A DNA stretch of 64,000 nucleotides. Source: Fragilariopsis cylindrus CCMP1102 (Eukaryota > Bacillariophyta > Bacillariophyceae > Bacillariales > Bacillariaceae). The stretch's first letter is position 1. Each line of letters starts with the position of its first letter. Of this stretch, positions 1 through 64,000 are shown piece after piece. The stretch lies in NCBI GenBank assembly GCA_900095095.1, contig FMBT01000302.1, forward strand, positions 186,001 to 250,000. Direction: 5' to 3'. A program made the position numbers and the translations under genes. The notes below the pieces were generated by a model. The model saw only the letters and a program-made list of their open reading frames with translations. It did not search any database and was not told where the DNA came from.

Positions 1-1068
1 AAAGAACCTATACGAAATTGGTATATTAGTATCATCTAATCCATATCCAGTTTGTTTACTAGTCCCTTCCATCGTATGTGCCTCATCAAAAATACCAAAT
101 TCAATTGTCATCTTATTATTGTTACCATTATTACTATTGTTGTCGATACTGTCGTTGATTTTCGATATCGCTTCTCCGACATGTTTCAATGATGCGTACG
201 TACAAACTAATATCTTAATATTGCTCTCAGGTGATGATATCGATTTTGATAGTAAAAAGTCACTAATTGTATCTGATGATGTTGTATAAAATTCTGTACG
301 ATTTGATTTACTTGCAACAATCAATCTATCATCAAGTGAAATGTTATTTGACAGTAATGGATAATTATCAAAATCTTTTAAAAATTGATCAACTAGAATC
401 AAGGTTGGTGTAACAAACATTACAATACGTGTTGTTGCTATTGTTGATGATGATGCCCAATGCAATTGCTGCTGTTGGGGTGGTTTCATTTGTAACATTC
501 GTGTTAATACCATTAAGGAAAGTTGTGTTTTACCCCATCCTGGTGGAAGTTGAACATTCCCTCGACGATGAATTTCTTCCTCGTCGTCAATATTATTACT
601 ATTATTGTTTTTATTCTTATTAGAACGTGATATTGAAAAATGATCAATAATACGATCAACAATCTCATCATGACGACCATCATCGTTTATTGATGATGAT
701 GAAATCTCTTCCTCTTCTTCTTCTGTATAGATTTCCTCTTCGTCGACACAGCTGTTACCGTCCTCATCGTACTGTTCGTTAACTACTACGCTGTTACGAA
801 AGATCCTCCGTGGCGGTGAGGACGATAATAAAGACGTTGCTAGCATTATCTCTTTATTATTGATTATTTCTGTGTTAATATTTCTGTTATAAGATGTTAC
901 ATTAGTAATCGTTGTAGGCTCTGACAATAATACAGATGATGACTTCCATAAAGTGTTGGACATTATCATCAGTCTTCGTCGTCGTCCTGATCTTTCAGAT
1001 AAAAAATAATGAAGTCGTTGCATTCGAAATAAATTTCCCATTGTCTTGGACACTACGTGTGACGGCAT
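1..1068 (-). CDS. SF2 DEAH-type helicase, N-terminal part (cut by window edge)
   Basis: Reading the minus strand from an ATG at 1068 gives an open frame of about 356 codons that runs off the left edge. An in-frame stop lies just upstream at 1114-1116. After a low-complexity N-terminus and an acidic stretch comes a Walker A motif, LPPGWGKTQLSL (about residue 175), then FVTPTLILVDQF (motif Ia-like), ILVCTYASLKHVG, and a motif II, FDEAHTMEG. This order is that of superfamily 2 helicases, which couple ATP hydrolysis to nucleic-acid remodelling. The C-terminal RecA domain lies outside the window, so the subfamily stays open; diatoms carry many such proteins. The first 25 residues are basic with few acids and could be an organelle presequence (inference). 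No intron is needed in the visible part. Confidence 0.8.
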   Translation of the reverse strand, partial: MPSHVVSKTMGNLFRMQRLHYFLSERSGRRRRLMIMSNTLWKSSSVLLSEPTTITNVTSYNRNINTEIINNKEIMLATSLLSSSPPRRIFRNSVVVNEQYDEDGNSCVDEEEIYTEEEEEEISSSSINDDGRHDEIVDRIIDHFSISRSNKNKNNNSNNIDDEEEIHRRGNVQLPPGWGKTQLSLMVLTRMLQMKPPQQQQLHWASSSTIATTRIVMFVTPTLILVDQFLKDFDNYPLLSNNISLDDRLIVASKSNRTEFYTTSSDTISDFLLSKSISSPESNIKILVCTYASLKHVGEAISKINDSIDNNSNNGNNNKMTIEFGIFDEAHTMEGTSKQTGYGLDDTNIPISYRFF

Positions 1069-1116
1069 CACCACCACCACACTGCAGCGTAAGACATGTA
1101 GTCGTTCCTGTTGTTA

Positions 1117-1349
1117 CTGACAGATGATGATGATTGTGGAATACAAATGCATCAACTTTTGGAATAAAAATAAAAGATAATATACAGTATCGGAAGCATC
1201 AAAATGAGGTAACAATAATAATAATGATGTAATGGAGCGCCCCCAAAACTCAAATACACAAATCACAATTTGTGTGTTACTGCCCAAAACTCTTTCATGT
1301 AAAACCTAAATCATGCCAATATAAAAACTAAATCATGCCCAAATTTTAC
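1117..1349. other. Intergenic, small inverted and direct repeats
   Basis: AT-rich spacer upstream of the helicase gene. It has a small hairpin (acacaaat / atttgtgt, around 1254-1276) and two close copies of actaaatcatgcc near 1305-1340. No gene is recognisable. The repeat element begins just after it. Confidence 0.5.
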
Positions 1350-2775
1350 TAGGATTTGTTAGTCTAGTTTATAATAACAACTTTAGCATCAAGTATATAC
1401 ACCTAAAAAATCATTTTTTTGGAATAAAATACTATGGAGTTTACAATTGATCTATTGGATGGAGGATTGTTATATTCCTTAGTCTCCTAAGCCTACTGGT
1501 ATCTCATAATGCAGGCTCACACACAGCACACATCAAATAACCCAACAAAATGGCCCATTTGCAGTGTTTTGTGGACATACCGTATGCTCGAACAGGTGAA
1601 TCATCCCAAAATATGTGGATGGGATGCACAATGTATACCAAAGAGAACTAGCTCTTGGTACTTTGTATTGATGATCCAGCTTAGGTGCGCATAAAAGTTC
1701 AAAACCCTGTTTTGGAGCCTAAATGGTCCATTTTTGGTTAATAATGCGGCCCTACAACTTCATAGCCTCCATAGAAACCTAAGCATTATGTGGACCTTGT
1801 AGGTATAGATACAGTGGAGGCTAGTAAACCCGGCCCATCTGGTGTTGTATCTGCAACCCTTTCAAATGAGATATTTTCAAATGAGATATTTTGTTGTCCA
1901 TTTTATTAGAAAATCATGTTATTTGTGTACCTTCCACATCAGCAAAATACATATCATTCAGCAACCACAAAAGCAGAAAAGTTGTAAGAGGCAAACACAA
2001 TGTCATAGTACACTATGTGGATGTTTGTGCACCCAACTCATCTGGTGTTGTTCTGTGCAACTCTTTCAAATAAGATATTTTGTTGTTCATTTCTGATCAA
2101 AATCTTGTTTTGTGTGTGCGTGCATCAACAGCAAAACGATTTTTTTACTCAACCACAAGAACAAAAAGTTGTAGGAGGCAAACACAATATTCTAGTACAC
2201 TATTTGGATGCAAGTGCACCCAACCCATCTGGTTTTGTCCTGTGCATCCCCTTCACATGAGATATATTGTTGTTCATTCCTGATCAAAATATTGCACAAC
2301 AGCGAAATGAATTTCAAAACATACCCAAATCTGCCTGTTGGTGTCTGCTGCATTGAAACACCAACCAACCATCTCCATACTACTTTTGCTAAGATAAATT
2401 AATACAGCTTGTATTTGTTACTGTCATTTCTATATATCAAAGTAAGCAATAAACACACCATCCAACACACACTACACAGTAAGATTATAGCCCACCAGGT
2501 TAAGTAGTAGAACACAAATTGATTCACTGGCCTCACTAGGACATATTACTTGTGAATGGAAAGCATCATCATCCCAGCCCAACATTATCTTGGATGTAAT
2601 TGCAGTTTACCCCTGTTTTCAAAAATATCTCATAGTAAAAAAAGCAATGGAGGACAGTAATTATGAGTAGTCACTTTTGGTTGCAAAATGCCCTTACACC
2701 AATTTTGACAGGAACATCCACACAAATACTTATTAAATAGACTAGCCCACCTAAAGTCCCCATTAATAGGGTCTC
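1350..2775 (+). mobile_element. Non-coding interspersed element, copy 1
   Basis: This segment is present again, reverse-complemented, at about 45935-47395. Similarity is easy to follow by eye along almost the whole length: the stretch around 'caactttagcatcaagta', the block around 'cccatttgcagtgttttgtg', a central array of about 190-bp units, and a far block containing 'aattttgacaggaacatcc'. Identity looks roughly 80-90 percent with small indels, so the copies are old. No long ORF is shared and the internal unit is not a multiple of three, so it is probably non-coding. I see no terminal inverted repeats, no target-site duplication and no protein relic, so the class is undetermined. The edges are set by where the two copies stop matching. 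Confidence 0.7.
1832..2290 (+). repeat. About 190-bp tandem units inside element copy 1
   Basis: Two full units and part of a third. Each starts near 'cccatctggtgttgt' (about 1832, 2031, 2220) and continues through 'gagatattttgttgttcat', 'caaccacaa' and 'aggcaaacacaat'. The first unit carries a local duplication of 'caaatgagatattt'. Copy 2 of the element holds four such units, so unit number differs between copies. Confidence 0.75.
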
Positions 2776-3912
2776 TGGTCTATATGGTACACCTCCCTAA
2801 ATGTTTTTTTGAGTCAAGTTGAGCTTATGATAGGTTTTTTGCCCCTGGCGAAGAAAGTGAACCCCTGTTCACCAATGCAGTCACCAGCCAGTGTAAATAG
2901 ACAAAAAGTAGCCCACTTCCACGTAACATAAAGCACACAGAGAACAAAGGTGTAGGTGTGGTGCATCATACTATTAATTACATCTTCATCAGCAGGATTT
3001 GTTGCTCTTGTTCAAAGAAGACATCTTTTGCTCTTGTTCAAAGAAGACATCTAGGTGGTCAGGTGATTTTTCATTCCTGTCAACAACAAAGAAATCTAGG
3101 ATGTAGGTTTAATTTGCATCTTCTGTTATTTTCTCGCTGTTGAAACGAATGCTGTATAATAATAATAATAATAATAATGTTTGCACCATCAAGGAGATGG
3201 TTGATGACTTTGGGGTTCAGTATAATCAGCAGCATGGTGATGATGGAGACAAGCTCTACCACAAGCTCATGTCATCATCTGCCCAGTCTGTCATCAAATC
3301 TCTCTTTAGCTATATGGGCAATGCGCACCACACACTACTGAGACTTACATTTGGTGGCTCAAGCCTTCTACTGCTACTATTTGTTATTGTGTTCTTTGTT
3401 CAAAGTTGTTCTGTCACTGTAAACTCCATATGTGTCACTATAAACTCCATATATAATATTCTGATCCAGGATGCATCACAATCACACACAGCCACCCACA
3501 ACTACGCATACACCCACAACAACACAAGTAGCTGTGTGCGTTTCAGTTATAACATTTTCCTGCAGTAGCACACTACACCTGACCCAACCCTCTTTTTTAG
3601 TGCCAATTGCATTGCAGGACCTGGATTCAAAACAAGAAGAGGCATTCAAATAATTTCAGCAGGAGTAGCTAGCTCATGCAGTAGCTTTAGCACATGTAAG
3701 ATGTACAGGAGTTTTTTTGGCGCTTCCTGCGCGCCGAGGTAACAGTTGAGTACAGTACTGACGTATGTTGACATGTAGGACTAGCAGGTTGAAGATCGGT
3801 ATGTACAGATTGATTCTTGTTTAAGACATAGATTCATCAACATCATCACCACCGCCATCAAGATAAAACCCCACCCGAAATTTTTCACAGCACGAGAACA
3901 AGGAAACGAGGA
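2776..3912. other. Intergenic repeat-rich DNA with an unassigned ORF
   Basis: Past the element the DNA has a 29-bp tandem duplication ('ttgctcttgttcaaagaag' twice, about 3001-3052) and a short AAT run near 3158. An open frame at 3140-3568 (142 codons) includes EMVDDFGVQYNQQHGDDGD and a hydrophobic stretch. I do not recognise it; its composition and setting suggest chance or decayed repeat sequence. The 3' end of this stretch is the upstream region of the ankyrin-like copy at 3913. Confidence 0.4.
3721..3735 (+). promoter_or_regulatory. GCGC-armed motif upstream of ankyrin-like copy 1
   Basis: CGCTTCCTGCGCGCC lies about 180 bp before the ATG at 3913. Near-identical motifs precede the two full-length relatives (33044-33058 on the minus strand, 47729-47743) and one 5' relic (51513-51527). 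Conservation in this position across diverged copies suggests a promoter element or transcription-start feature; the function is inferred. Confidence 0.5.
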
Positions 3913-4769
3913 ATGATGGACGACAACAGTGATAGCAGTGACGACGATCATCAGCTACTACAAGATGATGTTGAAGAAATCGAAGTAGAGGAAGCTGAGG
4001 TTGCTGAAGAAATCGAAGGAGAGGAAGAAGCTGTTGAGGATGATGCACGGCAAACAAGGCATCTTCAAAGCTCATGCTTACTGACACACCTGTTCCATGG
4101 TATTCATCAGATCGCCAACGCGAGCATCATGAAACCGTTGATAATAAATATCTTATAGTGATGAAAAGATTGAGACAGATGGGTCTGCTGAAGAAAGAAG
4201 ATATTCAAAGGTATCAACTTTTGGATAGGATCTGTTGTCAGGACGTTTTGGCCGAAAAGCGACTTCGATATTTAATTGAATGGGATCCAACCGCATTACT
4301 CCAGCCCGTGCTTTATCTTGCTGCACAAAGAATGTCAACGCAAACGTTTCGTGCTGTATTCGAGTATGGAATTCGTTATTATCCAAAAAAGAAAGGAATT
4401 ACTCTTCTATTCCGTAAAAATGATGATGGCATGTCATCCTTCCGATTGGCTTGTAATAGACGCGGAGGTCGAGATGAAGTGATGAGAATCATAGAAGAAA
4501 TTCTTATTCGTTATTCTTCTCCTTCAGATAATTCACCACAATTAAATGTTGCCGAGGCATTAATAATGGCAGCTATTGACGAACATATTCATTTAGATTG
4601 TGTCTATTTCCTACTGCGTAGACATCCTGATGCGTTGGTAAAACTTCTATCGGGATCATCATCATCATCCCCAGCTTCAGCGTTAGCGTTAGAGGGTGAT
4701 TCAAATGGTAATAACACCACTCGTGATTCTCCAAAGAAACGAAAACGAGGATCATCATTGCTACTATAA
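3913..4769 (+). pseudogene. Ankyrin-like family protein, internally deleted copy
   Basis: This is the shortest of three related loci (others 31579-32889 and 47975-49210). The acidic N-terminus (MMDDNSDSSDDD...) matches the family start. About 140 residues present in the relatives are then missing, and the frame changes near 4070, so the C-terminal part (from MLTDTPVPWY at 4074, 231 codons) is out of frame with the N-terminus. That C-terminal part keeps the family blocks RQMGLLKKEDIQ, EYGIRYYPKKKGI and HIHLDCVYFLLRRHPD, which look like degenerate ankyrin helices, and ends in a basic patch, KKRKRG, suggesting a nuclear protein. DNA identity to the 48-kb copy is high around 4075-4200. It may be a pseudogene, or a short protein translated from 4074. 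Confidence 0.65.
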
Positions 4770-5017
4770 TCTCCTTCACGTGTGCCGTGAAAAGAATTAC
4801 CAGTTGAACGATTAAGAGGGCGTTGTATAAGAATAGTGACGCGACACTTTACCGGTATGCCTTCTTCTATTTGATGGAAGTCATACCTCCTCTCGCCTAC
4901 GACGATGATAGCAATAACGACGAGGACAACTATGACGTAAAAACTACAAAAGTAAAGGTTTAAGTTCTAAATACATACATAATATTTTAGCATTTAATAT
5001 TTGTTACTTCTTATTTT

Positions 5018-7446
5018 CTAATTTTTCTTTTGTTGTGCTTTCTTCCATCGTTTTAATTGTTTTGGTGTCATATTGGATGTATCAATGCCGTCATCATCGC
5101 CATCATTGTTGTCACCATTACCAGTAGTATCAGCAGTAGATGGTGGTTTTAGTAATTTAATTAAATTACGTTCCATACCATCTTCTACATCACCATCAAA
5201 GAACTTAACATCGTATAATCCATTCGTTAAAACTTTTGTTATTGTAGCGGGGAAGAATGCACCACCTAAATCAGCTTCAACTTCATCATTCACTCTTATT
5301 GGCATAACATATGCCCAATTATCAGGAAGGGCTTGTTGTGGTGCTGTCTTCTTGTCGGATGCTGCTCCAGCTGTTGCTCCTGCTGACGACGATGCTGATG
5401 CACCTTCATAAGACCATTTTAATAAATCAGTTTTAACTGTTTTAATTTTCTCATAATATTTTTGTACACGAAATAATGATAATCGTTGTATTTGATCAGG
5501 TGTTAATTGAACCTTTTTATTACTCTGATTATCATCTGTATCTGAATTAAGATGTGCTTTCATTGTCCTTTCTGCTTTACGTGTCCGTCCTTCTTCTATA
5601 GCAGCTATATACATATCACGATGTATATCTAAATATTCTTGTCCCTCTTGTTTCAATTTTTCTATTGTTTCTTTCCATATAGATTCCTCCACAGAATTAA
5701 ACGTATCTTCATCGACAGCATGTGCAATACGTTTTAATTCAGTAGTAACAGTATCTACTGATGATAATGATGCATCTTCACCATTATCATTTAAAAATCC
5801 AAGTGGGAATTCTTTTAATAAATCAGTATGTATTTCTTTTGGTAATTCATTCACACGTCCAATATAGACATTATCTTCATCACGTGATTGACCTAATGCC
5901 TTATCAATAATATTAGCTCTACGCAATGCTAATCGTCTTGCATTTAAATAATCTAATTCCCAACTCTTGTATCAATATTAAATGTTAAATGTACACTAGT
6001 CTTATCACCATCACTGTCGTTGTCATCGTCATCCTCATTATTAAAACCTGTTGTACTAGTCGTATGAGGGAATCCTGCTGGTATAAATAATACGTCACCA
6101 GGATTTAGTTCTGTTTCTAATAGTAAGTTTTTATCGTCACTACCACCATAGCATTATTCTCCTCCTCCTCCAAGACATGTAATGGTAAATTATCAATACC
6201 TTTCCCACGTGCAAATACATCTGACATTGGTTTGATAGTCGACGATGGTGGTTTATAGACCCGCCAACGTTTACAACCATTTGTTTGTATCACAATCACA
6301 TCTTGTTTATCAGTATGTGGTGGTGCCGATGTTTTTTTACCATATGATGTGACATATAAATTAACAGCATTGGGTGTATCAGTGGCATCTGTGACTGCTA
6401 AACATGGACCAGCAAGTTTGGGTACATGTGCACCTATGAATAAGATAAGATAAGATTCAGAAAGTAGAAAATGAGTGGGAGAGTCAGCACAATAGTCGAA
6501 AATGTGGTTTTCATCAGACACACTAGGTACACGGTATGTGCATGGTATGCAATCAGAAAGACTAATCGTTGATTATCCCATATTTGAAGTCAAGATCATA
6601 AAGTTTTATAAAAAACAAATAATTTCCTCATATTGCAAAACACACACACACACACTTCTTAGTATAACGTAACGTACCAAAGGCATTAAATATCACAGTT
6701 CCTTTTTCTAGTGCAATCAAAACATCGTCATAGGTCATTCGAGCTTCCTCAAAGGAATCACCTGTGGGTGTTGATACTGGTTGGATTGACCAACCTTTTC
6801 TATTATCAGTGGATCCACGAGAGGCATCTAAAAAGTCATCGATTAATGCCTGTTTTAAATCCTTCATGGTATAAAAACCATCAAATAATAAGATTTCTTC
6901 CTCAATCATCATCGACGATTCTAATTCATTCTTACGTAATAAGAATGGATGTCCAGATAATCCTAAACCATCAATAGGTTGAAGAGTTGTTTTAATTGAA
7001 TCTAATACTGCATATAAACCAGCTGATGTATACTGTTCGACTTCTTCCTCATCTTCATCTAATCCAAATGTTTCAGCATATTCTTTTCCTAATTTGGACG
7101 AGTCGGTACGGATCCGATTTAAGATTTGTTCTGATATATTATTTGATTTTAATGTTATTACGTCTGGACGTTGTTGTTGATTTTTGTTTTTACTACTACT
7201 TGCAGCAGCTTCAGATGTCGAAGATGGAGCTGTTGAAAACAAAACAACCGATCGTCGTGGTTGACATGATTGTTGATTGATAAATGCTGATGACGAGGTT
7301 GTCTTTGTGTTTGTGTTTGTTATTGTTGTTGAGGTGGTTGTGGTAGTTGTTGAGAATGCAGCTGTTAAGGTCAAGAAGAAGAAGGATACTGTCAGCAGTA
7401 GTAGAGCCACTTTGCTTGTCATTGTCATCATTGTCATTGTCGTCAT
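5018..7446 (-). CDS. JmjC/cupin oxygenase with C-terminal Tudor-like domain, possible plastid presequence
   Basis: Two exons: 7446-6678 and 6433-5018, with a GT-AG intron at 6434-6677 holding a CA run. The N-terminus has a hydrophobic segment, VALLLLTVSFFFLTLTAAF, followed by Ser/Thr-rich sequence, like a diatom bipartite plastid signal. The cupin core shows PPHTDKQDV (the HxD iron ligands), KRWRVYKPP, LNPGDVLFIPAGFPH (distal His) and WELDYLNARR, as in ROXA/NO66-type protein hydroxylases that use Fe(II) and 2-oxoglutarate. After a helical region comes a Tudor-like fold (about NDEVEADLGGAFFPATITKV through VKFFDGD). Two frame breaks, near 6128-6132 and 5962-5963, each fit one missing base; adding both gives exactly 729 codons. 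The substrate is unknown; ribosomal proteins are the usual targets of this family. Confidence 0.75.
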
Positions 7447-8367
7447 TGTAGGTAGTTTTTTTTGCTACTGTGTATGTTCTCAAGCAAAGCGATGGCAAAC
7501 TTCGATTAAGCACCCAACATATCTTTTTTGTGTGATGTGAAGGAAGGAAGAAAGAGAGAGGAGATGGCCAAATCATAAAGCAAGAACGAATAAATTTTTT
7601 TATTACGCGGTTGGTTGCTGTTGAGTTTCAAGTTCTGTGAAACGCACGCGCACGTATGAAAAAAATGTTCAAGATGGCAGTCTGGTCGCCTATACGTCCT
7701 ATGTACGTACGTTAACCGTTTTATTTTTTGAATTTTGAAATTGTTTTTATTTTATTATATTTTTCCGATTTTCCGTAGAATAAAAATCAATGGCTATTAC
7801 TGTACGTTGTGAGTGAATTCAAATCGCATTGCTGCAGCTCCATTTCAAAAATTCAGTTAGTTTGACACGCTCACGAACAGAAAAGTCGCACTTGAACGCT
7901 TTGCTTCGACTACGTAGCTAACTAACTTACTCTAATAACAAACAAACAGCGCATACTTGCTACTAGTAGCTACTACTAATATTACATCGTCATGAACACG
8001 CACTCCACTCAGCGAACTATTTTAATGTTAAGTAAGTAATGACCACTTACTTACTTTGACTTTTCGAACTACAGTGCGTACTGTATCGTCGGTTACTACG
8101 ATTACAAAACACAAAACCTAAGCTTCGCCGCTTACTAGTATTCAAATATATACAAAGTTTTTCTATTGAATTGATTGAGAAGACCATAACGGATAGTACA
8201 CACCAAGACGATACTGTAAATAGACACAGCCAACCAGAGAAACATACACTCGATCCAAAAGTTGAAAGATACTGCACCAAAAAAAAAACAATAACTACAA
8301 CTACACAGTAGTTCAAGGCGCGGAATTAATTGAACAGTAATTAGCATCAAATAAATAAATCATTAGT
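7447..8367. other. Divergent intergenic region
   Basis: Shared upstream region of the JmjC-Tudor gene (minus) and the PP2C gene (plus). AT-rich, with several TACTGTA-like words (around 7799 and 8078). No further gene is evident. Confidence 0.5.
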
Positions 8368-10553
8368 ATGGGAACTTATTTATCAACACCGATAACAGAA
8401 AAATGTGATGAATCAGGTGAATCATTAGAATGTATAACTACAGATAATGATAATAACAATAATGGTGATGTACCAGTAGAATGGGGTGTGGTTGATATGC
8501 AAGGATGGAGAAAATCAATGGAAGATTCACATACGGCTGTTACCACTGTACCAATATTCAATAATAATACTACTAATAAAGAACAGCAAGGCGAACAACA
8601 ACTGCAACAAATGGCACGTGTATTTGGTGTCTATGATGGACATGGTGGTGCCGAAGTTGCCAGATTTGTCAATATTATTTTGTCGATGTATTAATGAATC
8701 AACCAAGTTGGATGGAAGTAAATAATAATACTGAAAATGAAAATGAAAATACTAATATGAGTATGAGTATGATGCCTCTTACAGGGGATGATGAACGTGT
8801 ACCATTGCCACCACCTGTACCTACTGTTAATAATGATATATATAATGGTGATGGGAATGAAATGGGATATCGTTCGAAACATTTAGTAAATGCCAGTCAA
8901 ACACCGGTTGGTAAATCATTACGGGAAGCATTTCATGCCATGGATCGATTGATTGATGACCCAACACGACAACATGAAATTAGTATACTCAGAAGTACGA
9001 AAACGATGAAAGGTGCCACGAAATTATTAGAGGATGGTTTTCATTCGATACCCATCATTATACCCACATTATTGAATATCGCACCTGAGTTTTATACAAA
9101 AAATAAAAATAATCAAGATACAAATCAATCATCTGTAGCTGAAACAACAGTTGTTGCTGCGTTAGCGGACGTATTTGATGATGCTGATTCATTACCGGTG
9201 AATAAAAATATTGATGATCATGCTGCATTACCTAGTGCAGTTGGTGAAGATGGACGGAATGAACAAGCCCAAGCTGATAAATCCTTATCCACTGTGTTAA
9301 CACCAGAACAGGCAGAGGTATTAAAACATGAAATTGAAGAATTTGAAAAGAAGACTAATAGTAACAATAATGCAGACAAAGAAGAAGATGGAGAAAAGGA
9401 TGATGATAGTAATGAAGTTGTTGGAATAGAAGAAGCTATTGTCCTTGATTCAAACATTGACAATGATGATATTGACAATAATGATGATAATGATGATGAG
9501 GACGGTGATGATGGTATTATTACTGCCGAAGATGCAAAAACTCTGCCTTCTACTTCCACAAGTACAAGTACTACTACTACTATGCTACAAAAGATTTTAT
9601 CTTTAGGTGGTGCTGCAGTACAAGCTGCTGCTGGTACCGCTCTTCCAGCGGAGGACGATGGTGATGAAAATGAAACATCATCATCCGCCATCGTAACAAG
9701 CAGTAACGATGATGATGATGATGGTGACGTCACAGGTACAACAACACCAGGTACACCAACTGTGACATATCCAAGAAGTGTCGAGGTATCCCAACAAAAT
9801 GTTCGATATCCATCGGTGATACATAATGGACGGTTAGTATGTAATTTACCAGATCATCCAATTCATGCTGGTGCCACAGCTGTAGTAGCGGTGATTACTG
9901 GTAAAATTTTAACGGTGGCGAATGCTGGTGATTCACGTGCTGTCTTATGTCGTCGACGACGTAGTCGTGATGGTAACAATGGTACTGATGATGATGGACA
10001 TTATGCATTTCCATTAAGTTATGATCATAAACCATCCCAAACACATGAATTAAATCGTATCTTATGTTCGGGTGGATTTGTCAATCATTTTGGTCGTATT
10101 AATGGTAATTTAAATTTATCACGATCGATTGGTGATTTAAAATATAAACAAGTACCAGGAATACCACCCGAAGATCAAATGATTACAGCGGAACCAGATA
10201 TCATGCAAATTGTAGTAGAAGACGAGGATGAATTTATTATTTTAGGTTGTGATGGTATCTGGGATTGTTTATCGAATGAACAGGCGGTGAATTTTGTTAT
10301 GGAACGGATACAAACGAAAACACCGGTGGAAATTGGTACCGAAATGTTAGATACTATTATCTCTGATGATCCACGGATCACACAAGGGATTGGTGGTGAT
10401 AATATGACGATTATGATCATTGATTTACAAACATCCAACCGTGAACGTCGTAGAAAAAGTAATACATCGACTGACGAGTCGTTATCATCCACAAAGGAAA
10501 ATGAGGATGATGATAACAATATGACAACGACCTCGGAGGCAGCAATGGAGTAA
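8368..10553 (+). CDS. PP2C-family Ser/Thr phosphatase with a large acidic insertion
   Basis: Metal-dependent phosphatase that removes phosphate from Ser/Thr. Motifs in order: GVVDMQGWRKSMEDSH, FGVYDGHGGAEVARF, then GKILTVANAGDSRAVL, SYDHKP, LNLSRSIGDLKYK, FIILGCDGIWDCLSNE and GGDNMTIMII. The metal-binding Asp residues of DGHGG, DGIWD and GGDN are all present. The N-terminus MGTYLSTP allows Gly2 myristoylation. Between the second and third blocks lie about 260 extra residues, rich in Asp, Glu, Asn and Ser, not found in ordinary PP2C enzymes. The frame breaks once near 8665-8667; one more T there restores FCQYYFVDVLMNQPSW and gives 729 codons. Single exon, TAA stop. Confidence 0.9.
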
Positions 10554-11027
10554 GCTTCTTATGTTCTTAAAAAAGAACAACAAAAATAATAAAATAATAA
10601 AGTACGAACTATAAATAAAAAAACTATAAATATAAGAAGCAAACAACAACAAAAATGTATACTGTACTCCAACAAACATTCTAGAACATAACCTTTCGAC
10701 ATTCTGTCAATCTCAAGATTGAATGTAGCCTCTACAGTAATTGTATGAGTTGTTCATTCACGAAGAAGAGATATTATATTTTATTTAGGTCTACGCTATA
10801 TCTATAAATGCTAGCGATACACTACTATTTTATAGATTCTTGCTTCTAGAATGTTTTGCTGCTTACAGTATTTTGACTCATCTTATCTTATTTCCTCGTT
10901 GTAGTTCGTTGTTTGCCGTCGCCTTCTCCTTCCGCATCTGAACAATAATGATATTTTCCGTCGTCTGATTCTTGTGAGACAGTAGTATCACTCTGCGCGC
11001 CCTTACAGTACAAGGGCGCACGCAGTA
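10554..11027. other. Convergent intergenic region
   Basis: Lies between the 3' ends of the PP2C gene and the MATH-BTB gene. AT-rich; its only marked structure is the hairpin at 10997-11019. Confidence 0.5.
10997..11019. terminator. GC-rich hairpin just past the MATH-BTB stop
   Basis: GCGCCCTT and AAGGGCGC form a perfect 8-bp stem with a 7-nt loop, ACAGTAC, nine bases beyond the stop codon of the minus-strand gene. In eukaryotes this is not a classical terminator; it may be a 3'-UTR structure. The role is inferred from position only. Confidence 0.35.
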
Positions 11028-12320
11028 CTACTTACTACCTAGCGAACTACTAGACTCCTGTAGAACATCATTCTCTAGTTGATATCTTTTCAAACGTTCG
11101 ATAAGAATGTTTCGACATCCATCGATCTCCAGGTTTGCATATACAAGTGTTTCACGAAGAGTTGTTACATCCAAATTCTCTATGTCAACGACGGCGTTGC
11201 TGTTGCTGCTGCTGCTGCTGCTGTTGCTGCTGCTGTTGCTGCTGTTGCTTTTGAATAGTTCTTCAAGCAACCGGTTTGATTCTACAACCATAGACCAGTC
11301 ATCTTTGGATTCCATTACAGTGTTTGCATCTGATACGTGTAATCTCATCGACGCTTCCTTCAATAGAGCACATGAATACGAATCACTTAGTAGTAACCAT
11401 TTAGCGGCGTTGGTCGCATTAAGGAATTTATCTACAATGGTTGATTCAATATATAGTTTGAGATCGGTACAACCAAAACGATCAGCTGCGACAAGTAGTT
11501 CAATGGCGATGCCTTCATTCTTGATTTCTGGTGTCTTGACAGTATATACATATTCTAAAATCTGTTCGAATATATCAGCTTCCGTAGAAATAATCGTCAC
11601 AATCTTCCCATCTCTACTTCTACCATTATCGTCATCATTCGTCAATTCAAAAAGGGTTTCGGCACGAACGGAAAGGATACTTTTATGAGCATGGAACTCC
11701 TTTCCGTCAACATCGAATGTAATATCGGACGTTGATTCGTGTGTATGATACAATTTTACCAAGGATGGTTCTTCTTGTAACGGATCTGGATACCATATAT
11801 TCTTTCTCTCTTCGGCGATTTGAATATCTACTTCGATCACAAGCGTCCCATCTTTATCTAGGTAATTTTCAAGAACGTCGGTCCGTTTGAGAAAATTCTG
11901 GTAACCCCATAATCGTTTATCTCCATTATTGCAATCTTTGCAAAATACGTGCAGCTCGTCTGTTGCTCGTTTCGTGTCCTTGCAACGAAAACTCAACATC
12001 GTAGATGGCTCGTCATCCACGTCATTGTCTCCAACATATAGTAGAAAACAAGAGACGTATTCAAAATCTTCTCTTGAGCTGGGACTTCCTCTCGGAAAGA
12101 CACGAAGAATCCAATCGTGGCCATAGGCTCGTATTGAAGGAGTTTTAATAGGTTTACCGCGGACTTGGTTGTGGTTAGCAAAATCGTTGATACGAAACTC
12201 CATTGTCTGAATCTCATGTTTCAGTAGTTTTGGGGTAGGACCCACAGATACCACACCTATTCGATTGCATTTTTCACTAAGGTTAGACGACATGTTTTCT
12301 TTTTTCGTAGTGGCGTTCAA
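11028..12320 (-). CDS. MATH-BTB/POZ domain protein (SPOP/BPM-like)
   Basis: Single exon, 430 residues. Residues about 35-165 form a MATH-like domain (GHDWILRVFPRG, FVSC-like FEYVSCFLLY, GYQNFLKRTDV, LVIEVDIQIAEE). Residues about 190-295 form a BTB/POZ domain (SDITFDVDGKEFHAHKSILS, ILEYVYT, LLVAADRFGCTDLKLYIE), followed by a BACK-like helical part. Such proteins act as substrate adaptors for cullin-3 ubiquitin ligases: MATH binds the target and BTB binds CUL3. A Ser/Asn run (about 360-385) comes before a C-terminal segment with LRETLVYANLEIDGCRNILIE. The neighbours do not point to a target. Both domains look intact. Confidence 0.85.
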   Translation of the reverse strand: MNATTKKENMSSNLSEKCNRIGVVSVGPTPKLLKHEIQTMEFRINDFANHNQVRGKPIKTPSIRAYGHDWILRVFPRGSPSSREDFEYVSCFLLYVGDNDVDDEPSTMLSFRCKDTKRATDELHVFCKDCNNGDKRLWGYQNFLKRTDVLENYLDKDGTLVIEVDIQIAEERKNIWYPDPLQEEPSLVKLYHTHESTSDITFDVDGKEFHAHKSILSVRAETLFELTNDDDNGRSRDGKIVTIISTEADIFEQILEYVYTVKTPEIKNEGIAIELLVAADRFGCTDLKLYIESTIVDKFLNATNAAKWLLLSDSYSCALLKEASMRLHVSDANTVMESKDDWSMVVESNRLLEELFKSNSSNSSSNSSSSSSNSNAVVDIENLDVTTLRETLVYANLEIDGCRNILIERLKRYQLENDVLQESSSSLGSK

Positions 12321-13107
12321 TTACTTTCAGTAGTTGTTTTTGTGTCGTTTTCTCTACTGTATTACAAATTGGAGTACAAACTGTGTAGTATCTATTCTGT
12401 TGTATAGCTATTCTTAGCATTACTCAGTGGCTGTTACATTTTTCGCAGATAGCACTGGAGGAATGTTCTGTATGAAGCATTTTTAGTTTGTCTAATTGCT
12501 TTTTGGGGTCTCGCATAATTGAAGTTTTGAGTGACGCGTGCCGAAATAAAATAAATACTAATAATAATATTAAGTATACATTAGTAGAACGATATTCAAC
12601 CTTCGCTCTCACGGCTTCCTTAAGTGAGTCAAAGAAATTTCAACTCGTGTTTGAGTATTAATACTTCACAGCGCATTAACACATACAATACGGTAGCACT
12701 ATGATATGAACAAGAACATCCAGGATCAATATGAGCATGTCTAAATTGTTAGGGTGGTGCGCCTAAGTAGTTAAAGTTTTGGTAGAGTGTTTTTGGATAA
12801 AAGAAGAATGAATCAATATCAATCGAATGAATGAGTGAGTCGAGTCGAGAAGTCATGTCATCATTGGCAGCACTTATTGATTGAGTCGCCACTATGCATA
12901 ACTTGTATCATCATATATTATTAATTATAGTATTTATTTGCATTTCTGCCTACAGTATTAATTTATTTCACTCACTCTCTCTTTCTTTTACTTATACAAA
13001 CAATTTATTTCTCCCACTCTCTCTTTCTTTTACTTATGCAAACAAATAATAATTGGATAACAACACGAGAGAGGTAGATGCATTCATTCATGGGAAAGAA
13101 GAATGAA
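12321..13107. other. Intergenic with a 50-bp direct repeat
   Basis: Upstream region of the MATH-BTB gene and downstream of the next minus-strand gene. At about 12968-13047, 'cactctctctttcttttact' plus 'tat(a/g)caaacaa' occurs twice in tandem. A 62-codon frame at 12424-12612 has no recognisable features. Confidence 0.5.
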
Positions 13108-13919
13108 TCAATGCATGGAAAGTGTTTGGGTTACGGTAGAACTATTTGTATCAACTGCGGCATCGTTTTCGTCCTCGTCTAATGCAGGTGTTGTCTCCTT
13201 CTCCTCAACGACAGTAGCAGATATTACATCGTCGTCGTCGTCCTCCTCCTCTAGTACAGGTGTTGCCTCCTTCTCCTCAACGACAGTAGTAGAAATCAAA
13301 TCGTCGTCCTCCCCTCCTCTAATACAGGTGTTGCCTCCTTCTCCTCAACGACAGTAGTAGGTGTTGGTGGTGGTGGCGGAAGTAGTGGTTTTGGTTCTTT
13401 TGCTTTACTAACAGATGTAAAGAAGTTTTTAATTGCATCACCGAATGATGTCCAATATGCACCAGTGCGTTGACCAAAATTATCCCAATATGATCCAACA
13501 CGTTGACCTTCATTCTTCCAACAATCAGGATCTGAACTATCTTGACATTTTTGCCAATCATATTTACCTTCACCGTTATAATCAGGTGTTGTTGCATTAT
13601 CGTATGGATATTGATCATCAGTACCATAATTATGATAATCATCATCATTTTTTGATGAAAATGATGCTAACGGTAGTCTTTTTGGTCGAAGCATCATCCC
13701 CTGTGCAGTATTAGCATCATTATCTGATGTAGATAGTGCTTCGTTTGCAATTGCCATTAGGAATACAACTCCAACTGCCATCATTGAACGAACGATCCGA
13801 TTGTTATTGTTACTACTTTTGTTATTTTTATTGTTTGTATCGATGCTAGTGTCGGTAGCAAGATCACCACTACTAGCACTGTGCACCTCGGCATGCTGGT
13901 AAGAAAGATATGTAGCCAT
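13108..13919 (-). CDS. Single-pass membrane protein with C-terminal VEEKEATPVLEEE repeats
   Basis: About 270 residues. A hydrophobic segment at residues about 45-62 (SMMAVGVVFLMAIANEAL) makes it a type II membrane or secreted protein. A middle part carries two related Trp/Tyr-rich phrases, RVGSYWDNFGQ and RTGAYWTSFGD, then a proline run. The C-terminus has three tandem copies of a unit like TTVVEEKEATPVLEEEDDDD. The frame breaks at the second repeat, at CCCC 13311-13314 on the plus strand. One more base there joins the frames into 271 codons ending in TGA. I do not recognise the family; the repeated SYWDNFGQR-type phrase suggests a small helical or amphipathic module. Function unknown. Confidence 0.65.
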
Positions 13920-14986
13920 GGTAATACTATTCGTTGCTAGCTACAGAAACAAATAAAAAAAATAGAGAAGAAAATGCAGAATTACTATTTAGAAGTGGGA
14001 TGGTATACCTATCGTGGCGCAAACTCGACATAGAGTCTAGTAGACAAAACAAAAAAACGGCACCAATACACTATCTTAATAGCACACTAGCTAGCTAGCA
14101 CTTACGTTACGTTTCTCGATGTTAGATTTAGAAAATAATAGTGAAGTTTTCCGGTATGCTGTTCTGCTTGTCTCTTTATTGATGCTTTGGATTGAGCGAC
14201 TTGCTGTGCATTTACTTTGGACGCGCTTTCTTAACATGCTATGTTGGCGATGATAAACGATGATTGATGATAGTAAGGTACGGTACGGTATGTGATGAAA
14301 ATGGCGGCGAAGGATAGCTATACCACAACATCGCCGCCACACAACGCCGTGACGTGCCTTCGTCGACTATAGTACTCGGAAAGAATGAGGAACACGCTGT
14401 TTGTAGATTCGGGAGAAGGCACGATTACCCACGCGAGATTGTCGTGCTTCAACAAAAAAAATAGGAAGCAATAAGAATTCTTAATTGAAGATTCAAATAG
14501 GTCTTCATCCCGATCCAAAGATCGCAGCAAAACATCACATATTATACCACGGATTGTAACGTTAACGTTACTCGTAAGTTAGTACATTTTTTGTGAAGAG
14601 AAGTAAAAGTGTTTAAGCAAAGAAAGCAAGAACGAATAAAGAAAGGCAAAAAAATATCTTTTACTCTTGAGTGCGCTCAATGCATGTTAATCGTTCTCTC
14701 TGGCACAGCTGGAACGCACTCGATTGACAGTGTTTAAAAAAAGAGCCTAAATAATACTTACTTTTCGACATTTTCCAAATCATCGATGATAGACATTCTT
14801 TAAGGTGCTGTACACCGCCATGCGCTCTGATACGTTTTCCTTCATTTTTTTTTGACAAAAAGTAACTAGTCTTCGCACAAGATATTCATGTTGTGTGTAA
14901 GTTACGGTACTGTAAAATATTATTCCCAAATAATATTGTATCTTGCTTACAGTAAAAGGATATGCTATCAACAGACAACAGGTGTT
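13920..14986. other. Divergent intergenic region
   Basis: About 1.07 kb between two genes transcribed away from each other. It has a short GGTAC tandem near 14276-14289. Several 60-80 codon frames on the minus strand look like chance. Nothing else was recognised. Confidence 0.4.
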
Positions 14987-16975
14987 ATGTCAAGAATGCT
15001 ATCAGATAAACAACAGAGTAGTAGTAGAAATAGTAGGACGGGCAGTAGTTACTGTAGCCGTAGAAGCAAAAGCAAAAGCTGCAATAGAGTGATAGTCGTC
15101 GGTGTAATACTGATATTCATAGCTGCAGTACTATTATCTCCCCAGCATCAGGCTGCTGTACAAGTAGTTACTGCTAGTTCACCGCCATCGTCAACGTCAT
15201 CGTTATCATCATCGTCGATCATGAAGACTATAAGTGGTGGTGTACAAATAAAAAACGACGACGACAACATCGATGTCAATGTCAATGTCAATAACGATAA
15301 TGACAATAATAATGAGATCTGTATTATATTTTCTGATCTTGATGGTACTTTAATACATTATCTATCATCAGACAATAATTTATCAACTAAGAAGGATGTA
15401 TCAGTATTAAATTTACCAAAAAGTTCCAGTGGATTATCTGGAATTATATCGGCACAAACTTTATGTTCCATACGTACTATAAGAAATGGTAATTGTGGTG
15501 GAATTGGAGGAAGTAATAAAGTAACATTTGTATTAATTTCTGGTATGAGAACCTCCACATTTTTACAAAGATTACCATTTTTACCAAAAGCTGATGCCTA
15601 CGCTACAGAAAATGGTGGACGTATCTTTTATCCTTTAAACGACAATACTAATAATAACAACAAAGATGACAATACATTTTGGGTCAAACCAAAACGTTTT
15701 CAAGGTTCCACGAAAGATGATTTACTACCATTTGGTATTTATGAAGATATGGATTGGAAAAGAAAAATGATCAGTACAAAAGCATTAGGTGGACCTGGTG
15801 ATGGTAATGGTGGTAATAATGGTGATGATGACTATACACTGAATCAAATTTTAGATGATCCATCAGGATCACAAAAACAATTAAAAGAACGTGATGGATT
15901 ACTATGGGATTTTGCACGTGATTTAATACATAATAAACATTTCATATTAGATACCAAAGGATATTCCACATGTTTTCGTGTCAATCGGAAACATCAAAAT
16001 CAAAACAATGACAATGTATCTGAAGCAGAAGCAGAAGCACCACCGTCACAATTAAAATTTAAATTTGAAGATTTATACAATGGTAAATTTCTAAATCAAC
16101 CACCATGGATTGATGATAATGATGATAATACCGACAACAATAATATTGAATATAATGATAATGCTAATGTCATCGACGAGGATGGACATGTGATACTATC
16201 CGAATCAATTCAATCTAAAATTTCCTGGAGTGTTAATTTAAATTGTGTTGATTTTTATCCATCGATTAGTGGTAAAAAAAATTGGTACGTACTATATATA
16301 TATACTCGTATGTTTTGTTACTTATGACTATTGTCTGCAATGCAATACAATGGAGCTGCTGCTGTGCTGCTTGTTTTTTGTTTGTTTCATGTCTTATTTC
16401 TCAATCAATCTCTTATTCTCTTTTTTCGTTCGTTCTTCTCTAACACCACCACCACCAACAACACAACAAAACAAAACGAAAACAGCTGCTTATATTTAGC
16501 ATCAAAATTCTTTCCAGAACGTTGTGGTGGTTATAATAATCGTCATAATAATTCAGAAGAGGACGACGTAGTAACAACAACAACAACAACAGCAACGGCA
16601 GCAGCATTAGAATTATTCTTATCGAAACATTGCATATGTTTATGTGATGATGATAATGATTTAGAAATGGCATTAGCATGTCAACATGCATACTTACCTG
16701 ATATTTCTTCCCAATCAATGATGGATATAACACAAAAATATCCAAAGCATTTTACTATTCCTTTTGCTACTACTACTACTACTACTACTACGAACGACGA
16801 TAATGATAAAAATGATAATAATAATAATAATGATGGTACTGATGATACTGATGATACTGACGATACTGACGATGATCCCACTTCTGTCGTAAAGAAAGGA
16901 ACAACTGAGGCGACTGATTTAGCTCTATCTATGATCATGGAACGTTTAAAATTGAGAAGATTCGATTCTAATTAA
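14987..16975 (+). CDS. HAD-superfamily phosphatase (Cof/SPP-like), membrane-anchored
   Basis: Two exons, 14987-16284 and 16486-16975, with a 201-bp GT-AG intron; the spliced length is 596 codons including the stop. The start chosen is MSRMLSDKQQ; an upstream in-frame ATG-like start is less likely. A signal anchor, RVIVVGVILIFIAAVLLSP, follows a basic N-terminus. HAD motifs: FSDLDGTL (nucleophile Asp), VLISGMR (motif II Ser), SGKKNCCLYLASKF spanning the intron (motif III Lys) and CDDDNDLEMALAC (motif IV). These match type IIB HAD hydrolases such as sucrose-phosphate phosphatase, which remove phosphate from sugars. Asn- and Asp-rich loops interrupt the cap region. Substrate and compartment (secretory path or plastid) are inferred. 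Confidence 0.8.
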
Positions 16976-17551
16976 CAGTTCAGTATGCATCCTCTCTCTA
17001 ATTTTTCGTCGTCGTTATCGTCGTCTAAGCTATAATACTATACTCACAATCAAACTAAGCGCTGTAGTTTCAATTCTACTACTGCAGTAGCTAAAAGTTG
17101 TTTCTGTTGCTATTAATAATTATTAGTAATTATTTTTTATTCTTTATTAGGATAACCTCTTTCATCTAAAACAATAAAATCATATTTCTCTTGATCCTTC
17201 TATTCTGCTGGGTGAGTGAGAGGTTTGAACAGAGTCGTATAAGTAGTACTGTTGCCGCTGTTGTTGTTATTGTTACTACTTCTGGATTGTTACAGTTAAA
17301 ATCTTTTTGCACGAATGAAATCACGTACGGCAGACAGGACATCGCAATGTGAATGAAAGAGAACACTGAATGAGAACACTACAAACGAAAGAACAATTAC
17401 CTACAAGGTATCTTATGCTCTCACAATTTAGGAATAATGTATATCACAAGGTAAAATAAGGAAGGAAAGTTAAAGTAGGACATACATTCTCTAGAAATGG
17501 GCGCTTAACCAAATCATTCCAACATATTATATAATAAACCGGTTAAAGCAG
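16976..17551. other. Intergenic region
   Basis: AT-rich spacer between two plus-strand genes. No recognisable gene; a minus-strand frame at 17166-17366 has no supporting features. Confidence 0.4.
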
Positions 17552-18125
17552 GGATCTGGTCAAGCGATAACAAGGCATTGTTGTCGACAGAGGAAACAGG
17601 AGAAGAAGAAGTAAAGGAAAGCGAAAGCATCGAAAGCAAAGACTCGCGCTTAGAAGAAGAAGCTTTAGAAACACGATTGACTGAAACATTGCCTGAAGAA
17701 TTAGCTACTCTACCGGCAATAATAACTGAAGCAATCGTAACAACCGAGACAAAGGAAAAAGAACTAGACGACTTCGAGATATCATGTCGTCGTCAGATAA
17801 TCCTACCATCAAGTTGGGAATAACGGCAGCGGAGTTCGCTGTAAAGGAAGTAGTTTTGAAAAGTGTCCTAGCTATATGGAATTGTTCTGAATTCTATTCC
17901 GAGTCTAAGCATACAAGCTTACCAAGCACGGAAGATGGTGGTACGTCTGATGAAGAAAAAGATGCATTAAAGAGACATCGACTTAGTATATACATACTAA
18001 CTATGGCATGTCAAAACAGCGCACAAATTATGTGTTCTGTCGAAGAAAGCAAAGACGATACGAACTGGCCTAATGGACAGATGCATCTCATTGTTACTAA
18101 TCTCAATTTAAGTCACAAGAATTGA
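17552..18125 (+). CDS. Hypothetical protein, start uncertain, one frame break
   Basis: An open frame from about 17509 to 17823 encodes an acidic sequence (STEETGEEEVKESESIESKD ... LPEELATLPAIITEAIV). It overlaps a second frame at 17784-18125, beginning MSSSDNPTIKLGITAAEFAV and ending NLNLSHKN with a TGA stop. The two would join if one base were missing near 17780, as at other loci here. The upstream frame has no ATG, and a candidate acceptor (gcag at 17548-17551) suggests an unseen first exon. The second part reads like a helical globular segment (KDALKRHRLSIYILTMACQN). I do not recognise the family, so no function is given. Confidence 0.4.
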
Positions 18126-18892
18126 TGACAACAAGATGAATTTAAACGAAAAGATTAGTTGATAGCGTGTTGGACAATAGCATTTTTTTTAAATGATTAG
18201 ATATTCAGCAAAATAAATATACAGAATAACATACAATATATGTATTGTCTTCTATATTTCATCGTATAATATCATATTAATATTTTATATTTTATCATAC
18301 ACTGCTTATTACAGCTCTCTTTTCGCCGTCGTCGTGGTTGTGGTTGGCCGATCTTTGGTGGTGTCTAGTATGGTCTAAAATTGAGGAAAAGCGCCATTGT
18401 GGATGGATTAAAAATAAAAAACATAAATAATTTTCTTCTATCTCACAGAAATAAAACAGATGTGATCATACATAAACAATCATACAAAAATTAGTGTTAT
18501 TTTCTTTGATTTTTACTTAGTGTGATAGACTAATTTTAATTACAGACTTCGTTTCTCTTAAGTAAGTCGGACCGTTTTTCCGGGAAGGATCCAATAATTA
18601 AAATAATGATATTTAAGACCGAAATAACTCTTTTTTTGTCGAGTGAAATATATATTCCGATATTGCTGGATATTTTTGGGGAGTGACACAAAACATTTTT
18701 GTCGAGTACGGTAGAGAAAGAATATTCCGGGAATCACCTGCTTTTTGGTAATTTTTGAAGGCTCTGAAGCGAAACAAAACAAAACACTTCACATTCAAAC
18801 CATAAAACTTCCACTACCGTATCTAGAAACGAAAAGGAAAAAAGCAATATACCAACCAACCAATTAATCAATTAACCTATCAATAATCAAGT
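18126..18892. other. Intergenic region
   Basis: Strongly AT-rich 3' and 5' flanks (long TA-rich stretch at 18190-18300). No gene recognised. Confidence 0.4.
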
Positions 18893-19981
18893 ATGCCGAG
18901 TATGTTTCGATCGTTGGCAATTCCGGCAGCAGCCGTCAAGAGTGCCCAAAAAAAAGGAGAAACCCACGTAGCATCCGTCAAGCGTGACCTAGAAAAAGAC
19001 GAAACCCCCGTAGCAGCTGATGAAGATGCAATTTCAATGAGAGATCAGGAAAAGGTTGGAGCGAAATGCTGTAAGTATATCTGAAAATTAAAATTGAAAT
19101 ACGTGTGCTTGCGTTTGTCTTTATCTTTGTGTTGAACTACTGTACATCTTTGTGCGTGATGTAGACGTGACCTGACTTGGCATATGTTGGTATCTCTGCT
19201 GTATCTTTCTATGATTGTACCAAACTGCCGACTCAACACTGACTGACTCACTCATTCATGCATTCATTCATTCTATCTCTTTACTGCATTCCTATTCCTT
19301 CCTATTTCATAATTAAAATAATAGGTGGTTGCTTGTGTGACTATCGTCGAGCTGTCGTCGCTATTTCTATAGTAGGCATTGTTTGGAATATCATTGCGAT
19401 CATTATTTTTGCTTTGGGGAGTGGGGCTGCAGCTATTGCAGCTAATGCCGACTCTTTAGACTTATCCGAAGAGGACCAAGAAAATTTTAGAGCCACTACA
19501 ATTAATGCGGGAGTCGTTGCTGGTATCTATGCCATCTGATTATGCTTTTCTATCTTCTCTCTCGTTGCTGCACTTAGATACAGTGTATGTATGCTTGGTA
19601 CTGTGGTCTTATTTATCCTTGTTCAATTGGGATGGTCCTTTTATGTAGTTATTGGCAACCCATATAACGGCACAGGTGCAATTACTGGCGGCATTATTGG
19701 CAGTATCATTGGATATGGACTATGGCTTTATCCAGTGATTGGATTGATCACTGAAATTAAGAGTGGGTTAATGAGTAAAGAAACTTATCCCCGTGAAGGT
19801 ATGTAAAGTTGTTGTTGTTGTTGTTGTTGTTCGAATCTTGTGGTATACATATTTTTCCTGTCTACTCTCCTCGCCTATCTAACGAAATCTATTCTTCAAT
19901 CATTCCTATCTATAATCGCTACCACCAACAAACTTCAATACTACACAAGCCTATTCCTGCTGCTGTAGCCCAAAAGTTTAA
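18893..19981 (+). CDS. Cys-rich multi-pass membrane protein with an in-frame TGA
   Basis: Three exons, 18893-19070, 19325-19798 and 19950-19981, with GT-AG introns of 254 and 151 bp; the total is exactly 228 codons. A charged N-terminus leads to KCCGCLCDYRRAVVAISIVG at the first splice site. Hydrophobic helices follow (GIVWNIIAIIIFALGSGAAA, the segment around LCFSIFSLVAAL, MLGTVVLFILVQLGWSFYVV and a Gly-rich GGIIGSIIGYGLWLYPVIGL). The last exon adds the Cys-rich tail AYSCCCSPKV. The CCGCxCDxRRA entry and CCC tail fit a small membrane-protein family I associate with diatoms and oomycetes; its function is unknown. A TGA at 19537-19539 interrupts helix two although the frame continues cleanly on both sides. 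Confidence 0.7.
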
Positions 19982-20295
19982 GTAAATAGGGAAAGAGGAA
20001 GAAAAAAAGAGAAGATGGACTGGTTTGGTGAGAGAACTTACCAAAAAAAAAGCCGCCGCCCGCTACTATGGTGAACCTTTAGTAGTCCACTAGTTACCGT
20101 TACCCTTGTCGTCGCCATCATCGGTCTCCTGAAATCAATGAGTGCCCGATATTCTTACCAACGCTGTTAACGTAGCTTTACTATAACTATCCTTGTTATC
20201 AACGTGTTGATAATATACAGTATTATAGGATTTTGTATGTAGAATATCTGTTTGTTGTTGCCGTAAGGTAGATTCTTTCATAAGTTTATTTATAG
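19982..20295. other. Convergent intergenic region
   Basis: Short spacer between converging 3' ends. Nothing recognised. Confidence 0.4.
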
Positions 20296-21654
20296 TCAGT
20301 TGTTAAATATATTATCAATGGAACTTTTATCATTCACGTCACAGAAGAAATACCCGCATCCACCACCATTCATGTTTGAAACACTTCTATCGCTATCACT
20401 ACCGGCATTACTTACTACAGTAGTAGTTATTGTTGTATTGCTGCTGCTGGATCGTTGTCTCTTTTGTCCATCTTGTCGTTCGAATGCATGTGTGGAACTG
20501 GTATTTACTTGCTGTTGTTGCTGCTTCTGTTGAGCTCGGATCATTCTTCTCTTAAAATCTACAAATGCAGAGTTAACTTTGGATTGAATTTCTTTGTAAG
20601 CATCAAAATATATGGCACTATTAACATTCATATTCACATTCGTATTCACATTCATATTTTCAACTTCATTTGCATTCGTATTCATATTCGTATTTGAATT
20701 CGTATTTTCAATTTTATTTGCATTTGAATTTGCAGGAATATAGTTGATCGTAGTCATATTTCTGATATCTATATCAATATTCGAATCCATGTCTTCACAC
20801 ATCTGTACATTCATGTCAATCCAACAACTTTATCATTTTCCCATTTTAAAAATCGACCACCATCCTTTTTTACGTGTTGTATTACCTCAATTTCAATGGC
20901 TTTCTTTTGGGCTTGTTTAGTATTTGGATCAGAATATGCTGTAATTTTGATTCAATTATGTTTTGGAACTTGGCATTTCCGGGATGATAGTTCATTGATT
21001 TCCCTCTCCTGAAAACGACATCATTTGATCCAGGACATTCAACAATGCTGTTCATTGGTGACTTCATCAATGTCTTCATTGATACTGTCATCTGTTCTAT
21101 CATCCTTTCTTGTGTTAGACATTCAGTATAATTCTTCAATTTGATCCATCTTTTCCAGTTTACAAGTTTTATTGTCCCGGTATCAGTAGAAGGGATTATT
21201 TCTGTGGGAATCCCATATGCCTGAAGAGCATATCGCCACTCGATAGGATGCCAAGATGAATTTTTGTTCGTGAATTCCAAACAGAATTTGCCATACCAAC
21301 AATCTTCCCTCTAACTCTGTATGCTTGGGTGTTTGGGTAGCATAAATGATTGCCAACCATTCTGATTGGAACAGCTCCTGCAATCATCATTTGTGCTAAT
21401 ATTTTACCCTTGATTAACTTTAGATTTAATTTACTTGCATCATCATCAGAATATTTAAGTGGACAAAGGAAATAATTATTAAACCTTTTCGATGACATTC
21501 AATATTATTGAAATCGTTATTTGCAGTATCACAGCCACCAGCACATGCATCTAATAAATAGAAACCTACTTTGAGCTATATTTTTGTATTGTATTGTTTT
21601 GTTTTGTTCGTGGGTTTGATACATACATGTATATATGTGTATATATGTATATAT

Positions 21655-21695
<41 letters not shown>

Positions 21696-22529
21696 GGATT
21701 TGGAATGAAAATGAAAATGAGACAATGAGACCAAGAAAAGTCAAGAAATGAGTATTGATATATAAAGAATTGGAAAACTAATAATAGTAAAAATTCCAAA
21801 AGCCAACTGAATAGAAAAAACATTCACTATACATAATATACAGTCAGTAGTCTATGATATTCTAGTTATATCTATATACACTTACCATTGATTGTTCCGG
21901 AACTACGTCTAATTGATTCGTTGATGGAAAAACGATTATCCGACGACCACTACGGTCCCGGTAAGGCAATATTTGGGTTTGCCCTCTCTCAGAAACAGCA
22001 TTTCTTCCGACTGAAATCACTCATACGAATAGGCCTTTGTAGAGCGTAGTCCCATATACCTTTGCAACGAAGTCAAGATATCTGATGAAGCGTTCAGCAG
22101 CTTTGCGTACATTAAACAATTCACATCTCAAGAATCGTAATCGAAATGTTTTTTGTTGATATAACAACAACAGCTCAAACTTGATTTTTGAACAGAGAAG
22201 AGATGGCTGCTAGATGTAGTAGATGCCAACAATAATTCTTGTGCTTTGTCGTATGCTGGTTTTGGGCTGATTTTGTGTAACTCTAATTCAAAATCAATCA
22301 ATGACTGTTCTAATAGATCAGGTGTTTCTTCTATTGCCAAACAAGACACGCCATGGATTTCATCTTCAATTGCAGTTCGGTCATTGAATGACAAATTTGT
22401 CAATGCTTTGGCAAATAAGCTATCAGCAGTATTATCGGTATTGCTACTAGTGGTAGTAGTAGTATATTGCTCTGCTTGTGACTCCTCTTCTTCTTGCTCA
22501 ATTCCTAATACAGTGGTCTGGCGTTTCAT
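20296..22529 (-). CDS. DUF6824 protein with CRAL-TRIO-like N-terminal part; frame broken several times
   Basis: Two exons, 22529-21886 and 21550-20296, with a 335-bp intron. The N-terminal block has LTNLSFNDRTAIEDEIHGV, ETPDLLEQSLIDFELELHKI, RFLRCELFNVRKAAERFIRY and QILPYRDRSGRRI. The second exon has VPIRMVGNHLCYPNTQAYRV, EWRYALQAYGIPTEIIPSTD and TGTIKLVNWKRWI. DUF6824 follows, with NDVVFRRGK, NYHPGNAKFQNIIESK and KKDGGRFLKWEND, then an Asn-repeat tail. This is a common diatom family, perhaps lipid- or nucleic-acid-binding; its biochemistry is unknown. Five frame breaks (about 22149, 21457, 21246, 20945, 20823) plus a phase mismatch at the splice junction each fit one missing base. A TGA at 22021-22023 is a separate defect. 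It is either a young pseudogene or badly read sequence. Confidence 0.7.
21663..21686. repeat. GA microsatellite in an intron
   Basis: A run of GA dinucleotides on the plus strand (CT on the coding strand) inside the DUF6824 gene intron, beside alternating TA/TG sequence. Confidence 0.8.
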
Positions 22530-23587
22530 GGTTTTCCGCCGTTTGATAACAATTATTTACTATGATGAACAGATCGATGATAGATAGTCGAGCGAGTATT
22601 ATGAGAGCAGAAATACTATGATTGTAGACGATAGAGATCTTAGAGAGAGGAGAGACGACAATATGCATGTACCGTATCTCACTCCAACTACGACTATTAC
22701 AGATCTTTTTGTAATATAATTTATATGTTAACGTATCTCATAATTGCTTTGCGTACAGCGTTGTACTATTAAGGCGGTATTTATGAATCAAGATCGAAGC
22801 GATGCGTCAGCACTGTAACGATGGACAACCAAAACGCAAATACAAGAAACGATTTACTTTTGAGTGAAGTGGACGTGGACAAAATCGAGGCAAGCTTAAA
22901 TGATGGTATACTTACTGGCAACGTAAACATTATTTATTTAGATCAGTTTGGTACAGATTTATCTTATAAAACTATGTGATCGTTAAATAAGGTTCTTTTT
23001 TATTCGCGAAAACACCATCAATAGAGCGAAGAAGTCTAATACTACTTTTACAAGTACTGTACCGCCACCATCTGGAACCTTAGAAGAATGCTGGGTTCGG
23101 TCCAATAATCTACCTATGTCCTACACGTGTCAGAGTTTTGGTAAAGTACTGTAATTAACGACTAAAAAATAGAAGATTCAACAAGTTCAACCCAACGATT
23201 TACTTGGTTTTCGTAAACGTGTCACTACAACTTGTAAAGTACATGTAATCAACGACCAAATAAAATAGAAAACATCAATCATGAGTGATATAATGTACAG
23301 TACAGTACTTTTAACGACGAACAAAATGTACTGGAATGTGAATGATGGGTGAAGAGAACTGCATGTACGGTACAGTAGTTCGATATCTTCACATTGGACG
23401 TATTAAGGGAACACAATTTGAAAAATCCTAATATCGCTCGGGAAATGACAATCGCGACATACAAAACATGAATACGACACGTATCTCCACAAAAAAAAGA
23501 ACAAAAAATGGACTCGAATAGGTAGTAAAATAGTAATGCGCAAGGTTTCTTATTTAATAATAGGATCTAATATTCCTTTATTCTATT
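22530..23587. other. Intergenic region with TACAGTA-type words
   Basis: Spacer of about 1.06 kb. It holds the small ORF at 22821-22979 and repeated words of the GTACAGTAC type (around 23148, 23292 and 23368). Nothing else was recognised. Confidence 0.4.
22821..22979 (+). CDS. Small ORF, doubtful
   Basis: Begins MDNQNANTRNDLLLSEVDVD and runs 52 codons to TGA. The first 30 residues look protein-like. A possible donor (gatggtata) follows 'SLNDG', so it could be a first exon or a 5' relic of a larger gene. There is no match I can name. Confidence 0.25.
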   Translation: MDNQNANTRNDLLLSEVDVDKIEASLNDGILTGNVNIIYLDQFGTDLSYKTM

Positions 23588-25609
23588 TCAACTAAATATT
23601 ATATCATGACCACAGAGATGACTCTGACTTTTATTGCATAAAAACAAACATTCCTCACAAACATCAATGATTACGTTCGACTGCTCTTTGTTTTCTTGTT
23701 GTTGTTGTTGCTGTTGTTGTACACTTGTAGAATAATGAGGACGACGATCCATAAGTTTTTGTTTTTGTTCTGTATAAATATAATTAGTTTTGGGATCTTT
23801 CCCTATCGCAATTCTTGACATACCAACAATTGTTGCAAATGTTGAGGAACGTGTACCAATAAATATATCCGAATGTATTGCCACCATCATATCATTCCAT
23901 GGTTGTGTCCACCATAATACAATATCATCATATGATTTTGATTTTTGATCATTATTATTATTTGTATTTAATGTTTCTATAATATCACGTGGTACAATTA
24001 TTGATGGTCCAATATCAGGATCATTTTTTAAATTAATTAATACATCTTTATTTTGACCATCACTGATAAATACAATTGCTATTGGTGGTTGGTTTTTTAT
24101 ATTGTTGTTGCCAATAGAAAGATCTGTATCCTCCCCATCATTGCCTTTACCGCCATTACCGTTACCGCCACTATTAATACCTGCTATAATATTTTTAATA
24201 TAGGATGGAGTCATCCAACATTCATCCTTTGCTGGTAATAAATCACCGACACGTCTTTCACATTCACCTTCTAACCATCTTGAATGTATTGTAACATACT
24301 TTGTATTCATGACATTGCTATCGCTATTGCTATTGCTATTGCTATCGCTATTGCTATTGCTATTGCTATTGCTATTGCTATTGCTATCGCTATTGCTATC
24401 GCTATTGCTATCGCTATTGCTTTTGCTGATACTACTGTTACTGTTGCTGTTGCTGTTGCTGCTGCTGCTGCTGTTGCTGTTGCTGCTAATGTTGTTGATT
24501 TGTCGATAATTATTAGTATTGATATAGTTTTGTACAATATTATAGAGAACTAAATTTCGATCCGCAATACCAATTTGTCCGAAAAACTGTCCCAATATAA
24601 GTTTACGACGTTGTTCAATATTCTTCACTGATATAATATTATTCCAATACATATTTTTTTCGATATAAAAATAGGTTGCTTTTGTATCTAAATAGATATG
24701 CTGTATTATTGTATTGTTGTTGTTGTTATTGTTATTTTTCTTTTTATTAGTAGCTGATAAATTTAATGCATCCAGTCGATCTTCATGAACTAACAGTACA
24801 ACAGTTGGTAATTGTTCCAGTTGCATAGCAAATTCTTTTCCCTTTTTATTCCATCCATTATAACACATACCTTTCAAGATATCAAATGCCCACTTACTTA
24901 CAGCAACAACTACTGTATCAGTATTTCCATTACTATTATCTAATGCTATATCAATGGCATGTAATATTGTAACAATTTGATTATTACTTCGTCCGTAGGC
25001 TCTTTTACCTCCTAAATGATATACCGTCGTAATTTGAGTCGGATCGAAACTCTTCGTCTTATTCTGATGATGAATGGGATTATTAATACTAATACTACTG
25101 ATGGGATTATAGCTACGATTATTATTGCTATCGTGACTACTATTATTGCCGTGGATATCGATATCGTACAGAGAAATTCCATCAGGTTCATCATCGTTTA
25201 TTATCGGGATATTATTACTATTGGTACTAGTTGCAGTTGCAGTTGCCGCAGTTTTTGCAGTTTTTGCAGCAGCAGTCCGTAGTGTTGTTGTTGTTGATGT
25301 TGATGTTGTTGATGTTGATGTTGATGGTTTTGAAATTGTGTGTGTGGATAATTGACGTGGATTATTACCGATTATTAATGGTAGAACTTGAATAAAAGTT
25401 GATAAAATACCCAAACCAAATATCAAAACGAATGTGAATATTATTTTAAATTGAAGCAACGATGATGATGTATTCCTCTTATTCGTCTTATTCTTATCTT
25501 TGTCTTTGTTTTTAGTCTGTGTAGTAGTCGCATGGTCGTTGGCGTAAGATGATGATGGTAATAATAATACTGGATCATTATTACCATCCGTCGTGGTATT
25601 CCTCATCAT
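23588..25609 (-). CDS. Type II membrane protein, fucosyltransferase-like
   Basis: 673 residues, single exon. A signal anchor at about 55-80 (IIFTFVLIFGLGILSTFIQV) after a basic cytosolic tail fits a Golgi enzyme. The lumenal part has VYHLGGKRAYGRSNNQIVTI, YVTIHSRWLEGECERR, IAIVFISDGQNKDV, IVPRDIIETL and HSDIFIGTRSSTFATIVGMS. An H-x-R phrase, a late S-D-G phrase and G-T-x-S-S-T-F resemble the donor-binding regions of GT-B fucosyltransferases (GT23/GT65/GT68 type), so a GDP-sugar transferase is likely; the exact activity is inferred. Several low-complexity insertions interrupt it, the longest a Ser/Asn/Asp run (about 24310-24480). It is transcribed away from the dioxygenase gene at 26142. Confidence 0.6.
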   Translation of the reverse strand: MMRNTTTDGNNDPVLLLPSSSYANDHATTTQTKNKDKDKNKTNKRNTSSSLLQFKIIFTFVLIFGLGILSTFIQVLPLIIGNNPRQLSTHTISKPSTSTSTTSTSTTTTLRTAAAKTAKTAATATATSTNSNNIPIINDDEPDGISLYDIDIHGNNSSHDSNNNRSYNPISSISINNPIHHQNKTKSFDPTQITTVYHLGGKRAYGRSNNQIVTILHAIDIALDNSNGNTDTVVVAVSKWAFDILKGMCYNGWNKKGKEFAMQLEQLPTVVLLVHEDRLDALNLSATNKKKNNNNNNNNTIIQHIYLDTKATYFYIEKNMYWNNIISVKNIEQRRKLILGQFFGQIGIADRNLVLYNIVQNYINTNNYRQINNISSNSNSSSSSNSNSNSNSSISKSNSDSNSDSNSDSNSNSNSNSNSNSDSNSNSNSDSNVMNTKYVTIHSRWLEGECERRVGDLLPAKDECWMTPSYIKNIIAGINSGGNGNGGKGNDGEDTDLSIGNNNIKNQPPIAIVFISDGQNKDVLINLKNDPDIGPSIIVPRDIIETLNTNNNNDQKSKSYDDIVLWWTQPWNDMMVAIHSDIFIGTRSSTFATIVGMSRIAIGKDPKTNYIYTEQKQKLMDRRPHYSTSVQQQQQQQQENKEQSNVIIDVCEECLFLCNKSQSHLCGHDIIFS
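24310..24480. repeat. In-frame triplet/hexamer repeat coding for Ser-Asn-Asp runs
   Basis: GCTATT and GCTATC hexamers on the plus strand, then GCTGTT/GCTGCT triplets, translated on the minus strand as alternating Ser, Asn and Asp. The length stays in frame, as expected for a microsatellite tolerated in a coding loop. Confidence 0.85.
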
Positions 25610-26141
25610 ATTAATATTAATATTAATACTGATAATAAGAAAGAAAGAAAGATTATGCCACCGATAATATGCGATCTCTTTTTTCGTTCAATTTTATTGG
25701 ATATTGGGTCCTCGAACAATAACGACGTATCAACGTATCACGTCACCCCTTCAAATTGATTGTGTACAGTACGTGTGTGAGAACTTCACTCCACTCTATT
25801 GGATAGCTGTTATTGGTTACTGTACAGTATGTAAGATGAGCATAAAAAAATAATGGATCTAACGCATCCTTTTTCGTCGTCGATCTACGTATACTCCGTT
25901 TATTGTTTGTTGAGATCGCGCACCTCTTCACAAATCGGATCTTCCGCCATCAAAGATCTACTGTATGCACGTTTGAAAATCAATATCATAATAGTTCGTC
26001 GTAGCCATTCAACGACTCACTCGAATTGCATTACTGTATTACGTAAAATTAGAAAGTAAAAAACAAATTGCTATTGTGTAATACAAAATACAGTACAACA
26101 AGTAAAGGAATCCCGTTATCGGTATAGTCGTCGTCGTTATT
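25610..26141. other. Divergent intergenic region
   Basis: Shared upstream region of the transferase (minus) and dioxygenase (plus) genes. It has TACTGTACAGTATG near 25820 and related words at 25766, 26033 and 26090. No gene recognised. Confidence 0.5.
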
Positions 26142-28004
26142 ATGAATCATTATAAGGTATTATTACCTCGTCCCGCTACTTGTCCAAATGATTGTATTGT
26201 TGGTCCAACGGATCTATCGGAAGTTATTGTATCATCATCATCTTTATCATCATCTTGGGGGAAGCGGGCTAATAGTACAAGGAAACGGAAGCATAACGAT
26301 GACAATAACGACAATAACGCCGGCACTAATTCCAGTGGCAACATCGATGGTAGTAGTACCAACTTCGCTGCTGATACTAATAATTCATTTCAAACAGCAA
26401 TTCAAACATTTTTATCCTCCGGATGTTGTGTAATACCAGGTGGACGAAGAAAAAGAAGAAGTAATGAAAGCACAACCAATAATTTGCCAGAAGAATTATC
26501 ATTATCATGCCTTCCACCAGAATTTGTGGATATATGTTTACATCGTGCCAAAACTGATTATATGTATTTAAACAATTTACTGAAAATAGAACGTGAAAAA
26601 ATAATACTTACTACTACAAATAAAAATTCCAACCCTCATCATCATCATCAACATCATCATAAATTAACTGCAGTCACACGACAAGATTATTCGGAATTAT
26701 GTGCACGGGATGGTGGACGGATTGATATACGATATAAAATGAAGGACTATCCCTATAATTGTGGTGGATTAATCTATAATACTATTGTTTATCCATTACT
26801 ACAAGAATTATTAAATGGTACTAGTAGTGTTAATGACAACAACGACAACGAGAATAATAATGAACCGATACAACTAGTATATGCAGGTGTCATGTGGGGT
26901 ATGCCTATTGATATAGATGATAACAACAACAACAATAGCAGGAGTAGTGATGATGATGACTGTTTTCATCCTCATCATCAAAAATGGCATGCGGATGGTG
27001 GACATTTGTTTTCACAAGCGCAACAAGATCAATTATTACCACCAGGATTCACATTACCACCCCATTGTATTAATGTCTTTTATCCTTTAGTAGATTTAAC
27101 ACAAGAGAATGGTCCAACCGAATTTAGAATTGGTAGTCATCGTCGTCGTGATAATGTGGAAGATAAGGCATTAAAAGAAGTAGAATTTCCATTATTATGT
27201 CCAGCAGGTGGTGCTGTATTATTTGACTACCGAATACAACATCGTGGTAGAGCAAACGTATCATCATGTTCTTCTTCTTCAACTGCAACTTCTACAACTT
27301 CTGCAACAACTCCTTTTTCCACGACAACGAAATTAAATACTACAGCAGAAGGAGTAGCGGAAGTAATAGCAGAAGAAGAAAAAAATACACCACCACCAAC
27401 ATCATCAACATCATCAACAACATCAACAGGAACAACAAAAGCAGAAATGGAAATTGTTAATAAAGGTCGACCAGTTTTATATTTAGCATATGCAAAAACA
27501 TGGTTTAAGGATCATGGTAATACAAGAAGTGGTAGACGATTATGTCCGAAATCATCATCATCATCATCTAGCAATAGTGCATCACGTACCTTAACAGGAC
27601 AGCCTGTACCATATGGAAAAGGATTTGAAAATTATGATACTACTAGTAACAGTGACAATACCATCAATGATGCTGACTGTGATAGTAACGGTGATGGTGA
27701 CGGGGATGGGACTGGTACAAATAATGAGAATGATGGCGACACCAATATTAGTAACGGCAATGATAATGGTGTTGGTAATAATGAAAATAATAGCAGGGAT
27801 GATAATGATGGTGGTGAACCATGGATGTTATTTCAAATGACAGTAGAGTTACCAAATAATAAATTAGAAATAATACGTGTTCATAAGGGTGATATTGCTG
27901 TCGAAGTATCACAACAATTTTGTTATAAACATTCATTATCCGATGATTTTATATCAATATTAACACAAACAATACAACAACAAATGAATGAATGTATGTT
28001 GTAA
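26142..28004 (+). CDS. Phytanoyl-CoA dioxygenase-like (PhyH) 2-oxoglutarate oxygenase
   Basis: 620 residues, single exon. The core shows KWHADGGHLFSQAQQDQLLP (HxD iron ligands), FYPLVDLTQENGPTEFRIGS, CPAGGAVLFDYRIQHRGRAN (distal His) and RPVLYLAYAKTWFKDHGN. This is the PhyH fold, which uses Fe(II), 2-oxoglutarate and O2 to hydroxylate small molecules. Two long low-complexity inserts split it, one just after the distal His. The last 60 residues (MTVELPNNKLEIIRVHKGDI ... VSQQFCYKHSLSDDFISIL) form a separate small module that looks beta-grasp-like. I have seen similar VxxGDxxxxVxxxFCxxHxL phrases in other stramenopile proteins but cannot name the domain. No signal peptide is visible. Substrate unknown. 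Confidence 0.75.
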   Translation: MNHYKVLLPRPATCPNDCIVGPTDLSEVIVSSSSLSSSWGKRANSTRKRKHNDDNNDNNAGTNSSGNIDGSSTNFAADTNNSFQTAIQTFLSSGCCVIPGGRRKRRSNESTTNNLPEELSLSCLPPEFVDICLHRAKTDYMYLNNLLKIEREKIILTTTNKNSNPHHHHQHHHKLTAVTRQDYSELCARDGGRIDIRYKMKDYPYNCGGLIYNTIVYPLLQELLNGTSSVNDNNDNENNNEPIQLVYAGVMWGMPIDIDDNNNNNSRSSDDDDCFHPHHQKWHADGGHLFSQAQQDQLLPPGFTLPPHCINVFYPLVDLTQENGPTEFRIGSHRRRDNVEDKALKEVEFPLLCPAGGAVLFDYRIQHRGRANVSSCSSSSTATSTTSATTPFSTTTKLNTTAEGVAEVIAEEEKNTPPPTSSTSSTTSTGTTKAEMEIVNKGRPVLYLAYAKTWFKDHGNTRSGRRLCPKSSSSSSSNSASRTLTGQPVPYGKGFENYDTTSNSDNTINDADCDSNGDGDGDGTGTNNENDGDTNISNGNDNGVGNNENNSRDDNDGGEPWMLFQMTVELPNNKLEIIRVHKGDIAVEVSQQFCYKHSLSDDFISILTQTIQQQMNECML

Positions 28005-28293
28005 CTAGTGATTGGCAATGGATGAAATGAGATGTAAGAATGTTGCAAGCAACAATAATACTTCCCTACCTGCTTTCATTCCATTCCATTCCGTCATATC
28101 GTGGAGTGCATGTCGTGTAATATAGTAAGCTAAGCTAAGCTAAGCTAAGCTAAGCTAAGCAAAGCAAACAAAGCAAAACAAAGCGAAACAAGACAAAACA
28201 TGACAATACAAAATTAGAATTATTACTATTATTCATTAATTATCTATCATTCCGCGCTTATCCTTTCTTATCTTTCCTTTTTTTTCTTTTCTT
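28005..28293. other. Convergent 3' spacer
   Basis: Short spacer between converging genes, dominated by a pentanucleotide array and related AAGC/AAAC words. Confidence 0.6.
28124..28162. repeat. TAAGC pentanucleotide array
   Basis: Seven or so copies of TAAGC, decaying rightward into AAAGC and AAAAC words. It lies between two converging 3' ends. Confidence 0.85.
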
Positions 28294-29169
28294 TCATAAT
28301 TTGTTATCATTCATTTTTTGTTTTTTATGATTGTCATGATTATTTTTTTCTTGTTTAATATCATATAAATGATCAAAAAAATCTTCTTCTAATTGTATAG
28401 TTTGTAGGAATCTTTTTTCACATGCCTCTAATCGAATTTGAGACGATGCACCAAGTGTACTATTGTTGCCATTTTCAAGAACTTCTGCTTTTAATTTAGT
28501 ACCTTCACGATCTAATAATTCACGTAAATATTGTACCACATTTTCAAATTCAGTACCCGAATGCAATTGGATCCATTCATAGGTTAAAAAGTCATCACGA
28601 TTAATTTGACAAAATTCATCTTTACTATGAAAATCTTCATTCAATAATATATCTGCCCATGATAAATAAGACCATTCACAAACGACAATCACCGCTAACA
28701 TTTCTTCTAAATTGCCACTCACTGCTACCTCCGTCATTAATGAACAAAATTTGGTAGTTACTTTCGAATTTGGTGTTATCTCTTCCGATCGTTCTTCTTT
28801 TGTGATACCTAATGTTGCAAAACTACGTTCAAAGTAGGTATTTTCTGATCCGGTAATGACACCTAAAAATTGACAACCTGCAATACGATCATTTAAACAG
28901 GATAATTTTGTAATAATGGATGCTAATAATATCACAAAACTATCTAAAAAACGATGATCTTGTATTAAATAATTTTTCATTATACAATGTTTGAAATGAT
29001 TTGTTTCATTCTTCGTCGCAATTCTTCCTCCACCACTTCCACCAGCAGTAGCAAGTTCTTTTGTAAAACGATGATTTATAACACGATCCCATTGTTTACC
29101 AGCTTTAATACGTAATTCATCCGTATATCTCATAGTAGGACTAGAACTATTACTCATGCTACTACTCAT
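28294..29169 (-). CDS. TENA/THI-4 family protein (aminopyrimidine hydrolase-like)
   Basis: 291 residues, single exon. All-helical TENA/THI-4 fold: QWDRVINHRFTKELA near the N-terminus, MKNYLIQDHRFLDSFVILLA, ENTYFERSFATLGITKEER, VVCEWSYLSWADILL and YEWIQLHSGTEFENVVQYLR, then a C-terminal EEDFFDHLYDI. TenA enzymes hydrolyse thiamin breakdown products and so salvage the pyrimidine of vitamin B1. The Cys in VCEWSY sits where the catalytic Cys of TenA-C enzymes lies (alignment by eye). The tail is lysine-rich. The protein is longer than bacterial TenA (about 230 residues) because of an N-terminal extension and a loop. It is divergent from the membrane-protein gene at 29787. Confidence 0.8.
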   Translation of the reverse strand: MSSSMSNSSSPTMRYTDELRIKAGKQWDRVINHRFTKELATAGGSGGGRIATKNETNHFKHCIMKNYLIQDHRFLDSFVILLASIITKLSCLNDRIAGCQFLGVITGSENTYFERSFATLGITKEERSEEITPNSKVTTKFCSLMTEVAVSGNLEEMLAVIVVCEWSYLSWADILLNEDFHSKDEFCQINRDDFLTYEWIQLHSGTEFENVVQYLRELLDREGTKLKAEVLENGNNSTLGASSQIRLEACEKRFLQTIQLEEDFFDHLYDIKQEKNNHDNHKKQKMNDNKL

Positions 29170-29786
29170 GCTACCTATCGACTCTCCTCTCTCAAGCTAG
29201 TTGATAGCGGTATCGATTCGGCGGTATGATGTACAGTACAGTATGTGTCGTTGTTGCGTTGTAGTCTCGCAAATGAGATGTTTGTTTGTGCTGGCTGCTG
29301 TGTATCATGTAAATACCGTAAAATGTGTCGTGATTGATTCGATCTTCGATGATTCATTCGATTCGATCATTCGATTTTTCGAGTCGTCGTTTATTTCGGG
29401 GGGCCTTCCGGCACTGCAAATATCGTGGGGGTTGGTCGAAAACTAGTAATTTGATTTTTTGAGCATTCCCTTTTTAGCCGCATTGCTTCTACCGGCTTGA
29501 AACAAAAAAAAGCGGTTATGCTCCACGCTCTCAAAAACACGAAGAAAAGATATGCAAAATAACCTTCGGATCGATCGACGAGAAGAATAAAATAAAGAAT
29601 ACTGTACAATATACTCAACAACGTAAATAAAATCTTCGACAAGAAAAACAACAACACAATAACACAAAGAAAGAATGAAGACACTGTATAGTGCACTCAA
29701 CCATTATAACCAGTCTTAAGATCACAGAAATCGAATACAAAATCACGAAAAAAGAACGACGAAAAAAAGATCAATAATACACTACA
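29170..29786. other. Divergent intergenic region
   Basis: Upstream of both the TENA and the 29787 gene. It contains GTACAGTACAGTATG near 29231 and TACTGTACAATATAC near 29602. No gene recognised. Confidence 0.5.
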
Positions 29787-31168
29787 ATGGGAATGTTTGC
29801 TCGATCCAATGCCGGCAATAAGCAGTCAATTCAAAGAAATGATGGATTACCAATTGTACAAGGAAGAAAGGTACGCACAGCAAATCGACGTAGTGATTAT
29901 AATTACAACAATCAATATGCAGCGCATAATGACAATAGTTCAGCAGGTTGTATAAATTGGAATTTTTGGACATTTATTATTGTTGCTATTGTATCAGCAA
30001 CTGCCTATTATGCATACGATAATAGCGTGGTTGTGCTAGGGACAAAGACAGAACCTACAGCTGCAGCTACTGCTGCTGTAGCTGTAGTTACTGCAGCTGT
30101 ACCTGCATCTGCTCCTGTACCAGCAGTAACAGCAACAATTGCTACACTAGCTCAATTATCTGTACCACCAGCTGATTTAACAAAAGCGACATTCCCAGCT
30201 GTATGTACCACAGAACAACGTACAATGATTGGAAAACAATTACCATATTCAAATTGTAAAAGATATTGGAATTCAAATTGTTCCTTCCGTGCTGCGACAG
30301 CAAGTGGTTGTCAAAATCCTATACTAGCACGTGAATTTTTTTCAAATAGTAATGATTTTAAATTAGGAGTAGGAGATGATACAACAAAATTTAATGCACT
30401 ATTGTTGGGATGGAGAACAGATGATAAACCAATGGATTTATTAAATATTGGATCCGGATTAAATTCGAAATATAATGTGAATACATGGGATAAAGAACTT
30501 ATTAAAACTAAAAGACCAGAAAATATATGTCGTACACCAATTGTTACAACAACAACAACATCACCACCACCAATACCACGTACTCAAGTACCACAGGTAT
30601 TAGTGATTGATTGGGAACCCATCCAAACTTATTGTTAGAAAATTTAAAAAAACATGGTTCATTAACAGATTCTGAATTGATTATTGAAAAATTGAATATC
30701 AATAATTATTTGAATAAGAAAAATAGTTTAGATACCATCATTGAACAAAAATTGGCAAAAACAAAAGATGAACCAATCCATTATGTGGACATATCACGTA
30801 GTACAGAAGCATTAGATTATTCCTTTTTAATGGAAATGATATCCTCCACATACATAAGAAATATTCGATTTTTACATTTTGAATACAATAATAAAGGTGA
30901 TTGGGCTGTAGCATCACATACATTAATAAAATTATTAAGTGCATTACGTAAAAATGGACTAGTATGTTATTGGTCAGGTGGTGATAATACACAATATAGT
31001 TTATGGAGAATTACAGATTGTTTCTTAGACTTTTACAATTACAAACATTATTCACGTATTCAATGTGTAAGTGTTATACATGATGATGTTAAAGTCTTAA
31101 GTGAACGAATGGAAAAACAATTCTTAGCTACATTATTAAAAGGACCAACACATACATTTGGTGGGTGA
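29787..31168 (+). CDS. Diatom type II membrane protein, FkbM/methyltransferase-like
   Basis: About 460 residues. A single signal anchor at about 55-70 (FWTFIIVAIVSATAYYAY) and an Ala/Thr-rich stem suggest a Golgi or secretory protein. The lumenal part has YSNCKRYWNSNCSFRAATAS, VLVIDLGTHPNLLLENLKKH, EPIHYVDISRSTEALDYSFL, SALRKNGLVCYWSGGDN and LWRITDCFLDFYNYKHYSRI. This order resembles a diatom family annotated as FkbM-type methyltransferase-like (a GxH near the start, then acidic and Trp-rich late motifs); the activity is not proven. The frame breaks once at TT 30611-30612. One added T gives VIDLGTHPN and 461 codons in total, ending in TGA. Confidence 0.6.
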
Positions 31169-31578
31169 TCAACCATAACAAACAAGATAATAAAGAAGTA
31201 AGTTAAAAAATACAAATTAGCATAAAACATACTAGTACTACAAGTTCTACTACTCGGCGGACGAGCAATGCAATTTAATGCAACACATATATGGAGGAAG
31301 ATGAAAGAACATAACATAACATAACATAACATAAAAAAATAAAACAAAACAAAACTTCTTACTATTACTATTATTATGTTTATATTATATTAATCAGGAT
31401 CATGCATGCTGCTTATCTTATTCTTTTTCGTTTTCGAGGTTATGTATATGATATTCCATTTACATTTACATTTTTGCTATCACCAAGTCTTCACCATCAA
31501 CATCATCGTTGCCTTCTTCGTTCTAACCATCACGATTTATACTACTAGTTAGTACCATTATTGATATTTTGATTTGAT
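31169..31578. other. Convergent spacer with an AACAT pentamer array
   Basis: Spacer between converging genes. AACAT/CATAA pentamers repeat at about 31307-31333, followed by AAAAC words. No gene seen. Confidence 0.6.
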
Positions 31579-32889
31579 TTACGATATTTTTCTTCGTTTT
31601 TTACCATTCTCAATGTTATTACAATGAATCCCACTATCGGTTCCATCATCATCGTAGTCACTGTTCTTATCACTTGCACCGTCATCATCGTCGTCGTCGT
31701 TGCTGATGTTGTTGTTGCTATTGTTGTTGTTGCTGCTATTGTTGTTGCTGCTATCGTCGATGGATCCCGAGAAAAGTTTTACCAATACATCAGGATGCCT
31801 ACGAAATAAGAAATAGACACAATCTAAATGAATATTTTCGTCCATAGCTGCCGTTAGTATTGCCTCCACAACATTTAATTGTGTTGAATTATCGGCAGAA
31901 GAAGAAGGAGAAGAAGAACGAATGAGAGTATCTTCTACGACTCGCATTACTTCATTTCGTCCAGATGTTTCGCACGCCGATTGGAAGGGTGTTACATGCT
32001 GATCTTCTACCTGAAACAGTAGACTAATACCTTTCTTGTTTGGATAATAACGAATTCCATACTCAAACACCAACTGAAATTTTTGCATCGATCTAGTTAG
32101 TGCAACTTCATGAAGTGGAACCTCTCCAGTGCAATCCACTCTCGTTAAAAATATTGGATCCCATTCGATCATAAACCGAAATCTTTTTTCCGCGAAACTA
32201 TTATTCTTCCATAATTCCTCAAAAAAATCACTTTGAATGTCTTCTTTTTTTAACAAACCCATTTGTCTCAATTTTTGTATTACGAGAAGACACTTATCAT
32301 CGACGAGTTTATCATCAACGAGTTCTAGATGTTGCTGGTCGACAGGTATAGTCGGGCCAGCAGTAATGAGATGTTGCATAGTAGTATCCTCATACTCATC
32401 TTCAATCAATAATCCTCCTCTTTCTTCTTCCCTAAACAAGCCAAACTCTGTCGCTAGTCTAACTGCAAGTGGAATAAAAGAAACAGCCTTTAAATTGCAT
32501 ATGCCACTTAACTTGTCATCGGAGCCACAGGTAATGAAATGAATAGGCAATCTTTGTTGAGGACCTGATTTTTTCGATAACACCCCTGGAAATAAACGGA
32601 TGGCGGCTTCAACTTCGTCTTCTGTATCTCTATCGCTATCTAAACCTCTATAATCATCGGTGTAGGGATTTTTTTCGCAAAGCATATCATGGATGTCCAA
32701 TTCAGTACTATACAGAAACTCTGCAGCTAAACGATCAATTTTATTTCTTGTGCGCTTAGGATATGTTCGCTTCCTTTGAAGCAACATAATTAATGTCAGT
32801 AGTGTACGCTCTGCGGCAGCAGCTGCTAGTTCGTCGACATCGTCGTAGTCAGTATCACGATCGTCGTCGCTTAAATCACTATCGTCCAT
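31579..32889 (-). CDS. Ankyrin-like family protein, full-length copy 2
   Basis: 436 residues, single exon. An acidic N-terminus (MDDSDLSDDDRDTDYDDVDE) leads to a basic helical block (KRTRNKIDRLAAEF), LDSDRDTEDEVEAAIRLFPG, LPIHFITCG with NLKAVSFIPLAVRLATEFG, RQMGLLKKEDIQ, EVPLHEVALTRSMQKFQLVF, FEYGIRYYPNKKGISLLFQ, VTPFQSACETSGRNEVMRVV and HLDCVYFLFRRHPD. The PIH, PLH and PFQ phrases followed by paired helices look like degenerate ankyrin repeats, which usually bind proteins. The C-terminus has an Asn/Asp/Ser run and ends KKRRKIS, a likely nuclear signal. Relatives lie at 3913 and 47975, with relics near 51.6 and 58.8 kb. Function unknown. Confidence 0.7.
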   Translation of the reverse strand: MDDSDLSDDDRDTDYDDVDELAAAAAERTLLTLIMLLQRKRTYPKRTRNKIDRLAAEFLYSTELDIHDMLCEKNPYTDDYRGLDSDRDTEDEVEAAIRLFPGVLSKKSGPQQRLPIHFITCGSDDKLSGICNLKAVSFIPLAVRLATEFGLFREEERGGLLIEDEYEDTTMQHLITAGPTIPVDQQHLELVDDKLVDDKCLLVIQKLRQMGLLKKEDIQSDFFEELWKNNSFAEKRFRFMIEWDPIFLTRVDCTGEVPLHEVALTRSMQKFQLVFEYGIRYYPNKKGISLLFQVEDQHVTPFQSACETSGRNEVMRVVEDTLIRSSSPSSSADNSTQLNVVEAILTAAMDENIHLDCVYFLFRRHPDVLVKLFSGSIDDSSNNNSSNNNNSNNNISNDDDDDDGASDKNSDYDDDGTDSGIHCNNIENGKKRRKIS

Positions 32890-33472
32890 GATTCCTTCTT
32901 TCTTTTCGTAATGTGCAAGGTGAATCTGAAACTAAATGTTTTATCTTGTTGGTGTTGAGCTTGTGTTGTGTTGTGTTGTGTTGTCTGTTTGCTCTTGCGT
33001 GCTTTGTGTCATTTGTGTCATTTATTTTATTATTTGTTTATTGTCGCGCAAGAAGCGCTCATTACCAGTAAGGTACTTCCGCCCTCCGTCAACGCACAAT
33101 TAGTACGAGGAATTTGCGAGTTAAATTCTATTTATTCTTATCATTGTTAACAATATAAATATTATATCCTTTTCATGAGGACAGCGAGAGAAGTTGCTTG
33201 ATGTATCGTACGTCCTGTATCAACATCAAATTCTGGACTCGAAGGATGATGATGACGAGATATAATAATTAATTATATCGTAAATCTTATAAATAGATGA
33301 TAATCATAATAAACCAATATATGTGTTCTATGAAATTAAAAAAAAGGAATGTAAACAGGATCGTATTTTTTTTTCCAATGGTTGTATTTTTTGTATGTGT
33401 AATAGACATTTAGTGCTTCTGATTTTATTGTTATATTTCTATGATATTACTATTCTTGTCTTTGTCTATGAA
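32890..33472. other. Intergenic with pentamer run and conserved motif
   Basis: Upstream of the ankyrin-like gene. A GTGTT pentamer run at about 32953-32982 is followed by the GCGC-armed motif at 33044-33058, then AT-rich DNA that is the 3' flank of the next gene. Confidence 0.5.
33044..33058 (-). promoter_or_regulatory. GCGC-armed motif upstream of ankyrin-like copy 2
   Basis: On the minus strand CGCTTCTTGCGCGAC, about 155-170 bp before the start codon at 32889. It matches the motifs before the other family members. Confidence 0.5.
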
Positions 33473-34093
33473 TTACAACATGAATACAACCACCATTGCA
33501 TGAACACATACCAACCCTACAGCGATGCCAGTAGCAAGTGACACTTTACGAGATGAAGCACTGCTATGGCTTTCTTCAACGGTGATCTTGGTAGTACTGC
33601 TGCTGCTACTACTACTACTACTGGATGAATCATCATGTTGTTGGTGATGTGGCGCCTTTGGGGTTTTGGTCGGCTCGTCAGTAGGCTTCGAATTAGGCCT
33701 CTCTGTTGTTGGTGTGCCAGGAATTTGAGTCGGAGACTCCGTTGTAGAAGTAGGAGTGACACAATCAACACCACCATCCTGGAGTTCTTTAGTACATTCC
33801 GTACAGGTGTTTGGTGCGCAGTTGACACCAAGCGCCTCGATGGTTGTATCACAGACTACCTCATATTTAGCGCAGGAAACTGCTTTTACTTCAGTTGGAG
33901 ACATTGTAGTGAGGATAACTACCTCCTGCGTGGGCGGATTGGTAATTACATCTTGAGGAGTTGGAGACATGGTAGTGGGGATAACTACCTCCGGCGTGGG
34001 CGGTTCGGTGACAGAAGAATCTATTTCTTCCGCAGAAATATTGCAGATTGTGGCTACTGCCAGTAAAAGTACTTGTTTTCTGAATTGAACCAT
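33473..34093 (-). CDS. Secreted PT-rich surface protein A, likely GPI-anchored
   Basis: 206 residues. The signal peptide MVQFRKQVLLLAVATICNIS is followed by Pro/Thr/Glu-rich repeats with two copies of a TMSPT phrase. A Cys-containing middle (SCAKYEVVCDTTIEALGVNC ... CTECTKELQDGGVDC, six or seven Cys) is probably disulfide-bonded. A PT-rich linker (PTDEPTKTPK), a His-Asp-Ser run and a C-terminal hydrophobic tail (LATGIAVGLVCVHAMVVVFM) with no basic residues after it suggest a GPI-anchor signal. It is a paralogue of the divergent gene at 34602, which keeps the ends but lacks the Cys domain. It probably sits in the cell wall or membrane; the binding partner is unknown. Confidence 0.7.
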   Translation of the reverse strand: MVQFRKQVLLLAVATICNISAEEIDSSVTEPPTPEVVIPTTMSPTPQDVITNPPTQEVVILTTMSPTEVKAVSCAKYEVVCDTTIEALGVNCAPNTCTECTKELQDGGVDCVTPTSTTESPTQIPGTPTTERPNSKPTDEPTKTPKAPHHQQHDDSSSSSSSSSSSTTKITVEESHSSASSRKVSLATGIAVGLVCVHAMVVVFML

Positions 34094-34601
34094 TATGATT
34101 GTTGCAAGGTTTTGTTTTTTTATTTATTTGTAATTGGTTTGCTTTTTGGCTTTTCGAGTTGTTTATATTATGAGGAAAAAGATGAAGGCAACATAATTTC
34201 GTATATTTCGGATTCAATTTTTTCCAGTAACTGGTCGTCACCAGTTTCATAGCTCTACAGTACGTACTAGTAGTAAAGCGCTATGAAGTAATTGATTTTG
34301 TAATTATCGCGCGGAAGTGTGATAGTTTCTTTCACAGCGGATCTTAAAACTTTTCCCTCATAAACCCTACTTTTGCGTGTTAATTTTAACGCGCGAGTTC
34401 CCGTACTACGGTAATGGTGCGTTGACTGACTGGAGGAAGACCAGTTGCTATGTAGATTTGAAAATTGCATCCGAAACCATTTAAAAACGAAAATCACGAA
34501 TCATTCCTGGTTCCTTCTCTCTTCTTTCCTCACAATATCAACAACCCAAAACACCATAAAGCAAACTAAATACAAAAAGCTAATCCTACACAAAAATAAC
34601 T
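34094..34601. other. Shared divergent promoter of two paralogues
   Basis: 508 bp between the start codons of two head-to-head paralogues. Both ends carry similar A-rich leaders with 'aacaactc/aacaaccc' words, and CCAGTTGC/ACCAGTTTC words lie in the centre. A head-to-head duplication with shared control is inferred. Confidence 0.45.
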
Positions 34602-34979
34602 ATGGTTCAATTCAGAAAGCAAGCACTTTTATTGGCAGTTGCTGTTGCCTCAATCTCTTATGGTTCAGCCGTAGAAACAGATTCTCCAATTGACGAAATC
34701 TTGCCAGGAGTTGGCACACCGACAGAATCTCCAACTCAAAAGCCTGTCTTGCCAGGAGTTGGCACACCGACAAAAAGTCCTGCTGATGAGCCAACCAAAA
34801 CCCCAAAGCACCATCACAAACATGATGATTCATCTAGTAGTAGCAGTAGCAGCAGCAGTCGTAGTACTAACAATATCATTGTTAACAGCGGTAGTAGTGC
34901 TGCATCTCCTAACGGACTACTTGCTACTAGCATCACTGTGGGTTTGGTTTCAGCAATGGTGGCTGAATTCATGCAATAA
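34602..34979 (+). CDS. Secreted PT-rich surface protein B, likely GPI-anchored
   Basis: 125 residues. The signal peptide MVQFRKQALLLAVAVASISY is nearly identical to that of the divergent neighbour. The body has two copies of LPGVGTPT(E/K)SP, a linker PADEPTKTPKHHHKHDDSSS, a Ser run and a C-terminal hydrophobic tail (LLATSITVGLVSAMVAEFM). It is the short form of the pair: the Cys-rich domain of the 33473 gene is absent. O-glycosylation of the Pro/Thr stretch and GPI anchoring are likely by composition. Single exon, TAA stop. Confidence 0.7.
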   Translation: MVQFRKQALLLAVAVASISYGSAVETDSPIDEILPGVGTPTESPTQKPVLPGVGTPTKSPADEPTKTPKHHHKHDDSSSSSSSSSSRSTNNIIVNSGSSAASPNGLLATSITVGLVSAMVAEFMQ

Positions 34980-35128
34980 CTTATAGACAAAGACAAGAAT
35001 GATAATATGATAGAAATATCATAATAATAATAAAAACTAGAAAATCTAAATGTATACACCTACCGTAAAACTTACTATTGTTTTAATCAATTTTAATACA
35101 GTACTTAATCTCTATTATTACTGTACAA

Positions 35129-37045
35129 TCAATCATAAATAGAACCATACTTATTTTCATCTACTTTCAATAATTGTTGAACAAATTGATTTCGATATTG
35201 TACATAGGATTGATTCATAAAATATATTGGTCGATTACCACCAAATTGAACCCATTCTTTTTCTTCTTTCTCTTTTACTTTTCCTTCTACTACTTGTTCT
35301 TTATTACTATTATCATTCGTCTTTGTTTCATTGAATCTTGGATTACGTATCATATCGTCGACACTACTAGTAGTAGTACCATTATTTATTTCACTTACTG
35401 TAGTTATTGTTGTATAATTATAATATTCAAATGCATTTCTATTCTCATTTTCATCACCAACATTAGTAGGATATTTCGTTTTATTATAGATTGTACCATC
35501 TTGACCTAAATTACGATTACATCGAACGAATAAATCTAAATCTTTATTAATTTTGGATAATGGATATATGGTTGCTTGTGAAAAGGAATGTCCATAGGTG
35601 GCATATTTATTTCTTAATACATCTATATCATTAAACCAATTATGTAAATGATATGCGGTACCGTATACGCTTGTTTCTTTTCCTTCATCATACTCGTAGT
35701 CACTACCAACATAGGATGTTAAACCAATATCATTCCCATTCACTGTACGTATATCACGTGCATCCCATAATGGATATCTTTTATTATTTACAATATCTAT
35801 TGGATAATTTTTATAATCATAGGATCCATATTCTTCTATACGCTCTCCATATTCATTATCATATTGACGTGTTGGTATAACTCGACCAGAATTATCTCCA
35901 ATACCTACTAAACAATTCCCTAAAATAATATCCGGATGAAACCATATTTTTTTCTTGATACATTGTGGACTCCCTTCAAAGAATATGGTACTTAATATAA
36001 TTTTTGGTGTTTGACAGGTTGGTCGGTTTTCCAACTTTTCAGATCCAGGATCATTATATCGTAATTTTGGAAAATCACATACTTTAAGAGCATTTAAAAA
36101 GTCTCTGGATACAATTTCATCTAAATCACTCATTATACCCACATCCCATTTTTCCATACCTAACTCAATCCACATTTGTAATATTTGTGATCGCTGTTCT
36201 ACTTCACGATTCATACCTTCTAAGTTTGGATGATTGATTATCGATGTACGTTGATTCGAATTTGCATAATAATAATTTACTTTCACATGTGTTTTATTAG
36301 ATCTACCAAATAATTCACCTTTTGTTATACGTAATGCATTTAAACTATTTGGTCCATAATGCATCGACCGTGGTGTATTCAAATGTGTGGTATTACTTTC
36401 TACGAATGCAATACCATCATACATACTATATACTTCTGTGGCATGTGCTAACATAACATCATTACTTTCATCTGCTAACATTGTACCTAAAAATATTTTT
36501 CGTTTTTTGGCATATTCATAGTAAGGAGTCTCTTTCTTTAATGGTTCTACATCAAATTGTTTACAACGTTTCTCATCTGTTATAGTATTATCAATCCTAT
36601 TTTGTTCTCTTTTATAGATGAACGGAACTTGATATTTTGGTACTACGTCGTCTTGTTGTATTGCTTCTTCTTCTTCGCTTCTTGTCGAAATTGGTTCTTC
36701 TTGTTGTTTTTGATTTGGTTTTTGTTGTTGTTGTTGCTGGTAGACGGGTGCATCGATTTGTTGTCCCAACGCTGCAGTAGTATCTCTGGCAGTATTAATA
36801 CCCATTTGATAAGAAATAGTCATTAAAGATAATATACAAATAAAAAATCCACCGACTTTAAGACAAAAAATTAATGAGAACGATTTTATTGGTGACAGGA
36901 ATGATGATGATTATGATGACGACGAGCGTATTTGTTGTCCCCTTGATTTAATTGGTGACAGAAATGATGATGACGACGATGACGACGACGACGACTTTGA
37001 TGACGACGAAGTCATATCATTATTATTATGATTGGAAGTTTTCAT
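35129..37045 (-). CDS. GT17-like glycosyltransferase, type II membrane protein
   Basis: The conserved frame starts at 36823 (564 codons). The same frame extends upstream to an ATG at 37045 and supplies a signal anchor (SLIFCLKVGGFFICILSLM), but an in-frame TAA lies at 36911-36913 inside a Ser-rich stretch. Catalytic-domain blocks: KIFLGTMLADESNDVMLAHA, YDGIAFVESNTTH, WDVGIMSDLDEIVSRDFLNA (DLDE resembles the DxD/ADE metal site), ILGNCLVGIGDNSG and TAYHLHNWFNDIDVLRNKYA. This pattern recalls GT17 (MGAT3-type) N-acetylglucosaminyltransferases of the Golgi; many diatoms hold such genes. Assignment to GT17 is by pattern only. A Gln run and Glu-rich stem follow the anchor. Confidence 0.6.
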
Positions 37046-37825
37046 TTTTTTTTTCCTTTATCTCTCAATAATAATCTCGATCGACGAAGTTCTTTTCAGG
37101 AGAGCTATCTATTGTTTAGCAGCCAAACGTAATGAAGCAGCAGTTAATGTATATTTTGTCGACATATCTCTCTCTCTCTCTCCCCCTCTCTCTCTCACTC
37201 TCTCTCTCTCTCCCTCTTGCAAACGCAGCACCGGATTGCAATTTTAATGATGATGATAAGTTGTGATTTGATGTCATCTAACTGCATGTCATTTTTTTAA
37301 TCTGGGATTCGATTTTTTGTTTTTTGAGTAAGTTAGTGCCTGTCTGTTTATGATACGTTAATTTAGTGATAGTAAATGTTTATGATGTTTATCTTAAGAG
37401 TCGCACGACTGGATGCAACTCGACTCGACTCACTCGACTCGATGACTAGAATACGGTACCTTTATTATACACGTCTAATCAACTGAAGATGAAATTGCAG
37501 GAGGATGCAACAAGATGCTGCAAAAGCGAAAGCAGCCTCGGCAACACCAACACCCGATCACCTCGGAGCAGAAGCAGTCCCTAGTCGTCCCAAAGGAACA
37601 ACCAAGGAGGTAAAATAATAAAAACTTCGTCTCTTTATTTATGTGCAATTCTCTCCTTACACTAAAATAGTGCGTACAGTACTCAGAACCCACAGTGATG
37701 TACAGTAAAAGTTATTTGAAGGCAAATACAGCTATATTAAGTCTTACATGTTGTATACAAATAATACATGAATTGAAACGAGAGGGTAGTTGGTAGTAGA
37801 AAATTGTCCCTTTACTCTATTCTTA
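37046..37825. other. Intergenic with CT microsatellite and a short ORF
   Basis: A CT-rich microsatellite at 37167-37216 and ACTCG pentamers near 37418-37440 precede a possible exon. At 37505-37618 a 37-codon plus-strand frame reads MQQDAAKAKAASATPTPDHL and ends TTKEVK; an acceptor-like 'aaattgcag' comes just before it. Its composition looks coding, so it may be a last exon or relic. Confidence 0.35.
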
Positions 37826-39271
37826 TTAAATTAGATCAATATTATCGTGCAAGAAGATCCTTTGGCTCATAGCAGTAGGAGTAGTAGTAGAGTCCGAATT
37901 ATTGTTACGGGACGACGACGATGTTGTTGTTGCTGATGATGATGATATAACTACTACATCATCGTCGTATTCATTATCACGTGTTTTATGTTGACCGTAT
38001 ATAGATGATGCACAAAAAATCCATTTTCGTGCAAGTATCGCAAGTTCTGGAAATTGATCTTGATTCTTCTTCCACCAAAGTAATGGATCTTTTATACGTC
38101 GTTGTGATTGGACTGTATTAAAATAAGATTCAACATTTTTCTTGGCGTATTCACAATAATTTACATTTACATTTCCACTACTAGTTGCATCATCACCAGG
38201 TAAACCCGTGCTGTCGTTATCGTCATTGTCAGCAGTAGTAGTAGTAGTAGTAGTAGTGCAATCTGCTTCACCCCAAAATATCCCACCCATAGCGTCATTC
38301 ATCGGTACACTTGCCTTTTCTGGTTCACATTCACGTTGTTCCTTTTGATCAATAAGAACAGCAATTTTTTGTACTTCACTAATCAATTTTAGTCTTGATA
38401 CATTTTGTTCACGGTCCGATAGAATACTCATGGCAATTAATCTTGGATCAAGAGGCATTGTCCATGCCATCGATGGAGGAGTACCATCTTCTTTCATATT
38501 TACAGCATTCAGAAAATCTTCGCGGATTGAATCGTTAAAAGTTTGGATTAATTCTATTTGTTCCTTCATCGCGAAGATAAAACCGACCGTTACTTGATCA
38601 TGATCGTGATTGACGTCTTGTTCGTATTCCTGTTGTTGTTGTTGTTGTTGTTGGCTGAGGACATCACGGATTCTCCGAAGGACAGTAATCGTCAATCCAA
38701 ATGTAGGATAATTGTCTTCTGATAAAGTTCGGATTGCATCATGAAAGGGAGCTAACGTGCATAAAATTTGAGTTGTCATCATCGTATCAGTTGTTGTTAT
38801 CGCTGCCGTCCTCTTCAAATTTTCGTAGGCTCGTATCGATGGAAACAATGATAATGATGAGGGGTACATATTCTTAACGCTTGTCGTCCTTATCTCGTCC
38901 TCTTCTGCTCTGTCGTCCCGTCGTTGTCGGAACAACAAATCTCGGATTGTACGCGACACGTCATTTACACCGCTACCGGAAGTAGTAGCAGAACAAGTAG
39001 AAGTAGTATTTGATAATCGACGAAGTGCATTCATGACAATTTTATCCAGTCGATCGAGGATACAATATTCAGGTTGCGGTAATATTGTTGTTGCAGCTGC
39101 TAGCGTTGATGTCGCTGTTGTTGTTTTCGTGGGTGTCGTCTCTTTTTATTGTCTCCGTCACCTACACCGGAAGAAGAGGAACCACCTCTGATTATCACAG
39201 TATTGTTGATGATCTTATCTTGAGGGAACCCATAGATGTCTAATGCAAGTTTCACGGCATTGATGTAAGAT

Positions 39272-39306
<35 letters not shown>

Positions 39307-41931
39307 TGACGACGATGAAAATCCACTACCGCATTCTTCTTTGTCTTCATTTTGTTTTTGTATCCCCCCTTCCATAGTAGTACCTACCACTACCGCTACT
39401 ACCTCCGCCTCTGGTATTACTGCTATAACATATGATTTCAATTCAAACATTGGTGTACAAAATGTAACACGTACTGGATAAAATATGTCTTCCTGTACAC
39501 CACCGATGATGCCATCCTGATCTTGCGGCGGTGACGGTATGCTGTTGCCATTGTCGTTCTCGTTGTTGTTAGTGTTCTCGTGATTATTATTACGTCTTTC
39601 TTCTTCCCTATCCCTATCATCCCGATTCTTCCAATTCCCATTCCCATTCCCATTATCATTCCCGTCCACACCGATGCTGCCGTCCTTTACGACATCATTC
39701 GTTATTGACGCAGCAGCAGCATCTTCATTCCCATTCCTATCCCTATCCCTATCCCTATTCCCATTCCCACCGATGCCAGACTTCCTCTTACTGGCAATTC
39801 TTTCCCCCTCCCCATCCTCCCCTTTTTCTGGAAACAATGCCGTCTTATTACGGCTAATAGCCCGCACTTTTCTTACTGAAACAGAAAAGTATTCATATTC
39901 ATTGTTATTACTTTTAGTTGTATTAGTAGTATTCATATTATCCCTTACAACATTGTCACCACCACCATCACCCCCGTCATCATTGATTTTGATTGTTACC
40001 GGATTTCTATCTTGATTTTTACCATCATGAGCAGTAGTAGTAGTAGTCCTAGTAGTAGCAATAGTAGCAATAGTAGGAGTAAATAATTCTGAGACATAAG
40101 ATTGAATTTCATTTTGTATTTTATCTTGATTCAATTTTGCTAATGAATTCATAAATTTGTGTGTTGATGTTGGTAGTTGAAATGATTTATTTAATGTATA
40201 ACAAAATTCACGAAATAATGATTTGTGATTGCTGTTGTAGTTCGAATGCATAATATTATCTAACGTTTGATACGATCCAACCATCCAACGAAATAAAGCA
40301 TTATTTATTGTTGTTGTTGTTGTTGCAGCAATTTTATTTTCGTCCGTACTACTACAAGAACTACCTTGGATTATTTGTTTGTTGTTATTCTTATCGTTCT
40401 CGTTCTCGTTCTCGTTCTTCTTACTACTGTCGTTATTTTCATTAGTTTTCCCCTTCGCAGTGTTGTTTCGTAGTAGTTTCGTCGCTATTGACTTTGCCTT
40501 CGCGTTCCCCCATTTCCCTTCATCATCAGCATCACCATCAGCATCAGCATACGAATCATCATCCTCGTCTTGTTGTTGTTCTTCTTCTTCTTCTTCTTCT
40601 TCTTCTTGAAAATATTGTTGTTGATTCTCATTCCCCCTTTTCATATTGTTGATGTTATCATTATTATTTTTGTTTGTACCACTGCTGCTCGCTGCCCTTT
40701 TTCTGATGATTTTCGTCGTCGCCTTTTTCTGAGTAGTAGTAGTAGTAATAGTAGGAATATTGATATCATCTGTTGTTGTTGTTGTTGTTGTTGTTGTTGA
40801 TTGCATCATCCTATTATTTCGTTTCATCTTACTACTAGCAGGTGGTGGTACGCCCATCATCGTTTCTGTTTCTGTTGTTGCTCTTTTTCTTTTATTATTC
40901 GTCGTCGTTTTCATTTTTGTTGATTTTTTCGGCTTAGTCTTTTTTGCTTTCGCTGCCGCCTTGGTAGTTACTGTTATTGTTGCTGCTGCTGTTGATCCTT
41001 CTTTTTCTTCTGCTTTTGCCGTGGTAGCTCCTACTGCTTCTTCCATTTTAGTTTTCGACTTAGTGTTAGTAGTATTAGTATTTTTAGTCACTACTTTATT
41101 ATTATTATACTTATTAGTCACTTTGTAGTTATGATAAGAGATCAAATGTCTGGTAATAGTTTTCGATGTACCTACACTATAGGTAAATTGACATTTACAT
41201 TGTAAACAATAGGCGGCAATAGCATCTTTGGATCTCCATTTATATTGTCCAATTGGTAATTCCGAGGTCGGGGATGGTGCTACTAATCGTATATGATACC
41301 ATAATTCTTTCCGATAGATACGATCGGGTATATATAATCGACTGATTATACTATTTTCATATACTATACCACTATTCTTCCTTGGTATTACTGTAGTTAC
41401 ATCAGTATTTGCATTCGTTTCTATTGTTGCTGCTGCAGCTGCTGCTGCTTTTGCTGCTGCTGCTATTTTGTTGACTTTGCGTCGTGCTGGTTGTACAATT
41501 GAATCATTAATATGACCATGTTCTTCGATATTAATATTCATTAATGCTGCATCATCCTGATTTGTATTTATATTTGTATTTTTATTTCTATTATCCATAA
41601 AATCCATAATATCAATATCAATATCATCACCATTGGCATCATCCATATCCATATCGTCATTGTCATCGTACTCGTTGTCACTTCCATTGATATAATCTTC
41701 TATTGATGTTGTAGCTGTAGCTGTACCTGCGTTATTGTTGTCGACGTTAACATTGGCGTTGACTTTGTCGCTGCTGTCATTGCTGATGCTATTGCCGCCA
41801 TCGTTACCAGCACCAGCACCAGCACCAGCAGCAACAGCAGCAGTGAATGATGCAGGGATTATAGCTTCATCGTCGTGCTTACCATCATAGCAGTTGTTAT
41901 TGTTGTTATTGATATCATTAGGCAACGACAT
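37826..41931 (-). CDS. Very large hAT-transposase-derived protein, possibly domesticated
   Basis: Two frames (41931-39100 and 39034-37826) read as one gene. A break at TTTTT 39143-39147 fits one missing base and restores TSTLAAATTILPQPEYCILD across the gap, giving 1,369 codons. Near residue 210 is a BED-like zinc finger (YCLQCKCQFTYSVGTSKTIT followed by RHLISYHNYK). A later LFRWMVGSYQTLDNIMH ... SLFREFCYTL block resembles the hAT N-terminal region. The C-terminus has DPLLWWKKNQDQFPELAILA, the hAT dimerisation motif. Hundreds of residues are Asn, Asp, Thr and Lys filler. I cannot find a clear DDE triad, a host duplication or terminal repeats. One reading is a transposase co-opted as a DNA-binding protein; an old decaying copy is the other. 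Confidence 0.6.
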
Positions 41932-42480
41932 TATATTATTATTATTGCAGCCGATATACGATAACGTAATAAACGCTCCGCTCCGCTACTGTACTGTACT
42001 GTACTTTTTGCTTCAATATGAAACAGAAACCATACAATACGACAATACTGTACACCGCTTGTGGAACGAAACGAAACTACAGTACAGCACAGTACAATAT
42101 AATAATTGTATCACTACAACAAACCAATTATAAGAATATCAACAGCTTCGCTACTACAATACACCCAGCCCATCCCCATTTACCACACTGCTGTTGTGTA
42201 CAAGTATGTTACTAAAGATGAAAAGAATGAGAGAGAAGGAGCGATAATGAATAAAATAACTTGCTTCGCCTCAATACTGTAAGCAATCTCAATACAACAA
42301 TTAAGCCTTTTTAACAACAGGTGTACGAAGTACGTACTTCGTACGTCGTACATCATCTTGTTATCATTCTCAGGTATTTTTGTTTGTAGTCCTTGGTTCT
42401 GTTGATTGGCCATTATATTGTGTGCATATCTTTTCAAAACTATGGACTGCACTGTGCCATGTGCCACATTTGCAGCATGC
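41932..42480. other. Intergenic with TGTAC pentamers
   Basis: Upstream of the hAT-derived gene. 'ctgtactgtactgtact' at about 41989-42006 and CAGTACAGCACAGTAC near 42083. A palindromic 'gtacgaagtacgtacttcgtac' stretch lies around 42322-42343. No gene recognised. Confidence 0.5.
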
Positions 42481-42490
42481 ACCATAGATC

Positions 42491-42554
<64 letters not shown>

Positions 42555-42560
42555 ACCCAC
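42491..42560. repeat. CT then CA microsatellite
   Basis: About 40 bp of CT dinucleotides passes directly into CA dinucleotides, then into ACTCAC and CATCT words up to 42700. Confidence 0.9.
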
Positions 42561-42910
42561 ACTCACACTCACATTCACACTCACACTCACACTCACATTC
42601 ACATTCACATCTCACATCCTGCATCTCACATCTTGCATCTCACATCCAGCATCTCACATCTCACATCTCACATCTCACATCTCACTCTATATCTTCCACC
42701 TCTCAATCTCTCTTGATGGTGGGTTCCGTTCCATTCCCTGGCTAAATAAGTGTTGTGAGCTACTGACCACCCTCATTGCACTGTCCTTCTTTTAGACAAG
42801 AATTTGCAGTAATTTCACACACAAGTCTTTTTAATTGTGTTAGCTAGTCCTACCCACTACCCTGTGTTATGCTATGTTCATACATGTTTCTCTCTCTCTC
42901 CATACATCCA

Positions 42911-42949
<39 letters not shown>

Positions 42950-43717
42950 TAGTGGTGGGTTCCAACACTATACATTTCTAAGTACAACCTATTATGCTGA
43001 CTATCTCTTGAATTTCTAGTCATAATAGTTGGTGGTCCTACCACCACTAGTCTGCTGTGTACACCCATACATTTACCCTATCTTCCTCTTTCTCTTCCTC
43101 TTCCTTTCTCTCTCTCTCTCTTGATGGTGTGTTCCCACTCTGCTGCTAAGAAGGAGCTACTAGTTGCTGTCATTCATTTGCTCTAGACAAGAACTTCACA
43201 CAAGTTGTGTTTTTGTCCTGCCACTCTAGCCCTCTATATAAACCTATGATTTCCCTCTCTCTTGATACTGGGTCCCACTCCATAGCTAAGTGTTGTGGGC
43301 TATTCTGATGATGATACTGACTATCAACATCTCACTCTCATCCTGATTTTACGCAAGAATTTGCAACAATTTTATACTGGTTGGTGCTAGTCAGGTCCAC
43401 GCTCACTGTATACTACATCCATGATGTTTTTGTCATCACTTTTTCCTCCTGCATTAATCTGGTACCATTTATCTTTTATTTATTAGTGTTGATTAGGAAG
43501 AAAATCTTGACTGGCAGTTCCTACTGCTACTGTACCCTCCCTCTCTTGACAGTGGGTTCCAACGCTCCATGGCTACGTGTAAGCTTTTGATTTTCTCTCA
43601 TTCTACTAATTTTACATCATATTTTTTCCTTGGCAAGACATATGCTGGTCCTGTCCTACCACCTCACTAACCTGCTTTATGTGTCCATATTGCTTTTTTC
43701 TTTTCTCTCTCTCACTC

Positions 43718-43780
<63 letters not shown>

Positions 43781-43964
43781 CCTCTCCTAGTTGGTTCCAC
43801 TCCATGGCTAAGTGTTCAGTAAGATTATATGTTACAACACAGATCTTTCTTTCTTTCTTTCTCCTCTCCTAGTTGGTTCCACTCCATGGCTAAGTGTTCA
43901 GTAAGATAATATGTTACAACACAGATATTTTCAAGGGTTTTGGCAGGTGTTTTTCTCTCTCTCA

Positions 43965-44002
<38 letters not shown>

Positions 44003-44300
44003 CTCCTCTCCTAGTTGGTTCCACTCCATGGCTAAGTGTTCAGTAAGATTATATGTTACAACACAGATCTTTCTTTCTTTCTTTCTCCTCTCCTAGTTGG
44101 TTCCACTCCATGGCTAAGTGTTCAGTAAGATAATATGTTACAACACAGATATTTTCAAGGGTTTTGGCAGGTGTCATTTTACTGAGTGGTGCTGGTCCTA
44201 CCACTAGCTTGTTATATACATACATACATGGCATTGACATATGTCTCCTCCCTTCTTCTCTCCTTAGCTTATCAGGCCATGCTATTAGAGGAAATTATTT
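42561..44300. repeat. Degenerate tandem units with CT/CTTT tracts
   Basis: At least seven loose repeats share an order: a CT or CTTT tract, then (C/T)TTGATGGTGGGTTCCACTCC or TAGTTGGTTCCACTCC, 'atggctaagtgt', and often 'tagacaagaatttgca' and 'ggtcctaccac'. Starts lie near 42711, 42950, 43121, 43260, 43542, 43789, 43870, 44012 and 44093. Spacing varies from about 80 to 280 bp. The 43789-44170 part is a nearly exact two-fold duplication of a pair. No coding potential beyond microsatellite frames. Confidence 0.75.
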
Positions 44301-44505
44301 CAGGTGAAGGCTGCCCCACCACATTTCAAGGCAAATTATTCTATTCTATAAGAAGGAGTTTAACAGAAAAATATGCATGGTAATATACATGATGGTGCAC
44401 AGAGGAAGAAATTTCTTTGACTGGATGCAAGATCCATCACAACATGGAACCAATGCATCTCTACCTGTGCTGATGTATGTATTAATAGTATAATTGTCAG
44501 GAACA

Positions 44506-44941
44506 ATTATCAATTGAAGCATTGATTGAGTCCACTTATTCAATAACTAGCTGGTTTCAATAATGATAAATGCAGTTACAGGCAGAATTCAGTTACAGGC
44601 AGAATTCAGGAACAAGGGAAAGAATCATTATGATAGATCAACACCAAATAATTTACAGTAATATGCAGCAAATCTAGCCACCAGTATTTGGTGGATGTAT
44701 TGCACTAGCTCCCTATATATTTCATTATCAATTGAAGCATTGATTGAGTCTACTTATGCAATAACTAGCTGGTTTCAATAATGATAAATGCAGTTACAGG
44801 CAGAATTCAGTTACAGGCAGAATTCAGGAACAAGGGAAAGAATCATTATGATAGATCAACACCAAATAATTTACAGTAATATGCAGCAGATCTAGCCACC
44901 AGTATTTGGTGGATGTATTGCACTAGCTCCCTACATATTTT
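44506..44941. repeat. Two near-identical 218-bp tandem units
   Basis: Units 44506-44723 and 44724-44941 start 'attatcaattgaagcattg' and end 'ctagctccctatatatttt' or similar. They differ at only a few bases, so the duplication is recent. Each unit carries an inner duplication of 'agttacaggcagaattc'. Confidence 0.9.
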
Positions 44942-45666
44942 CAACAATGAGTGGGGTCTTCTTTCTTTATTCTTTCCATATATAGTTTGTTAAGCTGCCC
45001 CAAGGTTTTGAGTGTGTGGCTATCTTTTTTCTTTGCATGAACCTATACACTCAGGTAGTAATATCAAATGTCACATGGTGCTATATTGATGATGCATCAC
45101 GGGTATTGCTGGTGCTCAGTATGTTGTCACAGTCCTTTTATTTTACTGTAACATTCAGTGGGTGCACTGGATCTTATACATCTTCTTCATTCATGGTGAT
45201 GCTGCAGCGCAGCAGCAGCAGGCACAACCAAAAAACAGAGTAGCTCTCAGCTTTTGTGTTTGGTACATGAGCAATTGGTGGTATCATGTGTACAATACAC
45301 TTTATTATAATATGGTTCTACTGGAAATTACAGATCTAATCTCAACTACATTGATATAAATGGTGGTATTCACTACTGAGAATTTAAGGGAGTTTACTAA
45401 TCTCAAAATTGTCTGGCTCATGTTGTTACAGATCATTTGCTGCTTGTACTTTGGATATTGATGTGTTGTGAATGATCTAGAATGTTGCACAGTACCACAG
45501 GGCTAGTAACTTGATACTAGAAATTTATTGAGTTGGCAGTAAAGCACATTTTCTCCGCTCCCTCTCCTCCCCTTTCAAGTAGCATAGTGTGTTAATAACT
45601 GCAATAGAAAAGGGAGAAATATCAGTGGATAGTTTGTATGCATTCAGCAGCAGCCTCATCACCAAG

Positions 45667-45698
<32 letters not shown>

Positions 45699-45934
45699 CT
45701 CATGCTCATGCTCATGCTCATGCTCATGAGCCTGCCCATACACATACACATTATACATATCCCCACACCCATACCCATGTACCCATACCCATGCTTATGT
45801 CCAAAACAGCAGTGCGAGGAAGGTAAATATTTACCAAATTCTTTTTACTGGTGTAATCTATGTACAGTAGTTGAACACCCATTTGGCTCATATCTTAATG
45901 TATGTGGTCCAGACGAGATAAATTGTTGCTGTTA
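44942..45934. other. Gene-poor DNA with a hexamer array
   Basis: No gene recognised. At about 45666-45730 five CCCATG hexamers are followed by five CTCATG hexamers, then looser CCATAC/CACATA words. The rest is ordinary AT-rich sequence next to element copy 2. Confidence 0.5.
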
Positions 45935-47395
45935 AAAACCAGAGGCCCTGCTAATAGGGGCTTTTGGTGGGTTAGATAATTGCATGAATAATATTTGTGT
46001 GGATGTTCCTGTCAAAATTGGTGTGGGATCATTTTCCAACCAACAGTGCCTATTCTAAGTACGGTCCTTGATTGGTTTTTATATGAGTAATTTTGGAAAA
46101 CAGGGGTAAACTGCAATTACATCCAAAATAATGGTGGGTTGAGATGATGAGGTTTCCCATTTACATGTAATATGTCCTAGTGAGGACAGTGAACCAATTC
46201 TGTGTTCTAATTGACCTGGTGGTATGTTTAAATAATGAAATAAATGTATGTATTTTGGACAATTGATACAATTTTTGATAAGAAATTTACCATAAAATAT
46301 CTCAAATAAAAGGGTTTCAGAGGACAACACCAGATGAGTCAGGTGCACTCACATCCACATAAATTAATAGAACATTGTGTTTGCCTCCTACCACTTTCCT
46401 GTTCCTGTGGTTGTGGAATGAAATTCATTTTGCTGGTGTGGAAGGCACAAAAACAACATGGCATGATTTTTGATCAAAAAAATGAAGACAAAATAGGACA
46501 ACACCAGATACAATGGGTTGGGTGCACTAGCATCTACATAGAGTACTGGAATATTGTGTTTGCCTCCTACAACTTTCCTGTTCCTGTGGTTCTAGAATGA
46601 AATTCATTTTGTTGGTGTGGAAGGCACAAAAACAACAACAACATAATTTTTGATCAGAATGAAAAACAAAATATCTCATTTGAAAAGGTTGCAGAGGACA
46701 AAACCAGAAGGGTTGGGTGCACCAGTATCCACATAGAGTACTAGAACATTGTGTTTGCCTCCAACAAATTTTCTGTTCCTGTGGTTGCGGAATGATACTC
46801 ATTTCGCTGTTGTGGAATTGAAGGCACACACAATAACATGATTTTTGATCAAAATGAACAACAAAATATCTCATTTGAAAGGGTTGCAGAGGACAACACC
46901 AGATGGGCCGGGTGCACTAGCATTTATCATACCCATACCTACAAGGTCCTCATAATACTTAGATTTCTATGGAGGTTATAAAGGTTTAGGGTTGCATTAA
47001 CCACAAAATGGGCCATTTAGGCCCCAACACAGGTTTTTCCACTTTTGTGTGCACCTGTGCGGGATCATCAACACAAAGCAACAAGAGCTAGTTCCCTTTG
47101 GTATATACGGTGCACCCCATCCATATATTTTGGGATGATTCACCTTTTTGAGTGTACTGTATGTCCACAAAACACTGCAAATGGGCCATTTTTGGGGGTT
47201 ATTTGGTGTGTGCTGTGTGTGAGCCTACATTATGAGATACCAGTAGGCTAACAAGACTAAGGCATGTAACAGTTCTCCATCCAATAGGTCAATTGAAAAC
47301 CTCATAGTTTCATTTTTCAAACAAATGACTTTTTAGGTGTATGTACTTGATGCTAAAGTTGTTATTAAATACTACATTAGCAAATCGGAAATATA
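45935..47395 (-). mobile_element. Non-coding interspersed element, copy 2 (inverted)
   Basis: Reverse complement of the element at 1350-2775, co-linear from the block with 'ggatgttcctgtcaaaattg' to the block with 'acttgatgctaaagttgtta'. The inner array has four units (anchors near 46334, 46508, 46708 and 46903, spacing about 175-200 bp), one more than copy 1. No terminal repeats or coding relic could be seen. Class undetermined; age moderate by visible divergence. Confidence 0.7.
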
Positions 47396-47509
47396 ATAAC
47401 GACGTTTTTTTCGTGTGAGTTGACAAAACAGTTAGAAGTGTTACTTAATGTAAAAACAAAAGAAAGAGATATAAAAAAAAACCAAAAACCCTTGTTTATC
47501 GCACAATCG

Positions 47510-47590
47510 AAAACCCCCACGGGAATCGATCCCTAACAGTTGAATTTGCTTTGAATTGGGTTGACCAGCTGAACCATAACCCACCTCCCA
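47510..47590 (-). tRNA. tRNA-like sequence, probably decayed
   Basis: On the minus strand TGGTTCAGCTGG fits the A box (TRGYNNARNNGG) exactly. About 33 bases later GGATCGATTCC differs from the B box (GGTTCGANTCC) at one base. GGTT...AACC can form a D-arm-like stem. The acceptor ends (TGGGTTA and GGGGGTT) do not pair, and I cannot build a normal anticodon loop with T33, so a working tRNA is unlikely. It may be a tRNA pseudogene or the head of a SINE. Confidence 0.3.
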
Positions 47591-47728
47591 ACCAATGGTG
47601 AAAATTTGTGCATTCTTTAGTTTCTATATTAATTACTAATTCCACGCGGAGGTTTATTCAATACTTTCGACAAAGTGTTACTAGTGTGCGTGGACATGCA
47701 ATAAAAGAGAGGACAATCCTTTTTCACC

Positions 47729-47743
47729 CGCTTCTAGCGCGCC
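47729..47743 (+). promoter_or_regulatory. GCGC-armed motif upstream of ankyrin-like copy 3
   Basis: CGCTTCTAGCGCGCC, about 230 bp before the start codon at 47975. The relic at 51513 shares the identical CTTCTAGCGCGCC core. Confidence 0.5.
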
Positions 47744-47974
47744 TCATCCAAAAACATTAAGTACAAGTGATGTTGACAAAAATAGGCACAAAACAATCAA
47801 AAATCGATACATACTATGTACACAGTACACTGTATGTAATTCCATTCCATTTATGTCAACGTACTACTCTCTGCTGCCACCGAGAATTGAAAAGAACCCC
47901 CTATCCTCGCCGATACACACAGCACAAATAACAAGAAGGAACCAGGCGGCATCGAAGATAATAAAAGAGCAATC

Positions 47975-49210
47975 ATGGACACCAATAATATTGATAATGA
48001 TGACGATGACGATCATCAGCAAGTTCAACAAGAACAGCAAGCCGCCGCCGCTGCTGCTGCTGCTGTTGCTGATCAGAGACATAGTAAGATAATGTCGGTC
48101 CTTAAGCGAAAAAAGAAATTTACTTTACGCCACAGAAAGCAGATTGATGAACTGGTTGAAACCTTTCTTGAAGCACTTGAACAGGATATCTATGATATGC
48201 TTTGTGACAATGATTTTGATAATTATCATGGTTTAGACAGTGACAGAGATACAGAGGAGGAAGTTGAAACAACTTTACGGTGCTTCCCAGAACTTTTATC
48301 ACGAAGAAATGACGACTACTTTCATTATCCTATTCACTCTCTACCATATCTATACGATGTAACTAATGAAAATATTCGGTGCAATTTAAAGGCTGTATCG
48401 TTTATTCCACTTGTAGCAAGACTATCGATAGAGTTTGGTTGTTTTAACGAGGTATTCAGGGGAGGATTATTATTTGAAATTGGTCGTGCAGGTTGTATGC
48501 CATTATGCGACCTCATGTTGACTGACACATTAGGTCGCCAACGCGAGCATCATGAAACCGTTGATAACAAATATCTTATTGTGATGAAACAATTGAGACA
48601 TATGGGTCTTTTAAAGAAAGAGGACATTCAGAATTTTGGCCTGTTAAGAAAATACAAATACCCACAAGGCGAGATTGATGGAACTGTTTTTCCGGAAGAG
48701 CGATTCCGATTTTTAGCTGAATGGGATCCAATCGCATTAACACAAACATATATATCTGACAGCAGATGTAATATTCCACTTCACCAGGCGGCATTAGGTT
48801 CTAGCATGGAAGGATTCCAGTTAGTATTCGAGACCGGAATTCGCTACTTCCCAAAGAAGAAGGGAATTAGTCTGCTGTTCCAAAAAAACATAGAAGATGA
48901 GACGCCTGAGACACCATTCGCAACAGCTTGTAGTAATTACGGCCTTAATGACGTGATAAAGGTAGTCGAGAAATGCTTATCAGATAGTTCAGATAAACCA
49001 AATAGTTTTTCAGAAGCATTTCTATCGGCAGCAGTTAACGAAGACATCCATTTAGATTGTGTTTATTTCCTGTTGAGGAGAGACCCGGATATGCTGCAGA
49101 AACTTCTACCAGCATCTCTAACAACATCGTCGGTGAAGCACTCGAAACGAAAACGAAAACGCAACAACATCAACGACAAGGGCGACGATGGCAAAACATG
49201 TAAAACGTAA
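47975..49210 (+). CDS. Ankyrin-like family protein, full-length copy 3
   Basis: 411 residues, single exon. Same order as the 31579 copy: acidic start (MDTNNIDNDDDDDHQQ), Gln/Ala run, basic helix (KFTLRHRKQIDELVETFLEA), LDSDRDTEEEVETTLRCFPE, NLKAVSFIPLVARLSIEFG, RHMGLLKKEDIQ, PLHQAALGSSMEGFQLVFE, TGIRYFPKKKGISLLFQ, ETPFATACSNYGLNDVIKVV and IHLDCVYFLLRRDPD. It ends with a strongly basic tail (KHSKRKRKRNN). It contains the segment missing from the 3913 copy, and DNA around 48520-48620 is close to that copy, so the two are sisters. Degenerate ankyrin repeats suggest protein binding, and the basic tail a nuclear location. Function unknown. Confidence 0.7.
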   Translation: MDTNNIDNDDDDDHQQVQQEQQAAAAAAAAVADQRHSKIMSVLKRKKKFTLRHRKQIDELVETFLEALEQDIYDMLCDNDFDNYHGLDSDRDTEEEVETTLRCFPELLSRRNDDYFHYPIHSLPYLYDVTNENIRCNLKAVSFIPLVARLSIEFGCFNEVFRGGLLFEIGRAGCMPLCDLMLTDTLGRQREHHETVDNKYLIVMKQLRHMGLLKKEDIQNFGLLRKYKYPQGEIDGTVFPEERFRFLAEWDPIALTQTYISDSRCNIPLHQAALGSSMEGFQLVFETGIRYFPKKKGISLLFQKNIEDETPETPFATACSNYGLNDVIKVVEKCLSDSSDKPNSFSEAFLSAAVNEDIHLDCVYFLLRRDPDMLQKLLPASLTTSSVKHSKRKRKRNNINDKGDDGKTCKT

Positions 49211-49923
49211 ATCCTTCCACTGTAATAATTGAAGAAAAAAAGTGTGATTTATGGTTCTATTCACTTTGGTCCAACCAACTTCCGTTTTCCTGTGCGATTC
49301 CATTGTTTGCTGGTGCATTTTCAAACTTAAAATTTAATTCCTACTTACTGTAATACATTGTAGCATAGGACCTATATAATGTACGCATACTAAATTAAAT
49401 TATTGAAAAAAGAAATCATTGTTGTATAATATACAGATCTATAACATATAGATCGCTCTACTTTAAGCATTATATACAACAAAAATCTATGACTGTAGAG
49501 CAGTTGCACACTCTCCAAAATTGAATCGACGCTCAACGAATTAAAAACGAAATCAGAGTCGTCGTCGTCGTCGTCACATTCATTAACGATGATGCATCGG
49601 CTTCTTCTCCGGAATCTTCCGCTCCTGCAAGTATAGCCAATCCTCACCTTTTTGGATGAGAGTGCGGCTGAATGAATCACAAGCAGATGGATCAGATAGA
49701 AAATAATACATTTTTAAGATTATGTAATTCTATAATCATTTATTTCTATTAGTATTGAATTTTGAAGAAAAAGGTGGTGCTGAAGTGGTAGTACACAATT
49801 CTACAAATAAAAACCATAGTAAATATTTCATTACAAACAGAATAAATTTGGTGGGTTTAAATATAAAATTAACCTAAAGTATTACGAACCATTTATATGA
49901 TAGATATCAATATGATACTTTAT
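49211..49923. other. Convergent intergenic region
   Basis: Spacer of about 0.7 kb between converging genes. A 96-codon minus frame at 49390-49680 includes a run of six Asp and has no clear support. Nothing else was recognised. Confidence 0.4.
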
Positions 49924-51282
49924 TTATGTCAGTGGTGATAACCCGTCATCAAACGGTGCAAGCTGACTAGGAGTAGCCCATTGAAAGAAAGAACATACTT
50001 GAGTGGTATTGGAAGTGTTTTTAGAATTACCTTTCGATGAAGAACAGGAAAGAAACCATCTCCCACCTGTCCGGTCTGTTTTACTAATACGAAGGACAGT
50101 TTTACACCGACAGGAGCCACAAAGAGGTAGATGTATGTCCGCCCACAAAAAGTACTGACATCCTGGGACACGGCATGTTCGAAACAATCGATGAAGATTG
50201 GAAGAATCATTCTTCCGTACTCGACGTAACGGTATTGTTTTAGAACCATGCTGCGGACAACAGGCGCGTGGAATCAGTTTCTGCGTTTTATCAATGTCTC
50301 TTTTATTGTTGAAAATATTCCTACTTTTATTACACTCATCATTAGAAGTATTTTCTTTGTTGGATGAACACAGTGAAGGCTTAGTAGTAGAGGAGGCGCC
50401 CGTGACAAATGGCTGACAGCTTTCACACCAGAATGTGACACGACTTAGATCCGTCCCCATTTTTACCATCCGTACACGTCCCGTTCGACAACTACCGCAT
50501 TTGGTTTGATTGTAAACCTTCTTTGTAGGAGCTCTTCCGTTCGAAAGCCATCTCATGGCATAATTTCGACATTCTAAAATAGTTGACATCAACTCGTCTT
50601 GTGAAAGATTTTCGACTAATCGACGAGGATGAACACGTGAGTTATGAAGACCTTCAATTTTGATTATATTCCCAACTCCAGGAAATCGATCCTGATCCAG
50701 AAGGGCATCACAAATCATAGCCTTCGATCTCTTTTCAATGATAGAGTCAAATACCGCTTGGGAATCAAAGTTAGGACCAGCACCACAAACATCACGAGAT
50801 CCTAATCTGGAAAGCTTCGACCGAGCTACGAATTCAGAAACAACAGTCCATGTAGACGATACTATTTCGATGACCATTCCATCAGTCGGATTTAGTTCAT
50901 GAACATTTCTGCTAAAAATGAAAGTGCATTTGTTGGAAGATTTGTCGTTTTTACGCCAGGGAGCAAGCTTCGAAGAATCATTAAATTTTCGTACCATAAG
51001 ACATCCATTCATTCCAAAGTGAAAACGGAGCGCAATTTTATTCTTACTTACGTTATCTGCATCAAGATCATTATCGTGACAGATAGGACCAAGAATTAGG
51101 AAGACTTCTTTACCCACTGAAAAACATGCATCGAGACGCCGACCTTCAAGTTTTTTTGTTGCGACAATACTAGTTGTATTTGTACTGCTCTTATTTGGTT
51201 GGATTTGTATTTTTCGAATCAACAGGCCAACAACTGACTGAACTTTACGACCATTCCGAGTTGCTCCCGGCCCTTCCACCAT
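49924..51282 (-). CDS. NEIL3: NEIL3-like DNA glycosylase with two GRF zinc fingers
   Basis: The start is set at 51282 because MVEGPGA matches the processed NEIL3 N-terminus, where Val2 is the catalytic nucleophile; seven codons upstream are probably not used. 452 residues. An Fpg/Nei fold follows (LEGRRLDACFSVGKEVFLIL, ALRFHFGMNG, a helix-two-turn-helix near LLDQDRFPGVGNIIKIEGLH, the family's void-binding Asn in GVGNIIK). A zinc finger follows (CGSCRTGRVRMV ... FWCESCQ), then two GRF-type fingers (CCPQHGSKTIPLRRVRKN ... FRTCRVPGC and LCGSCRCKTVLRISKTDR ... FLSCSSS). NEIL3 removes oxidised bases and unhooks some crosslinks; GRF fingers bind single-stranded DNA. No introns. Nuclear by inference. 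Confidence 0.85.
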   Translation of the reverse strand: MVEGPGATRNGRKVQSVVGLLIRKIQIQPNKSSTNTTSIVATKKLEGRRLDACFSVGKEVFLILGPICHDNDLDADNVSKNKIALRFHFGMNGCLMVRKFNDSSKLAPWRKNDKSSNKCTFIFSRNVHELNPTDGMVIEIVSSTWTVVSEFVARSKLSRLGSRDVCGAGPNFDSQAVFDSIIEKRSKAMICDALLDQDRFPGVGNIIKIEGLHNSRVHPRRLVENLSQDELMSTILECRNYAMRWLSNGRAPTKKVYNQTKCGSCRTGRVRMVKMGTDLSRVTFWCESCQPFVTGASSTTKPSLCSSNKENTSNDECNKSRNIFNNKRDIDKTQKLIPRACCPQHGSKTIPLRRVRKNDSSNLHRLFRTCRVPGCQYFLWADIHLPLCGSCRCKTVLRISKTDRTGGRWFLSCSSSKGNSKNTSNTTQVCSFFQWATPSQLAPFDDGLSPLT

Positions 51283-51504
51283 TGTCGACAACAAGAGCAG
51301 CAAGAACTACTTAGATGACAAAAATGATGATTATATTCTCTTATTTTTTATTGATTTTGAAAATGAAAAGCAAATTCAAATATAAAACGAAGGCTCGGAT
51401 TCCTCGAAGCTGACGTTTTTTTGTTATGCCCTGCTAACTGTAGCGTACTTGAAGTAGTTACGCGAACTCATGTGTACATTCTGCAAGCTGGTACCGTAGT
51501 ATTA

Positions 51505-51780
51505 TTTGCGCTTGCTTCTAGCGCGCCTTACGGGTAGTCAAAAAGCGTTAAACAACGTATGTAGACATAAATAAAAAAGAAGGCAACGAAATACAACAAA
51601 AGAAACAAAATGTTTGCACAAAACAACCAATAATCAAAAAATATACACCAATACGAACAGCATAGAAAGAAGGAACTAAACGACGTCGAACATAACGATA
51701 ATGAAGAAGATGTCAATCAGCAGCAACAAGAACAGCACGCTACCGCTGCAGCTGCTAGTTCTATAAGCAACTCGTTTATA
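51505..51780 (+). pseudogene. 5' relic of the ankyrin-like family
   Basis: The upstream motif CTTCTAGCGCGCC (51515-51527) and later blocks 'aaccaataatcaaaaaatat', 'gaaagaaggaac' and 'caacaagaacagcacgc' line up with 47730-48060. The match ends after the Gln/Ala run, and no ankyrin-like body follows. It is a promoter-plus-N-terminus fragment. Confidence 0.55.
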
Positions 51781-51923
51781 ATGTAATGTGATACTTGTTT
51801 AGTAGTACTACATCTATTCTCAATTCTATATTGATTTTATCTTAGCGTAGCTTGCGTTGTGTATTTTCCTTTTCTATTTTCATATCTTTTTGGGGGTTCA
51901 ATAATCAGGATTGTCCTGTTATG

Positions 51924-54900
51924 TTATATAACGATACCACCACCAATATCGTAGTCATCGGGATCATCAACGATCTTTTGTTCAGCATGATTATCGGCAG
52001 AAATAGCGATCATTGTATCCTCAAATCCAACATGTTTCTTTGAATTAGAAAAGGATGACGTAGTACTGGTATTAGTATTACCACTATTACTACTACCACG
52101 CCCACCACCAGCATTATTATTATTTGTCCCGTGTTTGTCCATTAGGAATGTTGCACGGGCTATTGCAGTTTCTTGACACTCTGATGATTCAATAGTATCG
52201 TTATCATCATCGTCGACTGCAGCTAAAGCACTTAAATTTGCTTGACTACCTAACATACGTAACTTATTTGCACGTACTTCCTTTTCGTTATTTTTCTCCC
52301 ACAATGCAAGGAATGCTGAATAAGAAATCCGACTAGTCCTACTATGATCTTCTCCATCTATTTGATGATCGTCGGCTTCACCAGCATCACCAATAATATC
52401 TTGAATTTCATGACGTGGAAAATCTTTACCTAATATCTCTGCTAAATTGTCAACAGAAATATAACCGGAATCATCCGTATCAAATCGATCAAAGGCTTCT
52501 GCTAATCGTTCTTCGCTGATTGCACCTTGTGCCTCAATGGTAGCGGCAAGAAACTCTGTATATCGGATCCGTCCTGATCCGTCCAAATCCTGTAGAAGGG
52601 GGGAGGGGGGAGAGAGAGAGAGACAGAGAGATAGAGGATTGAACGAATTCAAACAAAAGTATACTACGTGTGAGTCAAGTCGTCAGTATGGCAGCTCCTA
52701 ACAACATTAGCAACATAGCAGCAGACTGCATTGCTGTCATATTATTATTCGAACAGTTGATAGAACCAAATGAATTGAATTGGACTGAACTGCACTGAAC
52801 TTACAACAGCATCAAAAACTGATTTAGTATCTTCTGGTGGTAAACCAGATTCTTTCCATGCATCACGAAATTCTTCATATGATATACAACCATTATTATT
52901 ATTAGATGCATATTTTTGAAATACCTTACGTAAAATTCCAATTTCTTCACATGTTGATCGATGTGCAACAACCATTAATGCCATTTTCTTTAATTTTGTA
53001 TATCCAGCATATCGTGTCATTGATTTACGTGCCGAACGAATTTCTTTTTCACGTGGTCCACGTACTGTTGCAGCAAATCGTTTATTTAACCAAACACATG
53101 ACGAGGCACGTTCCGCATCTAAACGTTCATCTGGATCAATCACTAATAGATCACGAACAAAATCTTTCGCTGGTTCACCAATTTTTCTCCATCGTCTACC
53201 ACGAAAATCATATTTACCACCTAATATTTGTTCCACAATATGCTGTCGCTTACGACCATAAAATGGCATCTGACTTGACAGTAACATATATGCAATAACA
53301 CCCACAGACCATACATCAGCCTGTTTGGTATAACTACCCTTTAATACTTCTGGTGCCATTGTATATATTGTACCAACACCTTCTGTTAATGTTGCACTTC
53401 GACCATTTGTACCAACCGCATTACCATATATTTTCGATAAACCAAAATCAATTAATTTAATTTCAGCTTTTGGTGACTCATTGACAAATAATATATTTTC
53501 ATATTTTAAATCACGATGTGCAACATTATTGGAATGTAAATAGGACACGGCACTTAATACACTTGATATAATCCGTGCTGCCTCTTCTTCAGTATATGGA
53601 TCACGTGAATACAAATCACCACCCGAACACACTTCCATAATAATGAAAATTTGATTCTTATATTGATATGTTTCAATTGGTCGTACAATATGTGGATGAT
53701 CTAATTTCTTTAGTATAGCAATTTCATTCTTCAATTCTTGTACAAATGAATCATCAGTAACACGACTTAAATGTATTGATTTCATTGCATATTCATGATC
53801 TGATACGCTGGAGGTTGTTCGTTTACTACCATTATCATCATCACTATTATTACTATTATCGTCGTCGTACAGATTATCAAGAGTATCATCATCATCATCA
53901 GGTTCCTCTAAAATCGTAGGTGTATTTACGCCATCGGGGAATAATATACTTGAATTACTTTTACTAGAGCCATACTGTGTTTGACGATCAGACGTAGTAG
54001 TAGAAGAAATAGCAGAAACAACACCTGAAGATGATGTCCATGTATCAATAGTAGAAAGTAATGTCTCTTTAAGACTATTCTTATTTCCATTACCATCACC
54101 ACCACAACCTCGTCGACCTTTATTATTTGATTTAGGTGTTGATAATGGTGCTGTAGTACTTGTAACAGAAACAGGACGTAAATCCTTATCACCAATACAA
54201 AATTTAAATATACCACCAATACCAAACGGCAACTTAAAACATTCTTGTTTTCGTTTATGGTTTTGGATAGTATCACGAACTTTTTTACGTGCGGAACCAC
54301 CAACGGCTGCATGCCGTTTTTTCACAAGTGCCACACTTCCCATTGATCCTGTCCCTAATGTTGTTTTAGTGACCTCATAATAAAATAATGGATCACGATC
54401 ATTTTGTTTTTCTTGCATTAAATTTGTTCTAAATTCAGGTGATAATAATATTAATTCACTTTTAGATCGTTTCATTTTACTTGGTGATGATGATTTAATA
54501 ATAAGTGGTGCGGATCCTCCTCCTTCTCCTCGAAGACTACCACCACCTCGAAGACTACCACCACCACCACCACCAACAAGAGTAGCAGTAGCAGTAGAAG
54601 CTGTACTGTTGTTAATATTGATATTCAATTCTTCGGATAATGATGATTCGTTATTATCATTATCAATATCATTATTCGCTACCGCCAGCGTTAATAGATT
54701 CGGTGTTGACATTGCTACCTTCCTTGTTTGCTTTTTGTTGAAGATACTAACTACCCTCTTGCTGCCGTCCAACTCCTTTCGTACTTTGCGTGGTAAACTT
54801 GGACTTGTACTCCTTTCTGATACTGATAGAGGTGGTGGAGAGTAGTCTATTCTTCTCGTCCGAGACGACGACGAGTTTGATCGTGTGGATGATGGTGTAG

Positions 54901-55102
54901 ATGATCTTGGACTACTAGTACTACTAGCGTTGCCATTTCCATTGCCACTGACATGGCCATCTTCCTCTTCTTCTTCATGGATTACATGTTCCACACTTCT
55001 TGATGATAATGTTTCACCACCGAACGTAACTCGTTGATTATTATTTTCTTGATTACGCTTTGATGGTTTGCATGGCGATCGTTCTTCTTGTGGTACCGCC
55101 AT
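51924..55102 (-). CDS. Calcium-dependent protein kinase (CDPK-like), copy 1
   Basis: Two exons, 55102-52805 and 52589-51924, with a 215-bp intron; the total is 988 codons. A disordered N-terminus of about 240 residues leads to the kinase: TLGTGSMGSVALVKK (Gly loop), a long insert of about 180 residues inside the N-lobe, YAMKSIHLSRV (Lys of VAIK), NNVAHRDLKYENILF (catalytic loop), KLIDFGLSKIYG, GTIYTMAPEVLKGSYTKQAD and DVWSVGVIAYML. EF-hands follow: KYASNNNNGCISYEEFRDAW, VDLDGSGRIRYTEFLAATIE (rebuilt across the intron), DTDDSGYISVDNLAEIL, and a fourth with an insert (DAGEADDHQIDGEDHSRTSR) that has probably lost calcium binding. Calcium binding relieves autoinhibition in this family. Its partner at 55997 is head-to-head. 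Confidence 0.85.
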
Positions 55103-55289
55103 TGTTTTTTTCCCTGTTATTGGTGTCGGGTGTTGTTGTTGTTGTTGTTGTTGTCGTTGCTGTTTTTGATGTTGTTGTTGTTGATGCCGTGATTTTCCTT
55201 GGGACTGGATGTGAACTTATTTGGGACCGGATGTGAATTAAGTACGTAGTTACAGTAAGTAATGTATGTTCGTGATTAAAACGAATTTC

Positions 55290-55350
55290 TTCGCTTATTT
55301 TTATTTTTATTTTTTTCGTACATTTCGCATTTTGTGGGTAGATTTTAAGG
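55290..55350. repeat. Dispersed repeat fragment
   Basis: 'cgtacatttcgcattttgtg' followed by 'tagattttaagg' occurs here and, inverted, at about 63140-63215, next to a hairpin-rich repeat. It is probably a fragment of the same small element. Confidence 0.6.
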
Positions 55351-55923
55351 CCCTAGCGCTCGCTGGAAGGGAAGTAGTATTGAGTATGTTTTTCCTTGGT
55401 TCGTGATTAAGAACTTTTCATTGGGACTGGATTAAATAGTGAACGGATGATTGTTTTCTTTTGCTTTTTTCTTCGACGATTTTGTCTGCGATTTCAGATT
55501 TATCTACGTATGGAAAGCGTGCCACTTTTGTATCAGCCATCATCACACACGAATCAATCATGCGCAAGGATCCTTTTTTGTTTGATACAGTAGTGGCGCT
55601 ACCAACAAACAAACGGCGAAGTCCTCTTTCCCATGTTTTACTCTCCGTTTCCAGCCAAACGAATTTAAAGCTCTATTGCTAAAGGCATATCAGCCAGGCG
55701 ACTTATTTTTTTGACCTCTTCGTCTATGCATCCTATTCTTTAACAAAAGACCTTCCATTGCTTACGGTACTGTAGATCCAATTCTTTGTAGCAGAGAGGT
55801 ATTTGTAATTTCACAAAACAGTCAAGAGAACAACAGAAGCCGTCGACAACAATCCAGTCGAGTTTCGCAGGTTTTTCGACGAAATTGGAAAAAAAAATAG
55901 GCCCTCCGTCCAAATCAAACACA

Positions 55924-55962
55924 ACGTAACACAACACAACGCAACGCAACGCAACGCAACGC
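55924..55962. repeat. AACAC/AACGC pentanucleotide array
   Basis: About seven pentamers immediately upstream of the copy-2 CDPK start codon (55997). Probably in its 5' leader. Confidence 0.85.
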
Positions 55963-55996
55963 TGATAAACCTATAGATAATAATAAATATAATAAT

Positions 55997-58432
55997 ATGG
56001 GAAATTGTTTAGCAAGTCAATCGACGACGACGAATATGTGCGATTCAATGGAAGATAAAAGGCGCAATGGTCACTCTCCTCAACCAAACAAAACGAAATG
56101 TAGTAATACAGCAACAGCAACCACAGCTACTACAAAAGTAAAAGGTCGGCCAAAGCAGTCGAGTACAATCCATAGTGTTATATTAAAAGAACATAATTTA
56201 GATGTCTATCAAAAATATACAGAAACGGAAGTATTAGGAAATGGTAGTATGGGTCATGTTGCGAAAGTGAAAGTAAAAGATGGATATGATATTGGTGGTT
56301 CTGCCTATTGTGGTAGTGGTAGAAATGTTGGTAAGACAGCGCAGGATGTACAAAAAGCAAAAGCTGCATTTATGAAAAAAAATGGTAATGGTGGATTAGT
56401 ATTAACAGAATCACTCGGTAGTGTTCATGTGGATGAAACAAAAGAAAGTCAGCATAGTATTGAATCTTTTGGTAGTGAAAGTGAAAGTCAACAACATGTT
56501 GCTATACCCAAACCCAAATCTTTTGGTGGTGATGAAAGTCAATTCGGTGGTGGTAATAAAAGTGGTTCAAGTGTGAATGAGTCAAGTGGTAAAGAGTCCA
56601 GTGATAAAAGTTATGCATTGAAAAGTATTATATTAGATCGTGTATCCACATCCTTTATTGATGAATTAAAAAATGAAATTCATATCTTGAAAGCAATGGA
56701 TCATCCCAATATTGTCAAACTCCATGAGGTATTTTCACATAAAAAACAAATTTATATGATATTAGAATTATGTGATGGTGGTGATTTATATACCAGATTA
56801 CCATATACTGAAAAAGATTCAGCCTATGTGACTGGTAAATTATTATCAGCAATTAAATATATGCATGATCATGGGATTGTTCATCGTGATCGTAAGTAGA
56901 GTTTGTAGTTTTTATTCCGTTACATTACGTTGATTGACATGACTTGACTTGACTTGCTTTGATTTGACGTTCTCGGAATTGACCTTAATTCCGTATGCTT
57001 TGATATTGATACAAGCTTTCCTCACATAACCCCCCCCCCCCCCCCCCCCCCTTTCGCCGCCTGCTTATTCTTTTTTTATTCAATCTGTGCTGTCAAATAC
57101 ATAACAAACACAAAAATAAGTTAAATTTGAAAACATTATGTTTGAAAATAAAAGTTCTACTGCAGAAATTAAAGTTATTGATTTTGGTTTATCTAAAAAA
57201 TTTGCTACAAGTAGATTAGGTATAATGAGAGAAGGTGTTGGTACATTATATAGTATGGCACCACAAGTATTACAAGGTATATATACATCCCAAGCTGATA
57301 TGTGGTCGGTGGGTGTTATAGCATTTATGTTATTAAGTAGTCATCGACCATTTTATAATAAAAAACGTAAAATTATGATCGATCGTATTATGAGATGTGA
57401 TTATACATTTAAGAAAGACTATTGGAAACCAATATCAGATGATGCAAAAGATTTCATTGATCATTTATTAGTGTTAGATCCTAAGGTACGATATGTTGCA
57501 TCCAAAGCACAAAAACATAAATGGTTACATAAACAATTTAAAATGGAAGATCGGGCACCAACAGAATCGGTGACTGGACGTGTTGCAGATAATTTATTAA
57601 TGTATAAAGATAATTTATCATTGAAAAAATTAGCATTAAATGTGATTGCACACCGGTCATCCACAGCTGAAATTATTAATCTACGGAAAGCATTCGATCA
57701 ATTTGATTCTGGTAATGATGGTGTTATATCATCCGAAGAATTTAAAGTTGCAATTCAAGATAAGTGTTCGTATAGTAGTGATGAAATTAAAGAATTATTT
57801 AATTCAATTGATATCAATAATAATGGACAAATCATGTATACAGAATTTATTGCAGCAACACTTGAGGCACAAGGACAACTTGACGAGGCTCGTATTGCAG
57901 AAGCTTTTGATCGATTAGATACAGATGATACTGGATTTATATCGAAAGAAAATATTATGGAATTTTTAAGTGATACTGATGCAACTATGAAAGATATTGA
58001 GCATATGATTCAAGCTGCTGATACAGACCATTGTGGACAAGGTACGTTTTATTATATTATGCTCGCTCTTTTCTTATTGTCGTCGTCGCAATTTGCACCG
58101 CGTGCTTCAACTAATATGATCAATATTCTTCTTCTTCGTGGTTGTTTGCAATTTTATACCTTTCTTCTTCTTCTTCTTCTGTATTTTGATCATCAACAGT
58201 CTCGTTTGATGAATTCTTAGCCATGTTCCGATCTGATAATGAAAACAAAAACATCACACCATCTTACTTACTATCCAGTCTTAAGGCGTCTTCGGATTTT
58301 GATCCTCTAAATAGTCCCAGTGATGGTAGTTCAGATGATGCTCACTCTAGTGACGACCTCGTTGGTATCGATGCTGTAATTCCTGGAGGAAAGTACGATA
58401 TTACCGAACGTAAGCAAGAAGAGGAAGCATAA
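55997..58432 (+). CDS. Calcium-dependent protein kinase (CDPK-like), copy 2
   Basis: Three exons, 55997-56891, 57121-58041 and 58200-58432, with introns of 229 and 158 bp; the total is 683 codons. MGNCLASQ allows Gly2 myristoylation and Cys4 palmitoylation, so membrane attachment is likely. Kinase blocks: EVLGNGSMGHVAKVKVKDG, an N-lobe insert of about 110 residues, YALKSIILDRV, HGIVHRDLKFENIMF (spanning intron 1), KVIDFGLSKKF, GTLYSMAPQVLQGIYTSQAD and MWSVGVIAFMLL. The usual APE Glu is Gln (MAPQVL). Four EF-hands are complete: DSGNDGVISSEEF, DINNNGQIMYTEF, DTDDTGFISKENI and DTDHCGQVSFDEF (spanning intron 2). A Ser/Asp-rich tail follows. It is shorter than copy 1, mainly at the N-terminus and insert. 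Confidence 0.85.
57030..57052. repeat. Poly-C tract in an intron
   Basis: More than 20 consecutive C on the coding strand within intron 1 of the copy-2 CDPK, about 70 bp before the acceptor. The length is likely to vary or be misread. Confidence 0.85.
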
Positions 58433-58767
58433 AAATTTAGAAGAGTATACAATGCATCATCACGGTCGGTCGGTCGGCCGGTCGGTCGGTCGTCTCTATT
58501 CGGACATACAAAAACACACCATGACGTATATCTTATACATATCTCTCTATTGTTAATACTGAACAAAGCGCCCAGTGCATTAACTCAACGGGTCAACCCG
58601 TCCACCAATTAAATTGAAGACTTTGCACGTGAACAGTATCGAACTCAATTCCTTTGTTCTTCTTCTTTCCCTCAATAATATAACTCGTTGTAAACTAAAA
58701 TTTTATATAGTCTTCACAAGCAAATTAATATCCTTTTGTTTCCACGATACTGATAGTTTCGTCATCT
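58433..58767. other. 3' flank of CDPK copy 2
   Basis: It contains a short GGTCGGTCGGCCGG-type run (CGGT repeats, about 58463-58490) and AT-rich sequence. No gene seen. Confidence 0.5.
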
Positions 58768-58990
58768 TAACTATGATCAATATTGTTGGCGTCCATCATT
58801 GCTCTTTTGCTACCTTCGACGTCGTTTGGTTTTCCTTCCAATTTGTACTGTGTTCATAGACGAAGATATGGATCCTTTCCGATTCTTGATGGCAGCAGAG
58901 AGTAGAAACGTTGACAGAAATGGAATGCTACTGTGTGTGTTAATTGTTCTATTTTTTCATGTAGAGGAAGAAAATACACAGCGCAAGCTA
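58768..58990 (-). pseudogene. 5' relic of the ankyrin-like family (inverted)
   Basis: The minus strand has 'tctactctctgctgccatc' and 'gcaaaagagcaatgatgga', which line up with 47860-47985 (5' leader and first codons of copy 3). The frame after the ATG ends almost at once. A GCGTAGCTTGCGC word about 190 bp upstream of the ATG (near 58985) sits where the GCGC motif stands in the other copies. Confidence 0.55.
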
Positions 58991-59225
58991 CGCTTCGTTA
59001 AAATCAAGTTAGAATTGAAATTGTGTGAAGGAATACTAAGAAATCGTATCGTAAACTATTTAATTATGTATCGTTCACATCTAACTCTTAATCCGTATCT
59101 GGTGTCACTTGCGTATCATATTTATTTGCCGTTTTTTTGCCGGTCTTTTTCTTCTTCTTGTCTTGTTTTCTAAATGTTGTATCCTAACATTTGTGCATAT
59201 GTTGTCACTTACGTATATTGTTCAT
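58991..59225. other. Spacer before the HIR gene 3' end
   Basis: AT-rich, no recognisable gene; short frames here have no supporting features. Confidence 0.4.
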
Positions 59226-60645
59226 TTATTGTTTTGCCTTTTTCTTTTTCTTTTTGCTGGTCGTTTCCTTCATGCCTTGTTTCTTTGTTGCCGCATCAGC
59301 TTGCAACAACGAACAACGAATTTCGTCACCCGAAGAACGACTCATGGGAACAAATGTCGTACGGCATTTAGCTGCACTACCTACATCACGGATCATATCA
59401 AAGTATTGTGTCAACAATAATAAATCCATTACGTCCTTCGTACGTGCTGTTGTTCCATGGGAAAAATCAACGATACTGTGTATTAAAAAAGATACGAACA
59501 TGGAAGGTAATGTCAGGAAGAAAAGCCAACATATAAATTTAATGTAGTCTCAAATATTAATATTCATAAAATTAATAAAACACTCACTTATCACGTAGTC
59601 CATCAACGATTGCCTTTCTTTGACGGGAAACACCAACACCACTTAGGTACAAAGCCTCAGCACCAGCCTCAGCACTTTTGACTCGTAGTATTTTTTTTCC
59701 CTCAGCACGTTCGGCAACAGAAAACTTCAAACGCTTGCTTGAATTGATCTCATTCATTGCATTCTTGACACTTTGAGCAGGATCTAAATCAGTGATCAAT
59801 GTTTGAAGGATCTGATACCCGTACCTATAGGAAAAATGATTACATTGCATTAAATTGCATTGAATTGAATAAAATTTGAGAAATATATTCAATAAAATAT
59901 CATTATTTTGTTTCCTGATTGAAATGTTAACTTACGAGGTAAATGATTCCGAGAGAGCGTTCTTGACAGACGAAGCCAATTCCTCCTTGGCCTCAAAAGC
60001 AGCATCGAGTTCGAGTGTTGGCAGGGTAGATCTCATGACATCGTAAACGTGGGCGCTGTTTAATTTGTGTTTTGATGTCATTATTTGTGTGTTATTTGTG
60101 AGTGCGACAGGAGAAAATTAATTGATGATTGATCGAATACTGTAGAACGACATTGATGATACTGTAAGAATCACAACACAGAAATGGACCGAAAGAAAGA
60201 TCTGTATATTACTCACGTGATCTGTTGAACAGGATTCGTCAATGCATAAAATGCCTCATATACATTTTCACGTAAGACTTGATATTGCACAGAAACTACC
60301 GCAGTTAAGAACACATTATCAAGAGTCTTTGTTTCGACACGTACGTCAATCTGTTGTACACGAAAAGACAACCGTCCGACTATAAACAGTAGTAATTTAA
60401 AGATAAAAAAAATCGACCGATGTAAGAGAAACGGCACGTCACAATGATCTTTACCACGAACATTATAACAAACATAGTAACATGTCATATTGTAAAATGA
60501 TATAGAATAAAGTAAACTAACCTAATTTTTCCATCGGACACATTATTACACCTAATCCAGGTTGAGATAATCTTGTAAATTTTCCCCATTTCTCTATCAC
60601 TCCCACTTCTGAGGTACTGATAGTATAACAGCAAGGTATGCACAT
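59226..60645 (-). CDS. HIR-type SPFH/band-7 protein (hypersensitive-induced response family)
   Basis: Five exons (60645-60522, 60379-60217, 60055-59936, 59824-59588, 59475-59226) with GT-AG introns of 112-161 bp; the total is exactly 298 codons. It starts MCIPCCYTISTSEVGVIEKW, as in plant HIR proteins, with N-terminal Cys residues able to take fatty acids. Band-7 blocks: LSFRVQQIDVRVETKTLDNV, VQYQVLRENVYEAFYALTNP, HVYDVMRSTLPTLELDAAFE, YGYQILQTLITDLDP, VKNAMNEINSSKRLKFSVAE, YLSGVGVSRQRKAIVDGLRD, GTTARTKDVMDLLLLTQYFD. A Lys-rich tail ends it. HIR proteins form oligomers on membrane microdomains and scaffold channels or immune receptors in plants; the role in diatoms is unknown. No defect seen. 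Confidence 0.9.
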
Positions 60646-61300
60646 CGATCTGGATCTCGATCTTGATTATTAAATCTTCTAATTCTGCTACTATAAAGTG
60701 AGTTATAGTTGTACAGGCGTACGTTTCCTAATAATAAGTACTGTATAAAAGGTTTGCTGTCTTTGCCTCTTATTGTGCTCGTTTAAGACAATTAATAGTT
60801 CGTAAAGTTCCAGCATAAGTTTAGTTACTAGTTCGCCAAACAAAAACAAAGGGTCTTCCACGACATCTGCTTTTTTGTTTGATGTCATGTACAGTAGTTA
60901 GTATTGGTAAGGAAATGTACCAGGCACTGTACATTATTATTGTTCTTTTCTCCATATTTTTCTTGCGAGGTTTAGTCTTGAGATGTGATGTTTAGTCTTG
61001 AGCAGACGAGATGTCATGTGAGGATCATTCGAAAGTTTGTGTGTTCGTGTTTTTATTTTTTTATATGGATTTTTGTAAGAAAGGTATCTTGACGCGATCG
61101 TTATCGCGTGCAATTACTGTACAGTTTGAGTCGAGTGAGTCGAGTGAGTCCATCTGCAGTTGTATTGATTTGCACGTTCAAGAGTTGTTTATTCGTTTTC
61201 TGTACAAAGAAATCTTTTCTTGTGTGGTTGTCTGTTGTGTCTCGTCGATTGGAACAAGATCAAGCGAAAGGGAAAGCTACAACCCGACTGCACATCAGCA
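60646..61300. other. Divergent intergenic region
   Basis: Upstream of the HIR gene (minus) and the 61301 gene (plus). GAGTC/GAGTG pentamers near 61127-61150 and TACTGTACAG near 61114. No gene recognised. Confidence 0.5.
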
Positions 61301-62752
61301 ATGACAATGAGAATGAGAATGAGAAGTAGTATCAATAATAGTAATAAGGCATCATCAATCATTTCTAATCAACACAAAGTCGTAATGACGAAGTTTTTAC
61401 TACATTTAATATGTTTTATATTATCTATCGGCATTATGATCACCGTAAAAGTCAATGGCTTATCATCAACAAACACCAACAGCAACAACGTCAGTAATAG
61501 ACGTCCAATTGTGATCCTTTCAAATAACCAAGATGTAGGTAAAGGATCTGCACCTGATGTATCAGAATTCTTATATGGAAAATTACAACGTGCAACAGCC
61601 TTGTATGGTTCTGGTCTACTAGGACCAGCAACAGCAACAATTAATGGTGAAAAAGACATGAAAGAATTGTCAGCAGCAAACGCAAAAGCAAAAGGTGGAA
61701 AAGAACAAATCCAATCATTAAATAAAATGTTATGGAATCAATTTGGTATGGCAACAGTTGAAGGATCAATTGAACGTGAAGATTTGTTTTGGAAAGATTC
61801 TAATACAATACTGTATAAACCAATATTAGCTGAATTACAAGATACAATAGTTTTCTTAGACGTAACAAGTTGTAACAACCAAGGATCGGGAGGTGGAGGT
61901 GGGGGAGGAATTGGTGGAATGATTTCGTCATTCTTTCCTTCACCAAAGAAACAAGAATTGTCATCGACACCATCACGAATACAAGTACCACCACCACAAC
62001 TAGATATTGAACTGATAAAAGCAGCTATAAGTGGCGGTGCACAAATCTATATAGTATGTGAAAGTGATAATACTAAATATTGTGTTGAAACAATAAAAGA
62101 ACAAATCAATGTTGAATCAACATTATGTCCTATTACAATCGTATCACCTGATGATGGTGTTGTATTGAATAGTAGTAGCAGTAGCAGTGATGGTAATATT
62201 GTTAATGACGACAAATCATGGTCATCAGTACGACCACAAGATTTAGAAGGTGAATTATCACAACCAATTTATGTACGTGATGGGAGTTTTGATTTTGATA
62301 AGAACAACATCGATAAAAGTAAAAGTGAAACGAGAATTGCTGCAGCATCGACAATCACCACAGCAGAAAAAAAATCTTCTTCTTTGTCACGTCATAATCT
62401 AGCAGAGGTTGTAGTCCAATGTTCATTACGATTAGTAACAACAACAACTGCATTTGATGATGATGGCTTCGTTAGTGGTAATAATCCTAGTCCTATACCG
62501 GGTGTACGAGTTGTAAGAGTATCACCATACCCAAACAACAATGATAGCAAAAATAATTTATTACCTGCTGAACTAGATGAACGTCCAAATGCTGATTATT
62601 TTTCGCGTACCGGTGGAAAAATTGCTAAAGCAGCAGCAGGAACTGTTACTAGTGTTGATTGGACAGAAACATTACAATGTTTTGAGAAAAGTTACAATAG
62701 TGGACGTACGAAGACAATCGTGAAAATGTTTCCAAAACGTCCTGATATGTAG
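61301..62752 (+). CDS. Conserved protein with N-terminal signal, nucleotide-binding-like fold uncertain
   Basis: 483 residues from the ATG at 61301; MTKFLLHLICFILSIGIMIT is an alternative start and forms a clear signal peptide. The mature part has RRPIVILSNNQDVGKGSAPD, FLYGKLQRATALYGSGLLGP, EDLFWKDSNTILYKPILAEL, DTIVFLDVTSCNN, a Gly run, LIKAAISGGAQIYIVCESDN, LAEVVVQCSLRL, PGVRVVRVSPYPNNN and DWTETLQCFEKSY. Alternating beta and alpha segments suggest a Rossmann-like fold, but no firm family comes to mind. A secretory or plastid location is likely. Low-complexity Ser/Asp stretches separate the blocks. Single exon, TAG stop. Confidence 0.6.
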   Translation: MTMRMRMRSSINNSNKASSIISNQHKVVMTKFLLHLICFILSIGIMITVKVNGLSSTNTNSNNVSNRRPIVILSNNQDVGKGSAPDVSEFLYGKLQRATALYGSGLLGPATATINGEKDMKELSAANAKAKGGKEQIQSLNKMLWNQFGMATVEGSIEREDLFWKDSNTILYKPILAELQDTIVFLDVTSCNNQGSGGGGGGGIGGMISSFFPSPKKQELSSTPSRIQVPPPQLDIELIKAAISGGAQIYIVCESDNTKYCVETIKEQINVESTLCPITIVSPDDGVVLNSSSSSSDGNIVNDDKSWSSVRPQDLEGELSQPIYVRDGSFDFDKNNIDKSKSETRIAAASTITTAEKKSSSLSRHNLAEVVVQCSLRLVTTTTAFDDDGFVSGNNPSPIPGVRVVRVSPYPNNNDSKNNLLPAELDERPNADYFSRTGGKIAKAAAGTVTSVDWTETLQCFEKSYNSGRTKTIVKMFPKRPDM

Positions 62753-62879
62753 ACGACCACTAGACTAGACTAGGATAGGCTAAATTCTAGTCTAGTCTAG
62801 CAGTACAGTAGTAGCCTAAAGTAAGAACAATTTTAACTTTACAATGTATGGCAATCATCATATTTTATAGACGTAGTTT

Positions 62880-63260
62880 CTATCCGCGCTATCGCTTGAA
62901 AATTTAGCACCTTATTACTTCCTCCAGTCAGCGCTAATTTACTCCGCCTATCCTGTGAAAATTTCCTGCATTTTACTGATCCTAGCTATCGCTTGAAAAT
63001 TAAGACGCGCTAAAGCACGGAGAGTTATTCGAAAACTTTCAAAATCTCCTTTTATTTTTTTAATTTCCTGTTGTTTGGAAATTTTCAAGCGATAGCGCGC
63101 GGTAAAATTAGCGCTGACCGGAGGAAGTAAGACGTTGTTGAACCCTTAAAATCTATCCACAAAATGCGAAATGTACGAAAAAAATAAAAATAAGCGAGAT
63201 TTTAAGGTTCTAGCTTGGTTTACTTACACGCGCTAAATCTTCAAGCGATAGCGCGATTGG
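62880..63260. repeat. Hairpin-rich MITE-like element
   Basis: 'ttacttcctccagtcagcgc' near 62912 is matched inverted by 'gcgctgaccggaggaagtaa' near 63112. The word GCTATCGCTTGAAAATT or its complement occurs at least four times (about 62890, 62988, 63077, 63237). The segment at 63140-63215 recurs at 55290-55350. A palindromic, non-coding, dispersed structure fits a miniature DNA transposon. No target duplication was identified. Confidence 0.6.
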
Positions 63261-63401
63261 AAGTTAGGGGTGCATGGAGAAAGTACAGTTACGACCGCTA
63301 CGTCGCGTCATGTCAAATCTTTTTCTTTTCATTTGTTGCGAATTATTATTTGTGTTCTTGTTGATGTTGGCTTCAATAGATGCTACTGTATATATATTGC
63401 T

Positions 63402-64000
63402 TTAGTTTTCCCCTTCAAGTACATATGATACACAACCCCTCTGAGTTGCATCATCGATCATTTTCTTTAATGTTCCACCATCACCCCCCATATTAGTGGT
63501 AGTAGCAGTAGTTGCATTAGACATGTTTCTTGCCGTTACCTTAGGTGTTATCGCCCAAGGGGACGATGACGATTTTGATGATGATTGACAATTATAAAAA
63601 CCACGAATATTACCAAGACAAATTAATTTATATTTTGCTCTTGTTAATGCAACATTCATTCGACGATTATCTTTTAAGAATCCTGCATTATTAGATGTAC
63701 GCACAAAACTTAATATAACAATATCAGCTTCACATCCCTGTGATGAATCTACAGTTGCAACTAATACATTTGACATACCACCTTCTTTATGTAACATTTG
63801 TTTCAACGTAGCAACCTGTGCACTATAGAATGTAATTATCCTTATCTTATCGGATGTACACCATTCAGAAGAAGAAGGAGAAGCAGATGTAGCAGCAGAA
63901 GAAGTTTTACCTGCATTTTGTTGTTGTTGATGGTACCATCTTTTTCGGATAATCCGTAAAAATGCTACAACAGCAGAAGCCTCATCGACGTTATAGTACG
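63402..64000 (-). CDS. SF1 Upf1-like helicase, C-terminal part (cut by window edge)
   Basis: The minus-strand frame ends at 63402 and stays open to the right edge. It reads YYNVDEASAVVAFLRIIRKR, IRIITFYSAQVATLKQML, VATVDSSQGCEADIVILSFV (motif V), FLKDNRRMNVALTRAKYKLI (motif VI) and GNIRGFY. These are the C-terminal RecA motifs of Upf1/SMG2-type SF1B helicases (AAA_12), which act on RNA or DNA. A low-complexity tail follows. The N-terminal domain lies outside the window, so the exact member (Upf1, Sen1, Mov10-like or other) cannot be set. It is not the same gene as the SF2 helicase at the left edge. Confidence 0.85.
   Translation of the reverse strand, partial: YYNVDEASAVVAFLRIIRKRWYHQQQQNAGKTSSAATSASPSSSEWCTSDKIRIITFYSAQVATLKQMLHKEGGMSNVLVATVDSSQGCEADIVILSFVRTSNNAGFLKDNRRMNVALTRAKYKLICLGNIRGFYNCQSSSKSSSSPWAITPKVTARNMSNATTATTTNMGGDGGTLKKMIDDATQRGCVSYVLEGEN

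Follow-up and report, generated by a model that had tools for sequence, protein, structure and literature searches.

Single-base frame breaks in Fragilariopsis cylindrus genes as very probable residual indel errors of a long-read consensus

Genes and frame breaks in the window

The window, a stretch of 64,000 nucleotides from the diatom Fragilariopsis cylindrus, corresponds to C307:186001-250000, where C307 is the contig that carries it in a genome of 67.9 Mb in 818 contigs. Several of its genes change reading frame part-way along their length. They include a JmjC_2 gene, whose protein is similar to L16 arginine hydroxylases and to NO66/MINA and which shows an apparent intron elsewhere in the gene, a PP2C gene, and a DUF6824 gene (20296-22530, minus strand) that contains five breaks and belongs to a large family with 123 matches in the genome. 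In many of these matches, a lipid-binding-like part, which we take to be SEC14-like, continues into DUF6824 in one frame. At 37826-41931, again on the minus strand, two ORFs make up one gene, whose match to the hAT dimerisation family is weak (20.6 bits, under the cut-off of 21.4) and which has many in-frame repeat gaps relative to its copy on another contig, C16.

Other parts of the window also have relatives elsewhere in the genome. The segment 17345-20005 is 70-83% similar to several other contigs and contains short repeated pieces near 18.4-18.7 kb, while 31579-32889 (minus strand) is an unbroken ORF of a large family, with dozens of genome matches at 64-77%. Genome-wide, the ice-binding family PF11999 has 53 matches, some of them in tandem and three in one 760-aa frame on contig C674, and the chlorophyll-binding family has 104. 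Scans for tRNA genes and Rfam families found nothing.

Three-frame translation of the window showed frame changes at each of the places listed below, thereby upholding an earlier note that had reported them from the sequence. When both signs of shift were compared, a switch of the type "one base missing" gave the better pair of open arms at 12 of the 12 sites, and at every site there is an overlap of the two reading frames, 19 to 115 nt in length. The sites are as follows, each given with its interval and strand.

5962 (5953..5971, minus): frame break in the JmjC_2 gene; one base short, two-frame overlap; called by the coding model; no intact comparator
6128 (6117..6153, minus): frame break inside the JmjC_2 domain; called by the model; the domain match spans the join
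8665 (8637..8694, plus): frame break in the PP2C gene; called by the model; solved PP2C sequences align over the join
13311 (13296..13344, minus): frame break in a gene with no family match; sign taken from the coding model; no intact comparator
17780 (17730..17823, plus): possible frame break; called by the model at the looser cost only; paralogues too diverged
20823 (20811..20829, minus): frame break in the DUF6824 gene; called at the looser cost only; crossed by the alignment of paralogue L063, and by that of L064 by 3 residues
20945 (20882..20951, minus): frame break inside the DUF6824 domain; the domain match spans the join; crossed by 6 of 6 aligned paralogues
21246 (21196..21310, minus): frame break in the DUF6824 gene; open frames; crossed in one frame by 3 of 6 aligned paralogues
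21457 (21426..21498, minus): possible frame break; open frames only; may be an exon edge
22149 (22128..22209, minus): possible frame break; open frames only
30611 (30611..30638, plus): frame break in a gene with no Pfam match; called by the model; crossed in one frame by two homologues
39143 (39100..39145, minus): frame break splitting a gene into ORFs 39100-41931 and 37826-39034; intact ORF on C16

As frame breaks, sites 17780, 21457 and 22149 are weakly supported. Two further arguments that had been drawn from the sites carry no weight. The breaks had been said to lie in runs of 2-6 identical bases, but a run of at least 2 is also present in 98.7-100% of randomly drawn coding intervals of matching length, and the longest runs at the break intervals are ordinary when compared with such intervals. 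Likewise, the whole-number codon counts obtained after repair are uninformative, since any frame-restoring change yields them. Lower-case letters, as a mark of unpolished bases, were absent from the four sequences examined.

Direction of the breaks and continuity across the joins

The direction of the shifts was assessed with a seven-state coding model, which assigned equal cost to a missing and an extra base, had 14 long ORFs from the window as its training set, and was run over the window without being given the listed sites. At the default cost it placed six shifts (5960, 6149, 8680, 13312, 30630 and 39144), all of them of the "missing" type, after three calls at bases 2-4 had been dropped as start-up artefacts. 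A tenfold looser cost added 17791 and 20822 (missing) together with 7369 (extra), the last of which is absent from the earlier list, for a total of eight missing and one extra. Depending on the cost setting, the model thus reproduced 6 to 8 of the 12 sites, and it called no shift at 20945, 21246, 21457 or 22149 at either cost. In a planted-indel control, the right sign was recovered for 159 of 168 deletions and 154 of 168 insertions and the wrong sign was never returned, and the "missing" direction is therefore real for those sites that the model detects.

Of 57 further loci, 11 were excluded for overlap with others or with the window, L008 needlessly so, and the same model was applied to the remaining 46 (60.7 kb called coding). 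Here, eight shifts were of the missing and two of the extra type. The two extra shifts among ten, together with gaps in single bases (below), show that deletion from short runs is a tendency of the assembly and not a rule. One "extra" shift lies at position 1112 of contig C759; at that place C307 has an open frame and is shorter by one base. Separately, an "extra" shift occurs at the same place in both copies of one gene (L054 at 6952 and L053 at 6950), where it could reflect an intron or a genuine feature that the copies have in common. The earlier generalization that a base is always missing thus stands for the 12 listed sites, with a near-tie at 13311 (arms of 365/236 nt against 323/236 nt, "one base extra" being nearly as good as "missing"), but it does not extend to the rest of the assembly, where insertions occur as well.

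Joining the pieces regained family motifs, as had been claimed. The joins were read through with an X at each and with no base restored, and the JmjC_2 domain match rose from 41.3 and 21.5 bits in pieces to 62.1, the DUF6824 match from 22.2 to 51.5, and the PP2C match from 23 and 171.6 to 189.6. Human PP2C sequences from the PDB (PPM1B and PP1A entries) align over the PP2C join and are ungapped there. No Pfam family matches the gene broken at 30611, whether joined or in pieces, and two homologues, C769:10122-11045 and C369:20154-21092, pass its join in one frame. For the DUF6824 gene, 6 of the 123 family matches were aligned: all six maintain a single frame over 20945, three of them (L063, L064 and L065) do so over 21246, where the alignments of the other three start past the break, and at 20823 the L063 alignment clearly passes the break while that of L064 extends past it by three residues. 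At 17780, the aligned paralogues are too diverged to decide the frame. For the break sites below 24 kb, a search for another copy of the window yielded only repeats and paralogues.

These alignments bear on the possibility that some of the breaks are missed introns or exon edges. Such a reading would fit the apparent intron of the JmjC_2 gene, the interval from about 21500 to 22100, which looks non-coding in three frames, and the sites 21457 and 22149, which are supported by open frames only. Against it, the two frames overlap at 12 of 12 sites, and family or homologue alignments span the join at 6128, 8665, 20945, 21246 and 30611. The overlap led us to reject introns as a general cause; that some of the breaks are of this kind is unlikely, with introns at 21457 and 22149 being possible.

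Comparisons with other contigs of the assembly

Contig C16 carries a copy of the gene broken at 39143 that is 87% identical to the window and one base longer at the break. It forms a single ORF of 1348 aa on C16, and two, of 943 and 402 aa, in the window. Gaps between the two sequences were multiples of three in 40 of 44 cases inside three shared ORFs, compared with 3 of 17 between them, which indicates that the reading frames are under selection. Of the in-gene exceptions, one is a base missing from the window at 39143, one is a base missing from C16 at 35416, and the other two form a 5+4 pair adding up to nine. The C16 pair therefore includes two broken genes, each of them broken in one copy only.

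This comparison is difficult to reconcile with real pseudogenes or allele-specific broken genes. The genome does hold diverged haplotypes, and five breaks fall within 1.3 kb (20823-22149). On the other hand, each break involves a single base, nearly always with the same sign, and both broken genes of the C16 pair are intact in the other copy. With in-gene gaps relative to C16 so largely confined to multiples of three, pseudogene decay was rejected as a general cause and is highly improbable as the explanation of the breaks.

A further view of the assembly's accuracy comes from C759:1-20000, which is a second assembly of C307:501313-521312, elsewhere on the window's own contig. Two long alignments of these sequences contain 120 one-base gaps and 90 mismatches, the latter mostly in the first 7.4 kb; beyond position 7,444, the remaining 12.5 kb contain 53 one-base gaps against 3 mismatches. 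Differences so rich in gaps and poor in mismatches are not expected of real alleles. The gap rate climbs with run length, amounting to 2.4, 13.9, 33.6, 79.4, 72.9, 137.9, 222.2 and 500 per 1000 runs for lengths 1-8, with a small dip at length 5; these rates were measured on C759/C307 and not on the window sites, and those for lengths 7 and 8 come from only 9 and 4 runs. The gaps are also patchy (variance/mean of 3.8 per 500 bp), with none from 9,031 to 14,051 and 45 from 14,052 to 17,436. Where one copy was called coding and unbroken and the other was unrecognised, the unrecognised copy was the shorter in 19 of 22 cases (C759/C307) and in 2 of 5 for another pair, C377/C514. One gene of this region, C759:3513-4755, presumably with a DTW-like motif, is broken in both the C759 and the C307 copies, at different places.

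Eight contig pairs were compared in blocks of 500 columns with at most 1 mismatch, that is, blocks chosen on mismatches, and three of the pairs yielded no block. In the 54 blocks obtained, one-base gaps numbered 77, alongside 2 mismatches and 2 longer gaps. C759/C307 contributed 70 of the 77 gaps, while C107/C40 had 0 in 5 blocks, C182/C379 had 2 in 6, and C377/C514 had 5 in 13. Since the other pairs have far fewer gaps, this worst pair carries most of the statistics.

Residual consensus errors as the likely origin

Programmed -1 ribosomal frameshifting is a known system in which the ribosome slips back one base on a slippery run, typically a heptamer, and continues in the other frame. The earlier note had held it to be much less likely than missing bases, and we agree that it is exceedingly improbable here: it predicts the right sign at all of the listed sites, but an in-frame X_XXY_YYZ heptamer occurs in 0 of the 12 break intervals (background 7.9%), homologues stay unbroken in one frame across four of the breaks (39143, 30611, 21246 and 20945) so that the shift is not kept among them, and 78 of the 120 single-base differences in the C759/C307 pair lie outside the parts called coding in either copy, a placement not predicted for a device that acts in translation. 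It was therefore rejected.

We consider it very probable, from sequence comparison, that the breaks of the window are indel errors left over in a long-read (PacBio) consensus. Dropped bases would persist in it wherever polishing was unsuccessful or usable reads were scarce, mostly in short one-letter runs and sometimes in single bases, and the affected patches would span from a few hundred up to a few thousand bases. A dropped base within a gene would then shift the frame and split the predicted gene, the real genes being intact. We infer that every listed break is of assembly-error origin and that the errors stem from poor local polishing. The idea of undercalled bases in a long-read assembly is borne out by the one-base gaps of C759/C307 and their increase with run length. 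Its narrower form, homopolymer undercalling, describes the main pattern but not all of it, as the errors are patchy, 25 of the 120 one-base gaps hit single bases and not runs, and insertions occur too.

Residual indel errors are known in long-read assemblies (for example, PMC12007338 and PMC8812927). The breaks here resemble them in being one-base gaps that are tied to run length and split genes, and differ in that runs of 2-4 are often affected too and in their patchiness. For F. cylindrus itself, a PacBio FALCON/Quiver assembly has been compared with 13 finished fosmids, with 0 to 135 indels each (PMC5634323). Summed from the table of that paper, there are 622 indels over about 421 kb, and the four that carry no more than 3 SNPs have 17 over about 144 kb, haplotype differences being included in both figures. 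The 6 (model) or 12 (listed) breaks in 32.8 kb called coding in the window fall inside this fosmid range, and in both settings the load varies strongly by place; the sign, run length and gene effect of the fosmid indels are absent from the parts of PMC5634323 examined. The genome matches this species: the two primers published for its rhodopsin FcR2 (PMC10627834) have exact matches that point towards each other over 1,157 bp and enclose a third published primer, and the forward primer of FcR1 gave no match when up to one mismatch was allowed. The assembly studied here is likely, though not proved, to be the published one; its 818 contigs and 67.9 Mb disagree with the published 745 + 288 contigs and 59.7 + 9.1 Mb.

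The breaks are thus almost certainly neither a biological feature nor a special mode of gene reading. It is very unlikely that one or two of the five sites with no intact comparator (5962, 13311, 17780, 21457 and 22149) are real, as a recoded or an allele-specific broken gene; if true, a real broken or recoded diatom gene would be hidden amid many assembly errors. Duplicate contigs within one assembly provide a cheap test for such errors, with no reads needed. In gene catalogues taken directly from this assembly, real genes will appear in pieces, and the fragments could be misread as pseudogenes or lost alleles, so that gene models here need RNA or short-read support. Finally, diverged alleles are a subject of study in this diatom, and one-base gaps that separate haplotype contigs should be taken for biological differences only when independent reads support them.
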